The position numbers were made by a program, and so were the translations under genes. From NCBI GenBank assembly GCA_020881835.1, contig CP052876.1, positions 682,001 to 746,000 on the forward strand: a stretch of DNA of 64,000 nucleotides, in the 5' to 3' direction. The notes beneath the pieces were generated by a model. That model searched no databases and was not told the origin of the DNA. It saw nothing but the letters and a program-made list of their open reading frames with translations. How positions within the stretch are numbered: the first letter of the stretch is position 1; the number at the start of each line of letters is the position of its first letter. Shown one piece after another: positions 1 to 64,000 of the stretch. Source of the stretch: Kineosporiaceae bacterium SCSIO 59966. Lineage in GTDB: Bacteria; Actinomycetota; Actinomycetes; Actinomycetales; SCSIO-59966.

Positions 1-330
1 CGCCTGTCGCAGTACCTGGCCCGGGTTGACACCGCGGCCGACGAGTTCCGCCGCCTGGCCCGAGCCTGCGGGTTCCCCGTCGACCCCGACCCCGCCCCCG
101 AGCACGACGCCGGGCAGCCCGAGCACGACGCCGGGCAGCCCGAGCCCGCCGCCGGGCAGCCCGATGACGACACCGACCAGCCCGAGCCCGCCACGCTGTC
201 CGAGTGGGTTGCCCGCCGCGTGGCCCGCCTCAAGCCCGGCGAGTCCTGGGACTTCAACCCTGAACCGCCACGCCGGTTCACCCGGATCGATCCCGACCCG
301 CGCGAGTACACCGGGCCGCCGCCGTTCTGA
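1..330 (+). CDS. C-terminal fragment of an unrecognised protein
   Basis: The frame is open from the first base of the window to a TGA at 328-330 (109 codons); the start lies outside. The fragment begins with a helical, charged stretch (RLSQYLARVDTAADEFRRL). It continues into a low-complexity linker built on a 7-residue repeat (EHDAGQP twice, then EPAAGQP and DDDTDQP) and ends in a proline-rich tail, EYTGPPPF. I do not recognise the family. Proline-rich tails of this kind occur at the ends of actinobacterial DUF222/HNH proteins, but no diagnostic motif is visible here. Confidence 0.6.
   Translation, partial: RLSQYLARVDTAADEFRRLARACGFPVDPDPAPEHDAGQPEHDAGQPEPAAGQPDDDTDQPEPATLSEWVARRVARLKPGESWDFNPEPPRRFTRIDPDPREYTGPPPF
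100..183 (+). repeat. 21-bp tandem repeat inside the first gene
   Basis: Units at 100-120 and 121-141 are identical, 142-162 is a close variant and 163-183 a degenerate fourth. Each encodes seven residues, so the reading frame is kept. It forms a Pro/Asp/Glu/Gln-rich linker. Confidence 0.8.
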
Positions 331-351
331 GACCGGTATCGGCTGGCCCCG

Positions 352-1548
352 CTACGTCCGGATGGACTCCGCCTCGTGAGGCTTGCCCCGTCTCTGCGGC
401 TCGAACTCCGGGAGCCGCTCGTCCACTCCGAGCAGCTCACCGATCGCGGCGACGCAGCGGGCCGCGGCCCGGCCGTCTCCGTAGGGGTTGACCGCCTCGG
501 CCATCGCCGCGTGGGCGGCGTCGTCGGTGAGCAGCCGGTCGACCTCGGCGACGACGACGTCCTCGGCCGTCCCGATCAGCCGGACGGTGCCGGCGTCCAC
601 GGCCTCTGGCCGTTCGGTGTTGTCCCGCAGCACGAGCACCGGCACGCCGAGGCTCGGCGCCTCCTCCTGCACCCCGCCGGAGTCCGACAGCACCACCCGG
701 GCACGGGACATCAGGTGCGCGAACTCCCCGTACGGCAGCGGCTCCGTGACCACCACGTTGCCCAGGCCCGCCAGCGGAGGCAGCACGACCTCCCGGACGA
801 CCGGGTTACGGTGCGCCGGCAGGACGAACACCGCCTCCGGGTGCGCCACCGCGAGCCGGGCCAAGGCCCGGGCGACCGCCGCCATCGGCTCGCCCCACGA
901 CTCGCGCCGGTGGGTGGTGACGAGCACCAGCGGCCGGCCGCGGCCGCCGTCCGGACTGTCCAACGCCTTGAGCGCCGGGTCCGTGAACGGCACCCGCCGG
1001 CCCACGGTCTCCAGCAGCGCGTCGATCACCGTGTTCCCGGTGACCGTGATGTCACCGGCCGGGACCGCCTCGCGCAGCAGGTTCTCCCGGCTCGCCGGGG
1101 TCGGCGCCAGGTGCAGCGCGGCCAGCCGGGTGGTGAGCCGCCGGTTCATCTCCTCGGGGAACGGGGAGTACACGTCGTCGGTGCGCAGCCCGGCCTCGAC
1201 GTGCACGACCGGGATCCGCTGGTAGAACGCGGCCAGCGCCGCGGCCGTCGACGTCGTCGTGTCCCCCTGGACGACGACCGCGTCCGGCCGGACCCGCTCG
1301 AGGACCGCGGTCAGCCGCTCTAGGGTGCGGGTGGTCACCGCGGCGAGCGACTGCCGCGGGGTGATCACGTCGAGGTCGTCGTCCGGGACGATCCCGAACA
1401 GCTCGTTGACCTGGTCGAGCATCTCCCGGTGCTGCCCGGTCACGGTCACGTGGACGTCGAGCCGCGGGTGCTCGCGCGCCGCCCGGACCACCGGGGCCAT
1501 CTTGATCGCCTCGGGGCGGGTGCCGTAGACGGGCATGACCAGGGGCAT
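352..1548 (-). CDS. wecB: UDP-N-acetylglucosamine 2-epimerase (non-hydrolysing)
   Basis: This 398-residue protein is full length for the family that interconverts UDP-GlcNAc and UDP-ManNAc in the cytoplasm. The family signatures appear in order: GTRPEAIKMAPVV at residues 9-21, QGDTTT, HVEAGLRT, PEEMNRRLT, THRRESWG and SDSGGVQEEAPSLGVPVLVLRDNTERPE near the C-terminus. The ATG at 1548 is preceded at 7 nt by TAGCCT and by no Shine-Dalgarno, which suggests a leaderless message. It is divergent from the MFS gene. The likely role is UDP-ManNAc supply for the glycan locus downstream; the dehydrogenase at 19654-20910 is a plausible next step. Confidence 0.95.
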   Translation of the reverse strand: MPLVMPVYGTRPEAIKMAPVVRAAREHPRLDVHVTVTGQHREMLDQVNELFGIVPDDDLDVITPRQSLAAVTTRTLERLTAVLERVRPDAVVVQGDTTTSTAAALAAFYQRIPVVHVEAGLRTDDVYSPFPEEMNRRLTTRLAALHLAPTPASRENLLREAVPAGDITVTGNTVIDALLETVGRRVPFTDPALKALDSPDGGRGRPLVLVTTHRRESWGEPMAAVARALARLAVAHPEAVFVLPAHRNPVVREVVLPPLAGLGNVVVTEPLPYGEFAHLMSRARVVLSDSGGVQEEAPSLGVPVLVLRDNTERPEAVDAGTVRLIGTAEDVVVAEVDRLLTDDAAHAAMAEAVNPYGDGRAAARCVAAIGELLGVDERLPEFEPQRRGKPHEAESIRT

Positions 1549-1555
1549 GGCGGCA

Positions 1556-1561
1556 AGGCTA
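1556..1561 (-). promoter_or_regulatory. -10 box of wecB (leaderless)
   Basis: TAGCCT on the minus strand, 7 nt before the wecB ATG. There is no Shine-Dalgarno between them. Confidence 0.55.
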
Positions 1562-1622
1562 CGGGGGAGGGGTGAGAGGGTCGGCGTGCTGCGTCCTGGC
1601 GCGACCTGGGACGCTCTGCCGG

Positions 1623-2772
1623 ATGGAGGCGGACGCCGGCGTCACACCGGGCCGCGAGCCGTGGTGGGGGCCCGCCGGCGCGGTAGCGGCGTTCGCCCTC
1701 GCTCTGTCCGTGGCGTCCGTCGCGGTCCCCCTGCTCATCGTCGGCGCCGGCTACAGCACGGCGTCCGTCGGCGTCCTCATCGCCGTCTCCGCCGTCACCC
1801 AGATGGCGGTCCGGTTCCCGGATCGGGGCGGTGCTGCGCCGCGTGGCCGACAAGGACCTCGTCGGGGCTGCGGCGGTGCTCATGGCCGTCGGTGCCGCCG
1901 TGCTGCTGCTGCCGCTCAGCCTGCCGACCATCGTCGCCTCGCAGCTGCTCCAGGGCGCCGCGCGCGGATTCTTCTGGACCGGGGTGCAGACCCATGCCGT
2001 GCGAACCGGAGCGACCGCCGCCCGGGGCCTCGCCGCGGTGAACCTGGCCTCCGGCGTCGGCCTCGTCGCGGGTCCCCCGCTCGCCGGGCTGCTGCTGGAG
2101 ATCTCGGCGTCCGCGGCGATGGCGCTGGCGGCCGCCGCCGCCGCTGTGGGACTGCTGCCGGTGGCGCTGATGGCGCGACTGCCGGTCTTCTCGGCCGCCG
2201 CGCAGACCCGCGGGACCACTGCGGTGTCCCGCCGCCGGGAGGTGCGAGCCGGGTCGTGGGGCTCGGCGGCGGCCGGCGGCTGGCAGGGCGTCATGAGCGC
2301 CTACGTCCCCGTCCTGCTCGCCCAGGCGGGCTCGTCGTCGACGTTCGTCGGCGCCACCGTCGGAGCCGCGAACGCGGCGACCATCGCCGCCGGCTGGTTC
2401 TCCCGGTTCGTGCCGAGCCGCCGGCTCCTCCCCGGCACCGCGTTCGGCATCGCCGTCACCGGCCTCGGCCTCGCGGTGTTTGCGATCGGCGTCCCTGTCC
2501 CCGCGCTGGCCGGGGCGGCGCTCGTCGCCTCGGGACTCGGCATGGGCGCGCTGCAGACCCTCGGCCCGGCCGCCGCGGCGGAGGCTGTTGCGCCGAACGA
2601 GCGCGGGGACGCCATGGCGGCCGTCGGCCTCTACCGGGCAGGCGCGTCGTTTGCGGCGCCGCTCGGTGTCGCCGCCCTGGTCCTCGTGCTGCCGCTCGGC
2701 TGGGCGCTCGCCGTCGCGGGTACGGCCATCGCGGCGCCCGCGATCACGGCGACCGGCCGAGGACGCCGCTGA
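1623..2772 (+). pseudogene. MFS-type permease with a single-base frameshift
   Basis: The N-terminal part (MEADAGVTPGREPWWGP, then two hydrophobic helices) reads from the ATG at 1623 as far as ...VTQMAVRF near 1818. The remainder reads in the +1 frame from about 1819 (RIGAVLRRVADKDLVGAA...) to the TGA at 2770. Removing one C from the CCC run at 1817-1819 would give a continuous transporter of about 382 residues, with MAVRFRIGAVLRR as the usual basic loop between helices 2 and 3. Substrate unknown. Either this is a real recent inactivation or a base-calling error; the rest of the downstream frame is intact, which favours a recent or artefactual event. Confidence 0.75.
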
Positions 2773-2791
2773 CGTCGTCGTCCGCGTTCGG

Positions 2792-3916
2792 CTACGGCCT
2801 GTCCGCCGAGGCAGTCGTGGCCAGGCGCGCCCGGTACTCCTCACGCGCCTGCTTCGACGCGTGGTGGCCGGACAGCTCGTGCAGGCCCTCGGGCACCGCG
2901 GCGTCCACCGTCGGGTGGACGTGCACGACCACCCGGTCGAGGTTCCCCGCCGCGTGCAACAGCTCGTGCTGCACCCGCTCGGCCACGTCGTGCGCCTCGG
3001 TGAGGCTCAGGCCGGCGTCCACGCCGATCTCCGCGTCGCCCTCCATCCGGTGCCCGGCCCAGCGGGCGCGCACCTCGCCGACGAGGACGACGCCGGGCAC
3101 GGACTGCGCCGCCCGCCGCATCCGGTCCAGCACCTCGGGGTCGACGCCGTCCATGAGCCGCCGGACGATGATGACGAGCGAGTTGACGAGGATGGCGGCG
3201 ATGGCGACCGCGATGAGCAGGCCGGCGATGGCGTCGGCGCGCTCGAAGCCCGCCATCACCCCGAGCGCGCCGAGGACGACGGCGATCGAGGTGTACCCGT
3301 CGGCGCGGGCGTGCTGGCCCTCGGCGATGAGCGCTGCCGACCCGATCCGCCGGCCGGTGCGGATCCGGTAGACCGCCACCGCCTCGTTGCCGGCGAAGCC
3401 GACGACGCCGGCGGCGAGCACCCAGCCCAGGTTCGTGACCTCGCGCGGGTTGATCAGGGCGTCGATCGACTCCCAGACGATGAGCACGATGGTGGCGATG
3501 ATGACCAGCGAGATGAACAGGCCGACGAGGTCCTCGGCGCGGCGGTAGCCGTACGGGTACCTGCTCGTCGGGCGACGCCGCCCGAGCCGGAAGGCGATGA
3601 TCAGCGGGATCGTCGTCGCGGCGTGGCCGAGGTTGTGGATCGTGTCGGCCAGCAGCGCGATCGACCCCGAGACGGCCACGATGACCACCTGCGCCAGTGC
3701 GGTGGCCATCATCCCGGCCAGGCCGATCCACGCCGTCCGGATGCCGTCGCGCGCCGACTCCTCGGCGGTCAGGATCGCGTCGTTCGCGTCGTGGGCGTGG
3801 GGGACCAGGGCGTGCCTGACCCGGGCCAGCAGTCCGGTGCCGTGGTCGTGGACGTGGTCGTGGCCGTGGTCGTGCTCCTGGACGTCGTGGTCGTGGACGT
3901 CGTGGTCGTCGGTCAT
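2792..3916 (-). CDS. Cation diffusion facilitator (zinc-type exporter)
   Basis: This 374-residue integral membrane protein of the CDF family exports divalent metal in exchange for protons. The N-terminus is a His/Asp-rich tail ([11 protein letters not shown]...), probably metal binding. Six hydrophobic helices follow, with metal-site motifs ADTIHNLGHA in helix 2 and EGQHARADGY in helix 5 (the HxxxD type), then a cytoplasmic C-terminal domain with HVHP and AEIGVD. The ATG at 3916 overlaps the stop of the ArsR gene by 4 bp (ATGA), so the two are translationally coupled. The His-rich tail and the His site in the regulator favour zinc; other divalent metals are not excluded. Confidence 0.93.
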   Translation of the reverse strand: MTDDHDVHDHDVQEHDHGHDHVHDHGTGLLARVRHALVPHAHDANDAILTAEESARDGIRTAWIGLAGMMATALAQVVIVAVSGSIALLADTIHNLGHAATTIPLIIAFRLGRRRPTSRYPYGYRRAEDLVGLFISLVIIATIVLIVWESIDALINPREVTNLGWVLAAGVVGFAGNEAVAVYRIRTGRRIGSAALIAEGQHARADGYTSIAVVLGALGVMAGFERADAIAGLLIAVAIAAILVNSLVIIVRRLMDGVDPEVLDRMRRAAQSVPGVVLVGEVRARWAGHRMEGDAEIGVDAGLSLTEAHDVAERVQHELLHAAGNLDRVVVHVHPTVDAAVPEGLHELSGHHASKQAREEYRARLATTASADRP

Positions 3917-4287
3917 CGGGGGAGCTCCTCGGCGTGGTGGGCCGGGACGCCCGGGCCGCCGTGCTCGGCGTGGCGCACCGCGTCCACGACCAGCTGGGCG
4001 ATGTGGTCGTTCTCGATCCGGTAGTAGACGAACGTCCCCTCGCGGCGGGTGGCGACGACGCGCGCCAGCCGCAACCGGGCGAGGTGCTGGGACACCGCGG
4101 GGGCCGGTTTGCCGACGATGCGGGCCAGGTCGCCCACGGAGAGCTCCGCGTCGAGCAGCGCCCACAGCAGCCGCAGCCGGGTCTCGTCGGCCAGCATCTG
4201 CAGGGTCAGCACGGTCTCGCTGACGAGCGCCGGGTCCAGCTCGCTACCTGGTCCTTTGTCTGCGTGCACACGCAGATACTGACACAC
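3913..4287 (-). CDS. ArsR/SmtB-family metal sensor repressor
   Basis: This 124-residue winged-helix repressor has the recognition helix region [15 protein letters not shown]. The C-terminal helix ([17 protein letters not shown]) aligns with the alpha-5 zinc site of CzrA/SmtB: the His at the first position and the H..H pair are present, while the leading Asp is Asn. It most likely represses the coupled CDF gene and is released by zinc. The longest frame starts with GTG at 4287, but an 18-bp palindrome (4259-4276), a good operator candidate, would then lie inside the coding region. The real start may therefore be downstream, near residue 16-22 of this frame; the conserved domain begins at about residue 22. 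Confidence 0.9.
4259..4276. promoter_or_regulatory. Candidate ArsR operator, perfect 8-2-8 palindrome
   Basis: TCTGCGTG-CA-CACGCAGA is a perfect inverted repeat with a 2-bp centre between the sensor/exporter operon and the divergent acyl-CoA dehydrogenase gene. Position and symmetry suit a dimeric ArsR protein. Confidence 0.5.
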
Positions 4288-4345
4288 GCCTGACGGCCGG
4301 CGAGAACCCGGCCCGGCCTCTCCGGTCGACGTCCGGGGCTCCGAG

Positions 4346-4351
4346 TACGGT
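4346..4351 (+). promoter_or_regulatory. -10 box of the acyl-CoA dehydrogenase gene
   Basis: TACGGT, 7 nt before the GTG at 4359, with no Shine-Dalgarno. This fits leaderless initiation and decides between the GTG at 4350 and the one at 4359. Confidence 0.5.
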
Positions 4352-4358
4352 GAGAGCC

Positions 4359-5516
4359 GTGAGCGACTTCGACCTCTTCCGGCTCAGTGACGACCACGAG
4401 GCGCTGCGCGAGGCGGTGCGCGCCGTCGCCGAGGACAAGGTGGCCCCGCACGCCGCGCACGTGGACGAGACCGGCGAGTTCCCCCAGGCCTCCTACGACG
4501 CGTTGCGGGCCAGCGACTTCCACGCCCCGCACATCCCCGAGGAGTACGGCGGGGCCGGCGCCGACGCGCTGGCCACCTGCCTGGTCATCGAGGAGGTCGC
4601 CCGGGTCTGCGCGTCGAGCTCGCTCATCCCCGCGGTCAACAAGCTCGGCACGATGCCGCTGCTGCTCGCCGCCTCCGAGGACGTGCTCAAGCGGTACCTG
4701 CCGCCGGTCGCGTCCGGGGAGGCGATGTTCTCCTACGGCCTGTCCGAGCGGGAGGCCGGCTCGGACACCGCGTCGATGCGCACCCGCGCGGTCGCCGACG
4801 GCGACGAGTGGGTGATCTCCGGGCAGAAGTCGTGGATCACCAACGCCGGCGTCAGCGAGTACTACACGGTCATGGCCGTCACCGACCCCGACGGCCCGCG
4901 CGGCGGCAACGTCACCGCGTTCGTCCTGCACCGCGACGATCCCGGCTTCACGATGGCCGAGCCCGAGCGCAAGATGGGCATCAAGGGCTCCCCGACCCGC
5001 GAGCTGCTCTTCGACAAGGTCCGGATCGGCGACGACCGCCGCGTCGGCGACGTCGGCCAGGGCCTGAAGATCGCGCTGCGGACCCTCGACCACACCCGGG
5101 TCACCATCGGCGCCCAGGCCCTCGGCATCGCCCAGGGCGCCCTGGACGCCACCGTCTCCTACGTCAAGGAGCGCCGCCAGTTCGGCAAGCCCATCGCCGA
5201 GTTCCAGGGCGTGCAGTTCATGCTCGCCGACATGGCGATGGCGGTCGAGAGCGCCCGGCAGATGGTCTACGCGGCCGCGGCGAAGAGCGAGCGCAACGAC
5301 CCGGACCTGTCGTTCTTCGGTGCCGCCGCCAAGGCCTACGCCTCGGACGTCGCGATGCGGGTGACGACGGACGCCGTCCAGCTGTTCGGCGGGTACGGGT
5401 ACACCCGGGACTACCCGGTCGAGCGGATGATGCGTGACGCGAAGATCACCCAGATCTACGAGGGGACCAACCAGATCCAGCGGCTCGTCATGGCGCGCCA
5501 GCTGCTCAAGGGGTGA
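4359..5516 (+). CDS. Acyl-CoA dehydrogenase
   Basis: A 385-residue flavoenzyme that oxidises acyl-CoA to trans-2-enoyl-CoA and passes electrons to ETF. It contains the FAD/substrate signatures [11 protein letters not shown] and [10 protein letters not shown], the family motif [18 protein letters not shown], and [14 protein letters not shown] near the C-terminus carrying the catalytic glutamate. Length is typical of short/medium-chain enzymes, but the chain specificity cannot be read from the sequence. The GTG at 4359 is preferred to the one at 4350 because of its -10 spacing. The stop overlaps the next start (GTGA at 5513), although the products are functionally unrelated. Confidence 0.95.
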
Positions 5517-7282
5517 CCGCCCTGCCCTCCCTGCGCCGCTTGCTGGGCGGCAGGGCGGCGACGGCGGCGCCGGCACTGGTGGACGCGCACCGCCCGGCGC
5601 AGATGCCCGACATCCCCGTCGTGCGGCGCGCCGAGCTGCCGGTGCGCCGGCCCGACCTGCGAGTCGCCGTCATCCTCGACCCGTTCTCCGAGACCGCGTT
5701 CGCCCCGGAGTGGCAGCAGATCACCTTCAACAAGGGCAACTGGCACGACCGCCTGGCCGGCGACCCGCCCGACCTGCTGTTCGTCGAGTCCGCCTGGCAG
5801 GGCAACCGGGGCAAGTGGCGGTACACGATGACCGCCGCCGACGCCCCGCGCGAGCCGCTGCGTGACCTCGTCGCCTGGTGCCGCGACCGCGGCGTCCCGA
5901 CGGTGTTCTGGAACAAGGAGGACCCGCCGAACTACGACCGGTTCATCGACACTGCCCGGCTGTTCGACTGGGTGTTCACCGTCGACGCCGACCGGCTGCC
6001 CGCCTACCGCGCCGACCTCGGCCACGACCGGGTCGGTGTGCTGCCGTTCGCCGCCCAGCCCCTCGTGCACAACCCCGTCCTGCCCGAGCGGGCCCGCGAG
6101 CACGACGTCGTCTTCGCCGGCACGTTCTTCGCCGAGAAGCACCCGGTGCGCCGCGAGCAGATGGCCACCGTGCTCGAGCCCGCCACCGCCTTCGGCCTGC
6201 ACATCTACTCCCGGATGCAGGGGGACGACGAGCGCTACCAGTTCCCCGACCGGTACGCCCCGCACGTCGTCGGGTCGCTGCCGTACGAGCGGATGCTGGA
6301 CGCGTACAAGGCCTACAAGGTGTTCCTCAACGTCAACTCCGTCGTCGAGTCGCCCAGCACGTGCGCCCGCCGGGTCTTCGAGCTGTCCGCGTGCGCCACC
6401 CCCGTCGTCTCCGGCTGGTCTAACGGCATCGAGACCATCCTCGGGGACCGGGTCGCCGTCGTGCGCACCCCGCAGGAGACCACCGACGTCCTCACCCGCT
6501 ACCTGCACGACCCCGAGTCGCGTGACCGCGCCGCCCACCGCGCTCGCCGGCTCGTGCTGGCCGAGCACACCTACGGCCACCGCGTCGACACCGTGCTGCG
6601 CGCCGTCGGCCTGCCCGCTCCCTCGACGAGGACCACCGCCACCGTCGTCGTCCCGGTCCAGCCCGGCGACTCGGTCGACGACCTGCTCGCCGCGGTCGCC
6701 CGCCAGGACCTGCGGGACCTGCAGGTCGTCCTCACCGGTCCCGGCCTCGACGCCGCCGACCTGACCGGCCGGGCCCGGCGCGCCGGCCTGCCGGACGTCG
6801 TCGTGGCAGCCGCCGACCGCCCCGGAGCGGGGGCCGCCGTCGCCGCCGCCCTGCCCGCCGCGGACGGCGACGTGCTCGCCGTCCTGTCCGCCGGGCACCA
6901 CTACGGCCCCGCGTACCTGTCCGACCTGCTGCAGGCGTACACGTTCACCGACGCCGACCTCGTCGGCAAGGGCGCCCACTACGTCCACGACCCGCGCCGC
7001 GGCGGCGTCGTCCTCGTCGACCCCCACCTCGAGCACCGCTACACCGACCGGGTGCACCCGGGATCCCTGGTCCTGCGCCGTGATGTGGCTCAGCAGGTGT
7101 GGTCAGCGGCCGCTGGCATCGATGCTGCGGACGCCGGCGGGCTGCTGGAGGCCTGCCGCCGCGCGCGCGTCGGCACCTACTCCACCGACCGGTTCGAGTT
7201 CGCCGTCACCGCCCCACCAGCAGGCCGCCTCACCGGCCCGCTGCTGCCGGGGCAGGTCCCGGACGTCGTGGAGGTCCGGTGA
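5513..7282 (+). CDS. CgeB-like glycosyltransferase fused to a GT2-like domain lacking DxD
   Basis: 589 residues. Residues ~55-370 resemble CgeB/DUF3880-type GT-B transferases: [36 protein letters not shown] and the donor-site segment [16 protein letters not shown]. Residues ~375-589 form a GT2-like fold ([20 protein letters not shown]). Where a DxD motif is expected it has [11 protein letters not shown] (from residue 459), so this half probably does not bind metal-sugar as a standard GT2 does. The same YGP-x-x-L pattern with intact aspartates occurs in the gene at 10826. The start is the GTG that overlaps the previous stop. It is the first gene of an overlapping series and is predicted to be cytoplasmic, adding sugars to a surface glycan; acceptor and donor unknown. 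Confidence 0.8.
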
Positions 7283-10200
7283 GCGACACCGCCGACACAA
7301 CTGGCGTGCGCGCCGAGCTGCGCCGGACCCCGCCGCAGGCACCCCGCCGGCTGCGGGTCGTCGTCGTCACCCGGCTCGCCGGCGGGGGCACCGGCCCCGG
7401 CGCCCAGCTCGTCCGCGCCGTCCGCACGCTCGGGCACCACGTCGTCCACCTCGACCCGACCGACCACCGCGGCCCGCTGCTGCGCCGGTGGGGGCCCGAC
7501 GTCCTGGTGCTCGCCGGCGACGGGCCGGCCACCGACCCAGCCACCGACCCAGCCACCGACCCGGCGAGCGACCTGTCCGGCGCCACCGTCGTCGACCTCA
7601 CCGACCTCCTGGGAGCCGGCGCCGCCTGGGAGGTCCTCGTCGCCGACGTCCCCCCCGACCCGGCCGCGGGAGCCGACGTGCTGGCTGTGACCAGCGGCCC
7701 ACCGGCTCCCCGGCACGCCACCGGCCTCGACGCGCTCGTCCGCGGCCGCCGCAGCGTGCGCCTGCTGGACCTCGCCGCCTCCGGCGCGCCGCGCGGGCTG
7801 GCCCTGCTCCAGGCACTGGACGCCGCGCCCGTCGTCCTCGACCTCACCCCGGCCGGCGGCTCGGGGAGTGCCGAGCACGCCCAGGTCCTGAGCACCGCCG
7901 CGGCCCGCGGCTGCCACGTCGTCCGCTGGGGCCCCGACGACGAGCCGCTCCCCGCGGTGGACGTGGACCCCGCCGGCCGGGCGGAGCGGGTCCGCCGCGC
8001 CGCCGGCGCCGGGCTGCTGGAGCACCGGGTCACGCAGCGGCTCGCCGGGCTGGGCCGGGACGACCGGCCGGAACCGGGCCCACCGCGGGTGGTCGCCGTC
8101 AGCGGCTGGTACGGGGCCGCGAACACCGGCGACGACCTCATCCTCGAGGCGGTCGCCGGCGCGCTCGAGCAGCGGGTGCCGGACGTGCTCGTCGAAGTCG
8201 CCGCGAGCGATCCGCGCCGGGTGCTCGCCCAGCACGGGCTGGCCGCGTTCCGCCGCACCGACACGGTCGCCGCCGAGGCCGTCGCCCGCCGTTCGACCGC
8301 CGTCGTCCACGGCGGCGGGGGACTCTGGCACGACCACGGGTTCGCGCTCAACGGCGGCCTGGCCGGGACCTTCACCGGCGCCAAGGGGTCACCGTCCGGG
8401 CAGGCGGCGCTGCCGCTCATGGGCGTCATGCTCGGCGCCCGCTACGACGTCGTCGGCATGGGCGTCGGCCCGCTGCGCGACCCGGACGCCGCCGCGGTCG
8501 TCGCCCACCTCGCCGGGCACGCCGACACCGTCACCGTGCGGGACGAGCCGTCCCGGGCGCTGCTGGAGTCCCTGCCCGACCACGGCGGCCGCCGCCCCCC
8601 GGTCACCGTCGCCCCGGACGTCGTCTACGGGCTGTCCCTGCCCGACCCGTTGCCCGCCCCGCGGCCGCAGGTCACCGCCGGCGACCGGCCCGTGATCGCC
8701 GTCAGCCTGCGCGAGTGGCCCCGCCGCGGAGCCGCCCTGGACGCCCTGCCCCGGCTGCTCGACGACCTCGCCGACCGGCTCGGCGCCCGGGTCGTCGGGG
8801 TGCCGATGATGGCGGCCGACCGGGACCTGCTGCGCCGGGTGCTCGCCGGCCTGCGCGCCCCCACCGAGGTGCTCGGCCGCAGCGCCGACGCCGGACAGCT
8901 CGTCGCCGACCTGGCCGCCTGCCGGCTGCTCGTCGCGATGCGGCTGCACGCCGCGCTGCTCGGGCACCGGGCCGGCGTCCCGGTCGTCGCCCTCGGCTAC
9001 GACGACAAGGTCCGCCACCACCTCGACCAGCTCGACCGCGGCCACCTCCTTGTGGACCTCGACGACCCGCCGGAGGTCCTCGCCGCCGCCCTGGCCACCG
9101 CCGCCGCCGAGCAGCGGCTGCCCGCCGCCACCCGGGAGACGGTCACCCGACTCGAGCAGGACGCCGCCGCCGCGCTCGCCGGGGTCGCCGACCGGATCGC
9201 CGCCACCCCGCCGGCGCCGGCCCGGCCCGCGCCGGTGCGTTGGGAGGGGCCCGCGACCGTGCCGGCGTGGACCGTCGGGTCCGGGCCGGGGCACCGGCGG
9301 CGCACCGGTCTGCGGATCGTGCTGTTCGACGGCCTGCTCGAGGAGCACGTGCCCGACGCCCTGGACCGGGCGCTGCGCGAGCGGGGCCACGAGGTGCTGC
9401 GCACCGGCCGGGTCTGGCACGGCACGAAGATGCCCCGCACCCCGCAGGACCGGGCCGCCCTGCACGCCGTCGTCGACACCGTCCTGGACGCCCGCCCCGA
9501 CGCCGTCCTCACCTTCCGCCCCGCGGCCCTGCGACCGGAGCAGACCGAGCGGTTGCGGGCCCGCGGCGTCCGGCTGCTGGCCTGGTTCTCCGACGACCCG
9601 GTGCTGTTCGCCGAGAGCACCCGGGAGATGGCCGGCCTGTACGACGTCACCTTGCACACCGGCGGGGAGGAGACCCTCGCGCTGTACGAGGCCGACGGCC
9701 ACCTCGGCGTGACCATGCCGTTCTTCGCCGACCCGCGGGTGTTCCCGCGGCGGTGGGCGGGCCCGGCGGCCGAGCACGACGTCGTGTTCCTCGGCAACAC
9801 CCACACCGGCGTCAAACGGCACCGCTACGACGTGCTCGCCGCCACCGGCCTGCCGGTGCGGATCTTCGGCAAGGTCGCCGAGGACCCCGCCGGCCTGCAC
9901 GCCGGGGTGCTCAGCAGCGACGCCGAGGTCGCCGACCTGCTCGCCCGAACCCGGATCGGGGTGAACATCCCGCAGCGGTTCGCCGACTACGCCGGCAGCC
10001 GGCACGACTTCCCGCAGCTGGCCGGGCTCGGCGAGTTCGTCACCCCCAGCCGGGTCGTGCAGTACGCCGCCACCGGCGTCCCCCAGGTCACCTACCGGCA
10101 CACCGAGCCCGCGGACGACGAGGCCCCCGGCGTCGTCGTCCGGGCCGGGGAGGACCTCGGCGCGGCCCTGCGCGACCTGCTCGCTGACCCCGACCGGCAG

Positions 10201-10389
10201 GCCGAGCTCTCCCGCGCCGGGTACGAGTGGTTCCGCCGCTGGTACACCGCCGACAGCCGGGCGCGTCTGGTCGAGGAGCTCGTCGTCAACCCCGGTACGG
10301 TCAGCTGGCTGGACCGGACCAGCCGGGCCAGGCTGTACCGGCTCTACGAGGGACGCGTCGACACCGGCGTCGAGGAGGTCACCAGGTGA
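7279..10389 (+). CDS. Polysaccharide pyruvyl transferase-CgeB glycosyltransferase fusion
   Basis: 1036 residues in three parts. Residues ~1-265 are an alpha/beta region without a recognised signature. Residues ~270-630 are a polysaccharide pyruvyl transferase domain (SGWYGAANTGDDLILEAV, VVHGGGGLWHDHG, VTVRDEPS, VAPDVVYGL, AMRLHAALLGHRAGVPVVAL), expected to put pyruvate ketals on sugars using phosphoenolpyruvate. Residues ~676-1036 are a CgeB-like GT-B domain (VLFDGLLEEHVPDAL, AWFSDDPVLF, VFLGNTHTGVKRHRY, GEFVTPSRVVQYAATGVPQVTY). The GTG start overlaps the preceding TGA by 4 bp. A single protein that both glycosylates and pyruvylates a polymer is a reasonable inference, not shown. Confidence 0.82.
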   Translation: MSDTADTTGVRAELRRTPPQAPRRLRVVVVTRLAGGGTGPGAQLVRAVRTLGHHVVHLDPTDHRGPLLRRWGPDVLVLAGDGPATDPATDPATDPASDLSGATVVDLTDLLGAGAAWEVLVADVPPDPAAGADVLAVTSGPPAPRHATGLDALVRGRRSVRLLDLAASGAPRGLALLQALDAAPVVLDLTPAGGSGSAEHAQVLSTAAARGCHVVRWGPDDEPLPAVDVDPAGRAERVRRAAGAGLLEHRVTQRLAGLGRDDRPEPGPPRVVAVSGWYGAANTGDDLILEAVAGALEQRVPDVLVEVAASDPRRVLAQHGLAAFRRTDTVAAEAVARRSTAVVHGGGGLWHDHGFALNGGLAGTFTGAKGSPSGQAALPLMGVMLGARYDVVGMGVGPLRDPDAAAVVAHLAGHADTVTVRDEPSRALLESLPDHGGRRPPVTVAPDVVYGLSLPDPLPAPRPQVTAGDRPVIAVSLREWPRRGAALDALPRLLDDLADRLGARVVGVPMMAADRDLLRRVLAGLRAPTEVLGRSADAGQLVADLAACRLLVAMRLHAALLGHRAGVPVVALGYDDKVRHHLDQLDRGHLLVDLDDPPEVLAAALATAAAEQRLPAATRETVTRLEQDAAAALAGVADRIAATPPAPARPAPVRWEGPATVPAWTVGSGPGHRRRTGLRIVLFDGLLEEHVPDALDRALRERGHEVLRTGRVWHGTKMPRTPQDRAALHAVVDTVLDARPDAVLTFRPAALRPEQTERLRARGVRLLAWFSDDPVLFAESTREMAGLYDVTLHTGGEETLALYEADGHLGVTMPFFADPRVFPRRWAGPAAEHDVVFLGNTHTGVKRHRYDVLAATGLPVRIFGKVAEDPAGLHAGVLSSDAEVADLLARTRIGVNIPQRFADYAGSRHDFPQLAGLGEFVTPSRVVQYAATGVPQVTYRHTEPADDEAPGVVVRAGEDLGAALRDLLADPDRQAELSRAGYEWFRRWYTADSRARLVEELVVNPGTVSWLDRTSRARLYRLYEGRVDTGVEEVTR
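7528..7563 (+). repeat. 12-bp tandem repeat (Ala-Thr-Asp-Pro linker)
   Basis: Three 12-bp units (7528, 7540, 7552; the third differs in its last base) encode ATDP three times, in frame within the N-terminal region of the fusion protein. Confidence 0.75.
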
Positions 10390-10829
10390 GGCAGCTGCTG
10401 TCCCCACGCCAGCTCGCCCTGCTCGCCCCGGCGGCGGTGCTCGTCCTCGGCGTCGCCGTCGCCGCCCTGCTCGAGTGGTGGTGGGTGGCCCTCGTCCTGC
10501 TCGCCGTGCTGCAGGCCGCGGTGCTCGCCGCGATCCTCGTGCTGCGCAACGGCCTGGCGGCTGCGGCCCGGCAGCGCCGGCGCACCGAACGCACCGTGCT
10601 CGCTGCCGTCAAGGCCGCCGAGGACCGGCTCGCCGCCCGCGCCGACGCCCACGCCCGCAGCACCCGCTCCGCGATGGACGCCCTCGAGCGGCGGGTGGCC
10701 GCCGACGAGCGGCAGGAGGTCGTCCAGTCGGTCATCGACCTGCTCGGCGCCGACCGCCTCGACGCCGTCGAGCGGCACGAGGAGCTCCGGTCCCAGCTGC
10801 GCCGGCTGGAGAGTGGGGGCGGGTCCTGA
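10386..10829 (+). CDS. Small two-helix membrane protein with coiled coil
   Basis: 147 residues, family not recognised. After a short basic N-terminus there are two hydrophobic helices (LLAPAAVLVLGVAVAALL and WVALVLLAVLQAAVLAAILV). A long charged helical region with heptad character follows, ending in a block VIDLLGADRLDAVERHEEL. The protein at 28967-29368 has the same plan and nearly the same terminal block (VLDALGAERLDAAARHAEL), so the two are paralogues. The GTG start overlaps the upstream TGA by 4 bp. Placement between transferases suggests a membrane scaffold or chain-length partner of the glycan machinery; that is inference from context only. Confidence 0.85.
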   Translation: MRQLLSPRQLALLAPAAVLVLGVAVAALLEWWWVALVLLAVLQAAVLAAILVLRNGLAAAARQRRRTERTVLAAVKAAEDRLAARADAHARSTRSAMDALERRVAADERQEVVQSVIDLLGADRLDAVERHEELRSQLRRLESGGGS

Positions 10830-12766
10830 ACGACCTGCTCATCCTGCTCGGCACGGACGACGTCGCGGCCGTGCGGGACCTGGCCGGGCTGCCGGTGGAC
10901 CAGTGGCTCCGGCGCGAGCGCGCCGACCTGCTCGCCGCCACCGACGACGCCCTCACCGAAGACCACCGGTGGCTCGTACTCGCGGTCCCGTCGGTCGCCG
11001 AGCTGCGGCGGAGCCTGCCGCTGCTGCGCCGCCTGGGCCGGGTCCGGCGGCTCGTCGTCACCGTCACCGCCACGTCGGTCCCCGAGCTGCTGAGCATCCC
11101 CCCCGCCCTGGCCGGCTCCCTGCTCGGCCGCGGCGACGTCCGGCTGGTTCGCGGCGGAGCCGGCGGGGCCGTGGCAGAGATGCGCAGCCGCACCACCGTC
11201 CCGGTCCACACGCTCGTCCACCTGCTGCTCAGCGGCCCGGGTGAGCGCGGGGTCGGGTCCGCACCCGCGCCGCTGCGGATCGGGGTCACCTCGCCCTCCG
11301 CGCTGCCGTGGGTCGCCGGGACCGCCCGCAGCACGCTGCTCGGAGGCCAGGACGCGGCCCAGGAGCCGGACGGCCCGCCCGCCCTCGACGTCCCTGCCCT
11401 CGACGTCCCCGTCCTCGACGTCGTCGCCGGCGACGCCCCCCGGCCCGGCCTGCCCTGGCTGGACACCCGCGGCACCCCCTCGTGGTCCGCCGCCCCGCCC
11501 ACCTGGCAGGAGATCGCCCTGCACCGCCGCCCGGAGCCGGTGAGCGACCGCTGGCAGCTGCCGCCGGTCGACGCGGCCACGGTGTCCCCGCTGGGATTCC
11601 AGGCCGACCCGGACGGCGCCGCGCTCCGGCTCGTCCGCCGGCGCGCCACCGGCCCGCACGCCTCGCTGGCCGTCGACGCGGCGGGCACCGTCGTCTCCCG
11701 CCTCGACCCGGTCGCCGGGATCGGGGAGGCGGACGTCGACGCGCTGCGGCCCTACACCCACGTCGTCGCGGACGCCGAGGGCGCCGGCGGACCGGTCCAC
11801 CTCGCCGTCATCGTCGCCCACCTGCTCGTCGCCGGCGTCCCGGTCGTGGCCCCCGGCCTGCCCGCCGCGACCCGGCGGCTGCTCGGCCCGGTCGCCCGCC
11901 ACCTGACCACTCTCAGCGACCCCGGCGACCTGCTCGCCCGGGAGGCGTGGTCCGTCACGGTCCGGCGTGAGGCGCTGCAGACCCTCACCGTCGCAGCCGC
12001 CTGGGAGCGGCACGGCCACCGCCTCGGGCTGCCCGCCGCTCGCCCCCCGACCGTCAGCGTGCTCCTGGCCACCCGGCGGCCGGACCGGCTCGGGTGGGCG
12101 CTGCGCCAGGTGGCTGCGCAGACGTGGCCCGAGGTCGAGGTCGTCGTCGTCCTGCACGGGTTCACCCGGCAGCACCCGGACGCCGCGGCGGCGCTGGCCG
12201 TCTTCGACCGCCCGCACGTCGTCCTGGAGGTCGGCGGCGACGTGCTGTTCGGTGACGCGCTGCAGGCCGGCACCGAGCGGTGCTCCGGCCGGTTCGTCTC
12301 GAAGATGGACGACGACGACTGGTACGGCCCGGACCACCTCACCGACCAGGTGCTGGCGATGGGCTACTCCGGGGCGACCGTCGTCGGGGCCAAGGAGTAC
12401 TTCACCTACCTGCAGGGCCGGGACCTCACCGTCCGGCGCCGCAGCACCGGCCGGATCCGGTACACCCAGCGGGTCGCCGGCGGCACCCTGTGCATCCGCC
12501 GGGACGCGCTCGCCGAGGTCGGCGGGTGGGCGCGGGTGCCCCGGGCCGTCGACCGGTTCCTGCTGGCGGCGGTCCGCGCCGCCGGCGGGCTGATCCACTC
12601 GACTCACGGCCTCGGCTACTGCCTGTACCGGGGCACGGACCACACCTGGGCCGCCGCCGACGAGCACTTCCTGCGCAGCGCGACCGACACCTGGTCCGGC
12701 CTGCGGCTGCCGCCGGCGATCCCCACCGGTGCCACGGCGCCGGACTCCACTAGCGTGACGGCCTGA
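10826..12766 (+). CDS. Two-domain protein with C-terminal GT2 glycosyltransferase
   Basis: 646 residues if translation starts at the CTG that overlaps the upstream TGA (CTGA, 10826-10829); no in-frame ATG or GTG is suitably placed. Residues 1-408 are an alpha/beta domain of unknown function. A segment at ~275-385 (GPVHLAVIVAHLLVAGVPVV...RRLLGP) is shared with the protein at 26281-27477. Residues 409-646 are a GT2 domain: VSVLLATRRPDRLGWALRQV, the acidic motif DDDDWYGPDHL (D495-D498), VAGGTLCIRRDALAEVGGW and a C-terminal CLYRGTDHTW. It is predicted to transfer a sugar from a nucleotide donor in the cytoplasm; donor unknown. Confidence 0.82.
   Translation: MNDLLILLGTDDVAAVRDLAGLPVDQWLRRERADLLAATDDALTEDHRWLVLAVPSVAELRRSLPLLRRLGRVRRLVVTVTATSVPELLSIPPALAGSLLGRGDVRLVRGGAGGAVAEMRSRTTVPVHTLVHLLLSGPGERGVGSAPAPLRIGVTSPSALPWVAGTARSTLLGGQDAAQEPDGPPALDVPALDVPVLDVVAGDAPRPGLPWLDTRGTPSWSAAPPTWQEIALHRRPEPVSDRWQLPPVDAATVSPLGFQADPDGAALRLVRRRATGPHASLAVDAAGTVVSRLDPVAGIGEADVDALRPYTHVVADAEGAGGPVHLAVIVAHLLVAGVPVVAPGLPAATRRLLGPVARHLTTLSDPGDLLAREAWSVTVRREALQTLTVAAAWERHGHRLGLPAARPPTVSVLLATRRPDRLGWALRQVAAQTWPEVEVVVVLHGFTRQHPDAAAALAVFDRPHVVLEVGGDVLFGDALQAGTERCSGRFVSKMDDDDWYGPDHLTDQVLAMGYSGATVVGAKEYFTYLQGRDLTVRRRSTGRIRYTQRVAGGTLCIRRDALAEVGGWARVPRAVDRFLLAAVRAAGGLIHSTHGLGYCLYRGTDHTWAAADEHFLRSATDTWSGLRLPPAIPTGATAPDSTSVTA
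12751..12756 (+). promoter_or_regulatory. Internal -10 box before the ExoA-like GT2 gene
   Basis: TAGCGT lies in the last codons of the preceding gene, 11 nt before the ATG at 12768. That ATG is one of the few starts in this series that does not overlap the upstream stop. Confidence 0.45.
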
Positions 12767-12767
12767 T

Positions 12768-13790
12768 ATGTCCCGGCTCAGGTCTGACGAACGCGCCACC
12801 GCGCCGTGGCCGGGGGTGTCGGTCGTCGTCCCGGTCCGCAACGAGGAGCGGCACCTGCGCGGGGCGGTGGCCCAGATCCTCGCCCAGGAGTACCCCGGCG
12901 AGCTCGAGGTCGTCCTCGCCGTCGGCCCCTCCCGGGACCGGACCCGCGCCATCGCCGAGGAGATCTGCGCCGAGACCGAGCACGTGCGGGTCGTCGACAA
13001 CCCGACCGGGCGGACCCCGGCCGCCCTCAACGCCGCCATCGCCGCGACCACCCAGCCCGTCGTCGTCCGGGTCGACGGGCACGGGCTGCTGCCGCCCGGC
13101 TACGTGCGCACCGCCGTCGAGGTGCTCCAGCGGACCGGCGCCGACAACGTCGGTGGGATCATGGCCCCGGAGGGCACCACCCCCTTCGAGCAGGCCGTCG
13201 CGGTGGCGATGAGCAGCCCGATCGGTATCGGCGGGGCGCGGTTCCACGTCGGCGGCCAGGAAGGGCCGGTCGAGTCGGTCTACCTCGGCGTGTTTCGCCG
13301 GGAGGTGCTCGAGCGGCTCGGCGGGTTCGACGAGTCGTTCGTCCGCGCGCAGGACTGGGAGCTCAACCACCGCATCCGGCAGGCCGGCGGCACCGTGTGG
13401 TTCACCCCCGAGCTGCGGGTCACCTACCGGCCGCGGTCGTCGGTGCGCGCGCTGGCCGAGCAGTTCTTCCGCACCGGGCAGTGGCGGCGGCAGGTCATGA
13501 CCCGCTACCCCGACACCGCCAACCTGCGCTACCTCACCCCGCCGGTGACGACCGCGCTCGTCGCCGTCGGCACGGCGGCCGGCGTGGCCGGCGGGCTGAC
13601 CGGACGGCGCGGGGCCCGGCTCGGGCTGGTCATGCCCGCCGGGTACGCCGTCACCGTGCTCGGCGCCACCGCCGTCGAGGGCCGCGGGCTCCCGGCGCGG
13701 GCCCGGGCCTGGCTGCCCGTCGTGCTGGCCACCATGCACCTGAGCTGGGGGGCCGGCTTCCTCGTCGGGCTGCGCCGGCGGCAGCCGTGA
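12768..13790 (+). CDS. GT2 glycosyltransferase, ExoA-like membrane-associated
   Basis: 340 residues. The N-terminal GT2 domain has VSVVVPVRNEERHLRGAV, the substitution VRVDGHGLLPPGY at the DxD position (the DGH form common in ExoA/succinoglycan-type enzymes) and GGFDESFVRAQDWELNHRI as the acceptor ED-like motif. The C-terminal ~90 residues contain two or three hydrophobic segments, so the enzyme is probably membrane bound and may act on a lipid-linked acceptor. The ATG at 12768 is used; the start of the next gene overlaps its stop by 4 bp. Confidence 0.9.
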   Translation: MSRLRSDERATAPWPGVSVVVPVRNEERHLRGAVAQILAQEYPGELEVVLAVGPSRDRTRAIAEEICAETEHVRVVDNPTGRTPAALNAAIAATTQPVVVRVDGHGLLPPGYVRTAVEVLQRTGADNVGGIMAPEGTTPFEQAVAVAMSSPIGIGGARFHVGGQEGPVESVYLGVFRREVLERLGGFDESFVRAQDWELNHRIRQAGGTVWFTPELRVTYRPRSSVRALAEQFFRTGQWRRQVMTRYPDTANLRYLTPPVTTALVAVGTAAGVAGGLTGRRGARLGLVMPAGYAVTVLGATAVEGRGLPARARAWLPVVLATMHLSWGAGFLVGLRRRQP

Positions 13791-14866
13791 GCGGCCACGG
13801 CCCGCGGGTGCTGCTCGTCAGCTCCAACGGCGCCGGGATGGGCCACCTCACCCGCTTGGTCGCGATGGCCCGCCGCCGCAGCCCGGGCACCGACGTCCAC
13901 CTGCTGTCGATGTCGCAGGCGGTGCCGGTGGCCGCCGGCGGGCTGCCGTGGACGTACGTGCCGTCCGCCGGGGACCTCGGCATCGGCTCCCGGCGCTGGA
14001 ACACCCTGCTGCTGCGGCGGCTGCGCGCCGAGCTGGACCGGCTGCGGCCCGACGTCGTCGTCTTCGACGGGGCCTACCCGTACTCCGGCGTCCTGGACGC
14101 CGTCGCCGAGCGACGGGGCGTGCGGCTGGTGTGGTCCCGCCGGGGGATGTGGAAGCCCGGCCAGGGGGCGGCGCAGCTGGCCCGCTGCGCCGGCGCCGTC
14201 GACCTCGTCGTCCAGCCCGGGGAGGTGGCCGCCGCCGCCGACCGGGGCCTGACCGCGGGCCGGGGCGACGCGCTCGTCGTCCGGCCGGTCACCCTGCTCG
14301 ACGAGCCGGACCTCCTTGATCGCGCCGCCGCCCGGCGCGCGCTCGGGCTCGACCCGGACCGGCCGGTGGTGCTCGTCAGCCTCGGCGCCGGCAACCTCGC
14401 CGACGTCACCACCGACCGGGGCGCGGTGCTCGCGGCCCTGCGCGACCACGACGTCCAGGTGGCCGTCACCCAGCCGGCGATCGCCGGGACGGCGGCGGTG
14501 CTCGACGCCGGGGCGGTGCCGGTGGCGGTGTACCCGGTGAGCCGCTACCTGCGGGCGGTGGACGCCGCCGTCGTCACCGCGGGGTACAACTCGTTCCACG
14601 AGTCCGTGGCGTTCGCGGTGCCCTCGGCGTTCGTCGCGAACACCACCCAGCTCGACGACCAGGAGGCCCGGGCGGCGTGGGCGGCCGGCGCCGGTGCGGG
14701 GCTGCACCTGGACCTGAGCGGCGACGTCGCCGGGACGGTCGCCCGGCTCGTCGACCCGGAGGAGCAGGCCCGGCTCGCCGCCGCCTGCCGGGCCGTGTGG
14801 CCCGGCAACGGGGCCGCAGAGGCCATGGCGGCGGTGGAACGAGTCGCGGGCGGTGGGGCGTCGTGA
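13787..14866 (+). CDS. GT-B glycosyltransferase, MurG/GT28-like
   Basis: 359 residues. The N-terminal glycine loop SSNGAGMGHLTRLVAMARR and the C-terminal donor-site segment AVVTAGYNSFHESVAFAVPSAFVANTTQLDDQEARA match GT28-type GT-B enzymes. The middle (VVLVSLGAGNLADVTTDRG) is the start of the second Rossmann domain. The GTG start overlaps the upstream stop by 4 bp. Donor and acceptor are not evident. Confidence 0.85.
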   Translation: MSGHGPRVLLVSSNGAGMGHLTRLVAMARRRSPGTDVHLLSMSQAVPVAAGGLPWTYVPSAGDLGIGSRRWNTLLLRRLRAELDRLRPDVVVFDGAYPYSGVLDAVAERRGVRLVWSRRGMWKPGQGAAQLARCAGAVDLVVQPGEVAAAADRGLTAGRGDALVVRPVTLLDEPDLLDRAAARRALGLDPDRPVVLVSLGAGNLADVTTDRGAVLAALRDHDVQVAVTQPAIAGTAAVLDAGAVPVAVYPVSRYLRAVDAAVVTAGYNSFHESVAFAVPSAFVANTTQLDDQEARAAWAAGAGAGLHLDLSGDVAGTVARLVDPEEQARLAAACRAVWPGNGAAEAMAAVERVAGGGAS

Positions 14867-15393
14867 CGCTGTGGCGCCGGGTGACCGGGCCGGGGTCGCC
14901 GCTGCGGGCGGCCGCCGCCCGGGTCGTCGACCACGTCGTCGTCCCGGTCGCCGGCGGGCCGCCGCCCGGGCTGCGCCGCGGCCGGGACCTGCCGCGCGGC
15001 GGCGGCGGACCGGTGGCGGTCGTCGTCCTCGTCGGGGCGGACCCCGACGTCTGCGACGCCCTGCTGGGGCGGCTGCGCGCCGTCCAGACGGGGCCCGGCG
15101 GCGAGGCGCTGACCCCGGTGGTCGTGGCCGACCCGGCGCTGTGGCCGCGGGTGCGGCAGGCCGGCTACGTCGTCGAGCACCTGCCCGCCGAGCCCGACCG
15201 GCGCCGCCACCAGCTCCTCGAGCTGCGCCGCACCTACGACACCGACACCGTGCTCGTCGTCGCCGGCCCCGCCGCCGTCCAGGCCCTCGACGCCCCGCTG
15301 CTGCTCGGGGCCGTGGCCCCTCGACGTCCCCGCCCCGGCGCCGTCCGGCGGCTCATGCGCCGCCTCGAGGCCCGCTTCGACCCGCACCCCTGA
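14863..15393 (+). CDS. Hypothetical protein, end of the glycosyltransferase series
   Basis: 176 residues, not recognised. It has a basic N-terminus followed by an alternating strand/helix pattern (VAVVVLVGADPDVCDALL, LTPVVVADPALWPRVRQAGY, DTDTVLVVAGPAAVQAL), consistent with one small Rossmann-like domain. There are no membrane segments or known motifs. The GTG at 14863 overlaps the previous stop by 4 bp. Being last in an overlapping series of transferase genes, it may be an accessory subunit; this is only context. Confidence 0.75.
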   Translation: MTLWRRVTGPGSPLRAAAARVVDHVVVPVAGGPPPGLRRGRDLPRGGGGPVAVVVLVGADPDVCDALLGRLRAVQTGPGGEALTPVVVADPALWPRVRQAGYVVEHLPAEPDRRRHQLLELRRTYDTDTVLVVAGPAAVQALDAPLLLGAVAPRRPRPGAVRRLMRRLEARFDPHP

Positions 15394-15396
15394 CCA

Positions 15397-15414
15397 CGTC
15401 GTGCCCGCACGACG
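15397..15414. terminator. Hairpin between convergent genes
   Basis: CGTCGTGC and GCACGACG are perfectly complementary, separated by CC, in the 31-bp gap between the last plus-strand transferase-series gene and the end of rmlA. There is no T-run, so termination on either strand is only suggested. Confidence 0.4.
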
Positions 15415-15424
15415 CGGGGTGGCC

Positions 15425-16300
15425 TCACGGACGGCGGGGGTCGTCGAGGAGCCGCAGCAGGTACTCGCCGTAGCCGCTCTTGCGCAACGGCTCGGCGACC
15501 CGGGCGAGCTGCTCGTCGTCGATCCAGCCCTCACGCCAGGCGATCTCCTCGACGCAGCCGATCTTGAAGCCCTGTCGCGCCTCGATGACCTCGACGAACT
15601 CGGCGGCCTGCATCATCGCCGTGAACGTGCCGGTGTCCAGCCAGGCGGTGCCGCGCTCGAGCACGGTGACCGAGAGCCGGCCGCGCCGCAGGTAGGCGTC
15701 GTTGACCGACGTGATCTCGAGCTCGCCGCGGGCGCTGGGCGTCACGGAGCGGGCGATCTCCACGACGTCGTTGTCGTAGAAGTACAGTCCCGGGACGGCG
15801 AAGTTGCTGCGCGGCCGCTGCGGCTTCTCCTCGATGGAGCGCACCCGGCCGTCGGCGTCGAAGTCGACGACGCCGTAGGCCGTCGGGTTCGCGACGTGGT
15901 AGGCGAAGATGTGACCGCCGTCGACGTCGGTGTTCTGCTTCAGCGCCGTGCCGAGCCCGGTGCCGTGGAAGATGTTGTCCCCCAGGACGAGTGCGACCTT
16001 CTCCGCGCCGATGAAGTCCGCCCCGATGAGGAAGGCCTGGGCCAGCCCCTCGGGCCGCGGCTGGGTGGCGTACTGCAGCTCGATGCCGAGGTCGGAGCCG
16101 TCACCGAGCAGCCGCTGGAAGGAGCTGCTGTCCTCCGGGGTGGTGATGACGAGGACCTCCCGGATGCCGGCCATCATCAACGTCGACAGCGGGTAGTAGA
16201 TCATCGGCTTGTCGTACACCGGCATCAGCTGCTTGCTGACGCCCTTGGTGATCGGGTACAGCCGGGTCCCGGAGCCTCCGGCGAGGATGATGCCGCGCAT
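15425..16300 (-). CDS. rmlA: Glucose-1-phosphate thymidylyltransferase
   Basis: This 291-residue enzyme makes dTDP-glucose from dTTP and glucose-1-phosphate, the first step to dTDP-L-rhamnose. The pyrophosphorylase loop [11 protein letters not shown] is at residues 8-18. [45 protein letters not shown] and TAWLDTGT follow, and [11 protein letters not shown] is near the end; all are typical of RmlA. It is transcribed with rmlC upstream; its own -10 (TAGGCT) starts with the rmlC stop codon. Confidence 0.97.
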
Positions 16301-16308
16301 GGGCGGAC

Positions 16309-16314
16309 AGCCTA
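16309..16314 (-). promoter_or_regulatory. -10 box of rmlA overlapping the rmlC stop codon
   Basis: TAGGCT, 8 nt before the rmlA ATG. Its first three bases (16314-16312) are the TAG stop of rmlC. No Shine-Dalgarno precedes rmlA. Confidence 0.5.
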
Positions 16315-16926
16315 GGGGCGCCCGCCGGAGGCCCGGAGTGCGGCGTAGAGGTCCCGGCACGCCTGCCACGACGGCAGCAGTCCCCGCTCCCGCGCCTCCG
16401 CCAGCGTCGGCGCCTGCGCGTCCTTGGGCGACAGCCGCGGCTCGACGTCGTCCGGCCAGGCGATGCCGAGCGCCGCATCGAGCGCGTTCACCTCGTGCTC
16501 GCGGCCGGGGGAGTACACCGTCGAGCACAGGTAGCTGACCGTCGCGTCGTCCTCGAGGGCGAGGAACGCGTGCCCCAGCCCCTCGGCGACGTACACCGCG
16601 CGCCGCTCGACGGTGTCCAGGCGCACCGCGTCCCACGCCCCGAAGGTGGGCGAGCCGACCCGCAGGTCGACGACGACGTCGAGGACGGCGCCCCGGGTGC
16701 AGGTGACGTACTTGGCCTGGCTCGGCGGGACGTCGGCGTAGTGGATGCCGCGCAGCACCCCGCGCGACGACACCGACGTGTTCGCCTGGGCCAGGTGCAG
16801 CGGGTGGCCGACCGCCTCCGCCAGCGGCTCGAACCGGTACCACTCGAGGAACGTCCCCCGGTCGTCACGGTGCTGGCGTGGGGTGACCTCGAAGGCGTCG
16901 GGGACGGCGAGCTCGCGGATCTGCAC
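16312..16926 (-). CDS. rmlC: dTDP-4-dehydrorhamnose 3,5-epimerase
   Basis: A 204-residue cupin enzyme of dTDP-L-rhamnose synthesis. Motifs: [15 protein letters not shown], the catalytic-His region [27 protein letters not shown], and [33 protein letters not shown], which holds the catalytic Tyr. The GTG at 16926 is chosen because TAGCCT lies 7 nt upstream. The TAG stop is reused in the rmlA -10 box. Confidence 0.96.
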
Positions 16927-16933
16927 GGCGGGC

Positions 16934-16939
16934 AGGCTA
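16934..16939 (-). promoter_or_regulatory. -10 box of rmlC overlapping the upstream stop codon
   Basis: TAGCCT, 7 nt before the rmlC GTG. Its first three bases (16939-16937) are the TAG stop of the GT4 gene, the same arrangement as at rmlC/rmlA. Confidence 0.5.
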
Positions 16940-18058
16940 GCGACGCCGGCGGTGGGCCGCGGCCCAGCCCTGCAGGACGGCGAGGAACCGCCGGGCGTCC
17001 AGCGCCCAGTCCAGGTGCCCCTGCGCGTACCGGCGCCCGGCCGCCCCCAGCCGGAGGCGCCGGTCGGGGTCGGCGACCAGCGCCCGGACGGCGTCCGCGG
17101 CTGCGGCATGGTCCTCGAACGGGACGACGACCCCGGCGCCCGCGGCCTCGACGAGCTCGCGCGAGCTGGGGTTCGGGGTGGTGACGACCGGCAGCCCGTG
17201 CGCCAGGTACTCCATCACCTTCGTCGGCCGCGAGTGGGCGTAGTTCGGCTCGTCGTGCAGCAGCGACAGCCCGGCGGCCGCCCCGTCGAGCAGGGCGAGC
17301 GCCCGGTCGTTCGGGACGAACCCGTGCCAGCGGACCTCACCGCGGTCGGCGGCGGCGCGCACGGCGTCCGCGACGTCCCGGTCGGCGTTGCCGATCATCT
17401 CGACGACGACGTCGGGGGCGAGGCGGCGGCCGACCTCGAGGAGGTCGAGCGCCCCGCGCGCCCGGGTGAGCCGGCCGAGGTAGACCACCCGGTCCTCGCC
17501 CGGCGGGGACGGCTCGCGGGCCGGGACCCGCACCGAGTTCGGCACGACGGGGTGGGCCCGGGTGAACCGGACGGCGTACCCCTCCTCGGCGAGCAGCAGG
17601 TGCACCCGCCGCTCCGCCCACCGCTCCACCGCCCGGACGGCGGCCGCGGTGACCCGGCGCAGGGCCGGCGGCAGCCACCCCTTGAGCCCGAGCGCGGCCG
17701 CGGTGTCCTCGTGCACGTCCCACACCACCGCGGGGCCGTCCCGCCAGCGCCGCCGGCGGCGGCCGGCGACGGCGAGCAGCAGCTCGGGGTCGTGCAGCAG
17801 GACGACGTCAGCGTCGCGCCAGGCGCTCGTCACCAGCCGGCGGGCGGCGGTGAGCGCCCGCAGCCGGCGCCGGCCGACGGCACGCGGCAGGTCGACGCCT
17901 CTGACGCCGGGGGGTGGGGTGCGGCCGTAGCCGGAGAACGGGGCGGCGTAGACGACGTCGTGGCCGGCGTCGAGCAGGGCGGGCAGCTGCCGGTGGCGGA
18001 TCCGCGCGTCCTCCGGGTCGTGGACGACGGTGACGACGAGGACCCGCAGGGCGGTCAC
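16937..18058 (-). CDS. GT4-family glycosyltransferase
   Basis: 373 residues with a GT-B fold. The N-terminal half has RVLVVTVVHDPEDARIRHRQL, VVLLHDPELLLAV and WDVHEDTAAALG. The C-terminal half has VVYLGRLTRARGALDLLEV and the GT4 donor-site motif SRPTKVMEYLAHGLPVVTTPNPSSRELVE. The GTG at 18058 overlaps the end of the exporter ATPase gene by 4 bp, so it is coupled to Wzt/Wzm. Specificity unknown; it probably extends the exported polymer. Confidence 0.92.
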   Translation of the reverse strand: MTALRVLVVTVVHDPEDARIRHRQLPALLDAGHDVVYAAPFSGYGRTPPPGVRGVDLPRAVGRRRLRALTAARRLVTSAWRDADVVLLHDPELLLAVAGRRRRRWRDGPAVVWDVHEDTAAALGLKGWLPPALRRVTAAAVRAVERWAERRVHLLLAEEGYAVRFTRAHPVVPNSVRVPAREPSPPGEDRVVYLGRLTRARGALDLLEVGRRLAPDVVVEMIGNADRDVADAVRAAADRGEVRWHGFVPNDRALALLDGAAAGLSLLHDEPNYAHSRPTKVMEYLAHGLPVVTTPNPSSRELVEAAGAGVVVPFEDHAAAADAVRALVADPDRRLRLGAAGRRYAQGHLDWALDARRFLAVLQGWAAAHRRRR

Positions 18059-18807
18059 GAGGTCACGTGGTTCCAGTACGCGGTCACGACCTCCTCGGTC
18101 GGCCCGTCCATCCGCAGCTCGCCCCGCTCCACCCACAGCGTGCGGTTGCACGTCTCCTTGATGGTGCGCATCGAGTGGCTGACGAGAAAGACGGTCCCCG
18201 CGGCGTCGCGAAGCTCCTTGATCCGCTTCTCGCTGCGCCGCTTGAACGTTGCGTCGCCGACGGCGAGCGCCTCGTCGATGAGCAGCACCCGGTGGGTCAC
18301 GGACGCGGCGATGGCGAACCGCAGCCGGGCGCTCATCCCGGAGGAGTACGTGCGCATCGGCAGGTCCATGAAGTCGCCGAGACCGGCGAAGTCGACGATC
18401 TCGTCGTAGCGGCGGCGGACCTCCTCGGGCGTCATGCCGAGCGCGAGCCCGCCGAGGATGACGTTCCGCTCGCCGGACAGGTCGTTGATGAGGGCGGCGT
18501 TGACGCCGAGCAGCGCCGGGTCGCCGTCGGCGTAGATGGCCCCGCTGGTCGGGACGGTGAGCCCGGCGATGGCGCGCATCAGGGTGCTCTTGCCGGAGCC
18601 GTTCGTGCCGACGACGCCGATCGCGTCGCCCTCGTGGGCGACGAAGGAGATGTTGCGCAGCGCTGGGACGGCGCGCGAGCGGCGCACCGCCGGGCGGCGG
18701 CGCAGCAGCGACCGGCCGTCCTGCTCCCGCTTGCCGGTGGCGAACACCCGGTAGGTGACGCTGACGTCGTCCGCGACGACGGTCGGACGGGGCTCACTCG
18801 CGGCCAT
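18055..18807 (-). CDS. wzt: Polysaccharide ABC exporter, ATP-binding subunit
   Basis: This 250-residue ATPase of a Wzm/Wzt-type exporter moves lipid-linked glycan across the membrane. Walker A GTNGSGKST is at residues 67-75, the signature is YSSGMSARLRFA and Walker B VLLIDEALAVGD, followed by the H-loop LVSHS. It lacks the C-terminal carbohydrate-binding domain of some Wzt proteins, like the teichoic-acid and galactan exporters. The ATG at 18807 overlaps the permease gene by 14 bp. Confidence 0.94.
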   Translation of the reverse strand: MAASEPRPTVVADDVSVTYRVFATGKREQDGRSLLRRRPAVRRSRAVPALRNISFVAHEGDAIGVVGTNGSGKSTLMRAIAGLTVPTSGAIYADGDPALLGVNAALINDLSGERNVILGGLALGMTPEEVRRRYDEIVDFAGLGDFMDLPMRTYSSGMSARLRFAIAASVTHRVLLIDEALAVGDATFKRRSEKRIKELRDAAGTVFLVSHSMRTIKETCNRTLWVERGELRMDGPTEEVVTAYWNHVTS

Positions 18808-19657
18808 AGCGCTCCTCCGCCCGCCAGAAGAACAGGAACCCGGCGACGGCGAGCCCGACCCCCCAGGCGAGACCCACCAGCCAGGACCCTGGGGAGGCCG
18901 GCAGGTCGGTGATGAAGGCGCCACGGACCAGGCTGATGTACACGTACACCGGGTTGGCGGTGAGCACGGTCAGCAGCGGCCCCTCCTCGATGACCCGCTC
19001 GATCGCGTAGAAGATCCCGCTGATGTAGAACATCACCCGGGTGACGAACGGCAGCAGCTGCGCGATGTCCCGGACGTGGACGGTCAGCCGGCCGGTGAGG
19101 AACGCGACGCCGAGGTTGAACATCGCCATGAGTAACAGGGCGGCGGGTACCTGCAGCCACGTCCAGCGCACGGGCTCCCCGGTGGCGACGACGAGGACGG
19201 CGAGCACCACCATCATCGGCCCCAGTGCGTAGGCCCGTTGCAGGACGACCGCGACCGGCAGCAGGGCCCGCGGGAAGTGCAGGGACCGCACGAGCCCGAG
19301 GTTGCCGGTGATCGACTTCGCGCCGTCGCTCAGCGAGGACGAGAAGAACTGGAACACGAAGATCCCGGTGACGAGGAACGGGACGAAGTTGTCCGGCCGG
19401 GTGCTGCTGGGTAGCAGGACCCCGAAGATGAGCCCGTAGACGACCGCGTTGATGAGCGGCCTGATGACCACCCAGGCGATGCCGAGCCGGTCCTGCTCGT
19501 TCTCGGCGCGGAACCGGCTGCGGGACAGCTCGATGGTGAAGTGCCGTCGCCGCCACAGCTGGTGGAGGTACCGACCGAGTGACGGCCGGCCGCCGAGACG
19601 ACGCAGACCGTACCGCTCGACGATGGCGGTCGGGCCCTGCGACTGGTCGTCGGTCAC
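18794..19657 (-). CDS. wzm: Polysaccharide ABC exporter, permease subunit
   Basis: A 287-residue ABC-2-type permease with six predicted helices after an amphipathic N-terminus (HQLWRRRHFTIELSRSRFRAENEQDRLG, then WVVIRPLINAVVYGLIFG). Motifs typical of the Wzm/TagG family include LGLVRSLHFPRALLPV and YISGIFYAIE. The GTG start overlaps the dehydrogenase stop by 4 bp; the 3' end overlaps wzt by 14 bp. It works with Wzt as a heterotetrameric exporter. Confidence 0.94.
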   Translation of the reverse strand: MTDDQSQGPTAIVERYGLRRLGGRPSLGRYLHQLWRRRHFTIELSRSRFRAENEQDRLGIAWVVIRPLINAVVYGLIFGVLLPSSTRPDNFVPFLVTGIFVFQFFSSSLSDGAKSITGNLGLVRSLHFPRALLPVAVVLQRAYALGPMMVVLAVLVVATGEPVRWTWLQVPAALLLMAMFNLGVAFLTGRLTVHVRDIAQLLPFVTRVMFYISGIFYAIERVIEEGPLLTVLTANPVYVYISLVRGAFITDLPASPGSWLVGLAWGVGLAVAGFLFFWRAEERYGRE

Positions 19658-20910
19658 AGACGTTCCACGGCCTCGCTGTCGGCGAGCACGCCTCGGGTGT
19701 CGAGCAGCAGCGGTGCCTCGGCCGCGATCGCCGCGAGGTCGTAGGAGGAGTGCACCTGCAGCAGGATGACGAGGTCGGCGGCTCGCAGCGCCTGCGGCAG
19801 GTCGGGTACCGACTGCAGCGGTTCGCCGGCCGGGTGCCAGGTCGCCACCTTCGGGTCGTGGTAGCTGACCTTCGCGCCGGCGTCGGCGAGCTGCTGGGCG
19901 AGCGGGACGGCGGGCGACTCGCGCTCGTCGGCGATGTCGGCCTTGTACGTCACGCCGAGCAGCAGCACCGAGGACCCGTTGAGCGGCTTGGCCACCGAGT
20001 TCAGCAGGTCCTGGGCGCGGCGGACGACGTACGCCGGCATCGTGTGGTTGATCTCCTGGGCGAGCTCGACGAACCGGAACGGGTAGCCCAGCTTCGCCCG
20101 GACCGTGTAGCTGAGGTAGTTCGGGTCGATGGGGATGCAGTGCCCGCCGACGCCGGGACCGGGGTAGAACGCCTGGAACCCGAACGGCTTGGTCCGGGCG
20201 CAGTCGATGACGTTCCACAGGTCGATGTCGAGCTCGTGGCAGAACCGGGCCATCTCGTTGACCAGGGCGATGTTGACGTGCCGGTAGGTGTTCTCCAGCA
20301 GCTTGGCCATCTCGGCCTCGCGGGTGCCGGCGGCGTGCACCACCTCGTCGCACAGGCGCCCGTAGAAGTCCGCCACCCGCTGGGTGCACGCCGGGGTGAC
20401 CCCGCCGACGACCTTGGGGGTGTTGCGGAACCCGTACGTGGGGTTGCCCGGGTCGATCCGCTCGGGGGAGAACGCGAGGAAGAAGTCCTCGCCGACCCGC
20501 AGGCCGCCGGCCTCCAGCCGCGGACGCAGCAGGTCCTCGGTGGTGCCCGGGTAGGTCGTCGACTCCAGGACGACGAGGGTGCCGGGGGTGAGGTGGGCGG
20601 CGACCGTGTCGGTCGCGCCGAGGACGGCGCCGAGGTCCGGTCCGCCCTCCTCCGACAGCGGGGTCGGGACGCAGATGACGACGACGTCCGCGTCCGCGAT
20701 GACGCCCGGGTCCGTCGTCGCGGAGAACCCGGCGGCCAGCATCGCGGCGATGTCGTCGTCGCTGAGGTCGTCGACGTGGGAGCGGCCCGCGTTGAGCCCC
20801 TCGACCACCCGCGTCGACAGGTCCAGGCCCGTCACCTCGAGCCCGGAGCGAGTGGCCTCCTGGGCCAGCGGCAGCCCGACGTACCCCAGTCCGACCACGA
20901 CCAGCTTCAC
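19654..20910 (-). CDS. UDP-N-acetylhexosamine 6-dehydrogenase (WecC/WbpA type)
   Basis: 418 residues. The N-terminal NAD site is VVGLGYVGLPLAQEA; the middle has LAFSPERIDPGNP and LLENTYRHVNIALVNEMA; the catalytic loop is GPGVGGHCIPIDPNYLSY (active-site Cys); the C-terminal domain begins LLLGVTYKADIADERESPA. The FSPER and GGHCIPIDP forms match enzymes that oxidise UDP-GlcNAc or UDP-ManNAc rather than UDP-glucose. With the epimerase at 352-1548 it could make UDP-ManNAcA. The GTG start has a Shine-Dalgarno (GAGGGAG). It leads the five-gene minus-strand unit running to rmlA. Confidence 0.92.
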   Translation of the reverse strand: MKLVVVGLGYVGLPLAQEATRSGLEVTGLDLSTRVVEGLNAGRSHVDDLSDDDIAAMLAAGFSATTDPGVIADADVVVICVPTPLSEEGGPDLGAVLGATDTVAAHLTPGTLVVLESTTYPGTTEDLLRPRLEAGGLRVGEDFFLAFSPERIDPGNPTYGFRNTPKVVGGVTPACTQRVADFYGRLCDEVVHAAGTREAEMAKLLENTYRHVNIALVNEMARFCHELDIDLWNVIDCARTKPFGFQAFYPGPGVGGHCIPIDPNYLSYTVRAKLGYPFRFVELAQEINHTMPAYVVRRAQDLLNSVAKPLNGSSVLLLGVTYKADIADERESPAVPLAQQLADAGAKVSYHDPKVATWHPAGEPLQSVPDLPQALRAADLVILLQVHSSYDLAAIAAEAPLLLDTRGVLADSEAVERL

Positions 20911-20953
20911 GGTGACTCCCTCGATGCGTGTGCCTGCCCGCCCGGGCCGGACG

Positions 20954-20959
20954 ACGCTA
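20954..20959 (-). promoter_or_regulatory. -10 box for the dehydrogenase-exporter unit
   Basis: TAGCGT on the minus strand, about 44 nt before the GTG at 20910. A GAGGGAG Shine-Dalgarno lies between, so this message has a leader. Confidence 0.4.
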
Positions 20960-20969
20960 CAGGATGCCC

Positions 20970-20975
20970 TAGCCT
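20970..20975 (+). promoter_or_regulatory. -10 box for the giant-transferase pair
   Basis: TAGCCT, followed by a GGGAGG Shine-Dalgarno at 20991-20996 and GTG at 21003. It lies only 10 bp from the oppositely directed TAGCGT, so the two promoters must share or compete for upstream elements. Confidence 0.4.
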
Positions 20976-21002
20976 GGCCCGGACCTGCCCGGGAGGTGCG
21001 CC

Positions 21003-23096
21003 GTGTCGCTGCCGGGGCCCTTGCGCCGGCCCGTCGAGATCCTCGCCTCCGTGGCGTACGTCGCCCGCGCCGGGGTGCTCGACCGGCCCTGGTACGAGCG
21101 GCAGACCGGGCGCCGGTTCGCCAGCGACAGCCTCGCCGCCGCCCACTACGTGCTGCGCGGCCGTCGCCGGGGACTGTCCCCGCACCCGCTGTTCGAGCCG
21201 GAGTGGTACGCCCCGCAGGCGTGGCGTGACGCCGGGGCCGACCCGCTCGCGCAGGCGCTGCGCCGGCGGCGCACCCCGAGCGGCTGGCACCCGCTCCTCG
21301 ACGGCGACGCGTGGGCCGCGGCGCACCCGGACGCCGCCGCGCACCCGTACGGTCCCGCCGCCCACCTGGCCGCCACCGCCGAGCCGGGCACCCGGCTGCC
21401 GACCCCGGAGGACTGGCCCGGGCCCGACCCGACCTGGGGGGAGCTGCGGGCCCGGCTGCTCGCCGCGCTCGACCCGGAGCCGGCGACCGGCGACGTCGAG
21501 GAGGACCAGGCCCTGGCCGCGGCCTCGGACGTCGTGGCCGTCGTCGACTCCGGCGACGAGTGGTGGCCCACGTGGCGGTGCGTCACCGCCCTGCTCGCCG
21601 CCGATACCGGCCGGCGCCTCGACGTCGTCGTGCTCCGGACGCCGCGGGCACGCCGGGCCGTCCGGGTGCTGCTGGCCGCGCTGGAGACCGACCCGCGGGT
21701 GCGGGTGCGCACCCGGGCGCCCGCGCCGGACGGCCGGGTGCGGGTCGACGTCCCCGTCGAGGTCGAGGTCCTCGAGGGGTGGGACCGCTGCCTGCTGCCG
21801 GTCACCGGGGGCCGGGCGGACTCGGCCCAGCCGGTCGCCGTCCGCCGCGACGGGGCGGTCCGCTCCGCCGGCGCCTCCCGCCCTGGCGCCGAGGACCGGG
21901 CCGCCGTCCCGCTGTTCGTCGGCCTGCCGGCCGAGGACGCCCACCGGGCCGGGACCGAGGTGCCCGCCGCCGCCACCCCCGGCGTCCTCGTCCGCCGGCC
22001 CGGCCCGGGCACCATGCCGGCCACCATGCCGGATGCCACGTCGAATGGCGGCCGGCACGTCGTGCGCACCGACGCCGTCGTCCTCGACCACCGCGAGGAC
22101 CTGCCGCCGCACCCGGCCCCCGTGCGCCCCGACCCGCCCCCCGGCGGGCTGCGCTGGGCGGTGCGCACCGCCGTGCCGGCCGGCCGCCGGTCCACCGCCT
22201 GGGGCGACCTGCACTTCGCCCGCGCGCTCGCCGCCGCCCTCGAGCGGCTCGGCCAGCACGCGGTCGTCGACCCGCTCGAGGCCGGCGGCGGCAAGCCCAC
22301 CACCCACCTCGACGACGTGGCCCTCGTGCTGCGCGGGGTCCGCCGGCTGCCGCCGGTGCCGGGCGCCGTCAACGTGCTGTGGGTGATCAGCCACCCCGAG
22401 CTCGTCGCCGACGACGAGCTCGCCGACTTCGACGTCGTCCTGGCCGCCAGCCGCACCTGGGCCGAGGCGACGACGGCCCGTACCGGCGTCGAGGTCCTCC
22501 CGCTGCTGCAGGCCACCGACCCGACCCGGTTCCATCCCGGCGTCGCGCCGCCCGGCAGCGGGGACCCGGTGCTGTTCGTCGGCAACTCCCGCAACGTCGC
22601 CCGGCCGGTCGTCACCGACCTGCTCGCCGCCGGCGTCGACGTCGCCGTCCACGGGTCCCGCTGGGAACGGCTGCTGCCGCCCGGCGTCGTCCGCTCCACC
22701 CACGTGCCGAACGACCGGCTGCCGGCCGCCTACGCCAGCGCCGGCGTCGTGCTCAACGACCACTGGCCGGACATGCGGGCGCAGGGGTTCCTCTCGAACC
22801 GGCTGTTCGATGCCGCCGCCTGCGGCGCCCGCGTCGTCACCGACGACGTGCCGGACGTCGAGGAGCTGTTCGGCGGGCTGGTCCGCACGTTCACCGACCG
22901 GGACGGGCTGGTCCGTCTCGTCACCCGCGCCGCCGAGGAGTTCCCGGACGACGCCGAGCGGGCCCGGCTCGGCGTCCAGGTGGGTCGTCGGCACTCCTTC
23001 GACGCCCGGGCCCGTATCCTGCTCGACGCCGTGACCGCCCGCGGGCGGCTCGCCGCGTCCCCCGACCCCGATGCCGTTCCCGGAGAACACGCGTGA
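21003..23096 (+). CDS. CgeB-like glycosyltransferase with WY-repeat N-terminus
   Basis: 697 residues. The N-terminal ~130 residues carry the repeat seen before many exopolysaccharide transferases (RPWYERQTG...AHYVLRGRRRGLSPHPLFEPEWY). A variable middle follows. Residues ~380-690 are a CgeB-like GT-B domain (WAVRTAVPAGRRSTAWGD, THLDDVALVLRGV, LWVISHPE, DPVLFVGNSRNVARPVV, LNDHWPDMRAQGFLSNRLFDAAACGARVV). The last part is closely similar to the C-terminal third of the next protein, so the pair arose by duplication. The start is a GTG with a GGGAGG Shine-Dalgarno 6 nt upstream. Confidence 0.88.
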   Translation: MSLPGPLRRPVEILASVAYVARAGVLDRPWYERQTGRRFASDSLAAAHYVLRGRRRGLSPHPLFEPEWYAPQAWRDAGADPLAQALRRRRTPSGWHPLLDGDAWAAAHPDAAAHPYGPAAHLAATAEPGTRLPTPEDWPGPDPTWGELRARLLAALDPEPATGDVEEDQALAAASDVVAVVDSGDEWWPTWRCVTALLAADTGRRLDVVVLRTPRARRAVRVLLAALETDPRVRVRTRAPAPDGRVRVDVPVEVEVLEGWDRCLLPVTGGRADSAQPVAVRRDGAVRSAGASRPGAEDRAAVPLFVGLPAEDAHRAGTEVPAAATPGVLVRRPGPGTMPATMPDATSNGGRHVVRTDAVVLDHREDLPPHPAPVRPDPPPGGLRWAVRTAVPAGRRSTAWGDLHFARALAAALERLGQHAVVDPLEAGGGKPTTHLDDVALVLRGVRRLPPVPGAVNVLWVISHPELVADDELADFDVVLAASRTWAEATTARTGVEVLPLLQATDPTRFHPGVAPPGSGDPVLFVGNSRNVARPVVTDLLAAGVDVAVHGSRWERLLPPGVVRSTHVPNDRLPAAYASAGVVLNDHWPDMRAQGFLSNRLFDAAACGARVVTDDVPDVEELFGGLVRTFTDRDGLVRLVTRAAEEFPDDAERARLGVQVGRRHSFDARARILLDAVTARGRLAASPDPDAVPGEHA

Positions 23097-26000
23097 AGCA
23101 GCTCGCCCGCAAGGTCCTTCGCCGGGTGCGTCGGACGGCACCCGTGACGGCGGCCGTGGCCGCCGTGCGGCCCCGCCGGGCTGCGGCCGCGATCCGCGCC
23201 AGCGGGCTGTTCGACGAGGCGTGGTACCGCGAGCAGCTCGACGAGGAGCTCCCCGCAGGCACCGACCTGGTCGCCCACTACCTGCGCCACGGTGCGGCCG
23301 CCGGCCTGTCACCCCACCCGGCGTTCGTGCCCAGCTGGTACCTCGCCGAGCACCCGGCGCTGCGACGTGACGGTGTGGACCCGTTCTCGCACTACGTCCT
23401 GCGCGGCGCCCGCCGCGGTGACTCGCCGCACCCGCTGTTCGACGCCAAGCGCTACCTCAAGCGCCACCCGGCGGCCCGCGAGCACCCGGGAGGCCCGCTC
23501 GGGCACTACCTCGACACCGGGTGGCGTGAGGGCGCCGAGCCCCACGAGCTGTTCGACTCCGCGCAGTACCGGGCCGCGCACCCCGGCCTGGACTCCCCGC
23601 CGTTCCTGGACTGGGCCCGGCGCACCGCCCGGGTGTTCCGCGCCAACCGGGGATGGGCGGACTTCCCACGCACGGTCGGCTCGTTCGACGCGGCCGCCCA
23701 CGCCGAGGAGCGCGCCGCGGCCGTCCGGGAGCTGCGGGCCACCGGTCGCCGTCCGCTGGTCACCGTCGTCGTCCCGACCAAGGACCGCTCGGCGAGCGTG
23801 CTCGAGGCGGTCCGCTCGGTGCAGGCGCAGACGTACGACGCCTGGCAGCTCGTCGTCGTCGACGACGGGTCCACCGACGACACCGAGGAGGTGCTCGCAC
23901 CGGTCGTCGCGGCCGACGACCGGATCGAGTACCTGCGCCGACCCCGACCCGGCGGGGTGGCCGCCGCCCGCAACGCCGGGCTGGCCCGGGCCCGCGGGGA
24001 GTACGTGGCCTACCTCGACTCCGACAACACCTGGACCCCCGAGTTCCTCGAGACGGCCGTCGCCTACGCGGTCACCCGGCGGGCCCGTGTCGTCTACGGC
24101 GTCTCGGAGCTGCGCGAGTCCCCGGGTGGCCAGAACCGGGTCGCCTACCGCGGCGGGGTCGGACCGTTCAACGCCGAGGCGCTGCGCGAACGGAACTACA
24201 TCGACTGCATCGTCCTCGTCCACGAACGGTCCCTGCTCGACGAGGTCGGCGGCTTCGACGAGTCCCTGCGCCGGATGGTCGACTGGGACCTGTTCATCCG
24301 GATGTCGTTCGTCACCGAGTTCGTCCCGGTCCCGGTCGTCGCCACCGTGTACGACCCGTGGGAGGACCGCGACGACCGGATCACGGTCAGTGAGCCGTGG
24401 GGCTTCCGGTTCGTGATCAAGTCGAAGTACTACCTGGACTGGCCGGCCGCCGAGCGCGCGGTGCCGGACCGCATCCCCGGCCTCACCTCGGTCGTCATTC
24501 ACGTGCGCGGCGACGTCCCTGCCCTCGTCCGGGAGCTGCAGCGGCTCTACGCGGTCACCGACCACCCGTTCGAGGTGCTCCTCGTCGACACCGGTCGGGA
24601 CGAGGGCGACGCCGTGCACCTGCAGCTGCTGCCGGACCGGTTCGAGAACCTGCGCGTCCTGCGCTACCCCGAGCCGTTGTCCCTCGAGGTCGCCACGAAC
24701 CTCGGCATCGCGCAGTCCCGCGGCGAGTACGTCGTCGCGATGGTGGACGGCACGTGGGTGGACGAGGGCTGGCTCGAGCCGCTGGTCGCCCCGCTGGCGT
24801 CGCGGTCGGCGGCGATGGTGCAGCCCCGGGTGCTCACCGCCGCCGGCGTGGTCTGGAGCGTCGGGCTGGTGTTCTCCCGCCGCGGGCTGCCGCACCACGT
24901 CTTCCGCGGCCTGCCCGGCGACGGGCCCGAGGTCGCTCAGGACCAGGAGCGGGCCGCGCTCGCCCCGGTCGTCCTGGCGGCCCGGGCCGACGACCTCGTC
25001 GCCGTGCACGGCCTGGACCCGTTGCTCGTCAACGACCTCGACTCCGGGGACCTGTCCCTGCGGCTCGCCCGGCACACCGGGCGGCCGCTGCGCTACGCGG
25101 CGGCCAGCGTCGTCGCCGTCCCACCGACGCTGGCCCGCGCCAAGGGCGCGGCGGCCACGGCCCAGGCGCGCGACAACCGGGCGATCTTCCTCGACCGCTG
25201 GGCCGGTGAGCTGCCCCAGGACGACGTCGAGGTCTGGGGCGCGGCCGGCCTGCAGATCGTCGGCTACCAGAACGACCAGACCGTCGAGGCCTCGGACGCG
25301 AACACGTCGATGTTCGAGCCCATCGTGGTCCGGCACCGCGACCGTCCCCTGCGCTGGGCGATCAAGACCGGCGTGCCGACGCTCGGCCGGCGGCAGAGCT
25401 GGGGGGACTGGCACTTCGCGCTCGCGCTCAAGGAGAGCCTCGAGCGGCTCGGCCAGGAGGTCGTCCTGGACTGCAAGAAGGCCTGGCACCGCCCGAGCAG
25501 CCACCTCGACGACGTCGCGCTCGTGCTGCGCGGCGTCTCGGACTACGCGGTGAACCCGCAGCAGACCAACATCATGTGGATGATCAGCCACCCGGAGCGG
25601 GTGACCCCGCGGGAGGCCGCCACCTACGACGCGGTGTTCGCCGCCTCGATCTCCTTCGCCGAGCGCTTCACCGCCCGGCACGGGATCGCGGTCGAGCCGC
25701 TGCTGCAGTGCACCGACCCGGGGCGCTTCCACCCGGTCGAGCCGGACCCGGTGCGCCGCCACCGGCTGCTGTTCGTCGGCAACGCCCGCGGGGTCCGACC
25801 GGCCGTGCGCGCCGCGCTGGACGCCGGGCTCGTCCCGGACGTGTACGGCGTCCGGTGGGAGGGGCTGCTGCCGGACGGCGCGTGGCAAGGCCGGTACATC
25901 CCCAACGAGGAGCTCCCCGCGGTGTACGTCGCGGCCGGGGCGGTCCTCAACGACCACTGGGAGGACATGCAGCGCGAGGGGTTCCTGTCCAACCGCCTGT

Positions 26001-26263
26001 TCGACCTCGCCGCGTGCGGTGCCCGGGTCGTCAGCGACGAGGTCGACGGTCTGCACGACGTCTTCGGTGACGTCGTGCGCACCTTCGCCACCCCGCAGGA
26101 CCTCGCCGACGCGGTGCACGCCCACTGGTCGGAGACGCCCGAGCAGGCCGAGCGCCGCATGGCGCTGTCCGAGACGGTCCGGGCCGAGCACAGCTTCGAC
26201 GCCCGGGCCAGGACCCTGCTCGAGACCGTGCAGCGGGTGCGTGCCGCCGGCCCGAGGGCCTGA
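23093..26263 (+). CDS. Three-domain glycosyltransferase (GT2-GT2-CgeB)
   Basis: 1056 residues. The WY-repeat region (~35-180) has the pattern AHYLRHGAAAGLSPHPAF repeated about three times. GT2 domain A starts near 220 (VTVVVPTKDRSASVLEAV, DDGSTDDTEEV, YLDSDNTWTPEF, GGFDESLRRMVDWDLF). GT2-like domain B is at ~463-690 (LRYPEPLSLEVATNLGIAQ, VVAMVDGTWVDEGWLEPL). A CgeB-like domain is at ~750-1056 (HFALALKESLERLGQE, LNDHWEDMQREGFLSNRLFD). The GTG overlaps the previous stop by 4 bp. It could add two or three residues of a repeat unit in sequence; specificities unknown. Confidence 0.9.
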   Translation: MKQLARKVLRRVRRTAPVTAAVAAVRPRRAAAAIRASGLFDEAWYREQLDEELPAGTDLVAHYLRHGAAAGLSPHPAFVPSWYLAEHPALRRDGVDPFSHYVLRGARRGDSPHPLFDAKRYLKRHPAAREHPGGPLGHYLDTGWREGAEPHELFDSAQYRAAHPGLDSPPFLDWARRTARVFRANRGWADFPRTVGSFDAAAHAEERAAAVRELRATGRRPLVTVVVPTKDRSASVLEAVRSVQAQTYDAWQLVVVDDGSTDDTEEVLAPVVAADDRIEYLRRPRPGGVAAARNAGLARARGEYVAYLDSDNTWTPEFLETAVAYAVTRRARVVYGVSELRESPGGQNRVAYRGGVGPFNAEALRERNYIDCIVLVHERSLLDEVGGFDESLRRMVDWDLFIRMSFVTEFVPVPVVATVYDPWEDRDDRITVSEPWGFRFVIKSKYYLDWPAAERAVPDRIPGLTSVVIHVRGDVPALVRELQRLYAVTDHPFEVLLVDTGRDEGDAVHLQLLPDRFENLRVLRYPEPLSLEVATNLGIAQSRGEYVVAMVDGTWVDEGWLEPLVAPLASRSAAMVQPRVLTAAGVVWSVGLVFSRRGLPHHVFRGLPGDGPEVAQDQERAALAPVVLAARADDLVAVHGLDPLLVNDLDSGDLSLRLARHTGRPLRYAAASVVAVPPTLARAKGAAATAQARDNRAIFLDRWAGELPQDDVEVWGAAGLQIVGYQNDQTVEASDANTSMFEPIVVRHRDRPLRWAIKTGVPTLGRRQSWGDWHFALALKESLERLGQEVVLDCKKAWHRPSSHLDDVALVLRGVSDYAVNPQQTNIMWMISHPERVTPREAATYDAVFAASISFAERFTARHGIAVEPLLQCTDPGRFHPVEPDPVRRHRLLFVGNARGVRPAVRAALDAGLVPDVYGVRWEGLLPDGAWQGRYIPNEELPAVYVAAGAVLNDHWEDMQREGFLSNRLFDLAACGARVVSDEVDGLHDVFGDVVRTFATPQDLADAVHAHWSETPEQAERRMALSETVRAEHSFDARARTLLETVQRVRAAGPRA

Positions 26264-26280
26264 CCGCCCGAGCCGCGAGT

Positions 26281-27477
26281 TCAGCAGCCGACGTCGAACC
26301 AGGACCGGGCAGTCGCCGCCCTGCCGGGCGACCAGGGCAGGTCCGCGCCCCAGTCCCGGAACGCCGCCGGCGTCCTCGCCCACTGCGCCGCAGCGACCCT
26401 CAGCAGGTCGTCGCGCTCGGCCGGCGCCGCGACCCCGACGACCCCCAGGTCGTGCAGCAGGCGGCCGTCCACCTCGTCCCCGCGGACCAGGGCCGCGACG
26501 ACGTCCGGGTCGACGTCCCGCCGGACCGCCCAGGACGGGGACCGCACGCCCGGCCCGGTGCCGTCCGGCGGGCGCCGGACCCACACGTCGAGGCCGGGTA
26601 GGTGGACGAGCGTCGGACGCACCCCGACGACGTCGGCGGGGCCGACGGTCAGCTCGAGGGCCGCGTCGAGGACGTGGAACGGCCCGTAGCAGAGGTCTCC
26701 GCCGGCGTGCACGACGACGTCGTGGTGGCGCGGGACGAGGTCGTGGCTGGCAGGGCGGTCCACCCGGACGACGTCCGGCGGCGCCCACCCGGAGGGCCAC
26801 GACTGCCGGACCAGGACGGCGTCGCCCGTCACGACGACCCGGACGGCGGGGGGCTGGCGGACCTGGCGGAGCAGCGCGGCGCGGCGGGCCCGCACGGCCA
26901 CGTCCCGGCGGGTCAGCGGGTCGGCGGTGTGCCCGACGTGTGTGCCGGCGACCACGTCGGCGAGGTCCGCGCCCACCAGCCGCCGGACGACGAGGGGCAG
27001 CGGGCCGGTCACCGCCGGCACCCCGGCCAGCGCGAGGGCCTGCAGGACGCGGGCGTACTCGACGGGCCCGCGGGTGGCGGCCAGGGGCAGGCGCAGGTGC
27101 CGCACACCGCGCAGCGCGGCGAGCTGGGCCCGGGTCGGGGCGTCGCCGGTCAGCTGGGCGACCACGGCGCCGGTGGCGTCGTCGAGGACCACCAGGTCAC
27201 CGTCCGGGTCGCCGTCCGCGTCGCCGCTGCCCCGCCGGGTCGCGGTGACGGCCGGAGCCGGCGACCCGAGGCCGGCGGCCTCGTCGTCCCAGGGACCGGG
27301 TGGCTCGGCTGCCAGGTCCAGGGCCACCGGGGCGGTGTCCGGCAGCGTCCGCACGGCGGTCGCCAGCTCCTCGGCCGACGCCGAGGCGGCCCACCGCCAG
27401 GTGGGGTCGGACGGGCCGCCGGCGCCGTCCGCGCCATCCCGTAGGGTGCCGCCGACACCGGTGCCGTCGTCGGTCAC
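26281..27477 (-). CDS. GT2-like paralogue without the acidic motif
   Basis: 398 residues, not a family I recognise by name. Reading it against the protein at 10826-12766 shows the same layout. Residues 94-205 match that protein's ~275-385 segment (GPVEYARVLQALALAGVPAV...RRLVGA). Residues ~255-302 match its GT2 core, but DDDDWYGPDHL is replaced by GGDLCYGPFHV, followed by ADVVG and LPGLDVWVRR in register. It is therefore probably a non-catalytic or altered-specificity relative. It starts with GTG at 27477, is divergent from the GT2 gene at 27552 and convergent with the giant transferase. It may be a regulatory partner. Confidence 0.78.
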   Translation of the reverse strand: MTDDGTGVGGTLRDGADGAGGPSDPTWRWAASASAEELATAVRTLPDTAPVALDLAAEPPGPWDDEAAGLGSPAPAVTATRRGSGDADGDPDGDLVVLDDATGAVVAQLTGDAPTRAQLAALRGVRHLRLPLAATRGPVEYARVLQALALAGVPAVTGPLPLVVRRLVGADLADVVAGTHVGHTADPLTRRDVAVRARRAALLRQVRQPPAVRVVVTGDAVLVRQSWPSGWAPPDVVRVDRPASHDLVPRHHDVVVHAGGDLCYGPFHVLDAALELTVGPADVVGVRPTLVHLPGLDVWVRRPPDGTGPGVRSPSWAVRRDVDPDVVAALVRGDEVDGRLLHDLGVVGVAAPAERDDLLRVAAAQWARTPAAFRDWGADLPWSPGRAATARSWFDVGC

Positions 27478-27551
27478 TGCGCTGCTCAGGCTGGCCCCCG
27501 GTCAGGACGGCGGGATCGGGCTGGTGCAGCCTACCGAGCGATGGAGCCCCC

Positions 27552-28997
27552 GTGACCCAGCAGACGTCGGCACCCGCCGGTGCAGCGCCGCCCGTCACGG
27601 TGCGGCGCAACGACTGGCACACCGTGCCGGTGCCCCCGGTCGGGACGTGGACACCCACCCTCAGCGTCACGGTCGTCATCCCGGCCAAGGACTGCCAGCG
27701 CGAGCTCGACCGGACCCTCGCCGCCCTGGCCCGGCAGACCTACCCCGAGGAGCTGCTCGACGTCGTCGTCGTCGACGACGCCTCCGAGCCGGCCCTGCAG
27801 CTGCCGGACCTGCGGCCGCGCCGGACCGCGCTGGTCCGGCTCGAGGCCGCCGAGGGCCACGGCAGTGGCCGCGGCCGGCACGCCGGGGCGCAGCACAGCG
27901 ACGCCGACGTCCTGCTCTTTCTCGACGCGGACATGATCGCGTTCCGGGACCACGTCGAGGCGCACGCCCGCTGGCACCACGTCCTGGCCGACGCGGTCGT
28001 ACTGGGCTACAAGCACTTCGTCGACGTCGACGGCGTCACACCCGAGCAGACCGCTGACGCGGTGGCCACGGAGGACCTCGACCGGCTGCTCGGCGGCCGG
28101 CGCTGGCAGCGGCACGTCTGGGTGGAGGACTTCATCCGGGACGCCGACGACCTGCGGGCCGATGCCGAGGACCTCTTCCTCGCCGTCGTCGGGGCCACCG
28201 TGTCCGTGCCCCGCCGGTTGTACGAGGAGGCGGGCGGCTTCGCCACCTACGGGCTGCGCGGCATCGTGGACACCGAGTTCGGCTACCGGGTGTTCACCGC
28301 CGGCGCCGTGCTGGTCCCCGAGCCGGCGGCCCGCTCCGTGCACCAGGGCGCTCGGAACTTCGCCGTCCGCGGGGACGACATCAAACGGGCCCGGGTCGGC
28401 CTGGCCGCCAACCGGCTCCCGGTCCCACTGTTCCGGCTGCCGCAGCGCGGCCGGCGCTGGGCGGTGCCGCGGGTGCGGGCCATCGTGCCGGCGAGCGGGG
28501 CGACACCCGAGCAGGTGCAGCTGACCGTGGACTCCGTGCTCGCCTCCACGGTGACCGACCTCGACGTCACCGTCGTGGGCATGCGGGACGACGCGGGCAC
28601 CCGCTGGGTCCGGGACTACGTCGCCCACGACCCCCGGGTGACGTTCACGGACGAGCGACCGGCCTCCGGCTTCCCCAGCCCCTACACCCTCGTCGTCCCC
28701 GCCGGGGTCGCCGTCGGGGCGACGGCGGTCGCCGACCTGCTCGACCGGCTCACCGGTGAGCGCCTCGGCCTCCTGCGGCAGACCGTCGACGGCGCGGACG
28801 CCGCCGTGGAGCTGTGGGCCACCAGGGCGCTGCAGCGCTGTCAACGGCACCGGGGGGCCGAGCCGCTGGACGCCGCCGCCGACCGGCTGTTCGGCAGTGC
28901 CTGGGTGCCCGGTTCGGACGCCGGCACCCACCTCGTCGTCCCGGACGTCACCCGCCAGGGGATGGTCTACGACGCGTGGGAGTCGCCCGCGTCGTGA
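27552..28997 (+). CDS. GT2 glycosyltransferase with degenerate second domain
   Basis: 481 residues. The N-terminal GT2 domain has VTVVIPAKDCQRELDRTLAAL, VVVDDASEPALQL, the metal motif LFLDADMI and, at the acceptor side, GGFATYGLRGIVDTEFGYRV. The C-terminal ~150 residues look like a second, poorly conserved GT2-like domain (VRAIVPASGATPEQVQLTVDSVL). The GTG at 27552 is chosen because the frame becomes GT2-like from there; TACCGA lies 14 nt upstream. Its last 31 bp overlap the 3' end of the minus-strand gene at 28967. Confidence 0.86.
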   Translation: MTQQTSAPAGAAPPVTVRRNDWHTVPVPPVGTWTPTLSVTVVIPAKDCQRELDRTLAALARQTYPEELLDVVVVDDASEPALQLPDLRPRRTALVRLEAAEGHGSGRGRHAGAQHSDADVLLFLDADMIAFRDHVEAHARWHHVLADAVVLGYKHFVDVDGVTPEQTADAVATEDLDRLLGGRRWQRHVWVEDFIRDADDLRADAEDLFLAVVGATVSVPRRLYEEAGGFATYGLRGIVDTEFGYRVFTAGAVLVPEPAARSVHQGARNFAVRGDDIKRARVGLAANRLPVPLFRLPQRGRRWAVPRVRAIVPASGATPEQVQLTVDSVLASTVTDLDVTVVGMRDDAGTRWVRDYVAHDPRVTFTDERPASGFPSPYTLVVPAGVAVGATAVADLLDRLTGERLGLLRQTVDGADAAVELWATRALQRCQRHRGAEPLDAAADRLFGSAWVPGSDAGTHLVVPDVTRQGMVYDAWESPAS

Positions 28998-29368
28998 CGG
29001 TGGGCCGCTGCGTTGCGCTCCCGGGCCAGGTCGGCGAGCCGCTCGAGCGCCTCGAGCAGCTCGGCGTGCCGCGCGGCCGCGTCCAGCCGCTCGGCGCCCA
29101 GCGCGTCGAGGACGGGAGCGTTGTCAGTGGCCGGCGGGCCAGCGGTCCGTCGGGTCGCGCGGTCGAGCAGGACGTCGAGGCGGGTGTCGAGCCGGCGCAC
29201 CCGGCGCCACAGCAGCAGCAGGCCCAGCAGCACGCCGGTCTGCAGCACGACGACCAGGGCCAGCGCCGCACTGCCCTCACCAAAAGCCGCCCACACCGCT
29301 CCGAGAGCCCCCACGGCCGCGACGGCGGCGGCGACGGGGCGCGCGTGTCGGTCGCTCGGGCGGGGCAC
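28967..29368 (-). CDS. Small two-helix membrane protein with coiled coil (paralogue)
   Basis: 133 residues, family not recognised. Two hydrophobic helices (AAAVAAVGALGAVWAAF and ALALVVVLQTGVLLGLLLLW) are followed by a basic helical stretch (RRVRRLDTRLDVLLDRATRR) and a block VLDALGAERLDAAARHAELLEAL. That block is nearly the same as in the 10386-10829 protein, marking the two as paralogues. The GTG at 29368 has TAGTCT 6 nt upstream (leaderless). The 3' end overlaps the convergent GT2 gene by 31 bp. It is divergent from rmlB. Confidence 0.84.
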   Translation of the reverse strand: MPRPSDRHARPVAAAVAAVGALGAVWAAFGEGSAALALVVVLQTGVLLGLLLLWRRVRRLDTRLDVLLDRATRRTAGPPATDNAPVLDALGAERLDAAARHAELLEALERLADLARERNAAAHRHDAGDSHAS

Positions 29369-29374
29369 GCGGCG

Positions 29375-29380
29375 AGACTA
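29375..29380 (-). promoter_or_regulatory. -10 box of the small membrane protein gene
   Basis: TAGTCT on the minus strand, 6 nt before the GTG at 29368, without Shine-Dalgarno. Confidence 0.5.
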
Positions 29381-29410
29381 CCGACGGGGCACCTGGCGTC
29401 GGCCGGGCTG

Positions 29411-29416
29411 TACCGT
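29411..29416 (+). promoter_or_regulatory. -10 box of rmlB
   Basis: TACCGT, 8 nt before the rmlB ATG. No Shine-Dalgarno is present. Confidence 0.5.
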
Positions 29417-29424
29417 CGCGCCCC

Positions 29425-30411
29425 ATGAGAATCGTCGTCACCGGGGGAGCCGGGTTCATCGGATCCCACTTCGTCCGCGAGACGCTCACCGACCGCTACC
29501 CGGCGCTGGCGGGCGCCGAGGTCGTCGTGTACGACAAGCTCACCTACGCGGGGAACCTGCGCAACCTCGACCCGGTCGCCGACCACCCGCGGCTGCACGT
29601 CGTGGAGGCCGACATCCTCGACGGGCCGATGGTCGACCAGGTGCTCTCCGGCGCGGACGCCGTCGTCCACTTCGCTGCCGAGTCGCACGTCGACCGGTCG
29701 ATCCTCGGCGCGGCCGAGTTCGTCATGACGAACGTCGTCGGCACGCAGACCCTCCTGGACGCCGCGCTGCGGCACGGTGTCAGCCGGTTCGTCCACGTCT
29801 CCACCGACGAGGTGTACGGCTCGATCGACGAGGGCTCGTGGACCGAGGAGGAGCCGCTGCGGCCGAACTCCCCGTACAGCGCGAGCAAGGCCAGCAGCGA
29901 CCTCATCGCCCTCGCCTACGCTCGCACCCACGGCCTGCCGGTCGTCGTCACCCGGTGCTCGAACAACTACGGGCCCTACCAGTTCCCGGAGAAGGTCATC
30001 CCGCTGTTCGTCACGAACCTGCTCGACGGCGGCACGGTGCCGCTGTACGGGGACGGGCTGAACGTCCGTGACTGGCTGCACGTCGACGACCACTGCCGCG
30101 GGATCGCGCTCGTGCTCGAGGGTGGCCGCGCCGGCGAGGTGTACAACATCGGCGGCGGCACCGAGCTGACCAACCGCCAGCTCACCGAGCTGCTGCTCGC
30201 CGCCTGCGGCGCCGACTGGTCCCGCGTCGAGCACGTCGAGGACCGCAAGGCCCACGACCGGCGCTACTCCGTCGACATCACCAAGATCTCGCAGGAGCTC
30301 GGCTACGCCCCGCAGGTCCGCTTCGAGCAGGGCCTGGCCGACACGGTTGCCTGGTACCGGGACCACCGGGACTGGTGGGAGCCGCTGAAGCGGCGGGCGG
30401 CCCTGCGGTGA
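29425..30411 (+). CDS. rmlB: dTDP-glucose 4,6-dehydratase
   Basis: This 328-residue short-chain dehydrogenase-type enzyme makes dTDP-4-keto-6-deoxyglucose. NAD loop TGGAGFIGSHF at the N-terminus, AAESHVDRSI, the STDEVYGS active-site segment and the catalytic YSASK (PYSASKASSDL). RCSNNYGPYQFPEKVIPLF and DWLHVDDHC are typical of RmlB. The ATG at 29425 follows TACCGT at 8 nt. The rmlD start overlaps its stop by 4 bp. Confidence 0.97.
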   Translation: MRIVVTGGAGFIGSHFVRETLTDRYPALAGAEVVVYDKLTYAGNLRNLDPVADHPRLHVVEADILDGPMVDQVLSGADAVVHFAAESHVDRSILGAAEFVMTNVVGTQTLLDAALRHGVSRFVHVSTDEVYGSIDEGSWTEEEPLRPNSPYSASKASSDLIALAYARTHGLPVVVTRCSNNYGPYQFPEKVIPLFVTNLLDGGTVPLYGDGLNVRDWLHVDDHCRGIALVLEGGRAGEVYNIGGGTELTNRQLTELLLAACGADWSRVEHVEDRKAHDRRYSVDITKISQELGYAPQVRFEQGLADTVAWYRDHRDWWEPLKRRAALR

Positions 30412-31289
30412 CGAGCCCCGGTGGCGCTGGGGCGGGGGCCGGTCGGTGGGTGGTCACCGGCGCCACCGGGATGCTCGGCACCGACGTGGTGGCGGCGCTC
30501 GCCGGCCGGGACGTGCTGGCGCTGACCCGGGCGGACCTCGACGTCACTGACGCCGACGCCGTCCGCGCCGCGATCGAGCCCGGCGACGTCGTCGTCAACT
30601 GCGCCGCGTGGACCGACGTCGACGGCGCCGAGACCGCCGAGGGCGCCGCCTTTGCCGTCAACGCCGTCGGCCCCGCCGTCCTCGCCCGCGCCTGTGCGCA
30701 GCGCGGCGCCCGGCTCGTGCACGTCTCCACCGACTACGTCTTCGCCGGGACGGCGTCCGAGCCCTACCCGGAGGACGCGCTCGTCGCGCCCCGCTCCGCC
30801 TACGGGCGGACCAAGGCCGCGGGGGAGTGGGCGGTGCGCGCCGAGCACCCGAGCGGGTCGTGGGTGCTGCGCACCGCGTGGCTGTACGGGCGGCACGGCG
30901 GCTGCTTCCCCGCGACGGTGCTGCGGCTGCTCGCCGAGCGGGGCTCCCTCGACGTCGTCGACGACCAGCACGGTCAGCCCACGTGGACGCGCGACCTGGC
31001 CCGCCGCATCGTCGACACCGTCGAGCGCGGCGCGCCGCCCGGCACCTACCACGCCACGGCGTCCGGGCGCACGACGTGGTTCGGGCTGGCCCGGCTACTC
31101 GCCGGGCTCGCCGGCTACGACTCCGGCGCCGTCCGAGCCACCGACTCGGCGGCCTTCCCCCGCCCGGCTCCGCGGCCGGCGTTCTCCGTGCTCGGCCACG
31201 CCGGGTGGGCCGCCGCAGGTCTCGATCCGATGCCGATCTGGGACGAATCGGTCCGAAGGGCTTACGCCGAGGGCGTCTTCGACCGATGA
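30408..31289 (+). CDS. rmlD: dTDP-4-dehydrorhamnose reductase
   Basis: A 293-residue enzyme for the last step of dTDP-L-rhamnose synthesis. It has the NADPH loop VTGATGMLGTDVV, NCAAWTDVDGAE, VHVSTDYVFAG, the YGRTKAAGEW active-site motif, VLRTAWLYG and DQHGQPTW. The GTG at 30408 overlaps the rmlB stop (GTGA), so it is translationally coupled. With rmlA and rmlC at 15.4-16.9 kb all four rhamnose genes are within the window, although split into two units. Confidence 0.96.
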   Translation: MTSPGGAGAGAGRWVVTGATGMLGTDVVAALAGRDVLALTRADLDVTDADAVRAAIEPGDVVVNCAAWTDVDGAETAEGAAFAVNAVGPAVLARACAQRGARLVHVSTDYVFAGTASEPYPEDALVAPRSAYGRTKAAGEWAVRAEHPSGSWVLRTAWLYGRHGGCFPATVLRLLAERGSLDVVDDQHGQPTWTRDLARRIVDTVERGAPPGTYHATASGRTTWFGLARLLAGLAGYDSGAVRATDSAAFPRPAPRPAFSVLGHAGWAAAGLDPMPIWDESVRRAYAEGVFDR

Positions 31290-31321
31290 TGCGGGTACGA
31301 CTGTCTCCGGGAGAACTCACT

Positions 31322-33346
31322 GTGAACCTCAGCCGCTGGGTCGCGATGACCGCAGCCTCCGTCCTGACCGCCGCCGCAGCCGTCGTCGCCGCCCCGACCG
31401 CGACCGCCGCGACGTGCCCGGCCCCGGGCGGCCAGCCCGCCGCTGCCGCCCCCGGGCCGGCGGACGCGGAGTTCCTGATCCAGGGGCACGGCTGGGGCCA
31501 CAGCATGGGCATGAGCCAGTACGGCGCCCAAGGCGCAGCCACCCTCGGCTGCACCTCCACCGACATCCTCACCACGTACTACGCCGGCCTGCGGGTCGCC
31601 GACCGCGACCTGCACCACCGCGTACTCATCGACATGCTGACCAACGGCCCCGGCTTCGCCACCGTGCTCGCCGAGAGCGGCCCGGTGGTGTGGCGGACGA
31701 CGTCCGCGGCGGGTGAGACCCTCGAGGTCGTCCAGCCGCAGGGGACGACGTGGGCGGCGCGCCGCGACGGCAGCGGGCTCAAGGTCCGCTCCGGCCCGTC
31801 CCTGCAGGACCCCTCCGTCCCCGGCCTGCAGTACGTCGAGCCGGGGCAGAAGCTGCGGGTCGACCACCCGGGCACGGTGGTGCGGGTCCGCACGTACACG
31901 TCGTCCGGGTCGGTGCACCTGGACCGGCGGGCCAGCTACGACTTCACCACCCTGGTGGGCACCGACCGCGGCCTGACCGTCCGCGAGGTGATGGAGGACA
32001 ACGCCCGCGGGCAGGCGGTGCTGAAGTACCTGCGCGGCATTGCCGAGATGCCGGTGTCCTGGCACATCGAGGCGCACAAGGCCCAGATGATCGCCGCCCG
32101 GACGTACCTGCTCGGCAAGTTCAACGCCACCGAGCAGGGCTACCTCATCCTGCCGACGCCCGCGCACCAGAACTGGCTCGGGACGACGCAGGAGGAGCGC
32201 GACCGTGACGGGGGCGGCACGCAGCGCGAGGCCGTCCGGCTGACCACCACCGCGACCGGCGGGCACGTCCTGGTCACCTCCTCCGGCGCGGTCGCCCGCG
32301 ACGTCCTCTACACCTCCTCGCACGGCGGGTGGAGCGAGAGCAACGCGTTCGTCTACGGCACCGCGCCGGTGCCGCACCTGCGGGCGCTGGACGACAGCCG
32401 GTGGGACGCCGCCGGCGGCAACCCCTACCGCTCGTGGACCGTCGGAGCGAGTGCCGACCAGCTGGGACGGGCCTTCGGGATGGACACCGTCCTCAACGTC
32501 AGCGTCCCACCACAGGGAGACCCCCAGCGGACTGTCGTCACCGTGAGCGGCCTGATCGACGGGCAGGCCGTCGTCCGTGACTTCACCGGCTGGGACACCC
32601 GGCAGCGGCTGCAGAACGTCCTCGGCACCGCCGTCCGCTCTCCGGGGATGACGTTCGTCCGGCAGGTCGTCGACACGACCGGTGCCGTGCCGGTGAGCGG
32701 CGACGTCGACGGTGACGGCGTCACCGACATCGGATGGTTCAACGCGGGGCAGTGGGCCTTCCGGACCGCTGACGGCAAGGTTCTGCGGGCGGCCTTCGGC
32801 CAGCCGGGGGACGAGCCGGTCGTCGGTGACTTCAACGACGACGGCCGCGACGACATCGGTGTGTTCCGCGGTGGCACCTGGCTCGTCCGGTTCTCGGTGT
32901 CCGGCGGCCCCGCCCAGATGAGCTTCAGCTACGGCCGGGAGGGGGACCTCCCGCTCGCCGGACGGTGGGCGGGCAGCACCCGCGACGGGGTCGCCGTGGT
33001 GCGCGGCAAGCAGTGGTTCGTCCGCGCCACGCCGACATCGGGTGTCGCCCACTCCTCGTTCACCTGGGGGCGCGACGGCGACGTGCCGGTGGTCGGCGCA
33101 TGGCTCGGCGACGGCGTCGACCGGCCGGGGCTGGTGCGCGGCAAGGACTGGTTCCTCGGCACGTCGATCCAGCGGCCGAAGACCGTGTGGTCGTTCGCGG
33201 TCGGCAGGGTCACCGACCGCCCCCTGACCGGTGACTGGGACGGTGACGGCGTCCACACGGGAGGGCTGGTCCGGGACACGACGTTCTTCCGGCTGCTCGA
33301 CCACGAGGGCCGCGTGGCGCCGACCACCGTCGAGTTCCGCGGCTGA
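31322..33346 (+). CDS. Secreted SpoIID-like protein with C-terminal five-repeat module
   Basis: 674 residues. A signal peptide (residues ~1-34, ending ATATAA before TCPAPG) is followed by a SpoIID/amidase-enhancer domain at ~45-440: GHGWGHSMGMSQYGAQGAA, TTYYAG, AHKAQMIAARTYLLGKF, VTSSGAVARDVLYTSSHGG. Residues 456-674 are five repeats of ~43 residues beginning P-V-x-G-D-W/V-D-G-D-G. The same module is on the amidase that follows and on the protein at 57745. The GTG at 31322 is preferred because a GGGAGA Shine-Dalgarno precedes it and the signal peptide starts there. It likely acts on peptidoglycan outside the cell. Confidence 0.9.
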   Translation: MNLSRWVAMTAASVLTAAAAVVAAPTATAATCPAPGGQPAAAAPGPADAEFLIQGHGWGHSMGMSQYGAQGAATLGCTSTDILTTYYAGLRVADRDLHHRVLIDMLTNGPGFATVLAESGPVVWRTTSAAGETLEVVQPQGTTWAARRDGSGLKVRSGPSLQDPSVPGLQYVEPGQKLRVDHPGTVVRVRTYTSSGSVHLDRRASYDFTTLVGTDRGLTVREVMEDNARGQAVLKYLRGIAEMPVSWHIEAHKAQMIAARTYLLGKFNATEQGYLILPTPAHQNWLGTTQEERDRDGGGTQREAVRLTTTATGGHVLVTSSGAVARDVLYTSSHGGWSESNAFVYGTAPVPHLRALDDSRWDAAGGNPYRSWTVGASADQLGRAFGMDTVLNVSVPPQGDPQRTVVTVSGLIDGQAVVRDFTGWDTRQRLQNVLGTAVRSPGMTFVRQVVDTTGAVPVSGDVDGDGVTDIGWFNAGQWAFRTADGKVLRAAFGQPGDEPVVGDFNDDGRDDIGVFRGGTWLVRFSVSGGPAQMSFSYGREGDLPLAGRWAGSTRDGVAVVRGKQWFVRATPTSGVAHSSFTWGRDGDVPVVGAWLGDGVDRPGLVRGKDWFLGTSIQRPKTVWSFAVGRVTDRPLTGDWDGDGVHTGGLVRDTTFFRLLDHEGRVAPTTVEFRG

Positions 33347-33411
33347 CCCCCGATCGACCCCGAAACGGACAGATGTCACCAAAGGTTCGTGACTGATGTG
33401 ACTCCCGGTGA

Positions 33412-33440
33412 TTGTGTGGTGTGAGTTCTGTATGTAGATT
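33412..33440 (+). promoter_or_regulatory. Promoter of the amidase gene
   Basis: TTGTGT (33412-33417), 17-bp spacer and TAGATT (33435-33440) in an unusually AT-rich 163-bp gap. An AAGGAA Shine-Dalgarno lies 8 nt before the ATG at 33510, giving a leader of about 60 nt. I found no known riboswitch core. Confidence 0.55.
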
Positions 33441-33509
33441 CCTCTACACCCGGGCCCAGTCCGTGCCGATGAGGACGGTGACCCGGTCGTCAAGCAAGGA
33501 ATCTCTCTC

Positions 33510-35621
33510 ATGACGTTGCGCCACCTGACCCTCCCGGTGGCCGCCCTGGCGGTCGCAGCCCTGGTCACCACGACCGCGCTGACCGGTAGCCCCTCCAGCC
33601 CCTCCAGCCCCGCCATCCGCGACGGCGTCGTCGCCGCCTCGGCTGGCTCCGTCTCCGCCGTCCCGGCGGCGGCCGAGGCGACCGGTCCGGAACCCGTCAC
33701 CCCCGAGGTCGAGGACGTGGCCGTCGACGGTGTCGACGGCGACGCGCTCGACGAGCTGGCCGCCGAGGAGGCAGCCGCCCCGGTGCTCGACCCCGAGGTA
33801 CCCGCCGTCACCGAGGTGGAGCCTGCTGTGCTCAGCGACCAGCTGATCGTCGAGGAGTTCACCCTGGCCGGGGTCACCTGGGACGCCGCGAGCACGCCGG
33901 AGGGGATGAAGGTCGCCCTGCGGCTGCGGGAGTCCGGCGAGTGGAGCGAGTGGGTGGACCTCGACGTCGAGGTGACCGTCGCCGACGTCGACACGGCCGA
34001 GGCCGACCGCGCCGCCCACGTCGCGGGCACCGAGCCGCTGATGACCGACGGCGCCGACGGCGTCCAGGTCCGGGTGGTGAGCGACGACGGCACGGCCCCG
34101 GAGAACCTCAAGCTGTCCCTGGTCAACGGTGGGGAGTCCAGCGCCGACATCGCGGTGGGTGCTGCACAGGCTGCCGGTACGGGTGACGCAGAGATCACTA
34201 CCGCGCTGTGGACGGGCCCAGAGGCGACGGTGGAGCAGGCGGGCACCAGCGGCTCGGCCCCGCGGATCGTCCGCCGCGCCCAGTGGGGCGCCGACGAGAG
34301 CCTGCGTACCGGCCGACCCAGCTACGGGCACCTCGTCAAGGCGGTGATCGTGCACCACACGGCCACGACGAACGGCTACACCTCGAGCAACGTCGCGCAG
34401 CAGCTGCGGAGCATCTACGCCTACCACACGCAGTCCCGCAAGTGGGCCGACATCGGCTACAACTTCCTCGTCGACAAGTACGGGACGATCTACGAGGGCC
34501 GCGCCGGCAGCATCGACTACGTCGTCCAGGGCGCCCACGCCGGGGGCTTCAACGCCCACACCGTCGGGGTGTCGGCCATCGGCGACTACTCCAGCGCCGC
34601 CCCGCCGGCGGCGATGGTGCGCTCGATCGCCCACATCGCCGGCTGGCGGATCGGGCAGTACAACGGCAACCCCAAGGGCATGACCTGGCTGACCTCCGCC
34701 GGCGGCGGCACCGCTCGCTACCCGGCCGGCACCAAGGTCAACCTCCCCGTCGTCAGCGCCCACCGGGACGTCGGTTACACGGCCTGCCCCGGTGACAACC
34801 TCTACGCCAAGATGAGCACGATCCGGTCCATCGCCGCGGAGTACGCCTCCGGACCGGTCAGGGAGGTGCCGCCGCCGTCCCCCGGAGCGGCTCCGGCGCC
34901 TGCCCCGCCTCCCGCAGCGGCCCCGGCTCCGCCGCCGGCCTCGGTGCCCGCCGGCGCCGTCCCGGTGACCGGTGACGTGGACGGCGACGGCCGCACCGAC
35001 GTGGGCTGGTTCCACGACGGGGAGTGGGTCTTCCAGACGGTCGCCGGCAGGACCCTGCGAGCGACGTTCGGTCTGCAGGACGGCGACGTCCCGGTCGTCG
35101 GTGACTTCAACAACGACGGCCGCGACGACATCGGCATCTTCCGGTCCGGTCAGTGGCACGTCCGGCACTCGGTGACCAGCGGGTACGCCGAGGCCAGTTT
35201 CAGTTTCGGCCGGGCCGGGGACGTCCCGGTGGTCGGCCGGTGGGCCGGCAGCACCCGGGACGGCATCGCCGTCGTCCGGGGCAAGGTCTGGCACCTTCGC
35301 AACACGCCGAGCAGCGGGGTGGCACAGGGGTCGTTCAGCTGGGGCCGGTCCACGGACACCCCGGTCGTCGGTCAGTGGCTGGGCGACGGGATCGACCGCC
35401 CGGGCCTCGTCCGGGGCAAGACGTGGTTCCTCGGGACGTCGATCCAGCGGCCCCGGACGGTGTGGTCGTTCTCCGGCGGTCGGACCACGGACGTCCCCGT
35501 GGTCGGCGCGTGGGGCACCACGGGCGTCATGACCGGCGGCCTCGTGCGGGACACGACCTTCTACCGGTTCATCGACCACGAGGGCACCATCTCCCGCGGG
35601 TCGGTGACCTTCGCCGGCTGA
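33510..35621 (+). CDS. Secreted N-acetylmuramoyl-L-alanine amidase with five-repeat module
   Basis: 703 residues. Signal peptide, acidic/Ala-rich linker (to ~100), a domain at ~105-225 with SGEWSEWVDLDVEV as often found before actinobacterial amidases, then a PGRP-type amidase_2 domain at ~250-445. The amidase domain has RRAQWGADESLR, the zinc His in VIVHHTATTNGY, DIGYNFLVDKYGTIYEGRAG, and the second His and Cys in SAHRDVGYTACPGDNL. A Pro/Ala hinge (~455-483) leads to five repeats at 484-703 almost identical in pattern to those of the preceding protein. It probably cleaves the stem peptide from MurNAc outside the cell. Confidence 0.95.
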   Translation: MTLRHLTLPVAALAVAALVTTTALTGSPSSPSSPAIRDGVVAASAGSVSAVPAAAEATGPEPVTPEVEDVAVDGVDGDALDELAAEEAAAPVLDPEVPAVTEVEPAVLSDQLIVEEFTLAGVTWDAASTPEGMKVALRLRESGEWSEWVDLDVEVTVADVDTAEADRAAHVAGTEPLMTDGADGVQVRVVSDDGTAPENLKLSLVNGGESSADIAVGAAQAAGTGDAEITTALWTGPEATVEQAGTSGSAPRIVRRAQWGADESLRTGRPSYGHLVKAVIVHHTATTNGYTSSNVAQQLRSIYAYHTQSRKWADIGYNFLVDKYGTIYEGRAGSIDYVVQGAHAGGFNAHTVGVSAIGDYSSAAPPAAMVRSIAHIAGWRIGQYNGNPKGMTWLTSAGGGTARYPAGTKVNLPVVSAHRDVGYTACPGDNLYAKMSTIRSIAAEYASGPVREVPPPSPGAAPAPAPPPAAAPAPPPASVPAGAVPVTGDVDGDGRTDVGWFHDGEWVFQTVAGRTLRATFGLQDGDVPVVGDFNNDGRDDIGIFRSGQWHVRHSVTSGYAEASFSFGRAGDVPVVGRWAGSTRDGIAVVRGKVWHLRNTPSSGVAQGSFSWGRSTDTPVVGQWLGDGIDRPGLVRGKTWFLGTSIQRPRTVWSFSGGRTTDVPVVGAWGTTGVMTGGLVRDTTFYRFIDHEGTISRGSVTFAG

Positions 35622-35674
35622 GGTTCGCGTGGCGACTGCGTGGTGGTAGTGCGGTGGCCGCGCGGCGGTGGCCG

Positions 35675-36331
35675 TCAGGCCGTCATCGCCCCCGGCTCGC
35701 CCTCGAGCACCAGGTCCGGACCGGTCGCCGACCGCACGTCGTCCAGGGAAAGGTCCGGGGCGAGCTCGCGCAGGACGAGCCCGTGGTCGGTCACGTCGAT
35801 CACCGACAGGTCGGTGATGATCCGCTGGACGACGCCCCGGCCGGTGTAGGGCAGCGAGCACTCCTCGACGATCTTGTGCGAGCCGTCCCGGGCGACGTGC
35901 TCCATCAGCACGATGACCTTCTTCGCGCCGTGGACCAGGTCCATCGCCCCGCCCATCCCCTTGATCATCTTCCCGGGGATCATCCAGTTCGCGATGTCGC
36001 CGCGGGCGGAGACCTGCATCGCCCCGAGGATCGCCGCGTCGATCTTGCCGCCGCGGATCATCCCGAAGCTCACGGCCGAGTCGAAGAACGAGGCGCCCTT
36101 GCGCAGGGTCACGGTCTCCTTGCCGGCATTGATGAGGTCGGGGTCGACCTCGTCCTCGCGGGGGTAGGCCCCGACGCCGAGGATGCCGTTCTCGGACTGC
36201 AGGACGATCTCGACGTCGTCCGGGACGTAGTTCGGCACCAGGGTGGGCAGGCCGATCCCGAGGTTGACGTAGGAGCCGTCGGTCAGCTCGCGGGCGGCGC
36301 GGGCCGCCATCTGCTCGCGGGTCAGTGCCAT
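35675..36331 (-). CDS. scoB: 3-oxoacid CoA-transferase, subunit B
   Basis: 218 residues. [13 protein letters not shown] and the catalytic-Glu motif [10 protein letters not shown] identify the beta subunit of succinyl-CoA:3-ketoacid CoA-transferase, which activates acetoacetate or similar 3-oxoacids. Other conserved parts are [20 protein letters not shown] and [18 protein letters not shown]. The ATG lies 1 bp after the subunit A stop. Convergent with the amidase gene. Confidence 0.95.
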
Positions 36332-36332
36332 C

Positions 36333-37112
36333 TCAGGACTCCTTCGCCTCGCGCACGGTGCGCTTCTCGATCCGCTTGTCGGCCGCCTGCTCGGGGGTCA
36401 GCGGCACGACCCGCTGGACGTACACCCCCGGCAGGTGGACGGCGTCCGGGTCGAGCTCGCCGGGCTCGACGAGCTCCTCGACCTCGGCGACGGTGACCCG
36501 GCCGGCCATCGCGCACAGCGGGTTGAAGTTGCGGGCGGACTTGTTGAACACGAGGTTGCCGTGCCGGTCGCCGCGCCAGGCCCGCACGAGCGCGAAGTCG
36601 GCGACGATGGCGCGCTCGAGCACGAACTCGCGCTGCTCGCCGTCCACCTCGAACGTGGCGGTCGGCTTGGCGGGGGAGGCGACGGCGACGCCGCCGTCGG
36701 CGTCGTAGCGCCACGGCAGTCCGCCGTCGGCGACCTGGGTGCCGACGCCGGTGGCGGTGTAGAAGGCGGGGATGCCGCTGCCGCCGGCCCGCAGCCGCTC
36801 GGCCAGCGTGCCCTGCGGGGTGAGCTCCACCTCGAGCTCGCCGGAGAGGTACTGCCGGGCGAACTCCTTGTTCTCCCCGACGTAGCTGGAGATCATCCGC
36901 CGGACGCGCTTGGCTCGCAGCAGCAGGCCGAGCCCCCAGTCGTCGACCCCGGCGTTGTTGCTCGCCACCTCCAGGTCGGTGACCCCGGCGTCCAGCAGGG
37001 CCTGGATGAGCACCGACGGGATGCCGCAGAGCCCGAACCCGCCGACGGCCAGGGTCGCGCCGGACGGGATGTCCGCCACGGCCTCCTGTGCGGTGCGGAC
37101 GACCTTGTCCAT
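36333..37112 (-). CDS. scoA: 3-oxoacid CoA-transferase, subunit A
   Basis: 259 residues. The glycine-rich [18 protein letters not shown] and [15 protein letters not shown] are characteristic of the alpha subunit; [14 protein letters not shown] is near the end. The ATG at 37112 is chosen because GAGG lies 5-6 nt upstream; the in-frame GTG at 37118 would lie inside the Shine-Dalgarno. It forms a two-gene operon with scoB and probably serves ketone-body or branched 3-oxoacid use. Confidence 0.95.
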
Positions 37113-37169
37113 GTCCACCTCGTCCTGTCGTCGTGGTCCCCGGTGCCGGTGGGCGACCGGTCGCTCGGG

Positions 37170-37212
37170 ACTCTACCGACCCGTCGGCAGGCCACGATGT
37201 GGCGCCGCCACA
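37170..37212 (-). promoter_or_regulatory. scoAB promoter region with 7-1-7 palindrome
   Basis: On the minus strand TAGAGT (37175-37170) is a candidate -10, about 60 nt before the scoA ATG. Just upstream, at 37198-37212, TGTGGCG-C-CGCCACA is a perfect palindrome that could be an operator. No clear -35 is seen. Confidence 0.35.
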
Positions 37213-37233
37213 CATCCTGGCGGCGCTGGGAGG

Positions 37234-37905
37234 TCAGGTGTGGTCCAGGCCGGCGGTGATCCCTTCGGACTCGAGGACGCGGGCCGGTGGGGCCTGCGGC
37301 CGACCCCACAGCACCACCGACCCGCCCGCCGCCAGCGGCGCCAGGAGCGCCCCCGTCACGTCCCAGGTGGCGTCGGTGACGAGCAGCCGGACGCCGTCCG
37401 CCAGCGGCGGCAGCGGTGGCAGCGGCGCCGGGTCGTCGGCTGGGACCAGCACGTCCCCGAAGCCGCTCACCTCGGCGTTGTAGTCCAGCGCCCCCGGCGG
37501 CAGGTCCGCCACCGAGCGGGCCAGGGCGGCGAGCTCGACGGCCACGACCCGCCCGGGCTCTGCGGTGTGCGCGGCGTTGGGCACGGTCGTCACCAGGACG
37601 TCCGGCGCGTCGGCGTCCGGGTCCCCTGGGCCGACGAGGTGGGCGCCCACAGCGGGCACCGCGAGCGCCCACACCGCCGCGCGCCAGTGCATCGGCAGGT
37701 CGAGGCGCACCGTGGTGCCCGCGGTGGCGTCGAGCTCCTCGACGAGGAGGTTGCCGGTCTTGGCGACCCAGTTGTCCAGCACCCGGGCGGACAGCTCGAC
37801 GCGCTCGCCGTCCGGGCCGTACCAGGTGACCCGGGGCCGGCCCGGGTCCTGCGCCTGCAGAGCCCGCAGCAGGGCCGGGACGTCGCGGGCGCCGGTCGCG
37901 GTCAT
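37234..37905 (-). CDS. TIGR03089 family protein
   Basis: 223 residues. It matches the actinobacterial TIGR03089 family, a short relative of the N-terminal part of AMP-binding acyl-CoA synthetases: RVTWYGPDGERVELSARVLDNWVAKTGNLL, VRLDLPMHWRAAVWALAVPAVGAHLV and DVLVTTVP. The family's biochemical role is not established. The full synthetase core (the ATP loop and C-terminal domain) is absent, which is normal for the family. The ATG at 37905 has TACACT 8 nt upstream. Divergent from the DNA glycosylase gene. Confidence 0.8.
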   Translation of the reverse strand: MTATGARDVPALLRALQAQDPGRPRVTWYGPDGERVELSARVLDNWVAKTGNLLVEELDATAGTTVRLDLPMHWRAAVWALAVPAVGAHLVGPGDPDADAPDVLVTTVPNAAHTAEPGRVVAVELAALARSVADLPPGALDYNAEVSGFGDVLVPADDPAPLPPLPPLADGVRLLVTDATWDVTGALLAPLAAGGSVVLWGRPQAPPARVLESEGITAGLDHT

Positions 37906-37913
37906 GGCCGGCG

Positions 37914-37919
37914 AGTGTA
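37914..37919 (-). promoter_or_regulatory. -10 box of the TIGR03089 gene
   Basis: TACACT, 8 nt before the ATG at 37905, no Shine-Dalgarno. On the other strand CACACT (37946-37951) lies 6 nt before the glycosylase GTG, a weaker match. Confidence 0.45.
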
Positions 37920-37957
37920 GGTCCGCCTCGGTGCGGACCGGCGGGCACACTGGCGCG

Positions 37958-38947
37958 GTGCCGCCCGCCACCCGCACCTGGACGCCGGGCCGCCCGGTCG
38001 ACGTCCGGGCGGTGCTGTCCGCGCTGCGCCGCGGGCCCGCCGACCCGGCGATGCGCCTGGCCGACGACGGGACGACGTGGCGGGCCACCCGCACCCCTGA
38101 CGGCCCGGCGCTGCTGCACCTGCGGCCGCGGCCGACGTCCGGGGACGTCGAGGCGACCGCGTGGGGACCCGGCGCGCACTGGACCCTGGACGGCGTCCCG
38201 GAGCTGCTCGGCGAGGCGGACACCACGGCCGCGGAGTTCCGGCCCCGGCCCGAGCACCGCCGGCTCGTCGAGGCGTGGCGACGGCGACCGGGGTGGCGGG
38301 TGCCGCGCAGCCGGGCCGTCACCGAGACCCTCGTCGCCGCCGCGCTCGAGCAGGTCGTCACCGGGCAGGAGGCGCGCCGCTCCTGGCGACGACTGCTGCA
38401 CCGGTACGGCGAGCCGCCCCCCGGCCCCACCGGACCGGGCGAGGCGGCCGAGGGGATGCGGGTGCCGCCCGCGCCGGCGGACTGGCTGGCCGTCCCGTCG
38501 TGGGACTGGCTGCAGGCCGGAGTCGAGGAGCGGCGCCGGCGGGTCGTGCGCACGGCCGCCGGACGCGCCGGCGCCCTCGAGCGGACCCTGGCGCTGGACC
38601 ATGCGGACGCCGAACGGGCGCTGAGATCCCTTCCCGGAGTAGGAGTGTGGACGGCGGCCGAGGTGCGCCACCGGGCGCACGGCGACCCGGACGCGTTCTC
38701 CTTCGCCGACTACCACGTCAGCCGGGACGTCTCCTGGGCCTTGACCGGCGAGGTGCTCGACGACGCCGGGTGCGCCGAGGTCATCGCGTGCTACGCCGGG
38801 CACCGGTACCGGGTGCAGCGGCTGCTCGAGCTGGCCGGGGAGCGCCGTCCCCGCCACGGGCCGCGGATGACGCTGCCGACCCACCTGCCGACGAACCTGC
38901 CGGGTCGTCTGCCGAGCCGGCCAGCCGTGCGCCGCGGTGCTCGCTGA
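37958..38947 (+). CDS. AlkA-like DNA-3-methyladenine glycosylase
   Basis: 329 residues of the HhH-GPD superfamily. The helix-hairpin-helix is LRSLPGVGVWTAAEV and the catalytic aspartate lies in DAFSFADYHVSRDV. The N-terminal part resembles the AlkA beta domain. The product should excise alkylated bases to start base-excision repair. The GTG at 37958 is the earliest start giving this architecture and has CACACT 6 nt upstream. A repetitive tail (LPTHLPTNLPGRLPSRP) follows the domain and is unlikely to be catalytic. Confidence 0.87.
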   Translation: MPPATRTWTPGRPVDVRAVLSALRRGPADPAMRLADDGTTWRATRTPDGPALLHLRPRPTSGDVEATAWGPGAHWTLDGVPELLGEADTTAAEFRPRPEHRRLVEAWRRRPGWRVPRSRAVTETLVAAALEQVVTGQEARRSWRRLLHRYGEPPPGPTGPGEAAEGMRVPPAPADWLAVPSWDWLQAGVEERRRRVVRTAAGRAGALERTLALDHADAERALRSLPGVGVWTAAEVRHRAHGDPDAFSFADYHVSRDVSWALTGEVLDDAGCAEVIACYAGHRYRVQRLLELAGERRPRHGPRMTLPTHLPTNLPGRLPSRPAVRRGAR

Positions 38948-38985
38948 CTTCGGTGCTCGCTGACCTCGTTGTCGGTGGTGGCCTC

Positions 38986-38991
38986 TAGCGT
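38986..38991 (+). promoter_or_regulatory. -10 box of the DUF222/HNH gene
   Basis: TAGCGT, 7 nt before the ATG at 38999, no Shine-Dalgarno. Confidence 0.5.
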
Positions 38992-38998
38992 GCTCGGC

Positions 38999-40510
38999 AT
39001 GACCACGGGGACGGCGGTGGCGACCGGCGAGGGTGCTGCGTCGCGGCTGCGCCGGGAGGTGGAGCGGGCGCTGTCGGCGGCGCCGGGCCCGGACCTGGCG
39101 GCGGCCCTGGCGGACCTCACGGGGCGGGACGACCTGTCGGCCCGGGAGTGGGTGGAGGTCTGCATCGGCTGGCAGCGGCTGATCTCCTACGCGACGGCCG
39201 GGCAGCTCGTGGCGGTCGCCGAGCTCGACCGGGCGCTGCCGACCTCGCCCGTGGCCCGGCGGGGGACGGCGGCGGTGCCGCCGGGACGCCGGGCGGCCGA
39301 CGAGCTCGCGCCGGCGCTGCGAGTGGCTCCGGGGACGGCGTCGGCGCTGGTGAACCGGGCCCGGGTGGTGGACCGGGAGCTGCCGGCGGCCGCGGACGCC
39401 CTGGCCGACGGTGAGATGACCCCGGCGCAGCTGGAGGTGCTGGTCGGGTCGTGCACCGGCCAGCCGCCGCACGTGCGGCGGCGCCTGGAGGTCGAGGCGG
39501 TGCGCCGCTGCGGCCGGCGCACGCCGCGTCAGCTGCGGGGGGACCTGGCGGTGGTGGCCCAGCAGGTGGACCCGGACGCCGCGGCCCGGGCCGCCGAGCG
39601 GGGCCGGGCGGCCCGGGACGTGTCGCTGCGGCCCTCCCCGCTGGCGGGCTGCTCCCGGCTGGTGCTGGACCTGCCGCACCTGGAGGCCACCGCGTCGTGG
39701 TTGGCGGTCAACGGCGCCGCCCGCCGCGCCGCGGCCCGCGGGGTGCGCGCCGACGGGACCGCCGAGACCCGCACGCTGGGTCAGCTGCGGGCCGACCTGG
39801 CGGCCGCCCTGCTGACCGGGCGGGCTGACCCGGTGGACCCGGCGCTGGTGCCGACCCCCGAGCGGCTCGCCGACCTCGCCGAGGTGCAGGTCGTCGTGGA
39901 CGCCGCCACCCTCGCCGGGGCGGACGCCGACACCGCTGGCGCGGTGCCGGGGCACATCCCCGGGACCGGTCCGGTGGACGCCGCCCACGTGCGGTGGGTC
40001 GCGGCCCGGGCTCCGTGGCGGCGGGTGGACGTCGACCCGGTGACCGGGGTGCTGCGGGCCGTCGCCGACGACACCGTGCCCCCCACGCAGGAGGACCGGG
40101 TGCGGCGGGTGGTGTCCGGGCCGCCACCGTCCCCGCCGCCGGCGGCGGGCGGGTACCGGCCCACCGACCGGTTGCGCCGGTTCGTCCAGATGCGGGACGC
40201 CACATGTATCGGCCCGGCGTGCCACCACGGCACCGACGGCACCCAGCTGGACCACACCCGCGGCTACGACCCCCGCACCGGGGCGCTGACCAGCGCCGGC
40301 AATCTGGGCAGCCCGTGCCAGCGGGTCCACAACGCCAAGACCCACGGCGGGTGGATCCTGCGCCAGCCCGTCCCCGGCCGGTTCATCTGGATCAGCCCGA
40401 CCGGCCGCTCCTACGTCCGCCGCGCCCAGCCCCTGCTCCCCGCCTGGCACGGCAACGGCGCGCACGGCAACGACGCGCACGGCAACGACCAGACCGACGA
40501 CCCACCGTGA
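38999..40510 (+). CDS. DUF222 and HNH endonuclease domain protein (13E12 type)
   Basis: 503 residues. The long helical DUF222 region (~15-400) includes GWQRLISYATAGQLVAVAEL and GEMTPAQLEVLV. The C-terminal HNH motif is TCIGPACHHG, QLDHTRGYDP, SAGNLGSPCQRVHNAKTHGGW, with both metal-binding Cys residues and the H, N and H positions present. The family is abundant and multicopy in actinobacteria (the REP13E12 proteins of mycobacteria) and its function is unclear. The tail contains a short NGAHGNDAHGND repeat. The ATG at 38999 is supported by TAGCGT at 7 nt. Confidence 0.93.
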   Translation: MTTGTAVATGEGAASRLRREVERALSAAPGPDLAAALADLTGRDDLSAREWVEVCIGWQRLISYATAGQLVAVAELDRALPTSPVARRGTAAVPPGRRAADELAPALRVAPGTASALVNRARVVDRELPAAADALADGEMTPAQLEVLVGSCTGQPPHVRRRLEVEAVRRCGRRTPRQLRGDLAVVAQQVDPDAAARAAERGRAARDVSLRPSPLAGCSRLVLDLPHLEATASWLAVNGAARRAAARGVRADGTAETRTLGQLRADLAAALLTGRADPVDPALVPTPERLADLAEVQVVVDAATLAGADADTAGAVPGHIPGTGPVDAAHVRWVAARAPWRRVDVDPVTGVLRAVADDTVPPTQEDRVRRVVSGPPPSPPPAAGGYRPTDRLRRFVQMRDATCIGPACHHGTDGTQLDHTRGYDPRTGALTSAGNLGSPCQRVHNAKTHGGWILRQPVPGRFIWISPTGRSYVRRAQPLLPAWHGNGAHGNDAHGNDQTDDPP

Positions 40511-40549
40511 GCGCGCCCGGGGCAGGAGTGGTCGAGCCCCCGAGCGGAC

Positions 40550-40942
40550 CTACCCGCGCCGATCCGTCCCCGGGCACCGGGCGTAGTCGTCCTCGAGCCG
40601 CTCGATGTCGGCCTCGTCGAAGTCGCCGAAGGCCAGCTCGAGGACGCGGCCGGGGCGGTCGGTGTCGTTACCCAGCCGGTGCAGCGACCCGGCGGGCACG
40701 ACCACTCGCTCGCCGACGCCGAGCGTCCACGTCCGGTCGTCGACCTGGACCGTCATCGGCACGTCGAGCGGCTGCCACATCTCGTCGCGGTTCTGGTGGC
40801 GCTGCAGGCTGAGCCGGTGCCCCGGCTGCACCGTGATGATCTTGACCGTGCAGGGCTCGTTGGCGCACAGCTGGAGGAAGCCGCCCCACGGCCGCTCGGC
40901 GACGAGGACCGCGGCCTCGCGGTCGGTGCCACTGGTGGGCAT
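40550..40942 (-). CDS. Possible independent cupin product from an internal start
   Basis: The 130-residue cupin region of the fusion has its own ATG at 40942, with AGGAGG 4 nt upstream, the best Shine-Dalgarno nearby. It may be translated alone as well as in the fusion. The His of the usual EHW motif is Met (DEMW) and the second His of the HxH-type motif is Asn, so metal binding may differ from true isomerases. Confidence 0.45.
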   Translation of the reverse strand: MPTSGTDREAAVLVAERPWGGFLQLCANEPCTVKIITVQPGHRLSLQRHQNRDEMWQPLDVPMTVQVDDRTWTLGVGERVVVPAGSLHRLGNDTDRPGRVLELAFGDFDEADIERLEDDYARCPGTDRRG

Positions 40943-41887
40943 GGGACCTCCTGGGGACGACGACGGTGCGCCAGTCTGCCCTACCCACCGGCCGGTCTCG
41001 GCCCACTCGGCGACCCGACGCAGGGTCGCGCCGCGGGCCCGGGCGGCGGCCAGCAGCGCCTCGACGCGGGCGGCGACGTCCTGCGCAGAGTCCGCACCGG
41101 GGTCGATCGGCGGCGGCGGCAGCTGCCCGGGCGGCACCCCCAGCGCGGCCCGCACCGCCTCCACCTGCCCGTAGCCGAACCAGTCCGACGGACCGGTGCG
41201 GGTGCACCCGGCCGCGCCCTCGCCGTCCGTGGTGGTGACGTACCGGCCCAGTCCCCGCACGACCGCGACCGGCGTCCCGGCGGCCTTGCCCTTGGCAAGG
41301 TCGGCGGCCGCGGCCACCTCGTCTGCCACCGCCCGGACCGTCACCTCCAGCGGCCGGCCGAACCGGTCCACCGTGCCCCGGACGTCGTCGAGCACGACGA
41401 ACCCGGCCGCCCCGAGCGCGAAGTCGCTGACCCCCACCCGCCACGGCCGGCCCGAGGTGTCGGTGACGACGACCGCCGGCCGGACCCCGGCGTGCTCGGC
41501 CAGCGAGGCGCGCAGCCGCCGGGCCGAGGCGTCCGGGTCCGCGGGCAGCAGCAGCACGGTCCCGGCCGGGACGTCGGAGGCGTCGACACCGGCGGCGGCC
41601 AGCACCGGGCCGCTGCGGGCCTGCACGACCCGGGTCACCCGGCCGTCCGGCAGCGCCCGCTCGGCGACCACCCGGACCGTCTCGGCCGCCACCGCGGCGT
41701 CCCGCTGCGCGGCCGGCACGGTGCGGCCCTCGGCCTTGGCGACGACCTTCGAGGCGACGGTGACGACGTCGTCGTCGCGCAGCACGATGCCCGCGGCCGC
41801 GCACGCCCGCGCGATCAGCCGGCCGACGTCGTCCCCGGCGCTCACCTCGGGCAGCCCCGGGACGACGAGCACCTCCAGGGCCGTCAC
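40550..41887 (-). CDS. cofE: CofE (F420-0:glutamate ligase) fused in frame to a PMI-type cupin
   Basis: One uninterrupted 445-residue frame. Residues 1-~245 are CofE, which adds glutamates to coenzyme F420-0: VASKVVAKAEGR, VVVTDTSGRPWRVGVSDFALGAAGF and DLAKGKAAGTPVAVVRGL. Residues ~246-315 are a linker (GVPPGQLPPPPIDPG, AAARARGATLRRVAEWAE). Residues 316-445 are a mannose-6-phosphate-isomerase type II cupin: WGGFLQLCANEPCTVKIITV, GHRLSLQRHQNRDEMW, PAGSLHRLGN, DFDEADIERLEDDYAR. The nitroreductase domain found at this place in mycobacterial FbiB is absent. The GTG overlaps the cofD stop by 4 bp. An internal ATG at 40942 could also give the cupin alone. Confidence 0.85.
   Translation of the reverse strand: MTALEVLVVPGLPEVSAGDDVGRLIARACAAAGIVLRDDDVVTVASKVVAKAEGRTVPAAQRDAAVAAETVRVVAERALPDGRVTRVVQARSGPVLAAAGVDASDVPAGTVLLLPADPDASARRLRASLAEHAGVRPAVVVTDTSGRPWRVGVSDFALGAAGFVVLDDVRGTVDRFGRPLEVTVRAVADEVAAAADLAKGKAAGTPVAVVRGLGRYVTTTDGEGAAGCTRTGPSDWFGYGQVEAVRAALGVPPGQLPPPPIDPGADSAQDVAARVEALLAAARARGATLRRVAEWAETGRWVGQTGAPSSSPGGPMPTSGTDREAAVLVAERPWGGFLQLCANEPCTVKIITVQPGHRLSLQRHQNRDEMWQPLDVPMTVQVDDRTWTLGVGERVVVPAGSLHRLGNDTDRPGRVLELAFGDFDEADIERLEDDYARCPGTDRRG
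40947..40952 (-). promoter_or_regulatory. Strong Shine-Dalgarno inside the cofE-cupin frame
   Basis: AGGAGG on the minus strand, 4 nt before the ATG at 40942. It supports an internal start for the cupin. Confidence 0.6.
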
Positions 41888-42864
41888 CGCGGGCGCACCT
41901 GGTCGGCGAGGTCGAGCGCGGCCGCCGCGATGGCGGCGCTGGCCTCGACGTCGGTCATCAGCAGCGGACGGGCCACGACCGGCGCCGCCGACCCGCCGGG
42001 GACCCGGCGCAGGTCGGCGTCCGCGGTGTCGACGAGCCACCCGTCGAGCAGGTCGGCGTACAGGCCCGCGACCGCCTCGGCGGTGGGCGGTAGACCCAGC
42101 ACGGCGAGGCACTTGTCGGCCATCCCGCGCACCGGGGCCCCGCCGATCACCGGGGAGACGCCGATCACCGGGGCCCGGGTGCCGCGCAGGGCGTCCCGGA
42201 CGCCGGGCACCGCGAGGATCGTGCCGATCGACACCACTGGGTTGCTCGGCGGGAGCAGGACGACGTCGGCGTCCCGGAGTGCGTCCAGCACGCCGGGCGC
42301 CGGGCGGGCCTGCTCGGCGCCGACCGCGACGATCCGCTGCGCCGGCAGGCCGGCCCGGTGGCGGACCCACCACTCCTGGAAGTGCATCGCCCGCTGCCCG
42401 CCGGGCTCGTCCTCCACGACGACGTGGGTCTCCACGGAGTCGTCGCTCATCGGCAGCAGGGTCACCCCCGGCTGCCAGCGCGCGCACAGCGCGGCGGTCA
42501 CCTGGGACAGCGGGTAGCCGAGCCCCAGCAGGTGGGTGCGCAGCACGTGGGTGGCGACGTCCCGGTCGCCGAGGGTGAACCACTGCTCGACGCCGTACGC
42601 GGCGAGCTCCTCGGCGACCGTGGAGGTCTCCTCGCGGCGGCCCCAGCCCCGCTCCTCGTCGACCCCGCCGCCCAGGGTGTACATGACCGTGTCGAGGTCC
42701 GGGCAGACCCGCAGGCCGTGCAGGGTGATGTCGTCGGCGGTGTTGGCGACCACGGTCACCTCGGCGTCCCGCCGGGCTGGGTCGCCCGAGGTGCGCAGCG
42801 AGTGCAGCAGGCCGCGGAGGAACCGGGCCCCTCCGACGCCGCCGGTCAGGGCCGTCACGCGCAT
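41884..42864 (-). CDS. cofD: 2-phospho-L-lactate transferase (FbiA/CofD)
   Basis: 326 residues. It moves the phospholactyl (or phosphoenolpyruvyl) group to the deazaflavin Fo in F420 synthesis. The N-terminal loop ALTGGVGGARFLRGL, VVANTADDITLHGLRVCPDLDTVMYTLGG, VLLPPSNPVVSIGTIL and GVSPVIGGAPVRGMADKCL are family signatures. The ATG at 42864 follows GAGGAT at 7 nt, a weak -10. It overlaps cofE by 4 bp, so both F420 enzymes are coupled. Divergent from whiB. Confidence 0.96.
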   Translation of the reverse strand: MRVTALTGGVGGARFLRGLLHSLRTSGDPARRDAEVTVVANTADDITLHGLRVCPDLDTVMYTLGGGVDEERGWGRREETSTVAEELAAYGVEQWFTLGDRDVATHVLRTHLLGLGYPLSQVTAALCARWQPGVTLLPMSDDSVETHVVVEDEPGGQRAMHFQEWWVRHRAGLPAQRIVAVGAEQARPAPGVLDALRDADVVLLPPSNPVVSIGTILAVPGVRDALRGTRAPVIGVSPVIGGAPVRGMADKCLAVLGLPPTAEAVAGLYADLLDGWLVDTADADLRRVPGGSAAPVVARPLLMTDVEASAAIAAAALDLADQVRPR

Positions 42865-42891
42865 GGGCCGCATCCTCGCAGGGCCGGCGCG

Positions 42892-42932
42892 CCGCTGCGC
42901 CGACCGGGTCGACCGCTGCGCCGACCGGGTCG
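42892..42932. repeat. 20-bp direct repeat upstream of whiB
   Basis: Two identical copies of CCGCTGCGCCGACCGGGTCG at 42892-42911 and 42913-42932 (21-bp period), upstream of the whiB -35 box. They might bind a regulator. Confidence 0.75.
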
Positions 42933-42960
42933 TCCGTTCGGCCGGATAGCAGACCAGGGC

Positions 42961-42990
42961 TTGACGCGGGCCGTACGACACGCGTGTAAT
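42961..42990 (+). promoter_or_regulatory. whiB promoter
   Basis: TTGACG (42961-42966), 18-bp spacer and TGTAAT (42985-42990). It is one of only two places in the window with a recognisable -35. It leaves a leader of about 60 nt. Confidence 0.6.
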
Positions 42991-43004
42991 TCCCTCCATG
43001 TCAC

Positions 43005-43022
43005 ACCCGGGGGCGCCCGGGT
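43005..43022 (+). promoter_or_regulatory. Hairpin in the whiB leader
   Basis: ACCCGGG-GGCG-CCCGGGT forms a 7-bp stem with a 4-nt loop in the whiB 5' leader, some 37 nt before the start codon. Confidence 0.45.
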
Positions 43023-43059
43023 CGGGGCGGACCAGGGCGGGCGACGAAGGGTCGGGCGG

Positions 43060-43368
43060 ATGTCTCCTATCGAGAACCTGACGGACTGGGCGGCCGGCGT
43101 CCCGGTGGGGGAGGCCATCGTGCTCGACCCCCGCTTCGAGGACGACGCCGAGCTGCAGTGGCAGGAGCGCGCCCTGTGCGCGCAGACCGACCCGGAGGCG
43201 TTCTTCCCCGAGAAGGGCGGCTCGACCCGGGAGGCCAAGAAGGTCTGCGCCTCCTGCGAGGTGCGGGTCGAGTGCCTCGAGTACGCGCTCACCCACGACG
43301 AGCGGTTCGGCATCTGGGGCGGCCTGAGCGAGCGGGAGCGCCGCCGGGTGAAGAGGCAGGCGGTCTGA
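43060..43368 (+). CDS. whiB: WhiB-family Fe-S transcriptional regulator
   Basis: 102 residues. The four iron-sulfur cysteines are C40, C63, C66 and C72 (C...CxxCxxxxxC), followed by the GIWGG turn and a basic tail RERRRVKRQ for DNA contact. Context next to cofD/cofE and before manB matches mycobacterial whiB2/whmD, a regulator of division and septation. The ATG at 43060 has a GAAGGG Shine-Dalgarno. The TGA overlaps a CTG that begins the next frame. Confidence 0.95.
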   Translation: MSPIENLTDWAAGVPVGEAIVLDPRFEDDAELQWQERALCAQTDPEAFFPEKGGSTREAKKVCASCEVRVECLEYALTHDERFGIWGGLSERERRRVKRQAV

Positions 43369-46300
43369 GCCTGGCACTGGACCTCGGCGCCGTCGGCGTC
43401 GCCCCGACGGTCGACCGGCCGCCGACCCAGCGGCTGCCCGGTCCGGCCCGGGTCACCGCCGTCCTCGTCGTCCACAACGGGGTCCGCTGGCTGCCGCGGA
43501 CCCTGGCCGCGCTCGACGCTCAGACCCGCCGCCCGGACGTCGTCCTCGCGGTCGACACCGGTTCCGTCGACGGCAGCGGCCACCTGCTCGCCGCGTCCCT
43601 CGACGACGTCGTCGTCACCTCCCCCCGCACCGGCCTGCTCGACGCCGTGCGGGCCGCGCTGAGCGACCGGGAGGCTGCCCGGCTCACCCCCGCCCCCGAC
43701 CCGCGCCGTCCCGACGAGGCCCCGGACGCGGCCACCCCGGCGCCGGCCCGGGACTGGGTGTGGGTGCTGCACGACGACTCCGCCCCCGCCCCCGACGCCC
43801 TGGAGCGGCTGCTCGCCGCCGTCGAGGTGGCCCCCTCCGTCGCGGTGGCCGGGTGCAAGGAGACCTCCTGGCACGACGCCGGCCGGCTCGTCCGCACCGG
43901 GTTCACCACGAGCCGTCTCGGGCGCGTCGTCACCGGCGTCGAGCCCGGCGACGTCGACCAGGGCCAGACCGACGCCCGGGACGACGTGCTGGCGGTCGGC
44001 AGCGCGGGCATGCTCGTGCGCCGCGACGTGTGGGACGAGCTCGGCGACGCCGACCCCGCGACCCCGGTCGTCGGCGCGGACCTCGACCTGTGCGTGCGGG
44101 CCCGCCTGGCCGGGCACCGGGTCGTCGTCGTCCCCTCGGCCGTCGTCGCCCACGCGGACGCCGGTCGCACCGGTTCGCGGGTTGACGCGCCGCTGCAGCG
44201 TCGCGGCCGGGCGTGGACCACCCGCCGCGTCGTCGCCCACCGCCGGCTCGTGGAGACCCCCGCGCTGCTGCTGCCGCTCACCGCGCTCGCCCTGCTCGCC
44301 GGCGGCCTGCTGCGGCTGCTGGCCCGCACTGCCGCCACCGAGCCGCGCCGCGGTCTCACCGAGCTCGGCGCGGTGCTCGCCGCCCTGGGCCGGCCCGACC
44401 TCGTCTGGCGGGCCCGGCGCCGGCTGGCGCGGGTGCGGCGGGTGCCGCGGCGCACCCTCGCCCCGTTGCGCGCCCCCGCCACCGAGGTGGCCCGCTGGCA
44501 CCGTGACCGCTGGGCCCGCCGCCGTCACCGCCGCGTCGCCGGGCTCGTCCCGCTCGAGGTGGCCGCGCCGTCCCCGGCCCGCCGTCGCACCGCGCTGCTG
44601 CTCGGCGTCCTGCTCACCGCGGTCCCGCTCGTCGCCCTGCACCGGCTGCTCGGGCCCGGCCCGGTCTCCGGCGGCGCCCTCGCCCCGGCCCCCGAGGACC
44701 TCGGCACCCTGTGGCAGTCCGCCCGCTCGACGTGGCTGGACGCCGGTCTCGGCGCCCCCGGCCCGGCGGACCCGCTGCTCACCGTCCTGGCCGCCCTGGC
44801 GGTCCCGTTCACCGCACCCGACCTCGCCGTGCACGTGCTGGTCCTGGCCGCCGTCCCGCTCGCCGGGCTCGGCGCGTGGGCCGCCGCCGGCGCGGCGACG
44901 TCCTCGGTGTGGCTGCGGGCCTGGGCAGCGCTGGTGTGGGCCGGCGCACCGGCCCTGCTCGTCGCCGTCGGCACCGGGCGGATCGGCTCCCTGCTCGCGC
45001 ACGCCGCCCTGCCCTGGGTCGCGCTCGGCGTCGCCCGCGCCGCCACCGCGCCCACCGCCCGGCGCGCCTGGACCACCGCCGCCGCGGCCGGGCTCGCCCT
45101 TGCCGTGGCTGCCGCCGGCGCGCCGGTGCTGCTGGTGCTGGGCACTGCGGCCGTCCTCGTCGTCGCGGCCGCGGCGCTGCGCCCCAGCCGGGGCCGGTCG
45201 CTGGCCCTGCTGTGGACGCCGCTGCCGGCCCTCGCGCTGTCCGCGCCGTGGCTGCCGGCCGCGCTCGCCGACCCCCGGCTGCTCGTCGCCGAGCCCGGCC
45301 GGCTGCTACCCGCCGACGCGCCGCCCGCCGATGTTCTACCCGCCTGGCAGCTGCTGCTCGGCCAGCCCGCCACGCCCGTGCCGTGGCCGGTGCCGGCGGA
45401 GCCGCTCGCCAGCACCCTCGCGGTCTGGGCCGGCGCGCCGCTGGTGGCCGTCGCCGTCCTCGCCCTGCTGCGCGGCGGGCCCCGCGGACGGGCCGTGCGC
45501 GCCGGGTGGCTCGTCGTCGCGCTCGGGCTCGCCGCCGCCGTGCTCGCCGTCCGGGTCGTCCTCGTCCCCGGCGCACCGGGCGAGCCGGCCGTGACCGGGT
45601 GGCCGGGCCCGGCCGTCTCCGTCGTCGTCCTCGGCCTGGTCGCCGCCGCGCTGGCCGGCGCGGACGGCGCGCGCACCCGGTTCGGCGCCGTGCGCGGCCG
45701 GCGCCCGCTGCGCGGCCGGCGTCCCCTGCTCGACTGGCGCCCGCTGCTCGTGGCCCCGCTGGCGCTGCTCGCCCTGCTCGCCCCGGCCGCCGTCCTGGGC
45801 GCCTGGACGTGGCAGCAGGCCACCGGCACCGCCGGCCCGGCCGTGCACGCTTCAGACGTCCACCGCGGCGAGGTGGCCGCGCTGCCCGCGGTCGCCGTCG
45901 ACGCCGCCACCTCCCCGGACCGCACCCGCACCCTCGTGCTGCGGCCCGAGGCCGACGGGGCGGTCGCGGCCGCCGTCACCCGCACCGCCACCGAGCGGCT
46001 CGACCGGCTCGCCACCGCGGTGACCCTGCGCGCCGGGCAGACCCCGGACGCCGCCGACGAGGCGCTGACGGCCGCCGTCGCCGGACTCGCCGGCCCGGCG
46101 TCCGCACGCACCGACCCCCGGGCGGCGCTCACCGACCTCGGCGTCGGGTACGTGCTGCTGCTGGACGCCGCCCAGGACGGCGACGGCGCTCACCCGCTGA
46201 CCGCGGACACGCTGGACGCCGTGGCCGGGCTGTCCCGCTCCGGGGAGGTCGACGACGGCGTGCTGTGGCGGGTGGTCCCGGCGTCCGGGGAGGACCCGGA

Positions 46301-46664
46301 CGCCGTCGACCGGGCCGCCAGGGTCCGGGTCCTGGACGCTGACGGCAGCCCGCAGGCCGTGCTGGCGTCCGGTCCCACGGACGTGCGCGCCCAGGTGCCC
46401 GCCGGGCAGGACGGACGCACCCTCGTGCTCGCCGAGCGCGCCGACCCCCACTGGAGCGCCTACCTCGACCACCGGCGGCTCGACCCGGTCGTCGTCGACG
46501 GCTGGGCGCAGGGCTTCGAGCTCGGCCCGCGCGGCGGCACCGTCGTCGTCCGGCACGACCCGCCGCTGCAGGGGCTCTGGGGACCGTTGCAGGTCGTCGT
46601 CCTCGGACTCACCGCCCTGCTCGCCCTGCCGCTGGGCGACGGCACCCGCAGGACGCCGCGATGA
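43365..46664 (+). CDS. Large GT2 glycosyltransferase with multispanning membrane domain
   Basis: 1099 residues if initiated at the CTG overlapping the whiB stop (CTGA); an in-frame GTG at 43272 would give a 93-nt overlap instead. The GT2 domain is N-terminal: VTAVLVVHNGVRWLPRTLAAL, VDTGSVDGSG, the acidic VLHDDSAPAPDALERL and VVGADLDLCVRARLAGHRVVVV. About a dozen hydrophobic helices follow (residues ~300-830), then an extracytoplasmic C-terminal domain and a last helix (LQVVVLGLTALLALPLG). It resembles the large membrane transferases beside whiB2 in other actinomycetes. It may glycosylate proteins or wall polymers; substrate unknown. Confidence 0.85.
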   Translation: MSLALDLGAVGVAPTVDRPPTQRLPGPARVTAVLVVHNGVRWLPRTLAALDAQTRRPDVVLAVDTGSVDGSGHLLAASLDDVVVTSPRTGLLDAVRAALSDREAARLTPAPDPRRPDEAPDAATPAPARDWVWVLHDDSAPAPDALERLLAAVEVAPSVAVAGCKETSWHDAGRLVRTGFTTSRLGRVVTGVEPGDVDQGQTDARDDVLAVGSAGMLVRRDVWDELGDADPATPVVGADLDLCVRARLAGHRVVVVPSAVVAHADAGRTGSRVDAPLQRRGRAWTTRRVVAHRRLVETPALLLPLTALALLAGGLLRLLARTAATEPRRGLTELGAVLAALGRPDLVWRARRRLARVRRVPRRTLAPLRAPATEVARWHRDRWARRRHRRVAGLVPLEVAAPSPARRRTALLLGVLLTAVPLVALHRLLGPGPVSGGALAPAPEDLGTLWQSARSTWLDAGLGAPGPADPLLTVLAALAVPFTAPDLAVHVLVLAAVPLAGLGAWAAAGAATSSVWLRAWAALVWAGAPALLVAVGTGRIGSLLAHAALPWVALGVARAATAPTARRAWTTAAAAGLALAVAAAGAPVLLVLGTAAVLVVAAAALRPSRGRSLALLWTPLPALALSAPWLPAALADPRLLVAEPGRLLPADAPPADVLPAWQLLLGQPATPVPWPVPAEPLASTLAVWAGAPLVAVAVLALLRGGPRGRAVRAGWLVVALGLAAAVLAVRVVLVPGAPGEPAVTGWPGPAVSVVVLGLVAAALAGADGARTRFGAVRGRRPLRGRRPLLDWRPLLVAPLALLALLAPAAVLGAWTWQQATGTAGPAVHASDVHRGEVAALPAVAVDAATSPDRTRTLVLRPEADGAVAAAVTRTATERLDRLATAVTLRAGQTPDAADEALTAAVAGLAGPASARTDPRAALTDLGVGYVLLLDAAQDGDGAHPLTADTLDAVAGLSRSGEVDDGVLWRVVPASGEDPDAVDRAARVRVLDADGSPQAVLASGPTDVRAQVPAGQDGRTLVLAERADPHWSAYLDHRRLDPVVVDGWAQGFELGPRGGTVVVRHDPPLQGLWGPLQVVVLGLTALLALPLGDGTRRTPR

Positions 46665-48148
46665 ACCGGCCGGCCTGGACCCGGGTGCTCACCGGTGTCG
46701 CCGTCCTCGCCCTCACCGGCGGCGTCGTGGCCACCGCCGGCGCGCTGCCGGACCCGGCGCCGCAGGAACCGGTTGCGCCGCAACGGGTCGCGCTCCCCGC
46801 CGGGGACGCCGTCCGGGTCTGCCCGCCGGCGCCTCGGCTGCTGCAGACCGCCGACGCCCCAGGTACCGACGAGGCGCTGGCCGCCCGGGCCGCCACGACG
46901 GCGACGTTGCGGGCTCTCGCCCCCGGCTCGCAGCTCGACCGGGCTGGGGCGGTGCTGCGGGCCGCCCCGCCCGCCGGGGAGCCTGCCGGCGAGCCGGCCG
47001 TCCTGGCCGCAACCGCCACCGCCCTCACCCCCGAGGGGGACCTGCGCGGGCTGGCCGTCGCCGACTGCCCGGCGCCGGTCGAGGACGGCTGGGCGGTGGC
47101 CGGCACCGTCGCCGCCGGCTGGGCGAACCGGCTCGTGCTGACCAACCCGGGTGCTACCCCGGTCGTCGTCGACGTCACCGTGCTGACCGGCGCCGGAGCG
47201 GTTGCGCCGCAACCGGTCCAGGGCCTCGCGCTGGCCCCGGGGGAGAGCACCGAGATCCTCCTCGACGCCCTCGTCCCGGACGCCGGACCGCTCGCCGTCC
47301 GGGTCGAGGCGGCCGGGGGCCGGGTCGCGGCCGCGGTGCTGCAGAGCCGGCTCGACGGGCTGCTGCCCCAGGGCGTCGCCACCGTCGGTGCCACCGCAGA
47401 CCCGGCCGAGCACCTCGTCGTCCCGGGTGCCGTCGTCCGTGGCGGCTCGCCGGCCCCGCGGCTGCGGGTCGCCGTCCCCGGCGAGGAGGACGCCGTCGTC
47501 CGCTGGGCACTGCTCGGCCCCGACGGTCCGGTCTCCGCCGACGGGGCCGCCGCGGCTACCGTGCCGGCCGGCACCGTCGCCGAGGTGCCGCTCGACGGGC
47601 TGCCCGACGGGGACTACACGGTGGTTCTCGACGCGGACGTGCCGGTGCTCGCCGGGGTCCGCTCCCGGCTCGGCGCCAGCGGCCGGCCCGCCGACATCGG
47701 CTGGGCGGCCGCCACGCAGCCCCTCGGCGACGGCGCGCTGGTCGCCCTGCCAGGCGGGCCGGACGGGCCGGACGGGGACGTCGAGACGCGGCTGCTGCTC
47801 GCCGCCCCCGACGGCGCCGCCGACGTCACCGTGCGCGCCGTGGACGCCGACGGGGCCCAGCTCGCGGTCACCGAGGTGCCGGTCGCGGCCCACTCGACGA
47901 CGGTCGCCGACCTCGACGCAGACCGGGGCGCAGAGCCGGGCGAGGACCAGGCGGCAGGCTGGGGCCGGGCGGCAGGCTGGTGGGTCGAGGCCGCAGGCGA
48001 GGGAGCGGCGACCGTGACCGCGTCGCTGCTCGTGCTCGCCGACGCGGCCGACGGCGGCCGGCTGCTGTCCGTCGTCCCGGTGCGCCCGTTGCCGGACCCC
48101 CCCGGGGACGTCGAGGTGCGCGTCCCGCTGCCCGGGCGCTGGCCCTGA
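46661..48148 (+). CDS. DUF5719-family secreted/lipid-side protein
   Basis: 495 residues with an N-terminal signal/anchor helix (VLTGVAVLALTGGVVATAGAL). The rest is beta-rich repeats of Ig-like character (RLVLTNPGATPVVVDVTVLTGAG, GLALAPGESTEILLDALVPDAGPLAVRVEAAGGRVAAAVLQSRLDG). This fits DUF5719, found next to the large GT2 in actinomycetes. It is coupled to that gene by an ATGA overlap, so it probably works with it outside the membrane. Function unknown. Confidence 0.82.
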   Translation: MNRPAWTRVLTGVAVLALTGGVVATAGALPDPAPQEPVAPQRVALPAGDAVRVCPPAPRLLQTADAPGTDEALAARAATTATLRALAPGSQLDRAGAVLRAAPPAGEPAGEPAVLAATATALTPEGDLRGLAVADCPAPVEDGWAVAGTVAAGWANRLVLTNPGATPVVVDVTVLTGAGAVAPQPVQGLALAPGESTEILLDALVPDAGPLAVRVEAAGGRVAAAVLQSRLDGLLPQGVATVGATADPAEHLVVPGAVVRGGSPAPRLRVAVPGEEDAVVRWALLGPDGPVSADGAAAATVPAGTVAEVPLDGLPDGDYTVVLDADVPVLAGVRSRLGASGRPADIGWAAATQPLGDGALVALPGGPDGPDGDVETRLLLAAPDGAADVTVRAVDADGAQLAVTEVPVAAHSTTVADLDADRGAEPGEDQAAGWGRAAGWWVEAAGEGAATVTASLLVLADAADGGRLLSVVPVRPLPDPPGDVEVRVPLPGRWP

Positions 48149-48152
48149 GGCC

Positions 48153-48563
48153 TCAAGGGTGCCCAGCTGGTGTCACGGCCGACACGCCGGGTAGGTCGGC
48201 GAAGCGGGCCCGGGAGTCGAGCGACAGGATGGTCCGACGGTGCTCGACCGCATGGGCGGCGATCATGAGGTCGTGCGCTCCACGTGGAGTCCCGGCCCGA
48301 CGGGTGTGTGCCAGTAGCCGCGCGTGCTCGGTGGCCGTGCGTTCGGTGTAGTCGAGCACCGCCACGGCAGAAGTGATCGTGGCGAGGACCCGAGCCCGGG
48401 AGGCGGCGCGCTCGACGGTACGGGCGAGCTCGATCCCGGTGCGGAACTCCGCGACGGTGATCGCCGCGATCGCGAGGTCGTCCTCGTCCAGCTGTGCCCG
48501 GTCGATCGTTCCTCGCTCGTAGGCGATGAGGGTCGAGGTGTCGAGGATCAGCGCGCGAGCCAC
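48153..48563 (-). CDS. vapC: PIN-domain ribonuclease toxin (VapC type)
   Basis: 136 residues. The acidic PIN residues are present: LILDTSTLIAYE (Asp8), ITVAEFRTG, GAHDLMIAAHA and LSLDSRARF. The product should cleave RNA, likely tRNA or rRNA, when free of antitoxin. The GTG at 48563 lies within the antitoxin gene (16-bp overlap), the usual toxin-antitoxin layout. Convergent with the DUF5719 gene, 4 bp apart. Confidence 0.92.
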   Translation of the reverse strand: MARALILDTSTLIAYERGTIDRAQLDEDDLAIAAITVAEFRTGIELARTVERAASRARVLATITSAVAVLDYTERTATEHARLLAHTRRAGTPRGAHDLMIAAHAVEHRRTILSLDSRARFADLPGVSAVTPAGHP

Positions 48564-48799
48564 GGATCATCCAGGCGTAGGAGCGATGTGGCGCTCTCGA
48601 TGTCCGCCTCGATGTCGTCGTCCAGGGGTGGTAGATCCTTGAGGGCCTCCCGCAGAGCCTTCCCAGTCGTCGGTGCCGCTGGTCGAATCTCGGCGACGAC
48701 GTGTCCGGCGCGGGTGATGGAGACCGTCTCGCCGCGCTCCACCGCGTCAAGCAACTCCGAGAAGCCTCTGGAGGCTTCGGTGGCTGTGATCGTCCGCAC
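48548..48799 (-). CDS. vapB: Phd/YefM-type antitoxin
   Basis: 83 residues. ATEASRGFSELLDAVERGETVSITRAGHVVAEI is the Phd/YefM DNA-binding domain; the acidic C-terminus (DDDIEADIESATSLL) should wrap the toxin. The GTG at 48799 follows TACTCT at 6 nt (leaderless). The promoter contains a direct repeat that may be the operator for autoregulation. Confidence 0.9.
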   Translation of the reverse strand: MRTITATEASRGFSELLDAVERGETVSITRAGHVVAEIRPAAPTTGKALREALKDLPPLDDDIEADIESATSLLRLDDPWLAR

Positions 48800-48805
48800 C
48801 CGACC

Positions 48806-48824
48806 AGAGTATCTGATTATCTGA
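48806..48824 (-). promoter_or_regulatory. vapBC -10 box and direct-repeat operator
   Basis: TACTCT (48811-48806) lies 6 nt before the antitoxin GTG. Immediately upstream, TCAGATA occurs twice (48824-48818 and 48816-48810) in a strikingly AT-rich patch. Antitoxin binding there would block the promoter. Confidence 0.5.
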
Positions 48825-48837
48825 CGGACGGTGGTCC

Positions 48838-50145
48838 TCAGACCACCGGACGCCCGAGCGCGCGGTAGGTCCAGCCCGCGTCCCGCCACGCGGCCGGGTC
48901 GAGGGCGTTGCGGCCGTCGACGAGGTGACGCCGGCGCACCACCGCACCGAGCGCCGCCGGGTCCAGCGCCCGGTACTGCGGCCACTCGGTGAGCAGCAGG
49001 ACGACGTCCGCGCCGGTGGCCGCCTCCTCCGCGGTGTCCGCGTAGGCCAGTCCCGGGTACAGCCGCCGGGCGTTCTCCAGCGCCGCGGGGTCGGTGACGA
49101 CGACGTCCCCGCCCTGCAGCTGGACCTGCGCGGCGACGTTGAGTGCCGGGGAGTCCCGGATGTCGTCGCTGTGCGGCTTGAACGCGGCGCCGAGCACGGC
49201 GACCTTGTGCCCGATGAGCGACCCGCCGCACGCCTCGCGGGCCAGGTCCACCATCCGGGAGCGGCGCCGCATGTTGATCGCGTCGACCTCCCGCAGGAAG
49301 GTCAGCGCCTGGTCGGCGCCCAGCTCGCCGGCCCGGGCCATGAACGCCCGGATGTCCTTGGGCAGGCAGCCGCCGCCGAAGCCCAGCCCGGCGTTGAGAA
49401 AGCGTCGGCCGATCCGGTCGTCGTAGCCGATCGCGTCGGCCAGCTGGACGACGTCCGCGCCGGCCGCCTCGCACACCTCCGCCATCGCGTTGATGAAGGA
49501 GATCTTCGTGGCGAGGAAGGCGTTCGCGGCGACCTTGACCAGCTCGGCGGTGGCGAAGTCGGTGACGACCACCGGGGACCCCTGCGCGATCGGCGTGGCG
49601 TACACCTCCCGCAGCCGCTTCTCCGCCTCGGCCGAGCGGACGCCGAGCACGAGCCGGTCGGGGTGCACGGTGTCCTCGACGGCGTGCCCCTCGCGGAGGA
49701 ACTCGGGGTTCCAGGCCAGCTCGAGGTGCGGGGCGTCCCGCTCGAGCACCGCGGCCAGCCGGGCGGCGGTGCCCACCGGCACCGTCGACTTGCCGACGAC
49801 CAGGGCCGGGGAGCGCAGGTGCTCGACGAGGGCGGCGACGGCCGCGTCGACGAAGGAGGTGTCGGCGGCCAGCTCACCGGCCCGCTGCGGGGTGCCGACG
49901 CAGACGAAGACGACCTCGGCGCCGTCGAGGTCCGCCGGGTCGGTGCTGAACGACAGCCGGCCGGTGGTCAGGGTGCGCTCGAGCAGCTCGCCGAGCCCGG
50001 GCTCGAAGAACGGCGCCTGCGCGGCGGACAGCCGGGCCACCTTGTCGGCGTCGACGTCGTGGCCGACGACCTCGTGGCCGAGCTCGGCCATCGACGCGGC
50101 GTGCACCGCGCCGAGGTAGCCGCAGCCGACGACACCGACCCTCAC
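48838..50145 (-). CDS. UDP-glucose 6-dehydrogenase
   Basis: 435 residues. The NAD loop is GVVGCGYLGAVHAASMAELG; conserved parts include GKSTVPVGTAARL, WNPEFLREGHAVEDTVHPDRLVLG, the active-site Cys in LGFGGGCLPKDIRAF and VLGAAFKPHSDDIRDSPAL. These are the UDP-glucose type, unlike the dehydrogenase at 19654. The product is UDP-glucuronate for wall or capsule polymers. The GTG at 50145 with a GAGGG Shine-Dalgarno gives the usual N-terminus; a GTG at 50217 would add 24 acidic residues and overlap the upstream gene. Confidence 0.95.
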   Translation of the reverse strand: MRVGVVGCGYLGAVHAASMAELGHEVVGHDVDADKVARLSAAQAPFFEPGLGELLERTLTTGRLSFSTDPADLDGAEVVFVCVGTPQRAGELAADTSFVDAAVAALVEHLRSPALVVGKSTVPVGTAARLAAVLERDAPHLELAWNPEFLREGHAVEDTVHPDRLVLGVRSAEAEKRLREVYATPIAQGSPVVVTDFATAELVKVAANAFLATKISFINAMAEVCEAAGADVVQLADAIGYDDRIGRRFLNAGLGFGGGCLPKDIRAFMARAGELGADQALTFLREVDAINMRRRSRMVDLAREACGGSLIGHKVAVLGAAFKPHSDDIRDSPALNVAAQVQLQGGDVVVTDPAALENARRLYPGLAYADTAEEAATGADVVLLLTEWPQYRALDPAALGAVVRRRHLVDGRNALDPAAWRDAGWTYRALGRPVV

Positions 50146-50200
50146 GCCGCTGCCCTCGTCCTCGTCTGCACGGTGATCTTCTCCGTCGTCCGTCGTCCGG

Positions 50201-50653
50201 TCACTCGTCGTCGGCACGGTACCGGGGGTCGACCCGTTCCGGCTCCAGGCCGAGGGCGTGCGCGACCTGCTCGACGACGACCTCGTGCACGAGCGCGCCG
50301 AGCTCGTCGGGCTCGGCGCGGGTCTCGACCGGGCGCCGGTACACCACGACCCGCGGCGGCAGCCCCCGCTCGGCCGGGAAGAACCGGCCCAGCGGCACCG
50401 CCCCCGGCTCCCACGGCGACGGGTCCGCCGGCGGGACGTCCTCGACCGCGAACTCGATGCCCTCCAGCTCGGTCCGCCAGCCCCGCTCGAGCCGCTCGAC
50501 GGCGTCCAGGACGAGGTCGTCGAACCGCTCGGCCCGGCTGAGCGCCCCCGGCAGCCCCGGCGGGATCAGCGGGCCGCGAGGACCGCGGCCGTGCCGGTCA
50601 CGGCGCCGCGGGGGAGCCGGCCGGCCCGCCGCCCGGGCACGCGGTGTCTGCAC
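50201..50653 (-). CDS. Metallopeptidase-family protein (Zincin_1 type), zinc motif altered
   Basis: 150 residues, with the conserved pattern of the small actinobacterial metallopeptidase family next to whiB2 and DUF3499: FDDLVLDAVERLERGW, FAVEDVPPADPSPW, LGRFFPAERGLPPRVVVYRRPVE. Where zincins have HExxH, this has HEVVVEQVAH, with the second His too far away, so peptidase activity is doubtful. The GTG at 50653 has TACCCT 7 nt upstream. A basic Arg/Pro-rich N-terminal ~30 residues precede the domain. Confidence 0.82.
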   Translation of the reverse strand: MQTPRARAAGRPAPPRRRDRHGRGPRGPLIPPGLPGALSRAERFDDLVLDAVERLERGWRTELEGIEFAVEDVPPADPSPWEPGAVPLGRFFPAERGLPPRVVVYRRPVETRAEPDELGALVHEVVVEQVAHALGLEPERVDPRYRADDE

Positions 50654-50660
50654 GCTGGGC

Positions 50661-50666
50661 AGGGTA
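50661..50666 (-). promoter_or_regulatory. -10 box of the metallopeptidase-family gene
   Basis: TACCCT, 7 nt before the GTG at 50653, no Shine-Dalgarno. Confidence 0.5.
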
Positions 50667-50675
50667 GTGCGCGGC

Positions 50676-52892
50676 TCAGTCGGCGGCGACGGGCAGCGGC
50701 CACGCCGGACCGGACGCCGACCCGTCGACGGCGGCCAGGTCGTGGGTGCGCTCGGCCTCGACCGGCCGGGAGAACAGGTAGCCCTGGACGATGTCGATGC
50801 CCAGGGCGCTCACGACGTCCAGCTGCAGCGGGGTCTCCACCCCCTCGGCGACCGTCCGCAGCCCCAGGGCGTGGGCCATGGCGACCATGGCCCGGGCGAC
50901 GTGCTCGGCGCTGGGGTCCAGCCCGAGCGGGGAGATGAACGACCGGTCGAGCTTGAGCAGGTCCCACGGGAACGCCGACAGCCGGGACATCGACGACCAC
51001 CCGGTGCCGAAGTCGTCGATGGCGAGGTGGACGCCGAGGTCCTTGAGCCGCCACAGGGTGCGCAGCGAGTCGACCTGTGCCAGGGCGGACTCGGTGACCT
51101 CCAGCCACAGGTCGTCCGCGGGCACGCCGTGGCGCTCCAGGCCGGCGGCGACGGACTCGAGGAGCCGTGGGTCGTCGAGCTGCAGCGCGGAGACGTTGAC
51201 CGACACGGCGGGCCGCCGCCCGGACCGCTGCGGCCACTGCCGCTGCACCCGCAGGGTGTTCTCCAGCATGACGTCGAACAGCCGGCCGGCGAGCCCGGCG
51301 TGCTCGGCGACCGGGACGAACTCCGACGGCGGGACGGCGCCGCGCCGGGGGTGCTGCCAGCGGGCCAGGGCCTCGAACCCGAACAGGTCCCCGGTGGCGA
51401 GCTCCACCTCGGGCTGGAACACCGCCCGCACCTCGGCCTGCGCGAGGGCGTTCGGCAGCTCCGCTGAGGTGCGCAGCCGCACGTCGTAGGCGGCGCGCAG
51501 CCGGTCGTCGAAGTGGACGACGAGCCCCCGGCCGCGCGAACGGGCCTCGGCCAGGGCCAGCTCGCCGGAGATCAGCAGCCCGCTGGCCGTCGTCTCGGTC
51601 TCGGCGAGGGCCACGCCGACGGACACCGAGGGGGTGTGCACGACGTCGCCGAGCGGTACCGGCTCGGCGACCCGGCGGCGGATCTCCTCGACCGCCTCCC
51701 GCAGCTGCCGCCGCCCGGCCTGGGTGACCACGACGACGAACTGGTCGCCGTCGATCCTCCCGACCGCGTTGCCCGGGCCGGTGCCGTCCCGCAGCCGGTC
51801 GGCCAGCGTGGTGAGCAGCCGGTCGCCGGCGTGGTAGCCGTGCTGGTCGTTGACCGTCTGCAGGCCGTCGACGTCGAAGACGACGACGCCGACCCCGGTC
51901 CCGCCGGCGCCGGCCGAGTCGAGCACGGAGGTGAGCAGACCGGTGAGCTCGGAGCGGTTCGGCAGTCCGGTCAGGGCGTCGGTCCCGGCCTGCTGGCGCA
52001 GGGCCGTCTCGACCCCCTGGCGGTCGGTGAGCTCGGCGGCCAGAGCGGAGGCGACCATCGTCGTGCCGCCGCAGATGAGCAGGAACAGCTGCAGCAGGGT
52101 GCGGCTGGTCTCCCGGTCGGCGCCGGCCACGGCGAACGGGCCGAGGTCGGCGAGCGTCGACAGGTCTGCGACGACGGCCGCCGCGACGAGGGCGAGGGCG
52201 GTCCGGCGGATCCCCATCCGCAGCGCGCCCCAGGTGTACAGGGGCAGCAGCAGGTACGGCAGCGTCGGCGACCAGTCCCGCGGTGCGGCGACGAACACGA
52301 CGAGCAGCGTCAGCACCTGAGCGACCACCCAGCCGGCGAGCTCGAGCGGGTCACGCCGCGGCGGGACCGAGCGCAGGCTGAGCAGCGCCGGGGTCACGAG
52401 CAGGACGCCGAGGGCGTAGCCGAGCACCTGCCGGGGGACCATGTCGGTGAGTCCCGCGCTGGCCATCGGCTGCCACAGCACCGCGCTGGGCAGCCCGACG
52501 AGGACGGCCGCGGCCCCGACCCCGGCGAGCAGGAACACCATCATCGGCCGCAGCGGGGTCAGCTGCGCCCCGTGACTGCCCAGCTGGCGCAGCAGCAGCG
52601 CGGCGACGACCGGGTGGGCCACGTCGGTGAGCACCCGGGTCACCAGGTGGACCGGAGGGACGCCGACGGCGGCCACGCTGAGCGCGTCCGCCGCCGCGAC
52701 CGTGACCAGCAGGGCCGGCCAGCGGCTGCGGGGGCTGAGCAGCAGGGCGGCTAGCGCGACGCCGGACGCGGGCCAGATCGCCGCCCCGGTCCGGTCCGGG
52801 ACGTGGAGGGCGAGCACGGACAGCGCGGCCAGGAGGTACAGGGTGAAGGTGGCGAGCACCTGGTTCGGGGCGGTCCGGGGCCACGGACGCAC
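50676..52892 (-). CDS. Membrane EAL/GGDEF protein with degenerate GGDEF motif
   Basis: 738 residues. The N-terminal ~280 residues are eight or so hydrophobic helices of MASE1-like type (WPASGVALAALLL). A GGDEF domain follows (~290-455; TDALTGLPNRSELTG), but its active loop is RIDGDQF, with G-to-D and E-to-Q changes, so cyclase activity is unlikely. The EAL domain (~465-715) keeps FEALARW, SVNVSALQL, LEVTES, AIDDFGTGWSS, LLKLDRSFI, AEGVET and QGYLFSRP, so it should hydrolyse cyclic di-GMP. It starts with GTG at 52892 and has no clear Shine-Dalgarno. Probably a membrane sensor with phosphodiesterase output. Confidence 0.93.
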   Translation of the reverse strand: MRPWPRTAPNQVLATFTLYLLAALSVLALHVPDRTGAAIWPASGVALAALLLSPRSRWPALLVTVAAADALSVAAVGVPPVHLVTRVLTDVAHPVVAALLLRQLGSHGAQLTPLRPMMVFLLAGVGAAAVLVGLPSAVLWQPMASAGLTDMVPRQVLGYALGVLLVTPALLSLRSVPPRRDPLELAGWVVAQVLTLLVVFVAAPRDWSPTLPYLLLPLYTWGALRMGIRRTALALVAAAVVADLSTLADLGPFAVAGADRETSRTLLQLFLLICGGTTMVASALAAELTDRQGVETALRQQAGTDALTGLPNRSELTGLLTSVLDSAGAGGTGVGVVVFDVDGLQTVNDQHGYHAGDRLLTTLADRLRDGTGPGNAVGRIDGDQFVVVVTQAGRRQLREAVEEIRRRVAEPVPLGDVVHTPSVSVGVALAETETTASGLLISGELALAEARSRGRGLVVHFDDRLRAAYDVRLRTSAELPNALAQAEVRAVFQPEVELATGDLFGFEALARWQHPRRGAVPPSEFVPVAEHAGLAGRLFDVMLENTLRVQRQWPQRSGRRPAVSVNVSALQLDDPRLLESVAAGLERHGVPADDLWLEVTESALAQVDSLRTLWRLKDLGVHLAIDDFGTGWSSMSRLSAFPWDLLKLDRSFISPLGLDPSAEHVARAMVAMAHALGLRTVAEGVETPLQLDVVSALGIDIVQGYLFSRPVEAERTHDLAAVDGSASGPAWPLPVAAD

Positions 52893-52960
52893 AACTCACC
52901 CACTCTCGGCTGGTCGGGGCGTCGACTGACCGTGTCGCGACGATCCTCACACCATCGGTC

Positions 52961-53021
52961 CCGCCACGCGATGACTTGAGCCCCGCCACGCGATGACCTG
53001 AGCCCCGCCAATGTGAGGTGC
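52961..53021. repeat. 22-bp tandem repeat, 2.5 copies
   Basis: CCGCCACGCGATGACYTGAGCC occurs at 52961-52982 and 52983-53004, followed by a third truncated, diverged unit from 53005. It fills most of the gap between the EAL gene and the DUF3499 gene and ends about 17 bp before the DUF3499 -10 box. Confidence 0.8.
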
Positions 53022-53037
53022 GGACCCGGGCGGCGGG

Positions 53038-53043
53038 TAGCGT
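53038..53043 (+). promoter_or_regulatory. -10 box of the DUF3499 gene
   Basis: TAGCGT, 8 nt before the GTG at 53052, no Shine-Dalgarno. Confidence 0.5.
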
Positions 53044-53051
53044 GCCGGGTC

Positions 53052-53405
53052 GTGGCAGTCCGACGTTGCAGCCGAAGCGCCTGCGCCCGACCGGCGGTGG
53101 CGACGCTGACGTACGTGTACTCCGACTCCACCGCCGTCCTCGGGCCGCTCGCCACGTTCGCCGAGCCGCACACCTACGACCTGTGCGCCGAGCACGCCGA
53201 GCGGCTCACCGCTCCCCGCGGCTGGGAGGTCGTCCGGCTCGCCCCGCAGGTCTACGACGAGGCGCCCTCGCACGACGACCTGGTCGCGCTCGCGGACGCC
53301 GTCCGGGAGGCCGCGCGGCCGCCGGCCCCCGCTCCGGAGGCGGCGACCGCCGTCGAGGTGGGCCGCCGCGGCCACCTGCGGGTGCTCCGCGACACCGGGC
53401 ACTGA
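53052..53405 (+). CDS. DUF3499 family protein
   Basis: 117 residues. RRCSRSACARPAVATLTYVYSDSTAVLGPLA and HTYDLCAEHAERLTAPRGWEVVRL match DUF3499, a small actinobacterial family with conserved cysteines (three here in the first and second motifs) that probably bind zinc. It is always found near whiB2 and manB; function unknown. The GTG at 53052 follows TAGCGT at 8 nt. Confidence 0.92.
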   Translation: MAVRRCSRSACARPAVATLTYVYSDSTAVLGPLATFAEPHTYDLCAEHAERLTAPRGWEVVRLAPQVYDEAPSHDDLVALADAVREAARPPAPAPEAATAVEVGRRGHLRVLRDTGH

Positions 53406-53544
53406 CCGAGGGCACTGACGGAGAGTGTGAAATTCCTCACCCACTGTCACGGCGTGTCGCGCTCAAGGATTCACCCGATCGGACCGAAGCAGTCGGGGCC
53501 AGCCCGGTGAGAGCCGGGGCCGTACCACCTCGGAGAGCCGGTCG

Positions 53545-53859
53545 ATGTCGCAGCCGTCCACCACCTCCCCGGACCCCGGCGCCGCCGTCCGGTCCCTGCC
53601 CACCCAGCGCCGCCGCCGCGGCCGCACCACCGAGCCGCCCGCCCCTCTGGGGTCGCTCACCCAGCGCGAGCACCGCGTGGCCGTGGGGTGCGCCGCCTGC
53701 GGCAGCACCCGGCTCACCCACCTCAAGATGATGCTCACCGACGGCACGCCGGTGCGCTTCACCTCCTGCCACCGGTGCGAGCACCGGTCGTGGACCTCCC
53801 TTGACGGCGAGCCGCTCAGCGTCGACTCCGTGCTCGACCGGGCCCGCAAGGCCGTCTGA
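53545..53859 (+). CDS. Small zinc-ribbon protein
   Basis: 104 residues. A disordered Pro/Ser/Arg-rich N-terminal half precedes a zinc ribbon of two CxxC pairs, VGCAACGSTRL and TSCHRCEHRSW, about 25 residues apart. The C-terminal helix is VLDRARKAV. It has a conserved position between DUF3499 and manB. The ATG at 53545 has GGAG 9 nt upstream. The 139-bp gap before it holds no convincing -10; function unknown. Confidence 0.85.
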   Translation: MSQPSTTSPDPGAAVRSLPTQRRRRGRTTEPPAPLGSLTQREHRVAVGCAACGSTRLTHLKMMLTDGTPVRFTSCHRCEHRSWTSLDGEPLSVDSVLDRARKAV

Positions 53860-53896
53860 GCCAGCGCATCTGAGCGAAACCGTCCCCGCCCGTCGG

Positions 53897-53902
53897 TAGG
53901 GT
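53897..53902 (+). promoter_or_regulatory. -10 box of manB
   Basis: TAGGGT, 7 nt before the GTG at 53910, no Shine-Dalgarno. Confidence 0.55.
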
Positions 53903-53909
53903 CCCCGGC

Positions 53910-55319
53910 GTGGACCTGTCGACGATCATCAAGGCCTACGACGTCCGTGGTCTGGTTCCCGACCAGCTGGACGCCGACGTCGCCCGCGCCGTCGGCGCGG
54001 CCGCGGCCGACGTCCTGGTCCCCGACGGGGGTCGGCTCGTCGTCGGCCACGACATGCGCCCGTCCTCCCCGGCGCTCGTCGCGGCGTTCGCCGACGGCGC
54101 CCGGGACCGCGGCGCGGACGTCGTCCGGATCGGGCTGTGCTCCACCGACGGCCTCTACCACGCCAGCGGCGCCCTGGACGCCGCCGGCGCCATGTTCACC
54201 GCCAGCCACAACCCCGCCGCCTGGAACGGGATCAAGCTGTGCCGGCCCGGTGCCCGCGCCGTCGGTCAGGACTCCGGGCTCGCCGACGTCCGCCGGCTGG
54301 CCCAGGGCTACCTCGACGACGGCGTCCCGGTGGCCGACCGCCGCGGCACGCTGACCGACACGGACACCCTGCGGGACTACGCCGTCCACCTGCGCTCCCT
54401 GGTCGACCTGTCCGGCGTCCGGCCGCTGCGGGTCGTCGTCGACGCCGGCAACGGGATGGCCGGTCACACCGTGCCCGCCGTGCTGCAGACCGCGGCCGGG
54501 CTGCCCGCCCTGCCGGTGGACGTCGTCCCGCTGTACTTCGAGCTCGACGGGACGTTCCCGAACCACGAGGCCAACCCGTTGGAGCCGGAGAACCTGCGGG
54601 ACCTGCAGGCCGCCGTCCGCGAGCACGGCGCCAACCTCGGCCTGGCCTTCGACGGGGACGCCGACCGGTGCTTCGTCGTCGACGAGCGCGGCGAGCCGGT
54701 CAGCCCCAGCGCCGTGACCGCCCTCGTCGCGCTGCGGGAGATCGCCCGTGAGCGCGCCGCGGGCCGCCACCCGGTCGTCATCCACAACCTCATCACCTCC
54801 CGGGTGGTGCCCGAGGTCGTCGAGGCCGCCGGCGGCACCCCGGTGCGCACCCGGGTCGGGCACTCGTTCATCAAGGGCGAGATGGCCCGCACCGGCGCGG
54901 TCTTCGGCGGGGAGCACTCGGCGCACTACTACTTCCGCGCGTTCTGGGGCGCCGACACCGGCATGCTCGCCGCGATGCACGTGCTCGCCGCCCTCGGCGA
55001 GCAGGACGGGCCGCTGTCCGCGCTGGTCGCCGACTACGCGCCGTACACGGCCAGCGGGGAGATCAACTCCCGGGTGGACGACGTGGCTGCCGCCACCGCC
55101 CGGGTGCGCGAGACGTTCGCCCGGGACGGCGCCGGGGTGGACGAGCTGGACGGGCTGACGGTCAGCTCCGCGCCCGGGACGCAGCCGTGGTGGTGGTTCA
55201 ACCTGCGGCCGAGCAACACCGAGCCGCTGCTGCGGCTCAACGTCGAGGCCGCCGACGGTGCGACGATGGAGCGGGTACGCGACAGCGTGCTCGCCGTCGT
55301 CCGGGAGGAGACCCGATGA
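53910..55319 (+). CDS. manB: Phosphomannomutase/phosphoglucomutase
   Basis: 469 residues of the alpha-D-phosphohexomutase family. It converts mannose-6-phosphate to mannose-1-phosphate, and possibly the glucose analogues. The catalytic phosphoserine is S99 in TASHNP (97-102), the metal loop is DGDADR, the sugar-specificity loop is GEHSAHYYF and the phosphate-binding loop RPSNTEPLLR. The GTG at 53910 follows TAGGGT at 7 nt. The Trm112-like gene overlaps its stop by 4 bp. It feeds GDP-mannose for wall glycans. Confidence 0.96.
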   Translation: MDLSTIIKAYDVRGLVPDQLDADVARAVGAAAADVLVPDGGRLVVGHDMRPSSPALVAAFADGARDRGADVVRIGLCSTDGLYHASGALDAAGAMFTASHNPAAWNGIKLCRPGARAVGQDSGLADVRRLAQGYLDDGVPVADRRGTLTDTDTLRDYAVHLRSLVDLSGVRPLRVVVDAGNGMAGHTVPAVLQTAAGLPALPVDVVPLYFELDGTFPNHEANPLEPENLRDLQAAVREHGANLGLAFDGDADRCFVVDERGEPVSPSAVTALVALREIARERAAGRHPVVIHNLITSRVVPEVVEAAGGTPVRTRVGHSFIKGEMARTGAVFGGEHSAHYYFRAFWGADTGMLAAMHVLAALGEQDGPLSALVADYAPYTASGEINSRVDDVAAATARVRETFARDGAGVDELDGLTVSSAPGTQPWWWFNLRPSNTEPLLRLNVEAADGATMERVRDSVLAVVREETR

Positions 55320-55546
55320 CCCCCGCAGAGCAGCCCGGCGCCCCCAGCAGCCCGGTGGCCGTCGAGCCGTGGGTGCGTGAGGTGCTGCGCTGCCCGGCCT
55401 GCCGGTCCGAGCTCGCCGACGGCACCGGCGAGGACGGCGCCCCCGAGCTCGTGTGCACCTCGGCCGAGTGCGCCCTGGCGTACCCCGTCACCGACGGCAT
55501 CCCGGTGCTGCTCGTCGACGAGGCCCGGCGTCCCGGCCCCCGGTGA
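55316..55546 (+). CDS. Trm112-like zinc-binding protein
   Basis: 76 residues. WVREVLRCPACRSEL and LVCTSAECALAYPVTDGIPVLLVDEARR match the Trm112/YcaR family, with CxxC and a second pair of cysteines. Family members bind and activate methyltransferases in eukaryotes; bacterial roles are unclear. It overlaps manB by ATGA and precedes the SIS gene by 13 bp, so all three form one unit. Confidence 0.9.
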   Translation: MTPAEQPGAPSSPVAVEPWVREVLRCPACRSELADGTGEDGAPELVCTSAECALAYPVTDGIPVLLVDEARRPGPR

Positions 55547-55559
55547 GGACCCTCCCGCG

Positions 55560-56696
55560 ATGACCAGACCGTTCGACGAGCAGCTGCTCGACGACCCCGA
55601 GGCGCTGGCCGCCGCCGACCCCTCCGGGGTGCTGCGGGCCGTCGCCGGCGCCGGGGCCCAGGTGCGCCACGGCCTGTCGCTGGCCGCCGAGGCGCCGCTG
55701 GACCGACTCGGGGAGGACCGGCCGCGCACCGTCGTCATCGCCGCCCGCGGCGGTGCCCGCGCCGTCGGGGACGCCGTCGAGGCGCTCGCCGGCCCCGGGT
55801 GCCCCGTGCCGGTGGTCTGCCGCTCGGGCACGGTGCTGCCCGGCTGGGTCGGCCCCCTCGACCTGGTGATCGCGGTGTCCCTGTCCGGGCAGGCGCAGCC
55901 GGCCGTCGCGCTGGCCGCCGAGGCCGGACGGCGCGGGGCCCGGGTGCTCACCGTGGGCGCCGCCGGGTCGCTGCTCGCCGAGGTGTCCGCCCAGGTCCGC
56001 GGCGTCCACGTGCCGGTGCCCCTGCCCGGCCTCGAGGCGACGTCCGCGCCGACCTCCCGGACCTCGCTGTGGGCGATGCTCACCCCGGTACTCGTCGCCA
56101 CCACGAGGCTCGGGCTCACCGACGCTGGTCCCGGACCGCTCGGTCTCGTCGCCGACACCCTCGACGAGGAGGCCCGGCTCGGCTCCCCGGCCACCGAGTC
56201 GTTCGTCAACCCGGCGAAGTCGTTGGCGGTCGAGCTCGCCGACAGCGTGCCGGTGCTGCTCGGCGACGGCCCAGCCACCGGCGTGGCCGCCCGCCGGGCG
56301 GCGTCCGTGCTGGCCCGGACCGCGCGGGTGCCGGCCGTGGCCGGGACCCTGCCCGACGACGCCGGGGACGTCGTGGCGACCTTCGGCGGACCGTTCGCGT
56401 CCACCCCCGAGGAGCTGTTCGCCGACCCGTTCCTGGACCCCGAGCCGACCGGGCCGCGGCTGCGGCTCGTCCTGCTGCGGGAGGGTCCGACGTCCGCGGC
56501 CGCCGCCGTCGTCGAGCTCGCCGAGCGCTCCGGGGTCAAGGTCAGCGAGGTCGTCGTCGAGGAGCCGGACCCGCTGCGCCGGCTGGCGGCGCTCGGCGCC
56601 CGCACCGACTTCGCCGCCACCTACCTCGCGCTCGGGCTCGGGCTCGACCCGGCGGAGTCGCCCCACGTGGCGGACCTGGCCCGCGGGCTGGAGTGA
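55560..56696 (+). CDS. SIS-domain phosphosugar-binding protein
   Basis: 378 residues with two SIS-like halves: TVVIAARGGARAVGDAVEAL, DLVIAVSLSGQAQPAVALAAEAGRRGARVLTVG and PVLLGDGPATGVAARRAASVLARTARV. It corresponds in position and pattern to the protein that follows manB in actinomycetes (Rv3256c-like), annotated elsewhere as a bifunctional phosphoglucose/phosphomannose isomerase. It could therefore supply mannose-6-phosphate to ManB. The ATG at 55560; the usual separate manA gene does not follow. Confidence 0.85.
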   Translation: MTRPFDEQLLDDPEALAAADPSGVLRAVAGAGAQVRHGLSLAAEAPLDRLGEDRPRTVVIAARGGARAVGDAVEALAGPGCPVPVVCRSGTVLPGWVGPLDLVIAVSLSGQAQPAVALAAEAGRRGARVLTVGAAGSLLAEVSAQVRGVHVPVPLPGLEATSAPTSRTSLWAMLTPVLVATTRLGLTDAGPGPLGLVADTLDEEARLGSPATESFVNPAKSLAVELADSVPVLLGDGPATGVAARRAASVLARTARVPAVAGTLPDDAGDVVATFGGPFASTPEELFADPFLDPEPTGPRLRLVLLREGPTSAAAAVVELAERSGVKVSEVVVEEPDPLRRLAALGARTDFAATYLALGLGLDPAESPHVADLARGLE

Positions 56697-56707
56697 TCCT
56701 GCCGGAC

Positions 56708-56713
56708 TACTGT
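56708..56713 (+). promoter_or_regulatory. -10 box of the second CDF gene
   Basis: TACTGT, 7 nt before the GTG at 56721, no Shine-Dalgarno. Confidence 0.5.
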
Positions 56714-56720
56714 CCGTCCC

Positions 56721-57701
56721 GTGGCAACCGAAGGCGGTACCAGGGCGATCGTCGCGGCACTGCTCGCCAACCTCGGGATCGCGGTCACCAAGTTCGTCGC
56801 GTTCCTGCTGACACGCTCGTCGTCGATGCTCGCCGAGTCGATCCACTCGGTCGCCGACTCCGGCAACCAGGCCCTGCTGCTGGTCGGCGGACGGCGGGCC
56901 ACGCGGGCAGCCACACCCCAGCACCCGTTCGGCTACGGCCGGGAACGGTACGTGTACGGGTTCGTCGTCGCGATCGTGCTGTTCTCGGTCGGCGGCCTGT
57001 TCGCGCTGTACGAGGCGTGGCACAAGTGGGCCGAGCCGGAGCCGATCGAGGCGTGGCAGTGGGTCCCGCTGGTGGTGCTCGTCGTGGCGATCGGGCTGGA
57101 GACCTTCTCGTTCCGCACCGCGATCGCCGAGTCCAACCGGGTCCGCGGCCAGCGGTCGTGGGTCGAGTTCGTGCGCACGGCGAAGGCACCCGAGCTGCCG
57201 GTCGTGCTGCTCGAGGACTTCGGCGCCCTGCTCGGTCTCGTGTTCGCGCTCTTCGGCGTGTCCCTGACCCTGCTCACCCACGACGGCAGGTGGGACGCCG
57301 CCGGGACGGCGATGATCGGCGTCCTGCTCGTGCTGATCGCCGCGGTCCTGGCCGTGGAGATGAAGTCGCTGCTGATCGGTGAGGGCGCAACGAGCGAGCA
57401 CCTCCAGGCCATCGAGGCCGCCCTGCCCGGTGACGGCGTGGAGTCGGTCATCCACATGAAGACCCTGCACCTCGGCCCCGAGGAGCTCCTCGTCGCCGCC
57501 AAGATCGCCGTCTCGGCGCGGGGCACCGGCGACGAGATCGCCGCGGCCATCGACGCCGCCGAGCGGCGGGTCCGGGCCGCCGTCCCGATCGCGCGGGTGA
57601 TCTACCTCGAGCCGGACCTGCGGGAGCCGGCGACGCCGCCCGGCGACGGCGGCCGGGACACGGGCGCACCGGCTCAAGGCGGGCCCGCGCTGGGTCGATG
57701 A
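56721..57701 (+). CDS. Cation diffusion facilitator, ZnT9-like
   Basis: 326 residues, six hydrophobic helices. The helix 2 motif is AESIHSVADSGNQ, but helix 5 has LLEDFGALLGL instead of the HxxxD of classical zinc exporters. That E-D form resembles the ZnT9/MMT-like branch of the family, so the metal or mechanism may differ from the exporter at 2792-3916. The C-terminal cytoplasmic domain (VIHMKTLHLGPEELLVAAKIAV) is followed by a Gly/Pro-rich tail. The GTG at 56721 is leaderless. Confidence 0.92.
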   Translation: MATEGGTRAIVAALLANLGIAVTKFVAFLLTRSSSMLAESIHSVADSGNQALLLVGGRRATRAATPQHPFGYGRERYVYGFVVAIVLFSVGGLFALYEAWHKWAEPEPIEAWQWVPLVVLVVAIGLETFSFRTAIAESNRVRGQRSWVEFVRTAKAPELPVVLLEDFGALLGLVFALFGVSLTLLTHDGRWDAAGTAMIGVLLVLIAAVLAVEMKSLLIGEGATSEHLQAIEAALPGDGVESVIHMKTLHLGPEELLVAAKIAVSARGTGDEIAAAIDAAERRVRAAVPIARVIYLEPDLREPATPPGDGGRDTGAPAQGGPALGR

Positions 57702-57731
57702 CCCCGGCGGGTGGCACGACCGTGCCCCCGT

Positions 57732-57737
57732 GGAGGT
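57732..57737 (+). promoter_or_regulatory. Shine-Dalgarno that sets the beta-helix protein start
   Basis: GGAGGT, 7 nt before the ATG at 57745. It favours that ATG over the in-frame GTG at 57730. Confidence 0.65.
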
Positions 57738-57744
57738 CGCCCAC

Positions 57745-59550
57745 ATGCTGTCTCGTCCTGCCGCCCGGCTGTCCGCGCTCGCCGCGACCTGCGGGGCGGT
57801 GACGCTGCTGTCCCTCGGTGTCACCGCGCCCGCGGCGGGTGCGGTGACCGCGGACGCCGTCGTGCCGGCGTCCGCCCGGACGCTCACCGTCCAGCCGGGG
57901 GACGACGTCGCGGCCGCGATCGCCGACCTGCGCGCCGGGGACACGCTCCTGCTGGCCCCCGGCCGCTACGACGTCGGCACCCTCAAGACCCGGGCGGACT
58001 GGCCGCGCGGCACGGCCGCGGCGCCGGTCACCGTCCGGGCGCTCGACCCGGCCCGCCGCCCCGTCCTCACCGGGTCGCTGCGGCTGTACGACGCCGACCA
58101 CTGGCGGCTGGAGGGGCTGCGGGTGGAGGCGACCGTCCCCGGCGAGCCGGCCCTGCACCTCGCCGGCGGGACGGGCTGGGTGGTGCGCGACAGCGAGCTC
58201 ACCGGCGCCCGCCGCACCGGCGCGTACTCCAACGTCACCATCACCGACGACACGTTCCTGGGCTCGGGGGCGCCCGAGGACTTCCGGTTCGAGGAGAACT
58301 GCGTGTTCGGCGCGGCGACCGCCCACGACGGCCGCAAGGACCACAACGTCTACGTGTCGTACCAGGGCACGCCGGACAGCGGGGGGACCATCGCCCGCAA
58401 CACCGTCTTCGACCACCCCAGCGGGGCCGGGATCAAGCTGGGGGACGGCGGCGAGCCCGGTGCCCGTGGGCCCTGGAACGTCGACGTCACCCACAACACC
58501 GTCGCCCACGGCGCGATGGCGGTCCTGCTGCACGGCGACGTCCGCGGCAACGACCTGTCCGGCAACCTCTTCGACGCGGTGGCCGGAAGCTTCGTCACCA
58601 CCCCCGGAGCCACCACGTACGTCTCCGCGCACGACGTCGTCGGAGCCGGCAACGTCGTGCGGCACACCTACGCAGCGGCCCCGGCGACCTACTTCCTGTG
58701 GGGTTCGGGGGTCACCCTCGGCCCCGACGCCGGGCTGCGCCCCGACCCCGGTCTGACCGATGCCGGCTGTACCGGGCTGCGCCCCCGCACCCCGGCGGCC
58801 CAGGCCTACGGCCGCTGGGGGAGCGGGCAGTACGGGACCGTCGACGCCGCCCCGGGCGGCACCGGCCCCCTCGGCACCGGGACGGCGGTCCCGCTGGCGG
58901 GGGACTGGGACGGGCGCGGACGCACTCTGCCCGGCTGGTTCGACGACGGGGCCTTCACGCTGCGCGCAGGGGACGGGACGGTCTCCCGGTTCCGGTTCGG
59001 CCGCGCCGGTGACGTGCCCGTCGTCGGGGACTGGGACCGCGACGGCCGCGACGAGGTCGGGGTGTTCCGCGCCGGCCGCTGGCACCTGCGCAGCGGTACC
59101 GGCGCACGGGCGACCGAGACGTCCTTCGGGTTCGGCCGGGCGGGGGACGTCCCCCTCGTCGGCCGGTGGGCGGGGGCGTCACGGGACGGCGTCGCCGTCG
59201 TCCGGGACGGGCGCTGGCACCTGCGGGTCACCCCGAGCGGCGGGGTCGCCCAGCGCAGCTTCTCCTTCGGGCGCGCGGACGACGTGCCGGTCGCCGGTGC
59301 CTGGCTCGGGGACGGCGTGGACCGTCCCGGCGTGGTACGCGGCACCCGGTGGCACCTCGCGACGTCCGTCCTGCGTCCGGTCACCGTCTTCTCCTACGGA
59401 CTGGGCCGGGTCGGTGACGTCCCGCTGCCGGCGGACGGCGACGGCGACGGCGTGCGCACCGCGGGCGTCGTCCGCGGCGGGACGTTCTTCGAGCGCTCGG
59501 ACCACCGCCCGAGCGGTGCGGCCGTCACCAGCACGACCTTCACCGGCTGA
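57745..59550 (+). CDS. Secreted right-handed beta-helix protein with five-repeat module
   Basis: 601 residues. A signal peptide (LAATCGAVTLLSLGVTAPAAGA) is followed by a pectate-lyase-like right-handed beta-helix (~45-350): GDTLLLAPGRYDVGTLKT, WRLEGLRVEATV, VTITDDTFLGSG, GTIARNTVFDHPSGAGIKLGDGG and NVDVTHNTVAHGAMAVLLHGDVRGNDLSGNLFD. These read as successive coils, as in polysaccharide lyases and epimerases. Residues 382-601 are the five-repeat module shared with the proteins at 31322 and 33510. It could cleave or modify a surface polysaccharide; catalytic residues cannot be assigned by eye. Confidence 0.88.
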   Translation: MLSRPAARLSALAATCGAVTLLSLGVTAPAAGAVTADAVVPASARTLTVQPGDDVAAAIADLRAGDTLLLAPGRYDVGTLKTRADWPRGTAAAPVTVRALDPARRPVLTGSLRLYDADHWRLEGLRVEATVPGEPALHLAGGTGWVVRDSELTGARRTGAYSNVTITDDTFLGSGAPEDFRFEENCVFGAATAHDGRKDHNVYVSYQGTPDSGGTIARNTVFDHPSGAGIKLGDGGEPGARGPWNVDVTHNTVAHGAMAVLLHGDVRGNDLSGNLFDAVAGSFVTTPGATTYVSAHDVVGAGNVVRHTYAAAPATYFLWGSGVTLGPDAGLRPDPGLTDAGCTGLRPRTPAAQAYGRWGSGQYGTVDAAPGGTGPLGTGTAVPLAGDWDGRGRTLPGWFDDGAFTLRAGDGTVSRFRFGRAGDVPVVGDWDRDGRDEVGVFRAGRWHLRSGTGARATETSFGFGRAGDVPLVGRWAGASRDGVAVVRDGRWHLRVTPSGGVAQRSFSFGRADDVPVAGAWLGDGVDRPGVVRGTRWHLATSVLRPVTVFSYGLGRVGDVPLPADGDGDGVRTAGVVRGGTFFERSDHRPSGAAVTSTTFTG

Positions 59551-59579
59551 CGTCGGGGGCCGCCGCGCCGGTCGGTCCG

Positions 59580-59585
59580 TAGACT
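59580..59585 (+). promoter_or_regulatory. -10 box of ahcY
   Basis: TAGACT, with GGAGGG at 59622-59627 as Shine-Dalgarno before the ATG at 59634. The leader is about 42 nt; no SAH riboswitch core was recognised in it. Confidence 0.45.
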
Positions 59586-59633
59586 GGCCCGGACCACGGC
59601 GAGCACCGCCACCCGCGTCCCGGAGGGACCCCG

Positions 59634-61061
<1,428 letters not shown>

Positions 61062-61065
61062 CCCG

Positions 61066-61656
61066 GTGCCGCGCGGTCGCTACCTCGTCGCGGGCCGGGC
61101 CGAGGAGTTCACCTGCGCTCCCGGACCGGCCGGGTGGCGCTACGCCTCCGGCGTCCTGGACCTGGTGTGCGACAACGGGTTCCGGCCCGCCCGCGTCGAG
61201 GTGACCGGGCCGGCCGCCCGGGTCCGCGGCGGACGCACCGTCCTGGACGACGGGACGCCGGTGCTCGGCTGGGTCACGACGTCCGACCCGGGGCGGGAGC
61301 GCACCGCGCTCGCGGACGCCGTCGACGTCGAGTCCCCCGGTGCGCTCGTGGCCCTCGCCCGCCGGCTCGGGCCGCCCGGGCCGGTCCCGGCCGAGATCGC
61401 CGTCGCCGCGGTGCGGTTCACCGGGACGGCGCTGGCCGGTCTGCCCGCCCGGCTACGGGTGGCGCGCACCGGGGCAAGCGTGCACGAGGGTCTGCTCGTC
61501 GAGGAGGTCACGCTCGACGATCTCGACACCGGAGTGCGGACCACCCTGCACGTCGCTGGCGACGTCGTCCTGTACGCGGTGCGCGGCGGGGACGCGCACG
61601 AGGCCTGGGAGGTCGAGCTCGAGGACCTGGACTCACCGCCGTCGTTCCTGCCCTGA
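61066..61656 (+). CDS. Hypothetical protein downstream of ahcY
   Basis: 196 residues, unrecognised. It starts 4 bp after the ahcY stop (GTG at 61066), so it is likely co-transcribed. The predicted structure is mostly beta (WRYASGVLDLVCDNGFRPARVEVTG, RTVLDDGTPVLGWVTTSD, LLVEEVTLDDLDTGVRTTLHVAGDVVLYAV). There is no signal peptide and no Cys cluster. It may be a small cytosolic beta-barrel; function cannot be inferred. Confidence 0.75.
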   Translation: MPRGRYLVAGRAEEFTCAPGPAGWRYASGVLDLVCDNGFRPARVEVTGPAARVRGGRTVLDDGTPVLGWVTTSDPGRERTALADAVDVESPGALVALARRLGPPGPVPAEIAVAAVRFTGTALAGLPARLRVARTGASVHEGLLVEEVTLDDLDTGVRTTLHVAGDVVLYAVRGGDAHEAWEVELEDLDSPPSFLP

Positions 61657-61683
61657 CCCCTCGCTGACCCTCGCCCCAGCCTG

Positions 61684-61746
61684 CGCAAAATGCTGTGGTT
61701 TTCACAGATCGCGCGGCGTGTTGCGCCTCCAACCCAGCATTCTGCG
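61684..61746. repeat. 63-bp dyad element, copy 1
   Basis: The ends CGCAAAATGCTG and CAGCATTCTGCG form 12-bp arms matching at 11 positions. The second copy (63827-63889) has the same length, with about 49 of 63 bases identical. The end of the RDD gene, including its stop, lies inside this copy. It is located between convergent genes and may act as a bidirectional terminator or be a small mobile repeat. Confidence 0.8.
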
Positions 61747-62592
61747 TGGGGCTGGGGCGGCCTCGTGGGGCGCTGGTTCGTCGAGGCCGAACGGGAGGCG
61801 GTGCAGCCGGACGGCTCGCTCGTCGCGGCGTCGCCGGTCGGCCTGCATCCTGCGCAGCTCGCGCTCGCGGCGCTCGGCGAGCACGGCGGCGATGAACCGC
61901 TCCGGGTGCGTGCCGGCCGGGGGCGGGGGCGAGACGTGCCGGGCGAACTCGGCGGCCAGCGACTCCCCGAGCCGCTGGCGGGACGCCGGGTGCAGCCGGT
62001 CGGTGCGCGCCAGCAGCTGGCGGGCCGACAGGGCGAGATGGCCCGGCAGCCGGGCGATGTCAGCGCCTTGCGCCCACGCGGCCAGCTCCGGCGGCATGTG
62101 CACCGGGCGGGCGGCGTCCGAGGCCGTGCGCTCGCGGACGACGTACGTGCCGGCGACGAGGTCGCCGATCCGCTTGCCCCGCGGGTGGATCAGGGAGGTG
62201 ATGACCGCCGGGCTGCCCAGGGTCAGCCACAGCTCGCCGACCCCGACCAGCGCGCGGATCAGGGCGTGCCGGACCCGGACCGGACCGCCGTCGTCCCGCA
62301 CCACCCGCAGGCCCATCGCGAGCTTGCCCAGCGAGCGGCCGCGGCTCAGCGTCTCCCAGGTGAGCGGCAGCCCGACGAGCACGGTGACGAGGACCGCGAT
62401 GCCGGCGGCCGTGTCGGCCGCGGGGTCGGCGCCGGACAGGGCGAGTCCGACCAGCCAGAACAGGGCGACCGCGACGACGAGCTGGACGACGGCGTCGATC
62501 AGCCAGGCGAGCCCCCGGGTGGCGAACGAGGCGGGCCGCAGGTCGAGCAGCACCGCCTCGCCGGTCACCAGCTCGGTCGACGGGATCGCCAC
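61702..62592 (-). CDS. RDD-family membrane protein
   Basis: 296 residues. The RDD domain lies in the first ~160: RPASFATRGLAWLIDAVVQLVVAVALF (the R...D pair in helix 1), a second helix ending LPLTWETLSRGRSLGKLAMGLRVV and a third GELWLTLGSPAVITSLIHPRGKRIGDLVAGTYVV. The C-terminal half is cytosolic and basic (RRERELRRMQADRRRRDERAV). The last residues, RRMLGWRRNTPRDL, are encoded by the 63-bp repeat. The GTG at 62592 follows TACAGT at 6 nt. Divergent partner of the SpoIIM gene, a common actinobacterial pairing. Confidence 0.93.
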   Translation of the reverse strand: MAIPSTELVTGEAVLLDLRPASFATRGLAWLIDAVVQLVVAVALFWLVGLALSGADPAADTAAGIAVLVTVLVGLPLTWETLSRGRSLGKLAMGLRVVRDDGGPVRVRHALIRALVGVGELWLTLGSPAVITSLIHPRGKRIGDLVAGTYVVRERTASDAARPVHMPPELAAWAQGADIARLPGHLALSARQLLARTDRLHPASRQRLGESLAAEFARHVSPPPPAGTHPERFIAAVLAERRERELRRMQADRRRRDERAVRLHRLPFGLDEPAPHEAAPAPRRMLGWRRNTPRDL

Positions 62593-62598
62593 CCCGGC

Positions 62599-62604
62599 AC
62601 TGTA
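62599..62604 (-). promoter_or_regulatory. -10 box of the RDD gene
   Basis: TACAGT on the minus strand, 6 nt before the GTG at 62592, no Shine-Dalgarno. Confidence 0.5.
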
Positions 62605-62649
62605 GACGGCGGGACCCGGCCGGCCGGCCGCGCCGGGCGTGGCAACAGC

Positions 62650-62655
62650 TAGCGT
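62650..62655 (+). promoter_or_regulatory. -10 box of the SpoIIM-family gene
   Basis: TAGCGT, 6 nt before the ATG at 62662, no Shine-Dalgarno. Confidence 0.55.
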
Positions 62656-62661
62656 GCGGTC

Positions 62662-63657
62662 ATGGACCTGGACGCCTTCGTCTCGGTGCACCGCGACGAG
62701 TGGGACGAGCTCGAGCGTCTGGTCTCCCGGCGGTCGCTGTCCGGCGCGGACGCCGACCGGCTCGTGCTGCTGTACCAGCGGGCGGCCACCCACCTGTCCG
62801 CGGTGCGCTCCCAGGCCCCCGACCCGGCGCTCGTCGGCCGGCTCAGCAGTCTGGTCGCGCGGGCCCGCTCCCGGCTCACCGGCGCCCGCGAGCCGGTGTG
62901 GCGGGACGTCGTCCGGTTCGCGACCGTGTCGTTCCCCGCGGCGCTGTGGCGGATCCGGTGGTGGACGGCGGCGGTGACCGCAGCCTTCCTGCTCGTGTCC
63001 GTCGCGGCGGGGGCGTGGGTGGCGGGCGACCCGGCGGTCCAGGCCACCATGGGCAGCGACGCCGAGATCCGCCAGCTCGTGGAGAGCGACTTCGAGAGCT
63101 ACTACTCCGAGCAGCCGGCGACCTCGTTCGCGGCCCAGGTGTGGACGAACAACGCGTGGGTCGCCGCGCAGGTCATCGCCTTCGGGGTCACCGGCGTGTG
63201 GGTGGTGTGGGTGCTGGCCCTCAACGCGCTCAACGTCGGGACCGTCGGTGGGCTGATGGCGGCGCACGACCGCGCGGACGTGTTCTTCGGGCTGATCCTC
63301 CCGCACGGACTGCTCGAGCTCACCGCCGTCTTCGTCGCCTCGGCGGCGGGACTGAGGCTGTTCTGGTCGTGGGTCGCGCCCGGCCCGCTCAGCCGTGCGG
63401 CGTCCCTGGCCGCCGAGGGCCGGGCCCTGTTCACCGTGGCGGTCGGACTGGTGCCGGTCCTTGCCGTGAGCGGGCTGGTCGAGGCCTTCGTGACGCCGAG
63501 CCCGCTGCCGACGTGGGCGCGGATCGCGGTCGGCGCGCTCGCGCTCGGGGCGTTCCTCGCCTACGCGGGTGTGCTCGGGCGGCGCGCGGTCGCGGCGGGG
63601 GAGACCGGCGACGTGCGCCGGGAGCACGCCGGGGACGTCACGCCGACCGCAGGCTGA
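62662..63657 (+). CDS. SpoIIM-family membrane protein
   Basis: 331 residues. A cytosolic helical N-terminus (LDAFVSVHRDEWDELERLVSRRSLSGADADRLVLLYQRAATHLSAV) precedes about six hydrophobic helices. The conserved middle part (NNAWVAAQVIAFGVTGVWVVWVLALNALNVGTVGGLM) and FFGLILPHGLLELTAVFVASAAGLRLFWSW fit the stage II sporulation protein M family. In non-sporulating actinomycetes this gene sits with RDD and DUF58 genes; its role is not defined. The ATG at 62662 is leaderless. Confidence 0.92.
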   Translation: MDLDAFVSVHRDEWDELERLVSRRSLSGADADRLVLLYQRAATHLSAVRSQAPDPALVGRLSSLVARARSRLTGAREPVWRDVVRFATVSFPAALWRIRWWTAAVTAAFLLVSVAAGAWVAGDPAVQATMGSDAEIRQLVESDFESYYSEQPATSFAAQVWTNNAWVAAQVIAFGVTGVWVVWVLALNALNVGTVGGLMAAHDRADVFFGLILPHGLLELTAVFVASAAGLRLFWSWVAPGPLSRAASLAAEGRALFTVAVGLVPVLAVSGLVEAFVTPSPLPTWARIAVGALALGAFLAYAGVLGRRAVAAGETGDVRREHAGDVTPTAG

Positions 63658-63710
63658 TGCCCGACCCGTCCCTCCCGTGACCAGTCGAAACCCCTCTTCA
63701 ACCCCCTCTT

Positions 63711-63809
63711 CGTGATCATGCAATCCCGCCACCCCCTGTCTCCCAGCCGTGATCATGCAATCCCGCCACCCCCTGTCTCCCAGCCGTGATCATGCAATCC
63801 CGCCACCCC
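63711..63809. repeat. 37-bp tandem repeat, 2.7 copies
   Basis: Units start at 63711, 63748 and 63785, each beginning CGTGATCATGCAATCCCGCC; the third stops after 25 bp. There are no spacers between units. It lies in the 248-bp gap between convergent genes, next to copy 2 of the 63-bp dyad element. Confidence 0.85.
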
Positions 63810-63826
63810 AGGCCCCACCGCCCGCT

Positions 63827-63889
63827 CCCAAAATGCTGCGTTCGGCACAGCTTTGTCGGCGTGTCGCGCCAACAACCCAGCATTCTGCG
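63827..63889. repeat. 63-bp dyad element, copy 2
   Basis: Same length and end sequences as 61684-61746: left arm CCCAAAATGCTG, right arm CAGCATTCTGCG (10 of 12 paired). It lies 16 bp beyond the stop of the last minus-strand gene, again downstream of a minus-strand gene and between convergent genes. Confidence 0.8.
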
Positions 63890-63905
63890 AGGGGGTGGGG
63901 GCGGG

Positions 63906-64000
63906 TCAGAGGCGGCCGGCGGCCTTGAGGGCCAGGTAGGCGTCGGCGAGCCGCGGCGGCAGCTCGTCCGGGGTGCCCTCGACGACCTCGACCCCGGCCC
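63906..64000 (-). CDS. C-terminal end of a probable DUF58 protein
   Basis: Only the last 30 codons and the TGA are in the window: GVEVVEGTPDELPPRLADAY followed by LALKAAGRL. The LPP-LADAYLALKAAGRL ending is typical of actinobacterial DUF58 proteins, and DUF58 genes commonly lie next to RDD/SpoIIM genes. The fragment is too short to be certain. Confidence 0.5.
   Translation of the reverse strand, partial: AGVEVVEGTPDELPPRLADAYLALKAAGRL

What the first reader, a model, noticed from the sequence alone, without database searches (positions are those of the whole stretch)
10826..27477. A GT2-like family with one acidic-motif member and two members lacking the motif in the same locus
Seen directly: the protein at 10826-12766 has DDDDWYGPDHL in its GT2 core. 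The protein at 26281-27477 has GGDLCYGPFHV at the matching place, with ADVVG and LPGLDVWVRR in register, and shares a GPV...AGVPAV...RRL segment before it. The C-terminal half of the protein at 5513-7282 has [11 protein letters not shown] followed by ADLVGK. So one member keeps the acidic residues and two have lost them. Inference: the two may be non-catalytic partners that regulate or scaffold the active one, or they may use a different chemistry. I know of no description of this family.
Basis: partly seen in the sequence, partly recalled or inferred. Interest (0 to 1): 0.65.

Follow-up and report, generated by a model that had tools for sequence, protein, structure and literature searches.

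The report
Conserved dead glycosyltransferase beside working ones
In a bacterial gene cluster that builds and exports a surface sugar polymer, one sugar-adding enzyme has relatives that have lost the residues needed for the reaction, and one of these looks like a protein kept on purpose as a non-working partner.

Summary
All three motif strings are present; the 26281-27477 protein is on the minus strand. P0001 (10826-12766) is a working-type GT2. The GT2 half of P0002 (5513-7282) and P0003 (26281-27477) are true relatives without the acidic motif (profile E 2.3e-37; 2.2e-16).

The two motif-less members are different things. P0002 belongs to a sister clade of GT-B + GT2 proteins: 37 of 39 full-length members keep DDD and 39 of 39 keep the GT-B R-R...E motif. 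P0002 therefore probably still works through its GT-B half and has lost only the GT2 half.

P0003 belongs to a DDD-less subfamily without Pfam match, found in 13 of 22 genomes of a family in another order. In all 7 neighbourhoods fetched it lies between the same two glycosyltransferase genes, in the same relative orientation. Eight of its orthologues show purifying selection (median dN/dS 0.34, 28 pairs). So it is hardly a decaying gene. The best reading is a conserved non-catalytic partner of its neighbours P0004 and/or P0005. No interaction was tested; the step it serves is unknown.

The parts
5513..7282 (+). P0002, 589 aa: GT-B domain (PF13524) with intact R-R...E motif, plus C-terminal GT2 domain without catalytic residues
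6629..7279 (+). pseudo-GT2 half of P0002 (aa 373-589); [11 protein letters not shown] at 6887-6919 where orthologues have DDDD-YGP-YL
7099..10389 (+). polysaccharide pyruvyl transferase + GT-B (PF13524) fusion; real start probably near 7280
10826..12766 (+). P0001, 646 aa: N-terminal half of uncertain fold, C-terminal working-type GT2 (about aa 406-625); start codon uncertain
12308..12340 (+). DDDDWYGPDHL motif of P0001
12768..13790 (+). ordinary GT2
15425..16843 (-). ORF with nucleotidyltransferase domain (PF00483, aa 184-418); real gene shorter
16937..18151 (-). GT4-type glycosyltransferase beside the ABC transporter genes
18055..18924 (-). ABC transporter ATPase
18794..20389 (-). ORF whose C-terminal part is an ABC-2 type permease (PF01061, aa 302-492); real gene shorter
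19654..20910 (-). UDP-glucose/GDP-mannose dehydrogenase family protein
21311..26263 (+). P0005 ORF: GT2 (two stretches) + GT-B (PF13524); left-hand conserved neighbour of P0003; coding start probably near 23 kb
26281..27477 (-). P0003, 398 aa: DDD-less relative of P0001-type proteins, member of a conserved subfamily; GGDLCYGPFHV; start uncertain
27300..28997 (+). P0004 ('GT2c') ORF: GT2 with DAD motif; right-hand conserved neighbour of P0003; real start downstream of 27300
28756..30411 (+). ORF with NAD-dependent epimerase/dehydratase domain (aa 226-530); real gene shorter

Best explanation
The window holds a locus for an ABC-exported surface glycan. It contains two related kinds of two-part glycosyltransferase. 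Clade A (P0002 type) is GT-B + GT2. Clade B (P0001 type) is an N-terminal region that may descend from a GT-B half, plus GT2. P0001 is the working GT2 of this family here. P0002 keeps a working-type GT-B domain but its GT2 half is a catalytically dead remnant that still keeps some positions of the family. P0003 belongs to a clade-B subfamily that cannot do the usual metal-dependent GT2 catalysis and is maintained by selection. In the window and in all 7 neighbourhoods fetched it is encoded between a P0005-like GT2-GT-B protein and a P0004-like GT2 protein. Most likely it acts as a non-catalytic subunit of one of these neighbours, for example by stabilising it, binding acceptor or positioning it. 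Shown: homology, loss of the residues, conservation, synteny, selection on orthologues. Inferred: loss of activity. Proposed only: the partner role.
For: P0003 profile match 2.2e-16; match to one P0003-type (P3-type) protein 2e-20 over aa 62-346. Class search: 32 of 394 genomes, its own included, at E<=1e-3. Of the 19 best loci fetched, 18 were aligned: 12 lack DDDD and 6 carry it. P3-type in 13 of 22 genomes of family f38: 12 of 12 of genus g144, 1 of 2 of g164, 0 of 8 of the other four genera. P0005-like / P3-type / P0004-like order and relative orientation in 7 of 7 fetched neighbourhoods (of the 13 genomes), the same as in the window. Of 11 coding sequences none has an internal stop, 8 are exactly 389 aa, one 390, two 435 and 440. 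dN/dS in frame: median 0.34, range 0.15-0.47, 28 pairs of the 8 equal-length ones; changes by codon position 1505/1206/3060. With the more distant L170 and L175 pairs reach 0.65. Tree: P0003 with P3-types, SH-aLRT 92, inside clade B. P0002: GT-B R-R...E in 39 of 39 and DDD in 37 of 39 clade-A members. P0001 GT2 fold: VIA Z about 20 to solved GT2 enzymes. 89 of 111 clade-B genes in the 77 named loci are followed by a P0004-like gene.
Against: No interaction, expression or activity data. The P0003 model is poor (pLDDT 65.2), has no Foldseek match at E<=0.001, and its best VIA Z is 5.0, below the level that the tool calls informative. P0003 itself is known from one genome in its order. Its identity to P3-types is only 29-34% while the flanking proteins are 52-61%, so it evolves faster than its neighbours, and its place in the tree rests on 41% of the columns and long branches. 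In single pairs the dN/dS of the GT2-like part reaches 0.81. An antisense frame (rc1) also gives dN/dS below 1 (median 0.46), as can happen when third positions line up, which weakens the contrast. Selection was measured on f38 orthologues, not on P0003. GT-B ancestry of the P0001 N-terminal half is not significant (hhalign probability 3.9 to 25.9%). In 2 of 7 neighbourhoods no DDDD clade-B gene was found in the fetched stretch.
Confidence: 0.6

Rival explanations
1. Split of labour between two-part transferases, as in EXT1-EXT2: ancestral clade-A proteins carry out two additions with GT-B and GT2. In this genome P0002 supplies the GT-B step and P0001 the GT2 step, perhaps as one complex; P0003 is a further, fully dead relative.
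For: Reciprocal pattern: GT-B motif kept and DDD lost in P0002; DDD kept and GT-B glutamate mostly absent in P0001-type (E in 2 of the 40 clade-B members that align there; 83 of 123 have no residue aligned). Arthrobacter loci L086 and L087 hold an ABC transporter, a clade-A gene with DDDD, a UGD-like gene and a clade-B gene together. In EXT1-EXT2 the GT-B domain of EXT2 is a pseudo-domain while the GT-A domains are active (PMC9675754, passages read).
Against: At least 13 of 297 genomes of the order hold a clade-B gene (matches placed by the tree) against 60 of 297 with a P0002 match, some of these by GT-B alone; most of the latter show no clade-B gene among the scored matches. Where both occur, clade A keeps DDDD in L086, L087 and G270. 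GT-B ancestry of the P0001 N-terminal half is weak. No EXT entry is among the top 50 VIA rows of P0001, and those of P0003 have Z about 4. Analogy, not homology.
Confidence: 0.2
2. P0003-type proteins are not partners but acceptor- or glycan-binding proteins (lectin-like), or do a metal-independent reaction.
For: The subfamily is conserved and constrained without the metal motif, and keeps its own conserved segments.
Against: No conserved acidic residue at the motif columns; the segment before the motif is shortened too.
Confidence: 0.15
3. P0003 and the GT2 half of P0002 are decaying leftovers with no function.
For: Redundancy: the motif changes seen in clade-A or clade-A-like proteins (P0002; L053 in G148; the 754-aa L081 protein in G034; the DPRD/DARD/DGQD group in Streptosporangiaceae) lie in loci with another DDD-bearing member; for the Streptosporangiaceae group this is by construction, since those loci were collected through a DDD member. 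Selection on the P0002 half could not be tested: no close relative is held.
Against: For P0003-type: 13 genomes, fixed neighbours, near-constant length, dN/dS well below 1. For P0002: open frame and 127.8-bit match to the live domain.
Confidence: 0.05

Closest known systems
Glycosyltransferase family 2, Pfam PF00535 / GT-A fold (e.g. PDB 6p61, WrtF 9om*, heparosan synthase 2, GlfT2)
   Same: P0001 GT2 domain: Pfam 1.5e-09; Foldseek best 2.2e-11 and VIA Z about 20 for 6p61, WrtF and heparosan synthase 2; DDD, a later Asp and a His as in metal-dependent GT2 enzymes (roles recalled)
   Different: P0002 lacks DDD, the later Asp and the His; P0003 lacks them except for Asp aligned at the D497 and D576 positions; P0003 and five orthologues scanned have no credible Pfam match
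PF13524 Glyco_trans_1_2 (GT-B; CgeB-like, name recalled)
   Same: P0002 aa 221-362, 6.3e-23
   Different: Here fused to a GT2 domain that lacks DDD in the window and has it in 37 of 39 full-length members
EXT1-EXT2 heparan sulfate polymerase
   Same: GT-B + GT-A two-domain proteins, one partner with a pseudo GT-B domain (PMC9675754, passages)
   Different: Animal GT47/GT64 enzymes; no sequence relation tested or expected; here the dead domains are GT2, and a complex is not shown
GtfA-GtfB of serine-rich-repeat protein glycosylation
   Different: Different conserved domain (DUF1975), protein substrate, Gram-positive cocci and lactobacilli; relation to P0003 not tested

Membership tests
GT2 enzyme (GT-A), P0001 | PF00535 above cut-off, DDD motif, GT-A fold | tested here: met
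   38.5 bits against cut-off 23.3; DDDD; VIA Z about 20. Catalysis itself not tested.
GT2 enzyme (GT-A), P0002 C-terminal half | DDD motif and other invariant residues | tested here: not met
   SAGH at the motif; K493, G552, D576, R602, H606, W608 lost, although homologous at 2.3e-37
GT2 enzyme (GT-A), P0003 | DDD motif, segment before it, His/Trp motif | tested here: not met
   Residues changed or gapped at these positions, with Asp aligned only at D497 and D576; no Pfam match
GT2 enzyme (GT-A), P0003 | GT-A fold | tested here: inconclusive
   Model pLDDT 65.2; VIA Z 5.0 to 6p61 over aa 208-351; Foldseek none at E<=0.001
Clade B (P0001-type) protein family, P0003 | Colinear linker + GT2 sequence, placement in clade B | tested here: met
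   Profile 2.2e-16; trees: clade B with SH-aLRT 95, P0003 with P3-types 92 inside it; long branch, so the exact place is unsure
P0003-type (DDD-less) subfamily | No DDD, between P0005-like and P0004-like genes, purifying selection | tested here: met
   selection measured on 8 orthologues of f38, not on P0003 itself
GT-B glycosyltransferase (PF13524), P0002 N-terminal half | Pfam match and R-R...E motif | tested here: met
   81.8 bits, cut-off 25; motif kept as in 39 of 39
GT-B ancestry of the P0001 N-terminal half | Significant similarity to GT-B | tested here: inconclusive
   hhalign probability 3.9-25.9%, five column shuffles lower; fold of this half not searched alone
EXT1-EXT2-like co-polymerase | Physical complex making an alternating polymer | not testable with these tools
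   No co-folding or activity assay available

The most novel reading that the evidence does not exclude
Actinobacterial surface-glycan loci use dedicated dead glycosyltransferases. P0003-type proteins are an obligate non-catalytic subunit family, without a Pfam model, that assembles the P0004/P0005 transferases. P0001 and P0002 together form a split GT-B/GT2 co-polymerase in which each chain carries one live and one dead domain, a bacterial counterpart in design to EXT1-EXT2.
Probability: 0.25. Interest if true: 0.75.

Novelty: new variant of a known kind. Interest (0 to 1): 0.55.

Why it matters
Dead enzyme relatives are easily dismissed as noise in annotation. Here a motif-less glycosyltransferase relative is conserved in position and sequence in genomes of another order, so it very likely has a function without the known chemistry. 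That gives a small, testable system for what non-catalytic glycosyltransferases do in bacteria, and flags a family for which the Pfam scan gives no hit.

Tried and rejected
Tried without result or dropped. P0003 in its own order: 8 of 396 genomes at E<=0.01, its own included; of the others L008, L010 and L014 are DDDD members, and the remaining short matches were not examined. With alignment A4: 3 of 297, its own included; the other two places are the DDDD clade-B genes of G065 and G101 (compare). P0003 in its own family: only its own genome is held. NCBIfam: no family above its cut-off for the eight proteins scanned, none at all at E<=0.1 for P0003. PDB by sequence: none for P0002; five GT2 entries for alignment A1. 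Foldseek with the P0003 model: nothing at E<=0.001. P0003 against the clade-A GT2 profile: not significant (E 1.7). Second domain of P0004 as another pseudo-GT2: not significant (hhalign probability 0.5-3.6%), dropped. P0002 C-terminal half derived from the P0004 second domain: rejected (4.8 bits against 127.8). I first read P0003 as a decaying copy of the short DDDD proteins seen in Streptosporangiaceae and in G017; the class search overturned that.

Biases. The clade-A profile includes P0002 and L053. L145 and L080 in the tally of 181 are probably misaligned domains. Of the 19 loci fetched, L179 was not in the alignment, whose printed output was also cut (the motif block was shown). Model A4 contains sequence upstream of the likely starts, hence the stops reported in some rows; G467 is split over two contigs. 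Only 7 of the 13 P3-type neighbourhoods were fetched. Trees are quick searches with SH-aLRT only.

Literature: eight searches of open-licence PMC papers, with lists cut at the best rows; no listed title describes this family. Papers seen: PMC9675754, PMC10570366 and PMC6973325 as passages; all others as search listings.
Full report
What was checked. The three motif strings are where the finding puts them, with the correction that 26281-27477 is read from the minus strand and that the start of the 10826 protein is uncertain (CTG at 10826, in-frame GTG at 10475). I call the proteins P0001 (10826-12766), P0002 (5513-7282) and P0003 (26281-27477). Pfam gives GT2 for P0001, GT-B (PF13524) plus a sub-threshold GT2 for P0002 and nothing for P0003.

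Homology is real. P0003 is found by a profile seeded on P0001 and built without it at 2.2e-16 among 10,133 ORFs. The C-terminal half of P0002 matches a profile of 28 DDD-bearing orthologues, itself left out, at 2.3e-37. Profile-profile comparison of the two GT2 regions gives probability 100 (the P0002-side profile there includes P0002).

Surroundings. The locus holds a pyruvyl transferase fused to GT-B, a further GT2 and a nucleotidyltransferase, a GT4-type transferase, an ABC ATPase and ABC-2 permease, a UDP-glucose-dehydrogenase-type protein, a GT2-GT-B protein P0005 and a GT2 protein P0004. Such content is typical of loci for ABC-exported surface polysaccharides (established knowledge; the glycan itself is unknown).

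Two clades, separate losses. A tree of 115 family sequences separates P0002-type (clade A, 53 rows, support 84) from P0001-type with P0003 (clade B, 61 rows, support 95). Of 29 P0002 orthologues from the same order, 28 carry the acidic motif; the exception is L053 of genome G148. Over all 39 full-length clade-A members the GT-B R-R...E motif is kept in 39 and DDD in 37, the two exceptions being P0002 and L053. Both also lost H444, K493, G552, D576, R602, H606 and W608 (P0002 R418 as well), while keeping Q432, G445, G488, D507 and G521. A related group in Streptosporangiaceae carries DPRD, DARD or DGQD instead (8, 2 and 1 of 181 members). So P0002 is best read as a GT-B enzyme with a dead GT2 half. 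In clade B, 122 of 123 members carry DDD, a figure inflated by the way the loci were collected; P0003 scores too low to be counted there.

P0003 is not a relic. I first took it for a decayed copy of a short DDDD protein, because 89 of 111 clade-B genes are followed by a P0004-like gene and P0003 sits beside P0004. A search of 394 genomes of the class then found matches in 32, its own included. Of the 19 best loci, 18 were aligned: 12 lack DDDD in the same way as P0003 and 6 are ordinary DDDD members. The 12 come from one family, f38, in another order. There the P3-type occurs in 13 of 22 genomes, 12 of 12 in genus g144. In 7 of 7 neighbourhoods fetched it lies between a P0005-like gene and a P0004-like gene (52-61% identical to the window's proteins), convergent with the first and divergent from the second, as in the window. 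Eleven coding sequences have no internal stop; eight are exactly 389 aa, the others 390, 435 and 440. For these eight, dN/dS is 0.15-0.47, median 0.34 over 28 pairs, against medians of 1.42 and 2.13 in the shifted frames and 1.32, 0.46 and 2.02 on the other strand; changes by codon position are 1505, 1206 and 3060 overall and 705, 611 and 1577 in the GT2-like part. With the two longer, more distant sequences pairs reach 0.65, and 0.81 for the GT2-like part alone. P0003 groups with these orthologues (SH-aLRT 92, long branches) and matches one at 2e-20 over aa 62-346. None of five P3-type proteins scanned has a credible Pfam match.

Structure. The model of P0001 is good (pLDDT 81.5, pTM 0.86) and its GT2 part is a plain GT-A fold. 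The model of P0003 is poor (pLDDT 65.2). Its linker is confident, its GT2-like core is not; Foldseek finds nothing at E<=0.001 and VIA gives at best Z 5.0, to a GT2 over aa 208-351, with the C-terminal part of the GT-B enzyme PimA at 4.8 for aa 62-202. These are too weak to prove a fold. That the N-terminal region of P0001 descends from a GT-B domain is suggested, not shown.

How it most likely works. Shown: relatives without catalytic residues, one of them in a conserved, syntenic subfamily whose members are under constraint. Inferred from established GT2 knowledge: without DDD and the His these domains do not transfer sugar by the usual metal-dependent route (P0003 has Asp aligned at D497 and D576; the f38 members have no acidic residue at the motif). 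Proposed: P0003 is a non-catalytic subunit of P0004 or P0005, the genes beside it in every neighbourhood seen. Precedents for helper or pseudo glycosyltransferase domains exist: GtfB (PMC6973325, passages) and the pseudo GT-B domain of EXT2 (PMC9675754, passages). A further, less certain idea is that P0001 and P0002 divide between them the two activities that one clade-A protein may have elsewhere.

Known or new. Non-catalytic glycosyltransferase relatives are a known kind. This subfamily, its fixed place between two transferases and its lack of a Pfam match are, as far as the eight literature searches and the Pfam and NCBIfam scans reach, not described. I rate it a new variant of a known kind, interest 0.55.

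Noticed in passing
L090, L091, L092, L093, L098, L103, L108, L110, L117, L123, L161 (record titles of Streptosporangiaceae), e.g. L092:17043-18914 -: Eleven clade-A-like proteins with DPRD (8), DARD (2) or DGQD (1) instead of DDDD, each in a locus that was collected through a DDD clade-B member: another group with an altered metal motif.
   Followed up: partly
window 27300-28997 + (P0004) and its relatives: P0004-like proteins have a second C-terminal domain without acidic residues at a conserved PxGW-like segment in the 14 sequences shown. Kinship of that domain to GT2 was not significant.
   Followed up: partly
G148 (L078:12807-14753 -) and G034 (L081:9198-11462 -): Two further clade-A or clade-A-like proteins without intact DDD (LPGC, DELG), each in a locus with another DDD-bearing member.
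   Followed up: partly
window 7099-10389 +: Pyruvyl transferase (CsaB-like, 149 bits, below the NCBIfam cut-off of 213.1) fused to a GT-B domain.
   Followed up: no
window 50676-52892 -: MASE1-GGDEF-EAL protein (cyclic di-GMP turnover) in the same window.
   Followed up: no
genome G512 (5,585,780 bases, one contig): The size recalls Jiangella gansuensis, so family f38 may be Jiangellaceae; recalled, not verified by any search.
   Followed up: no
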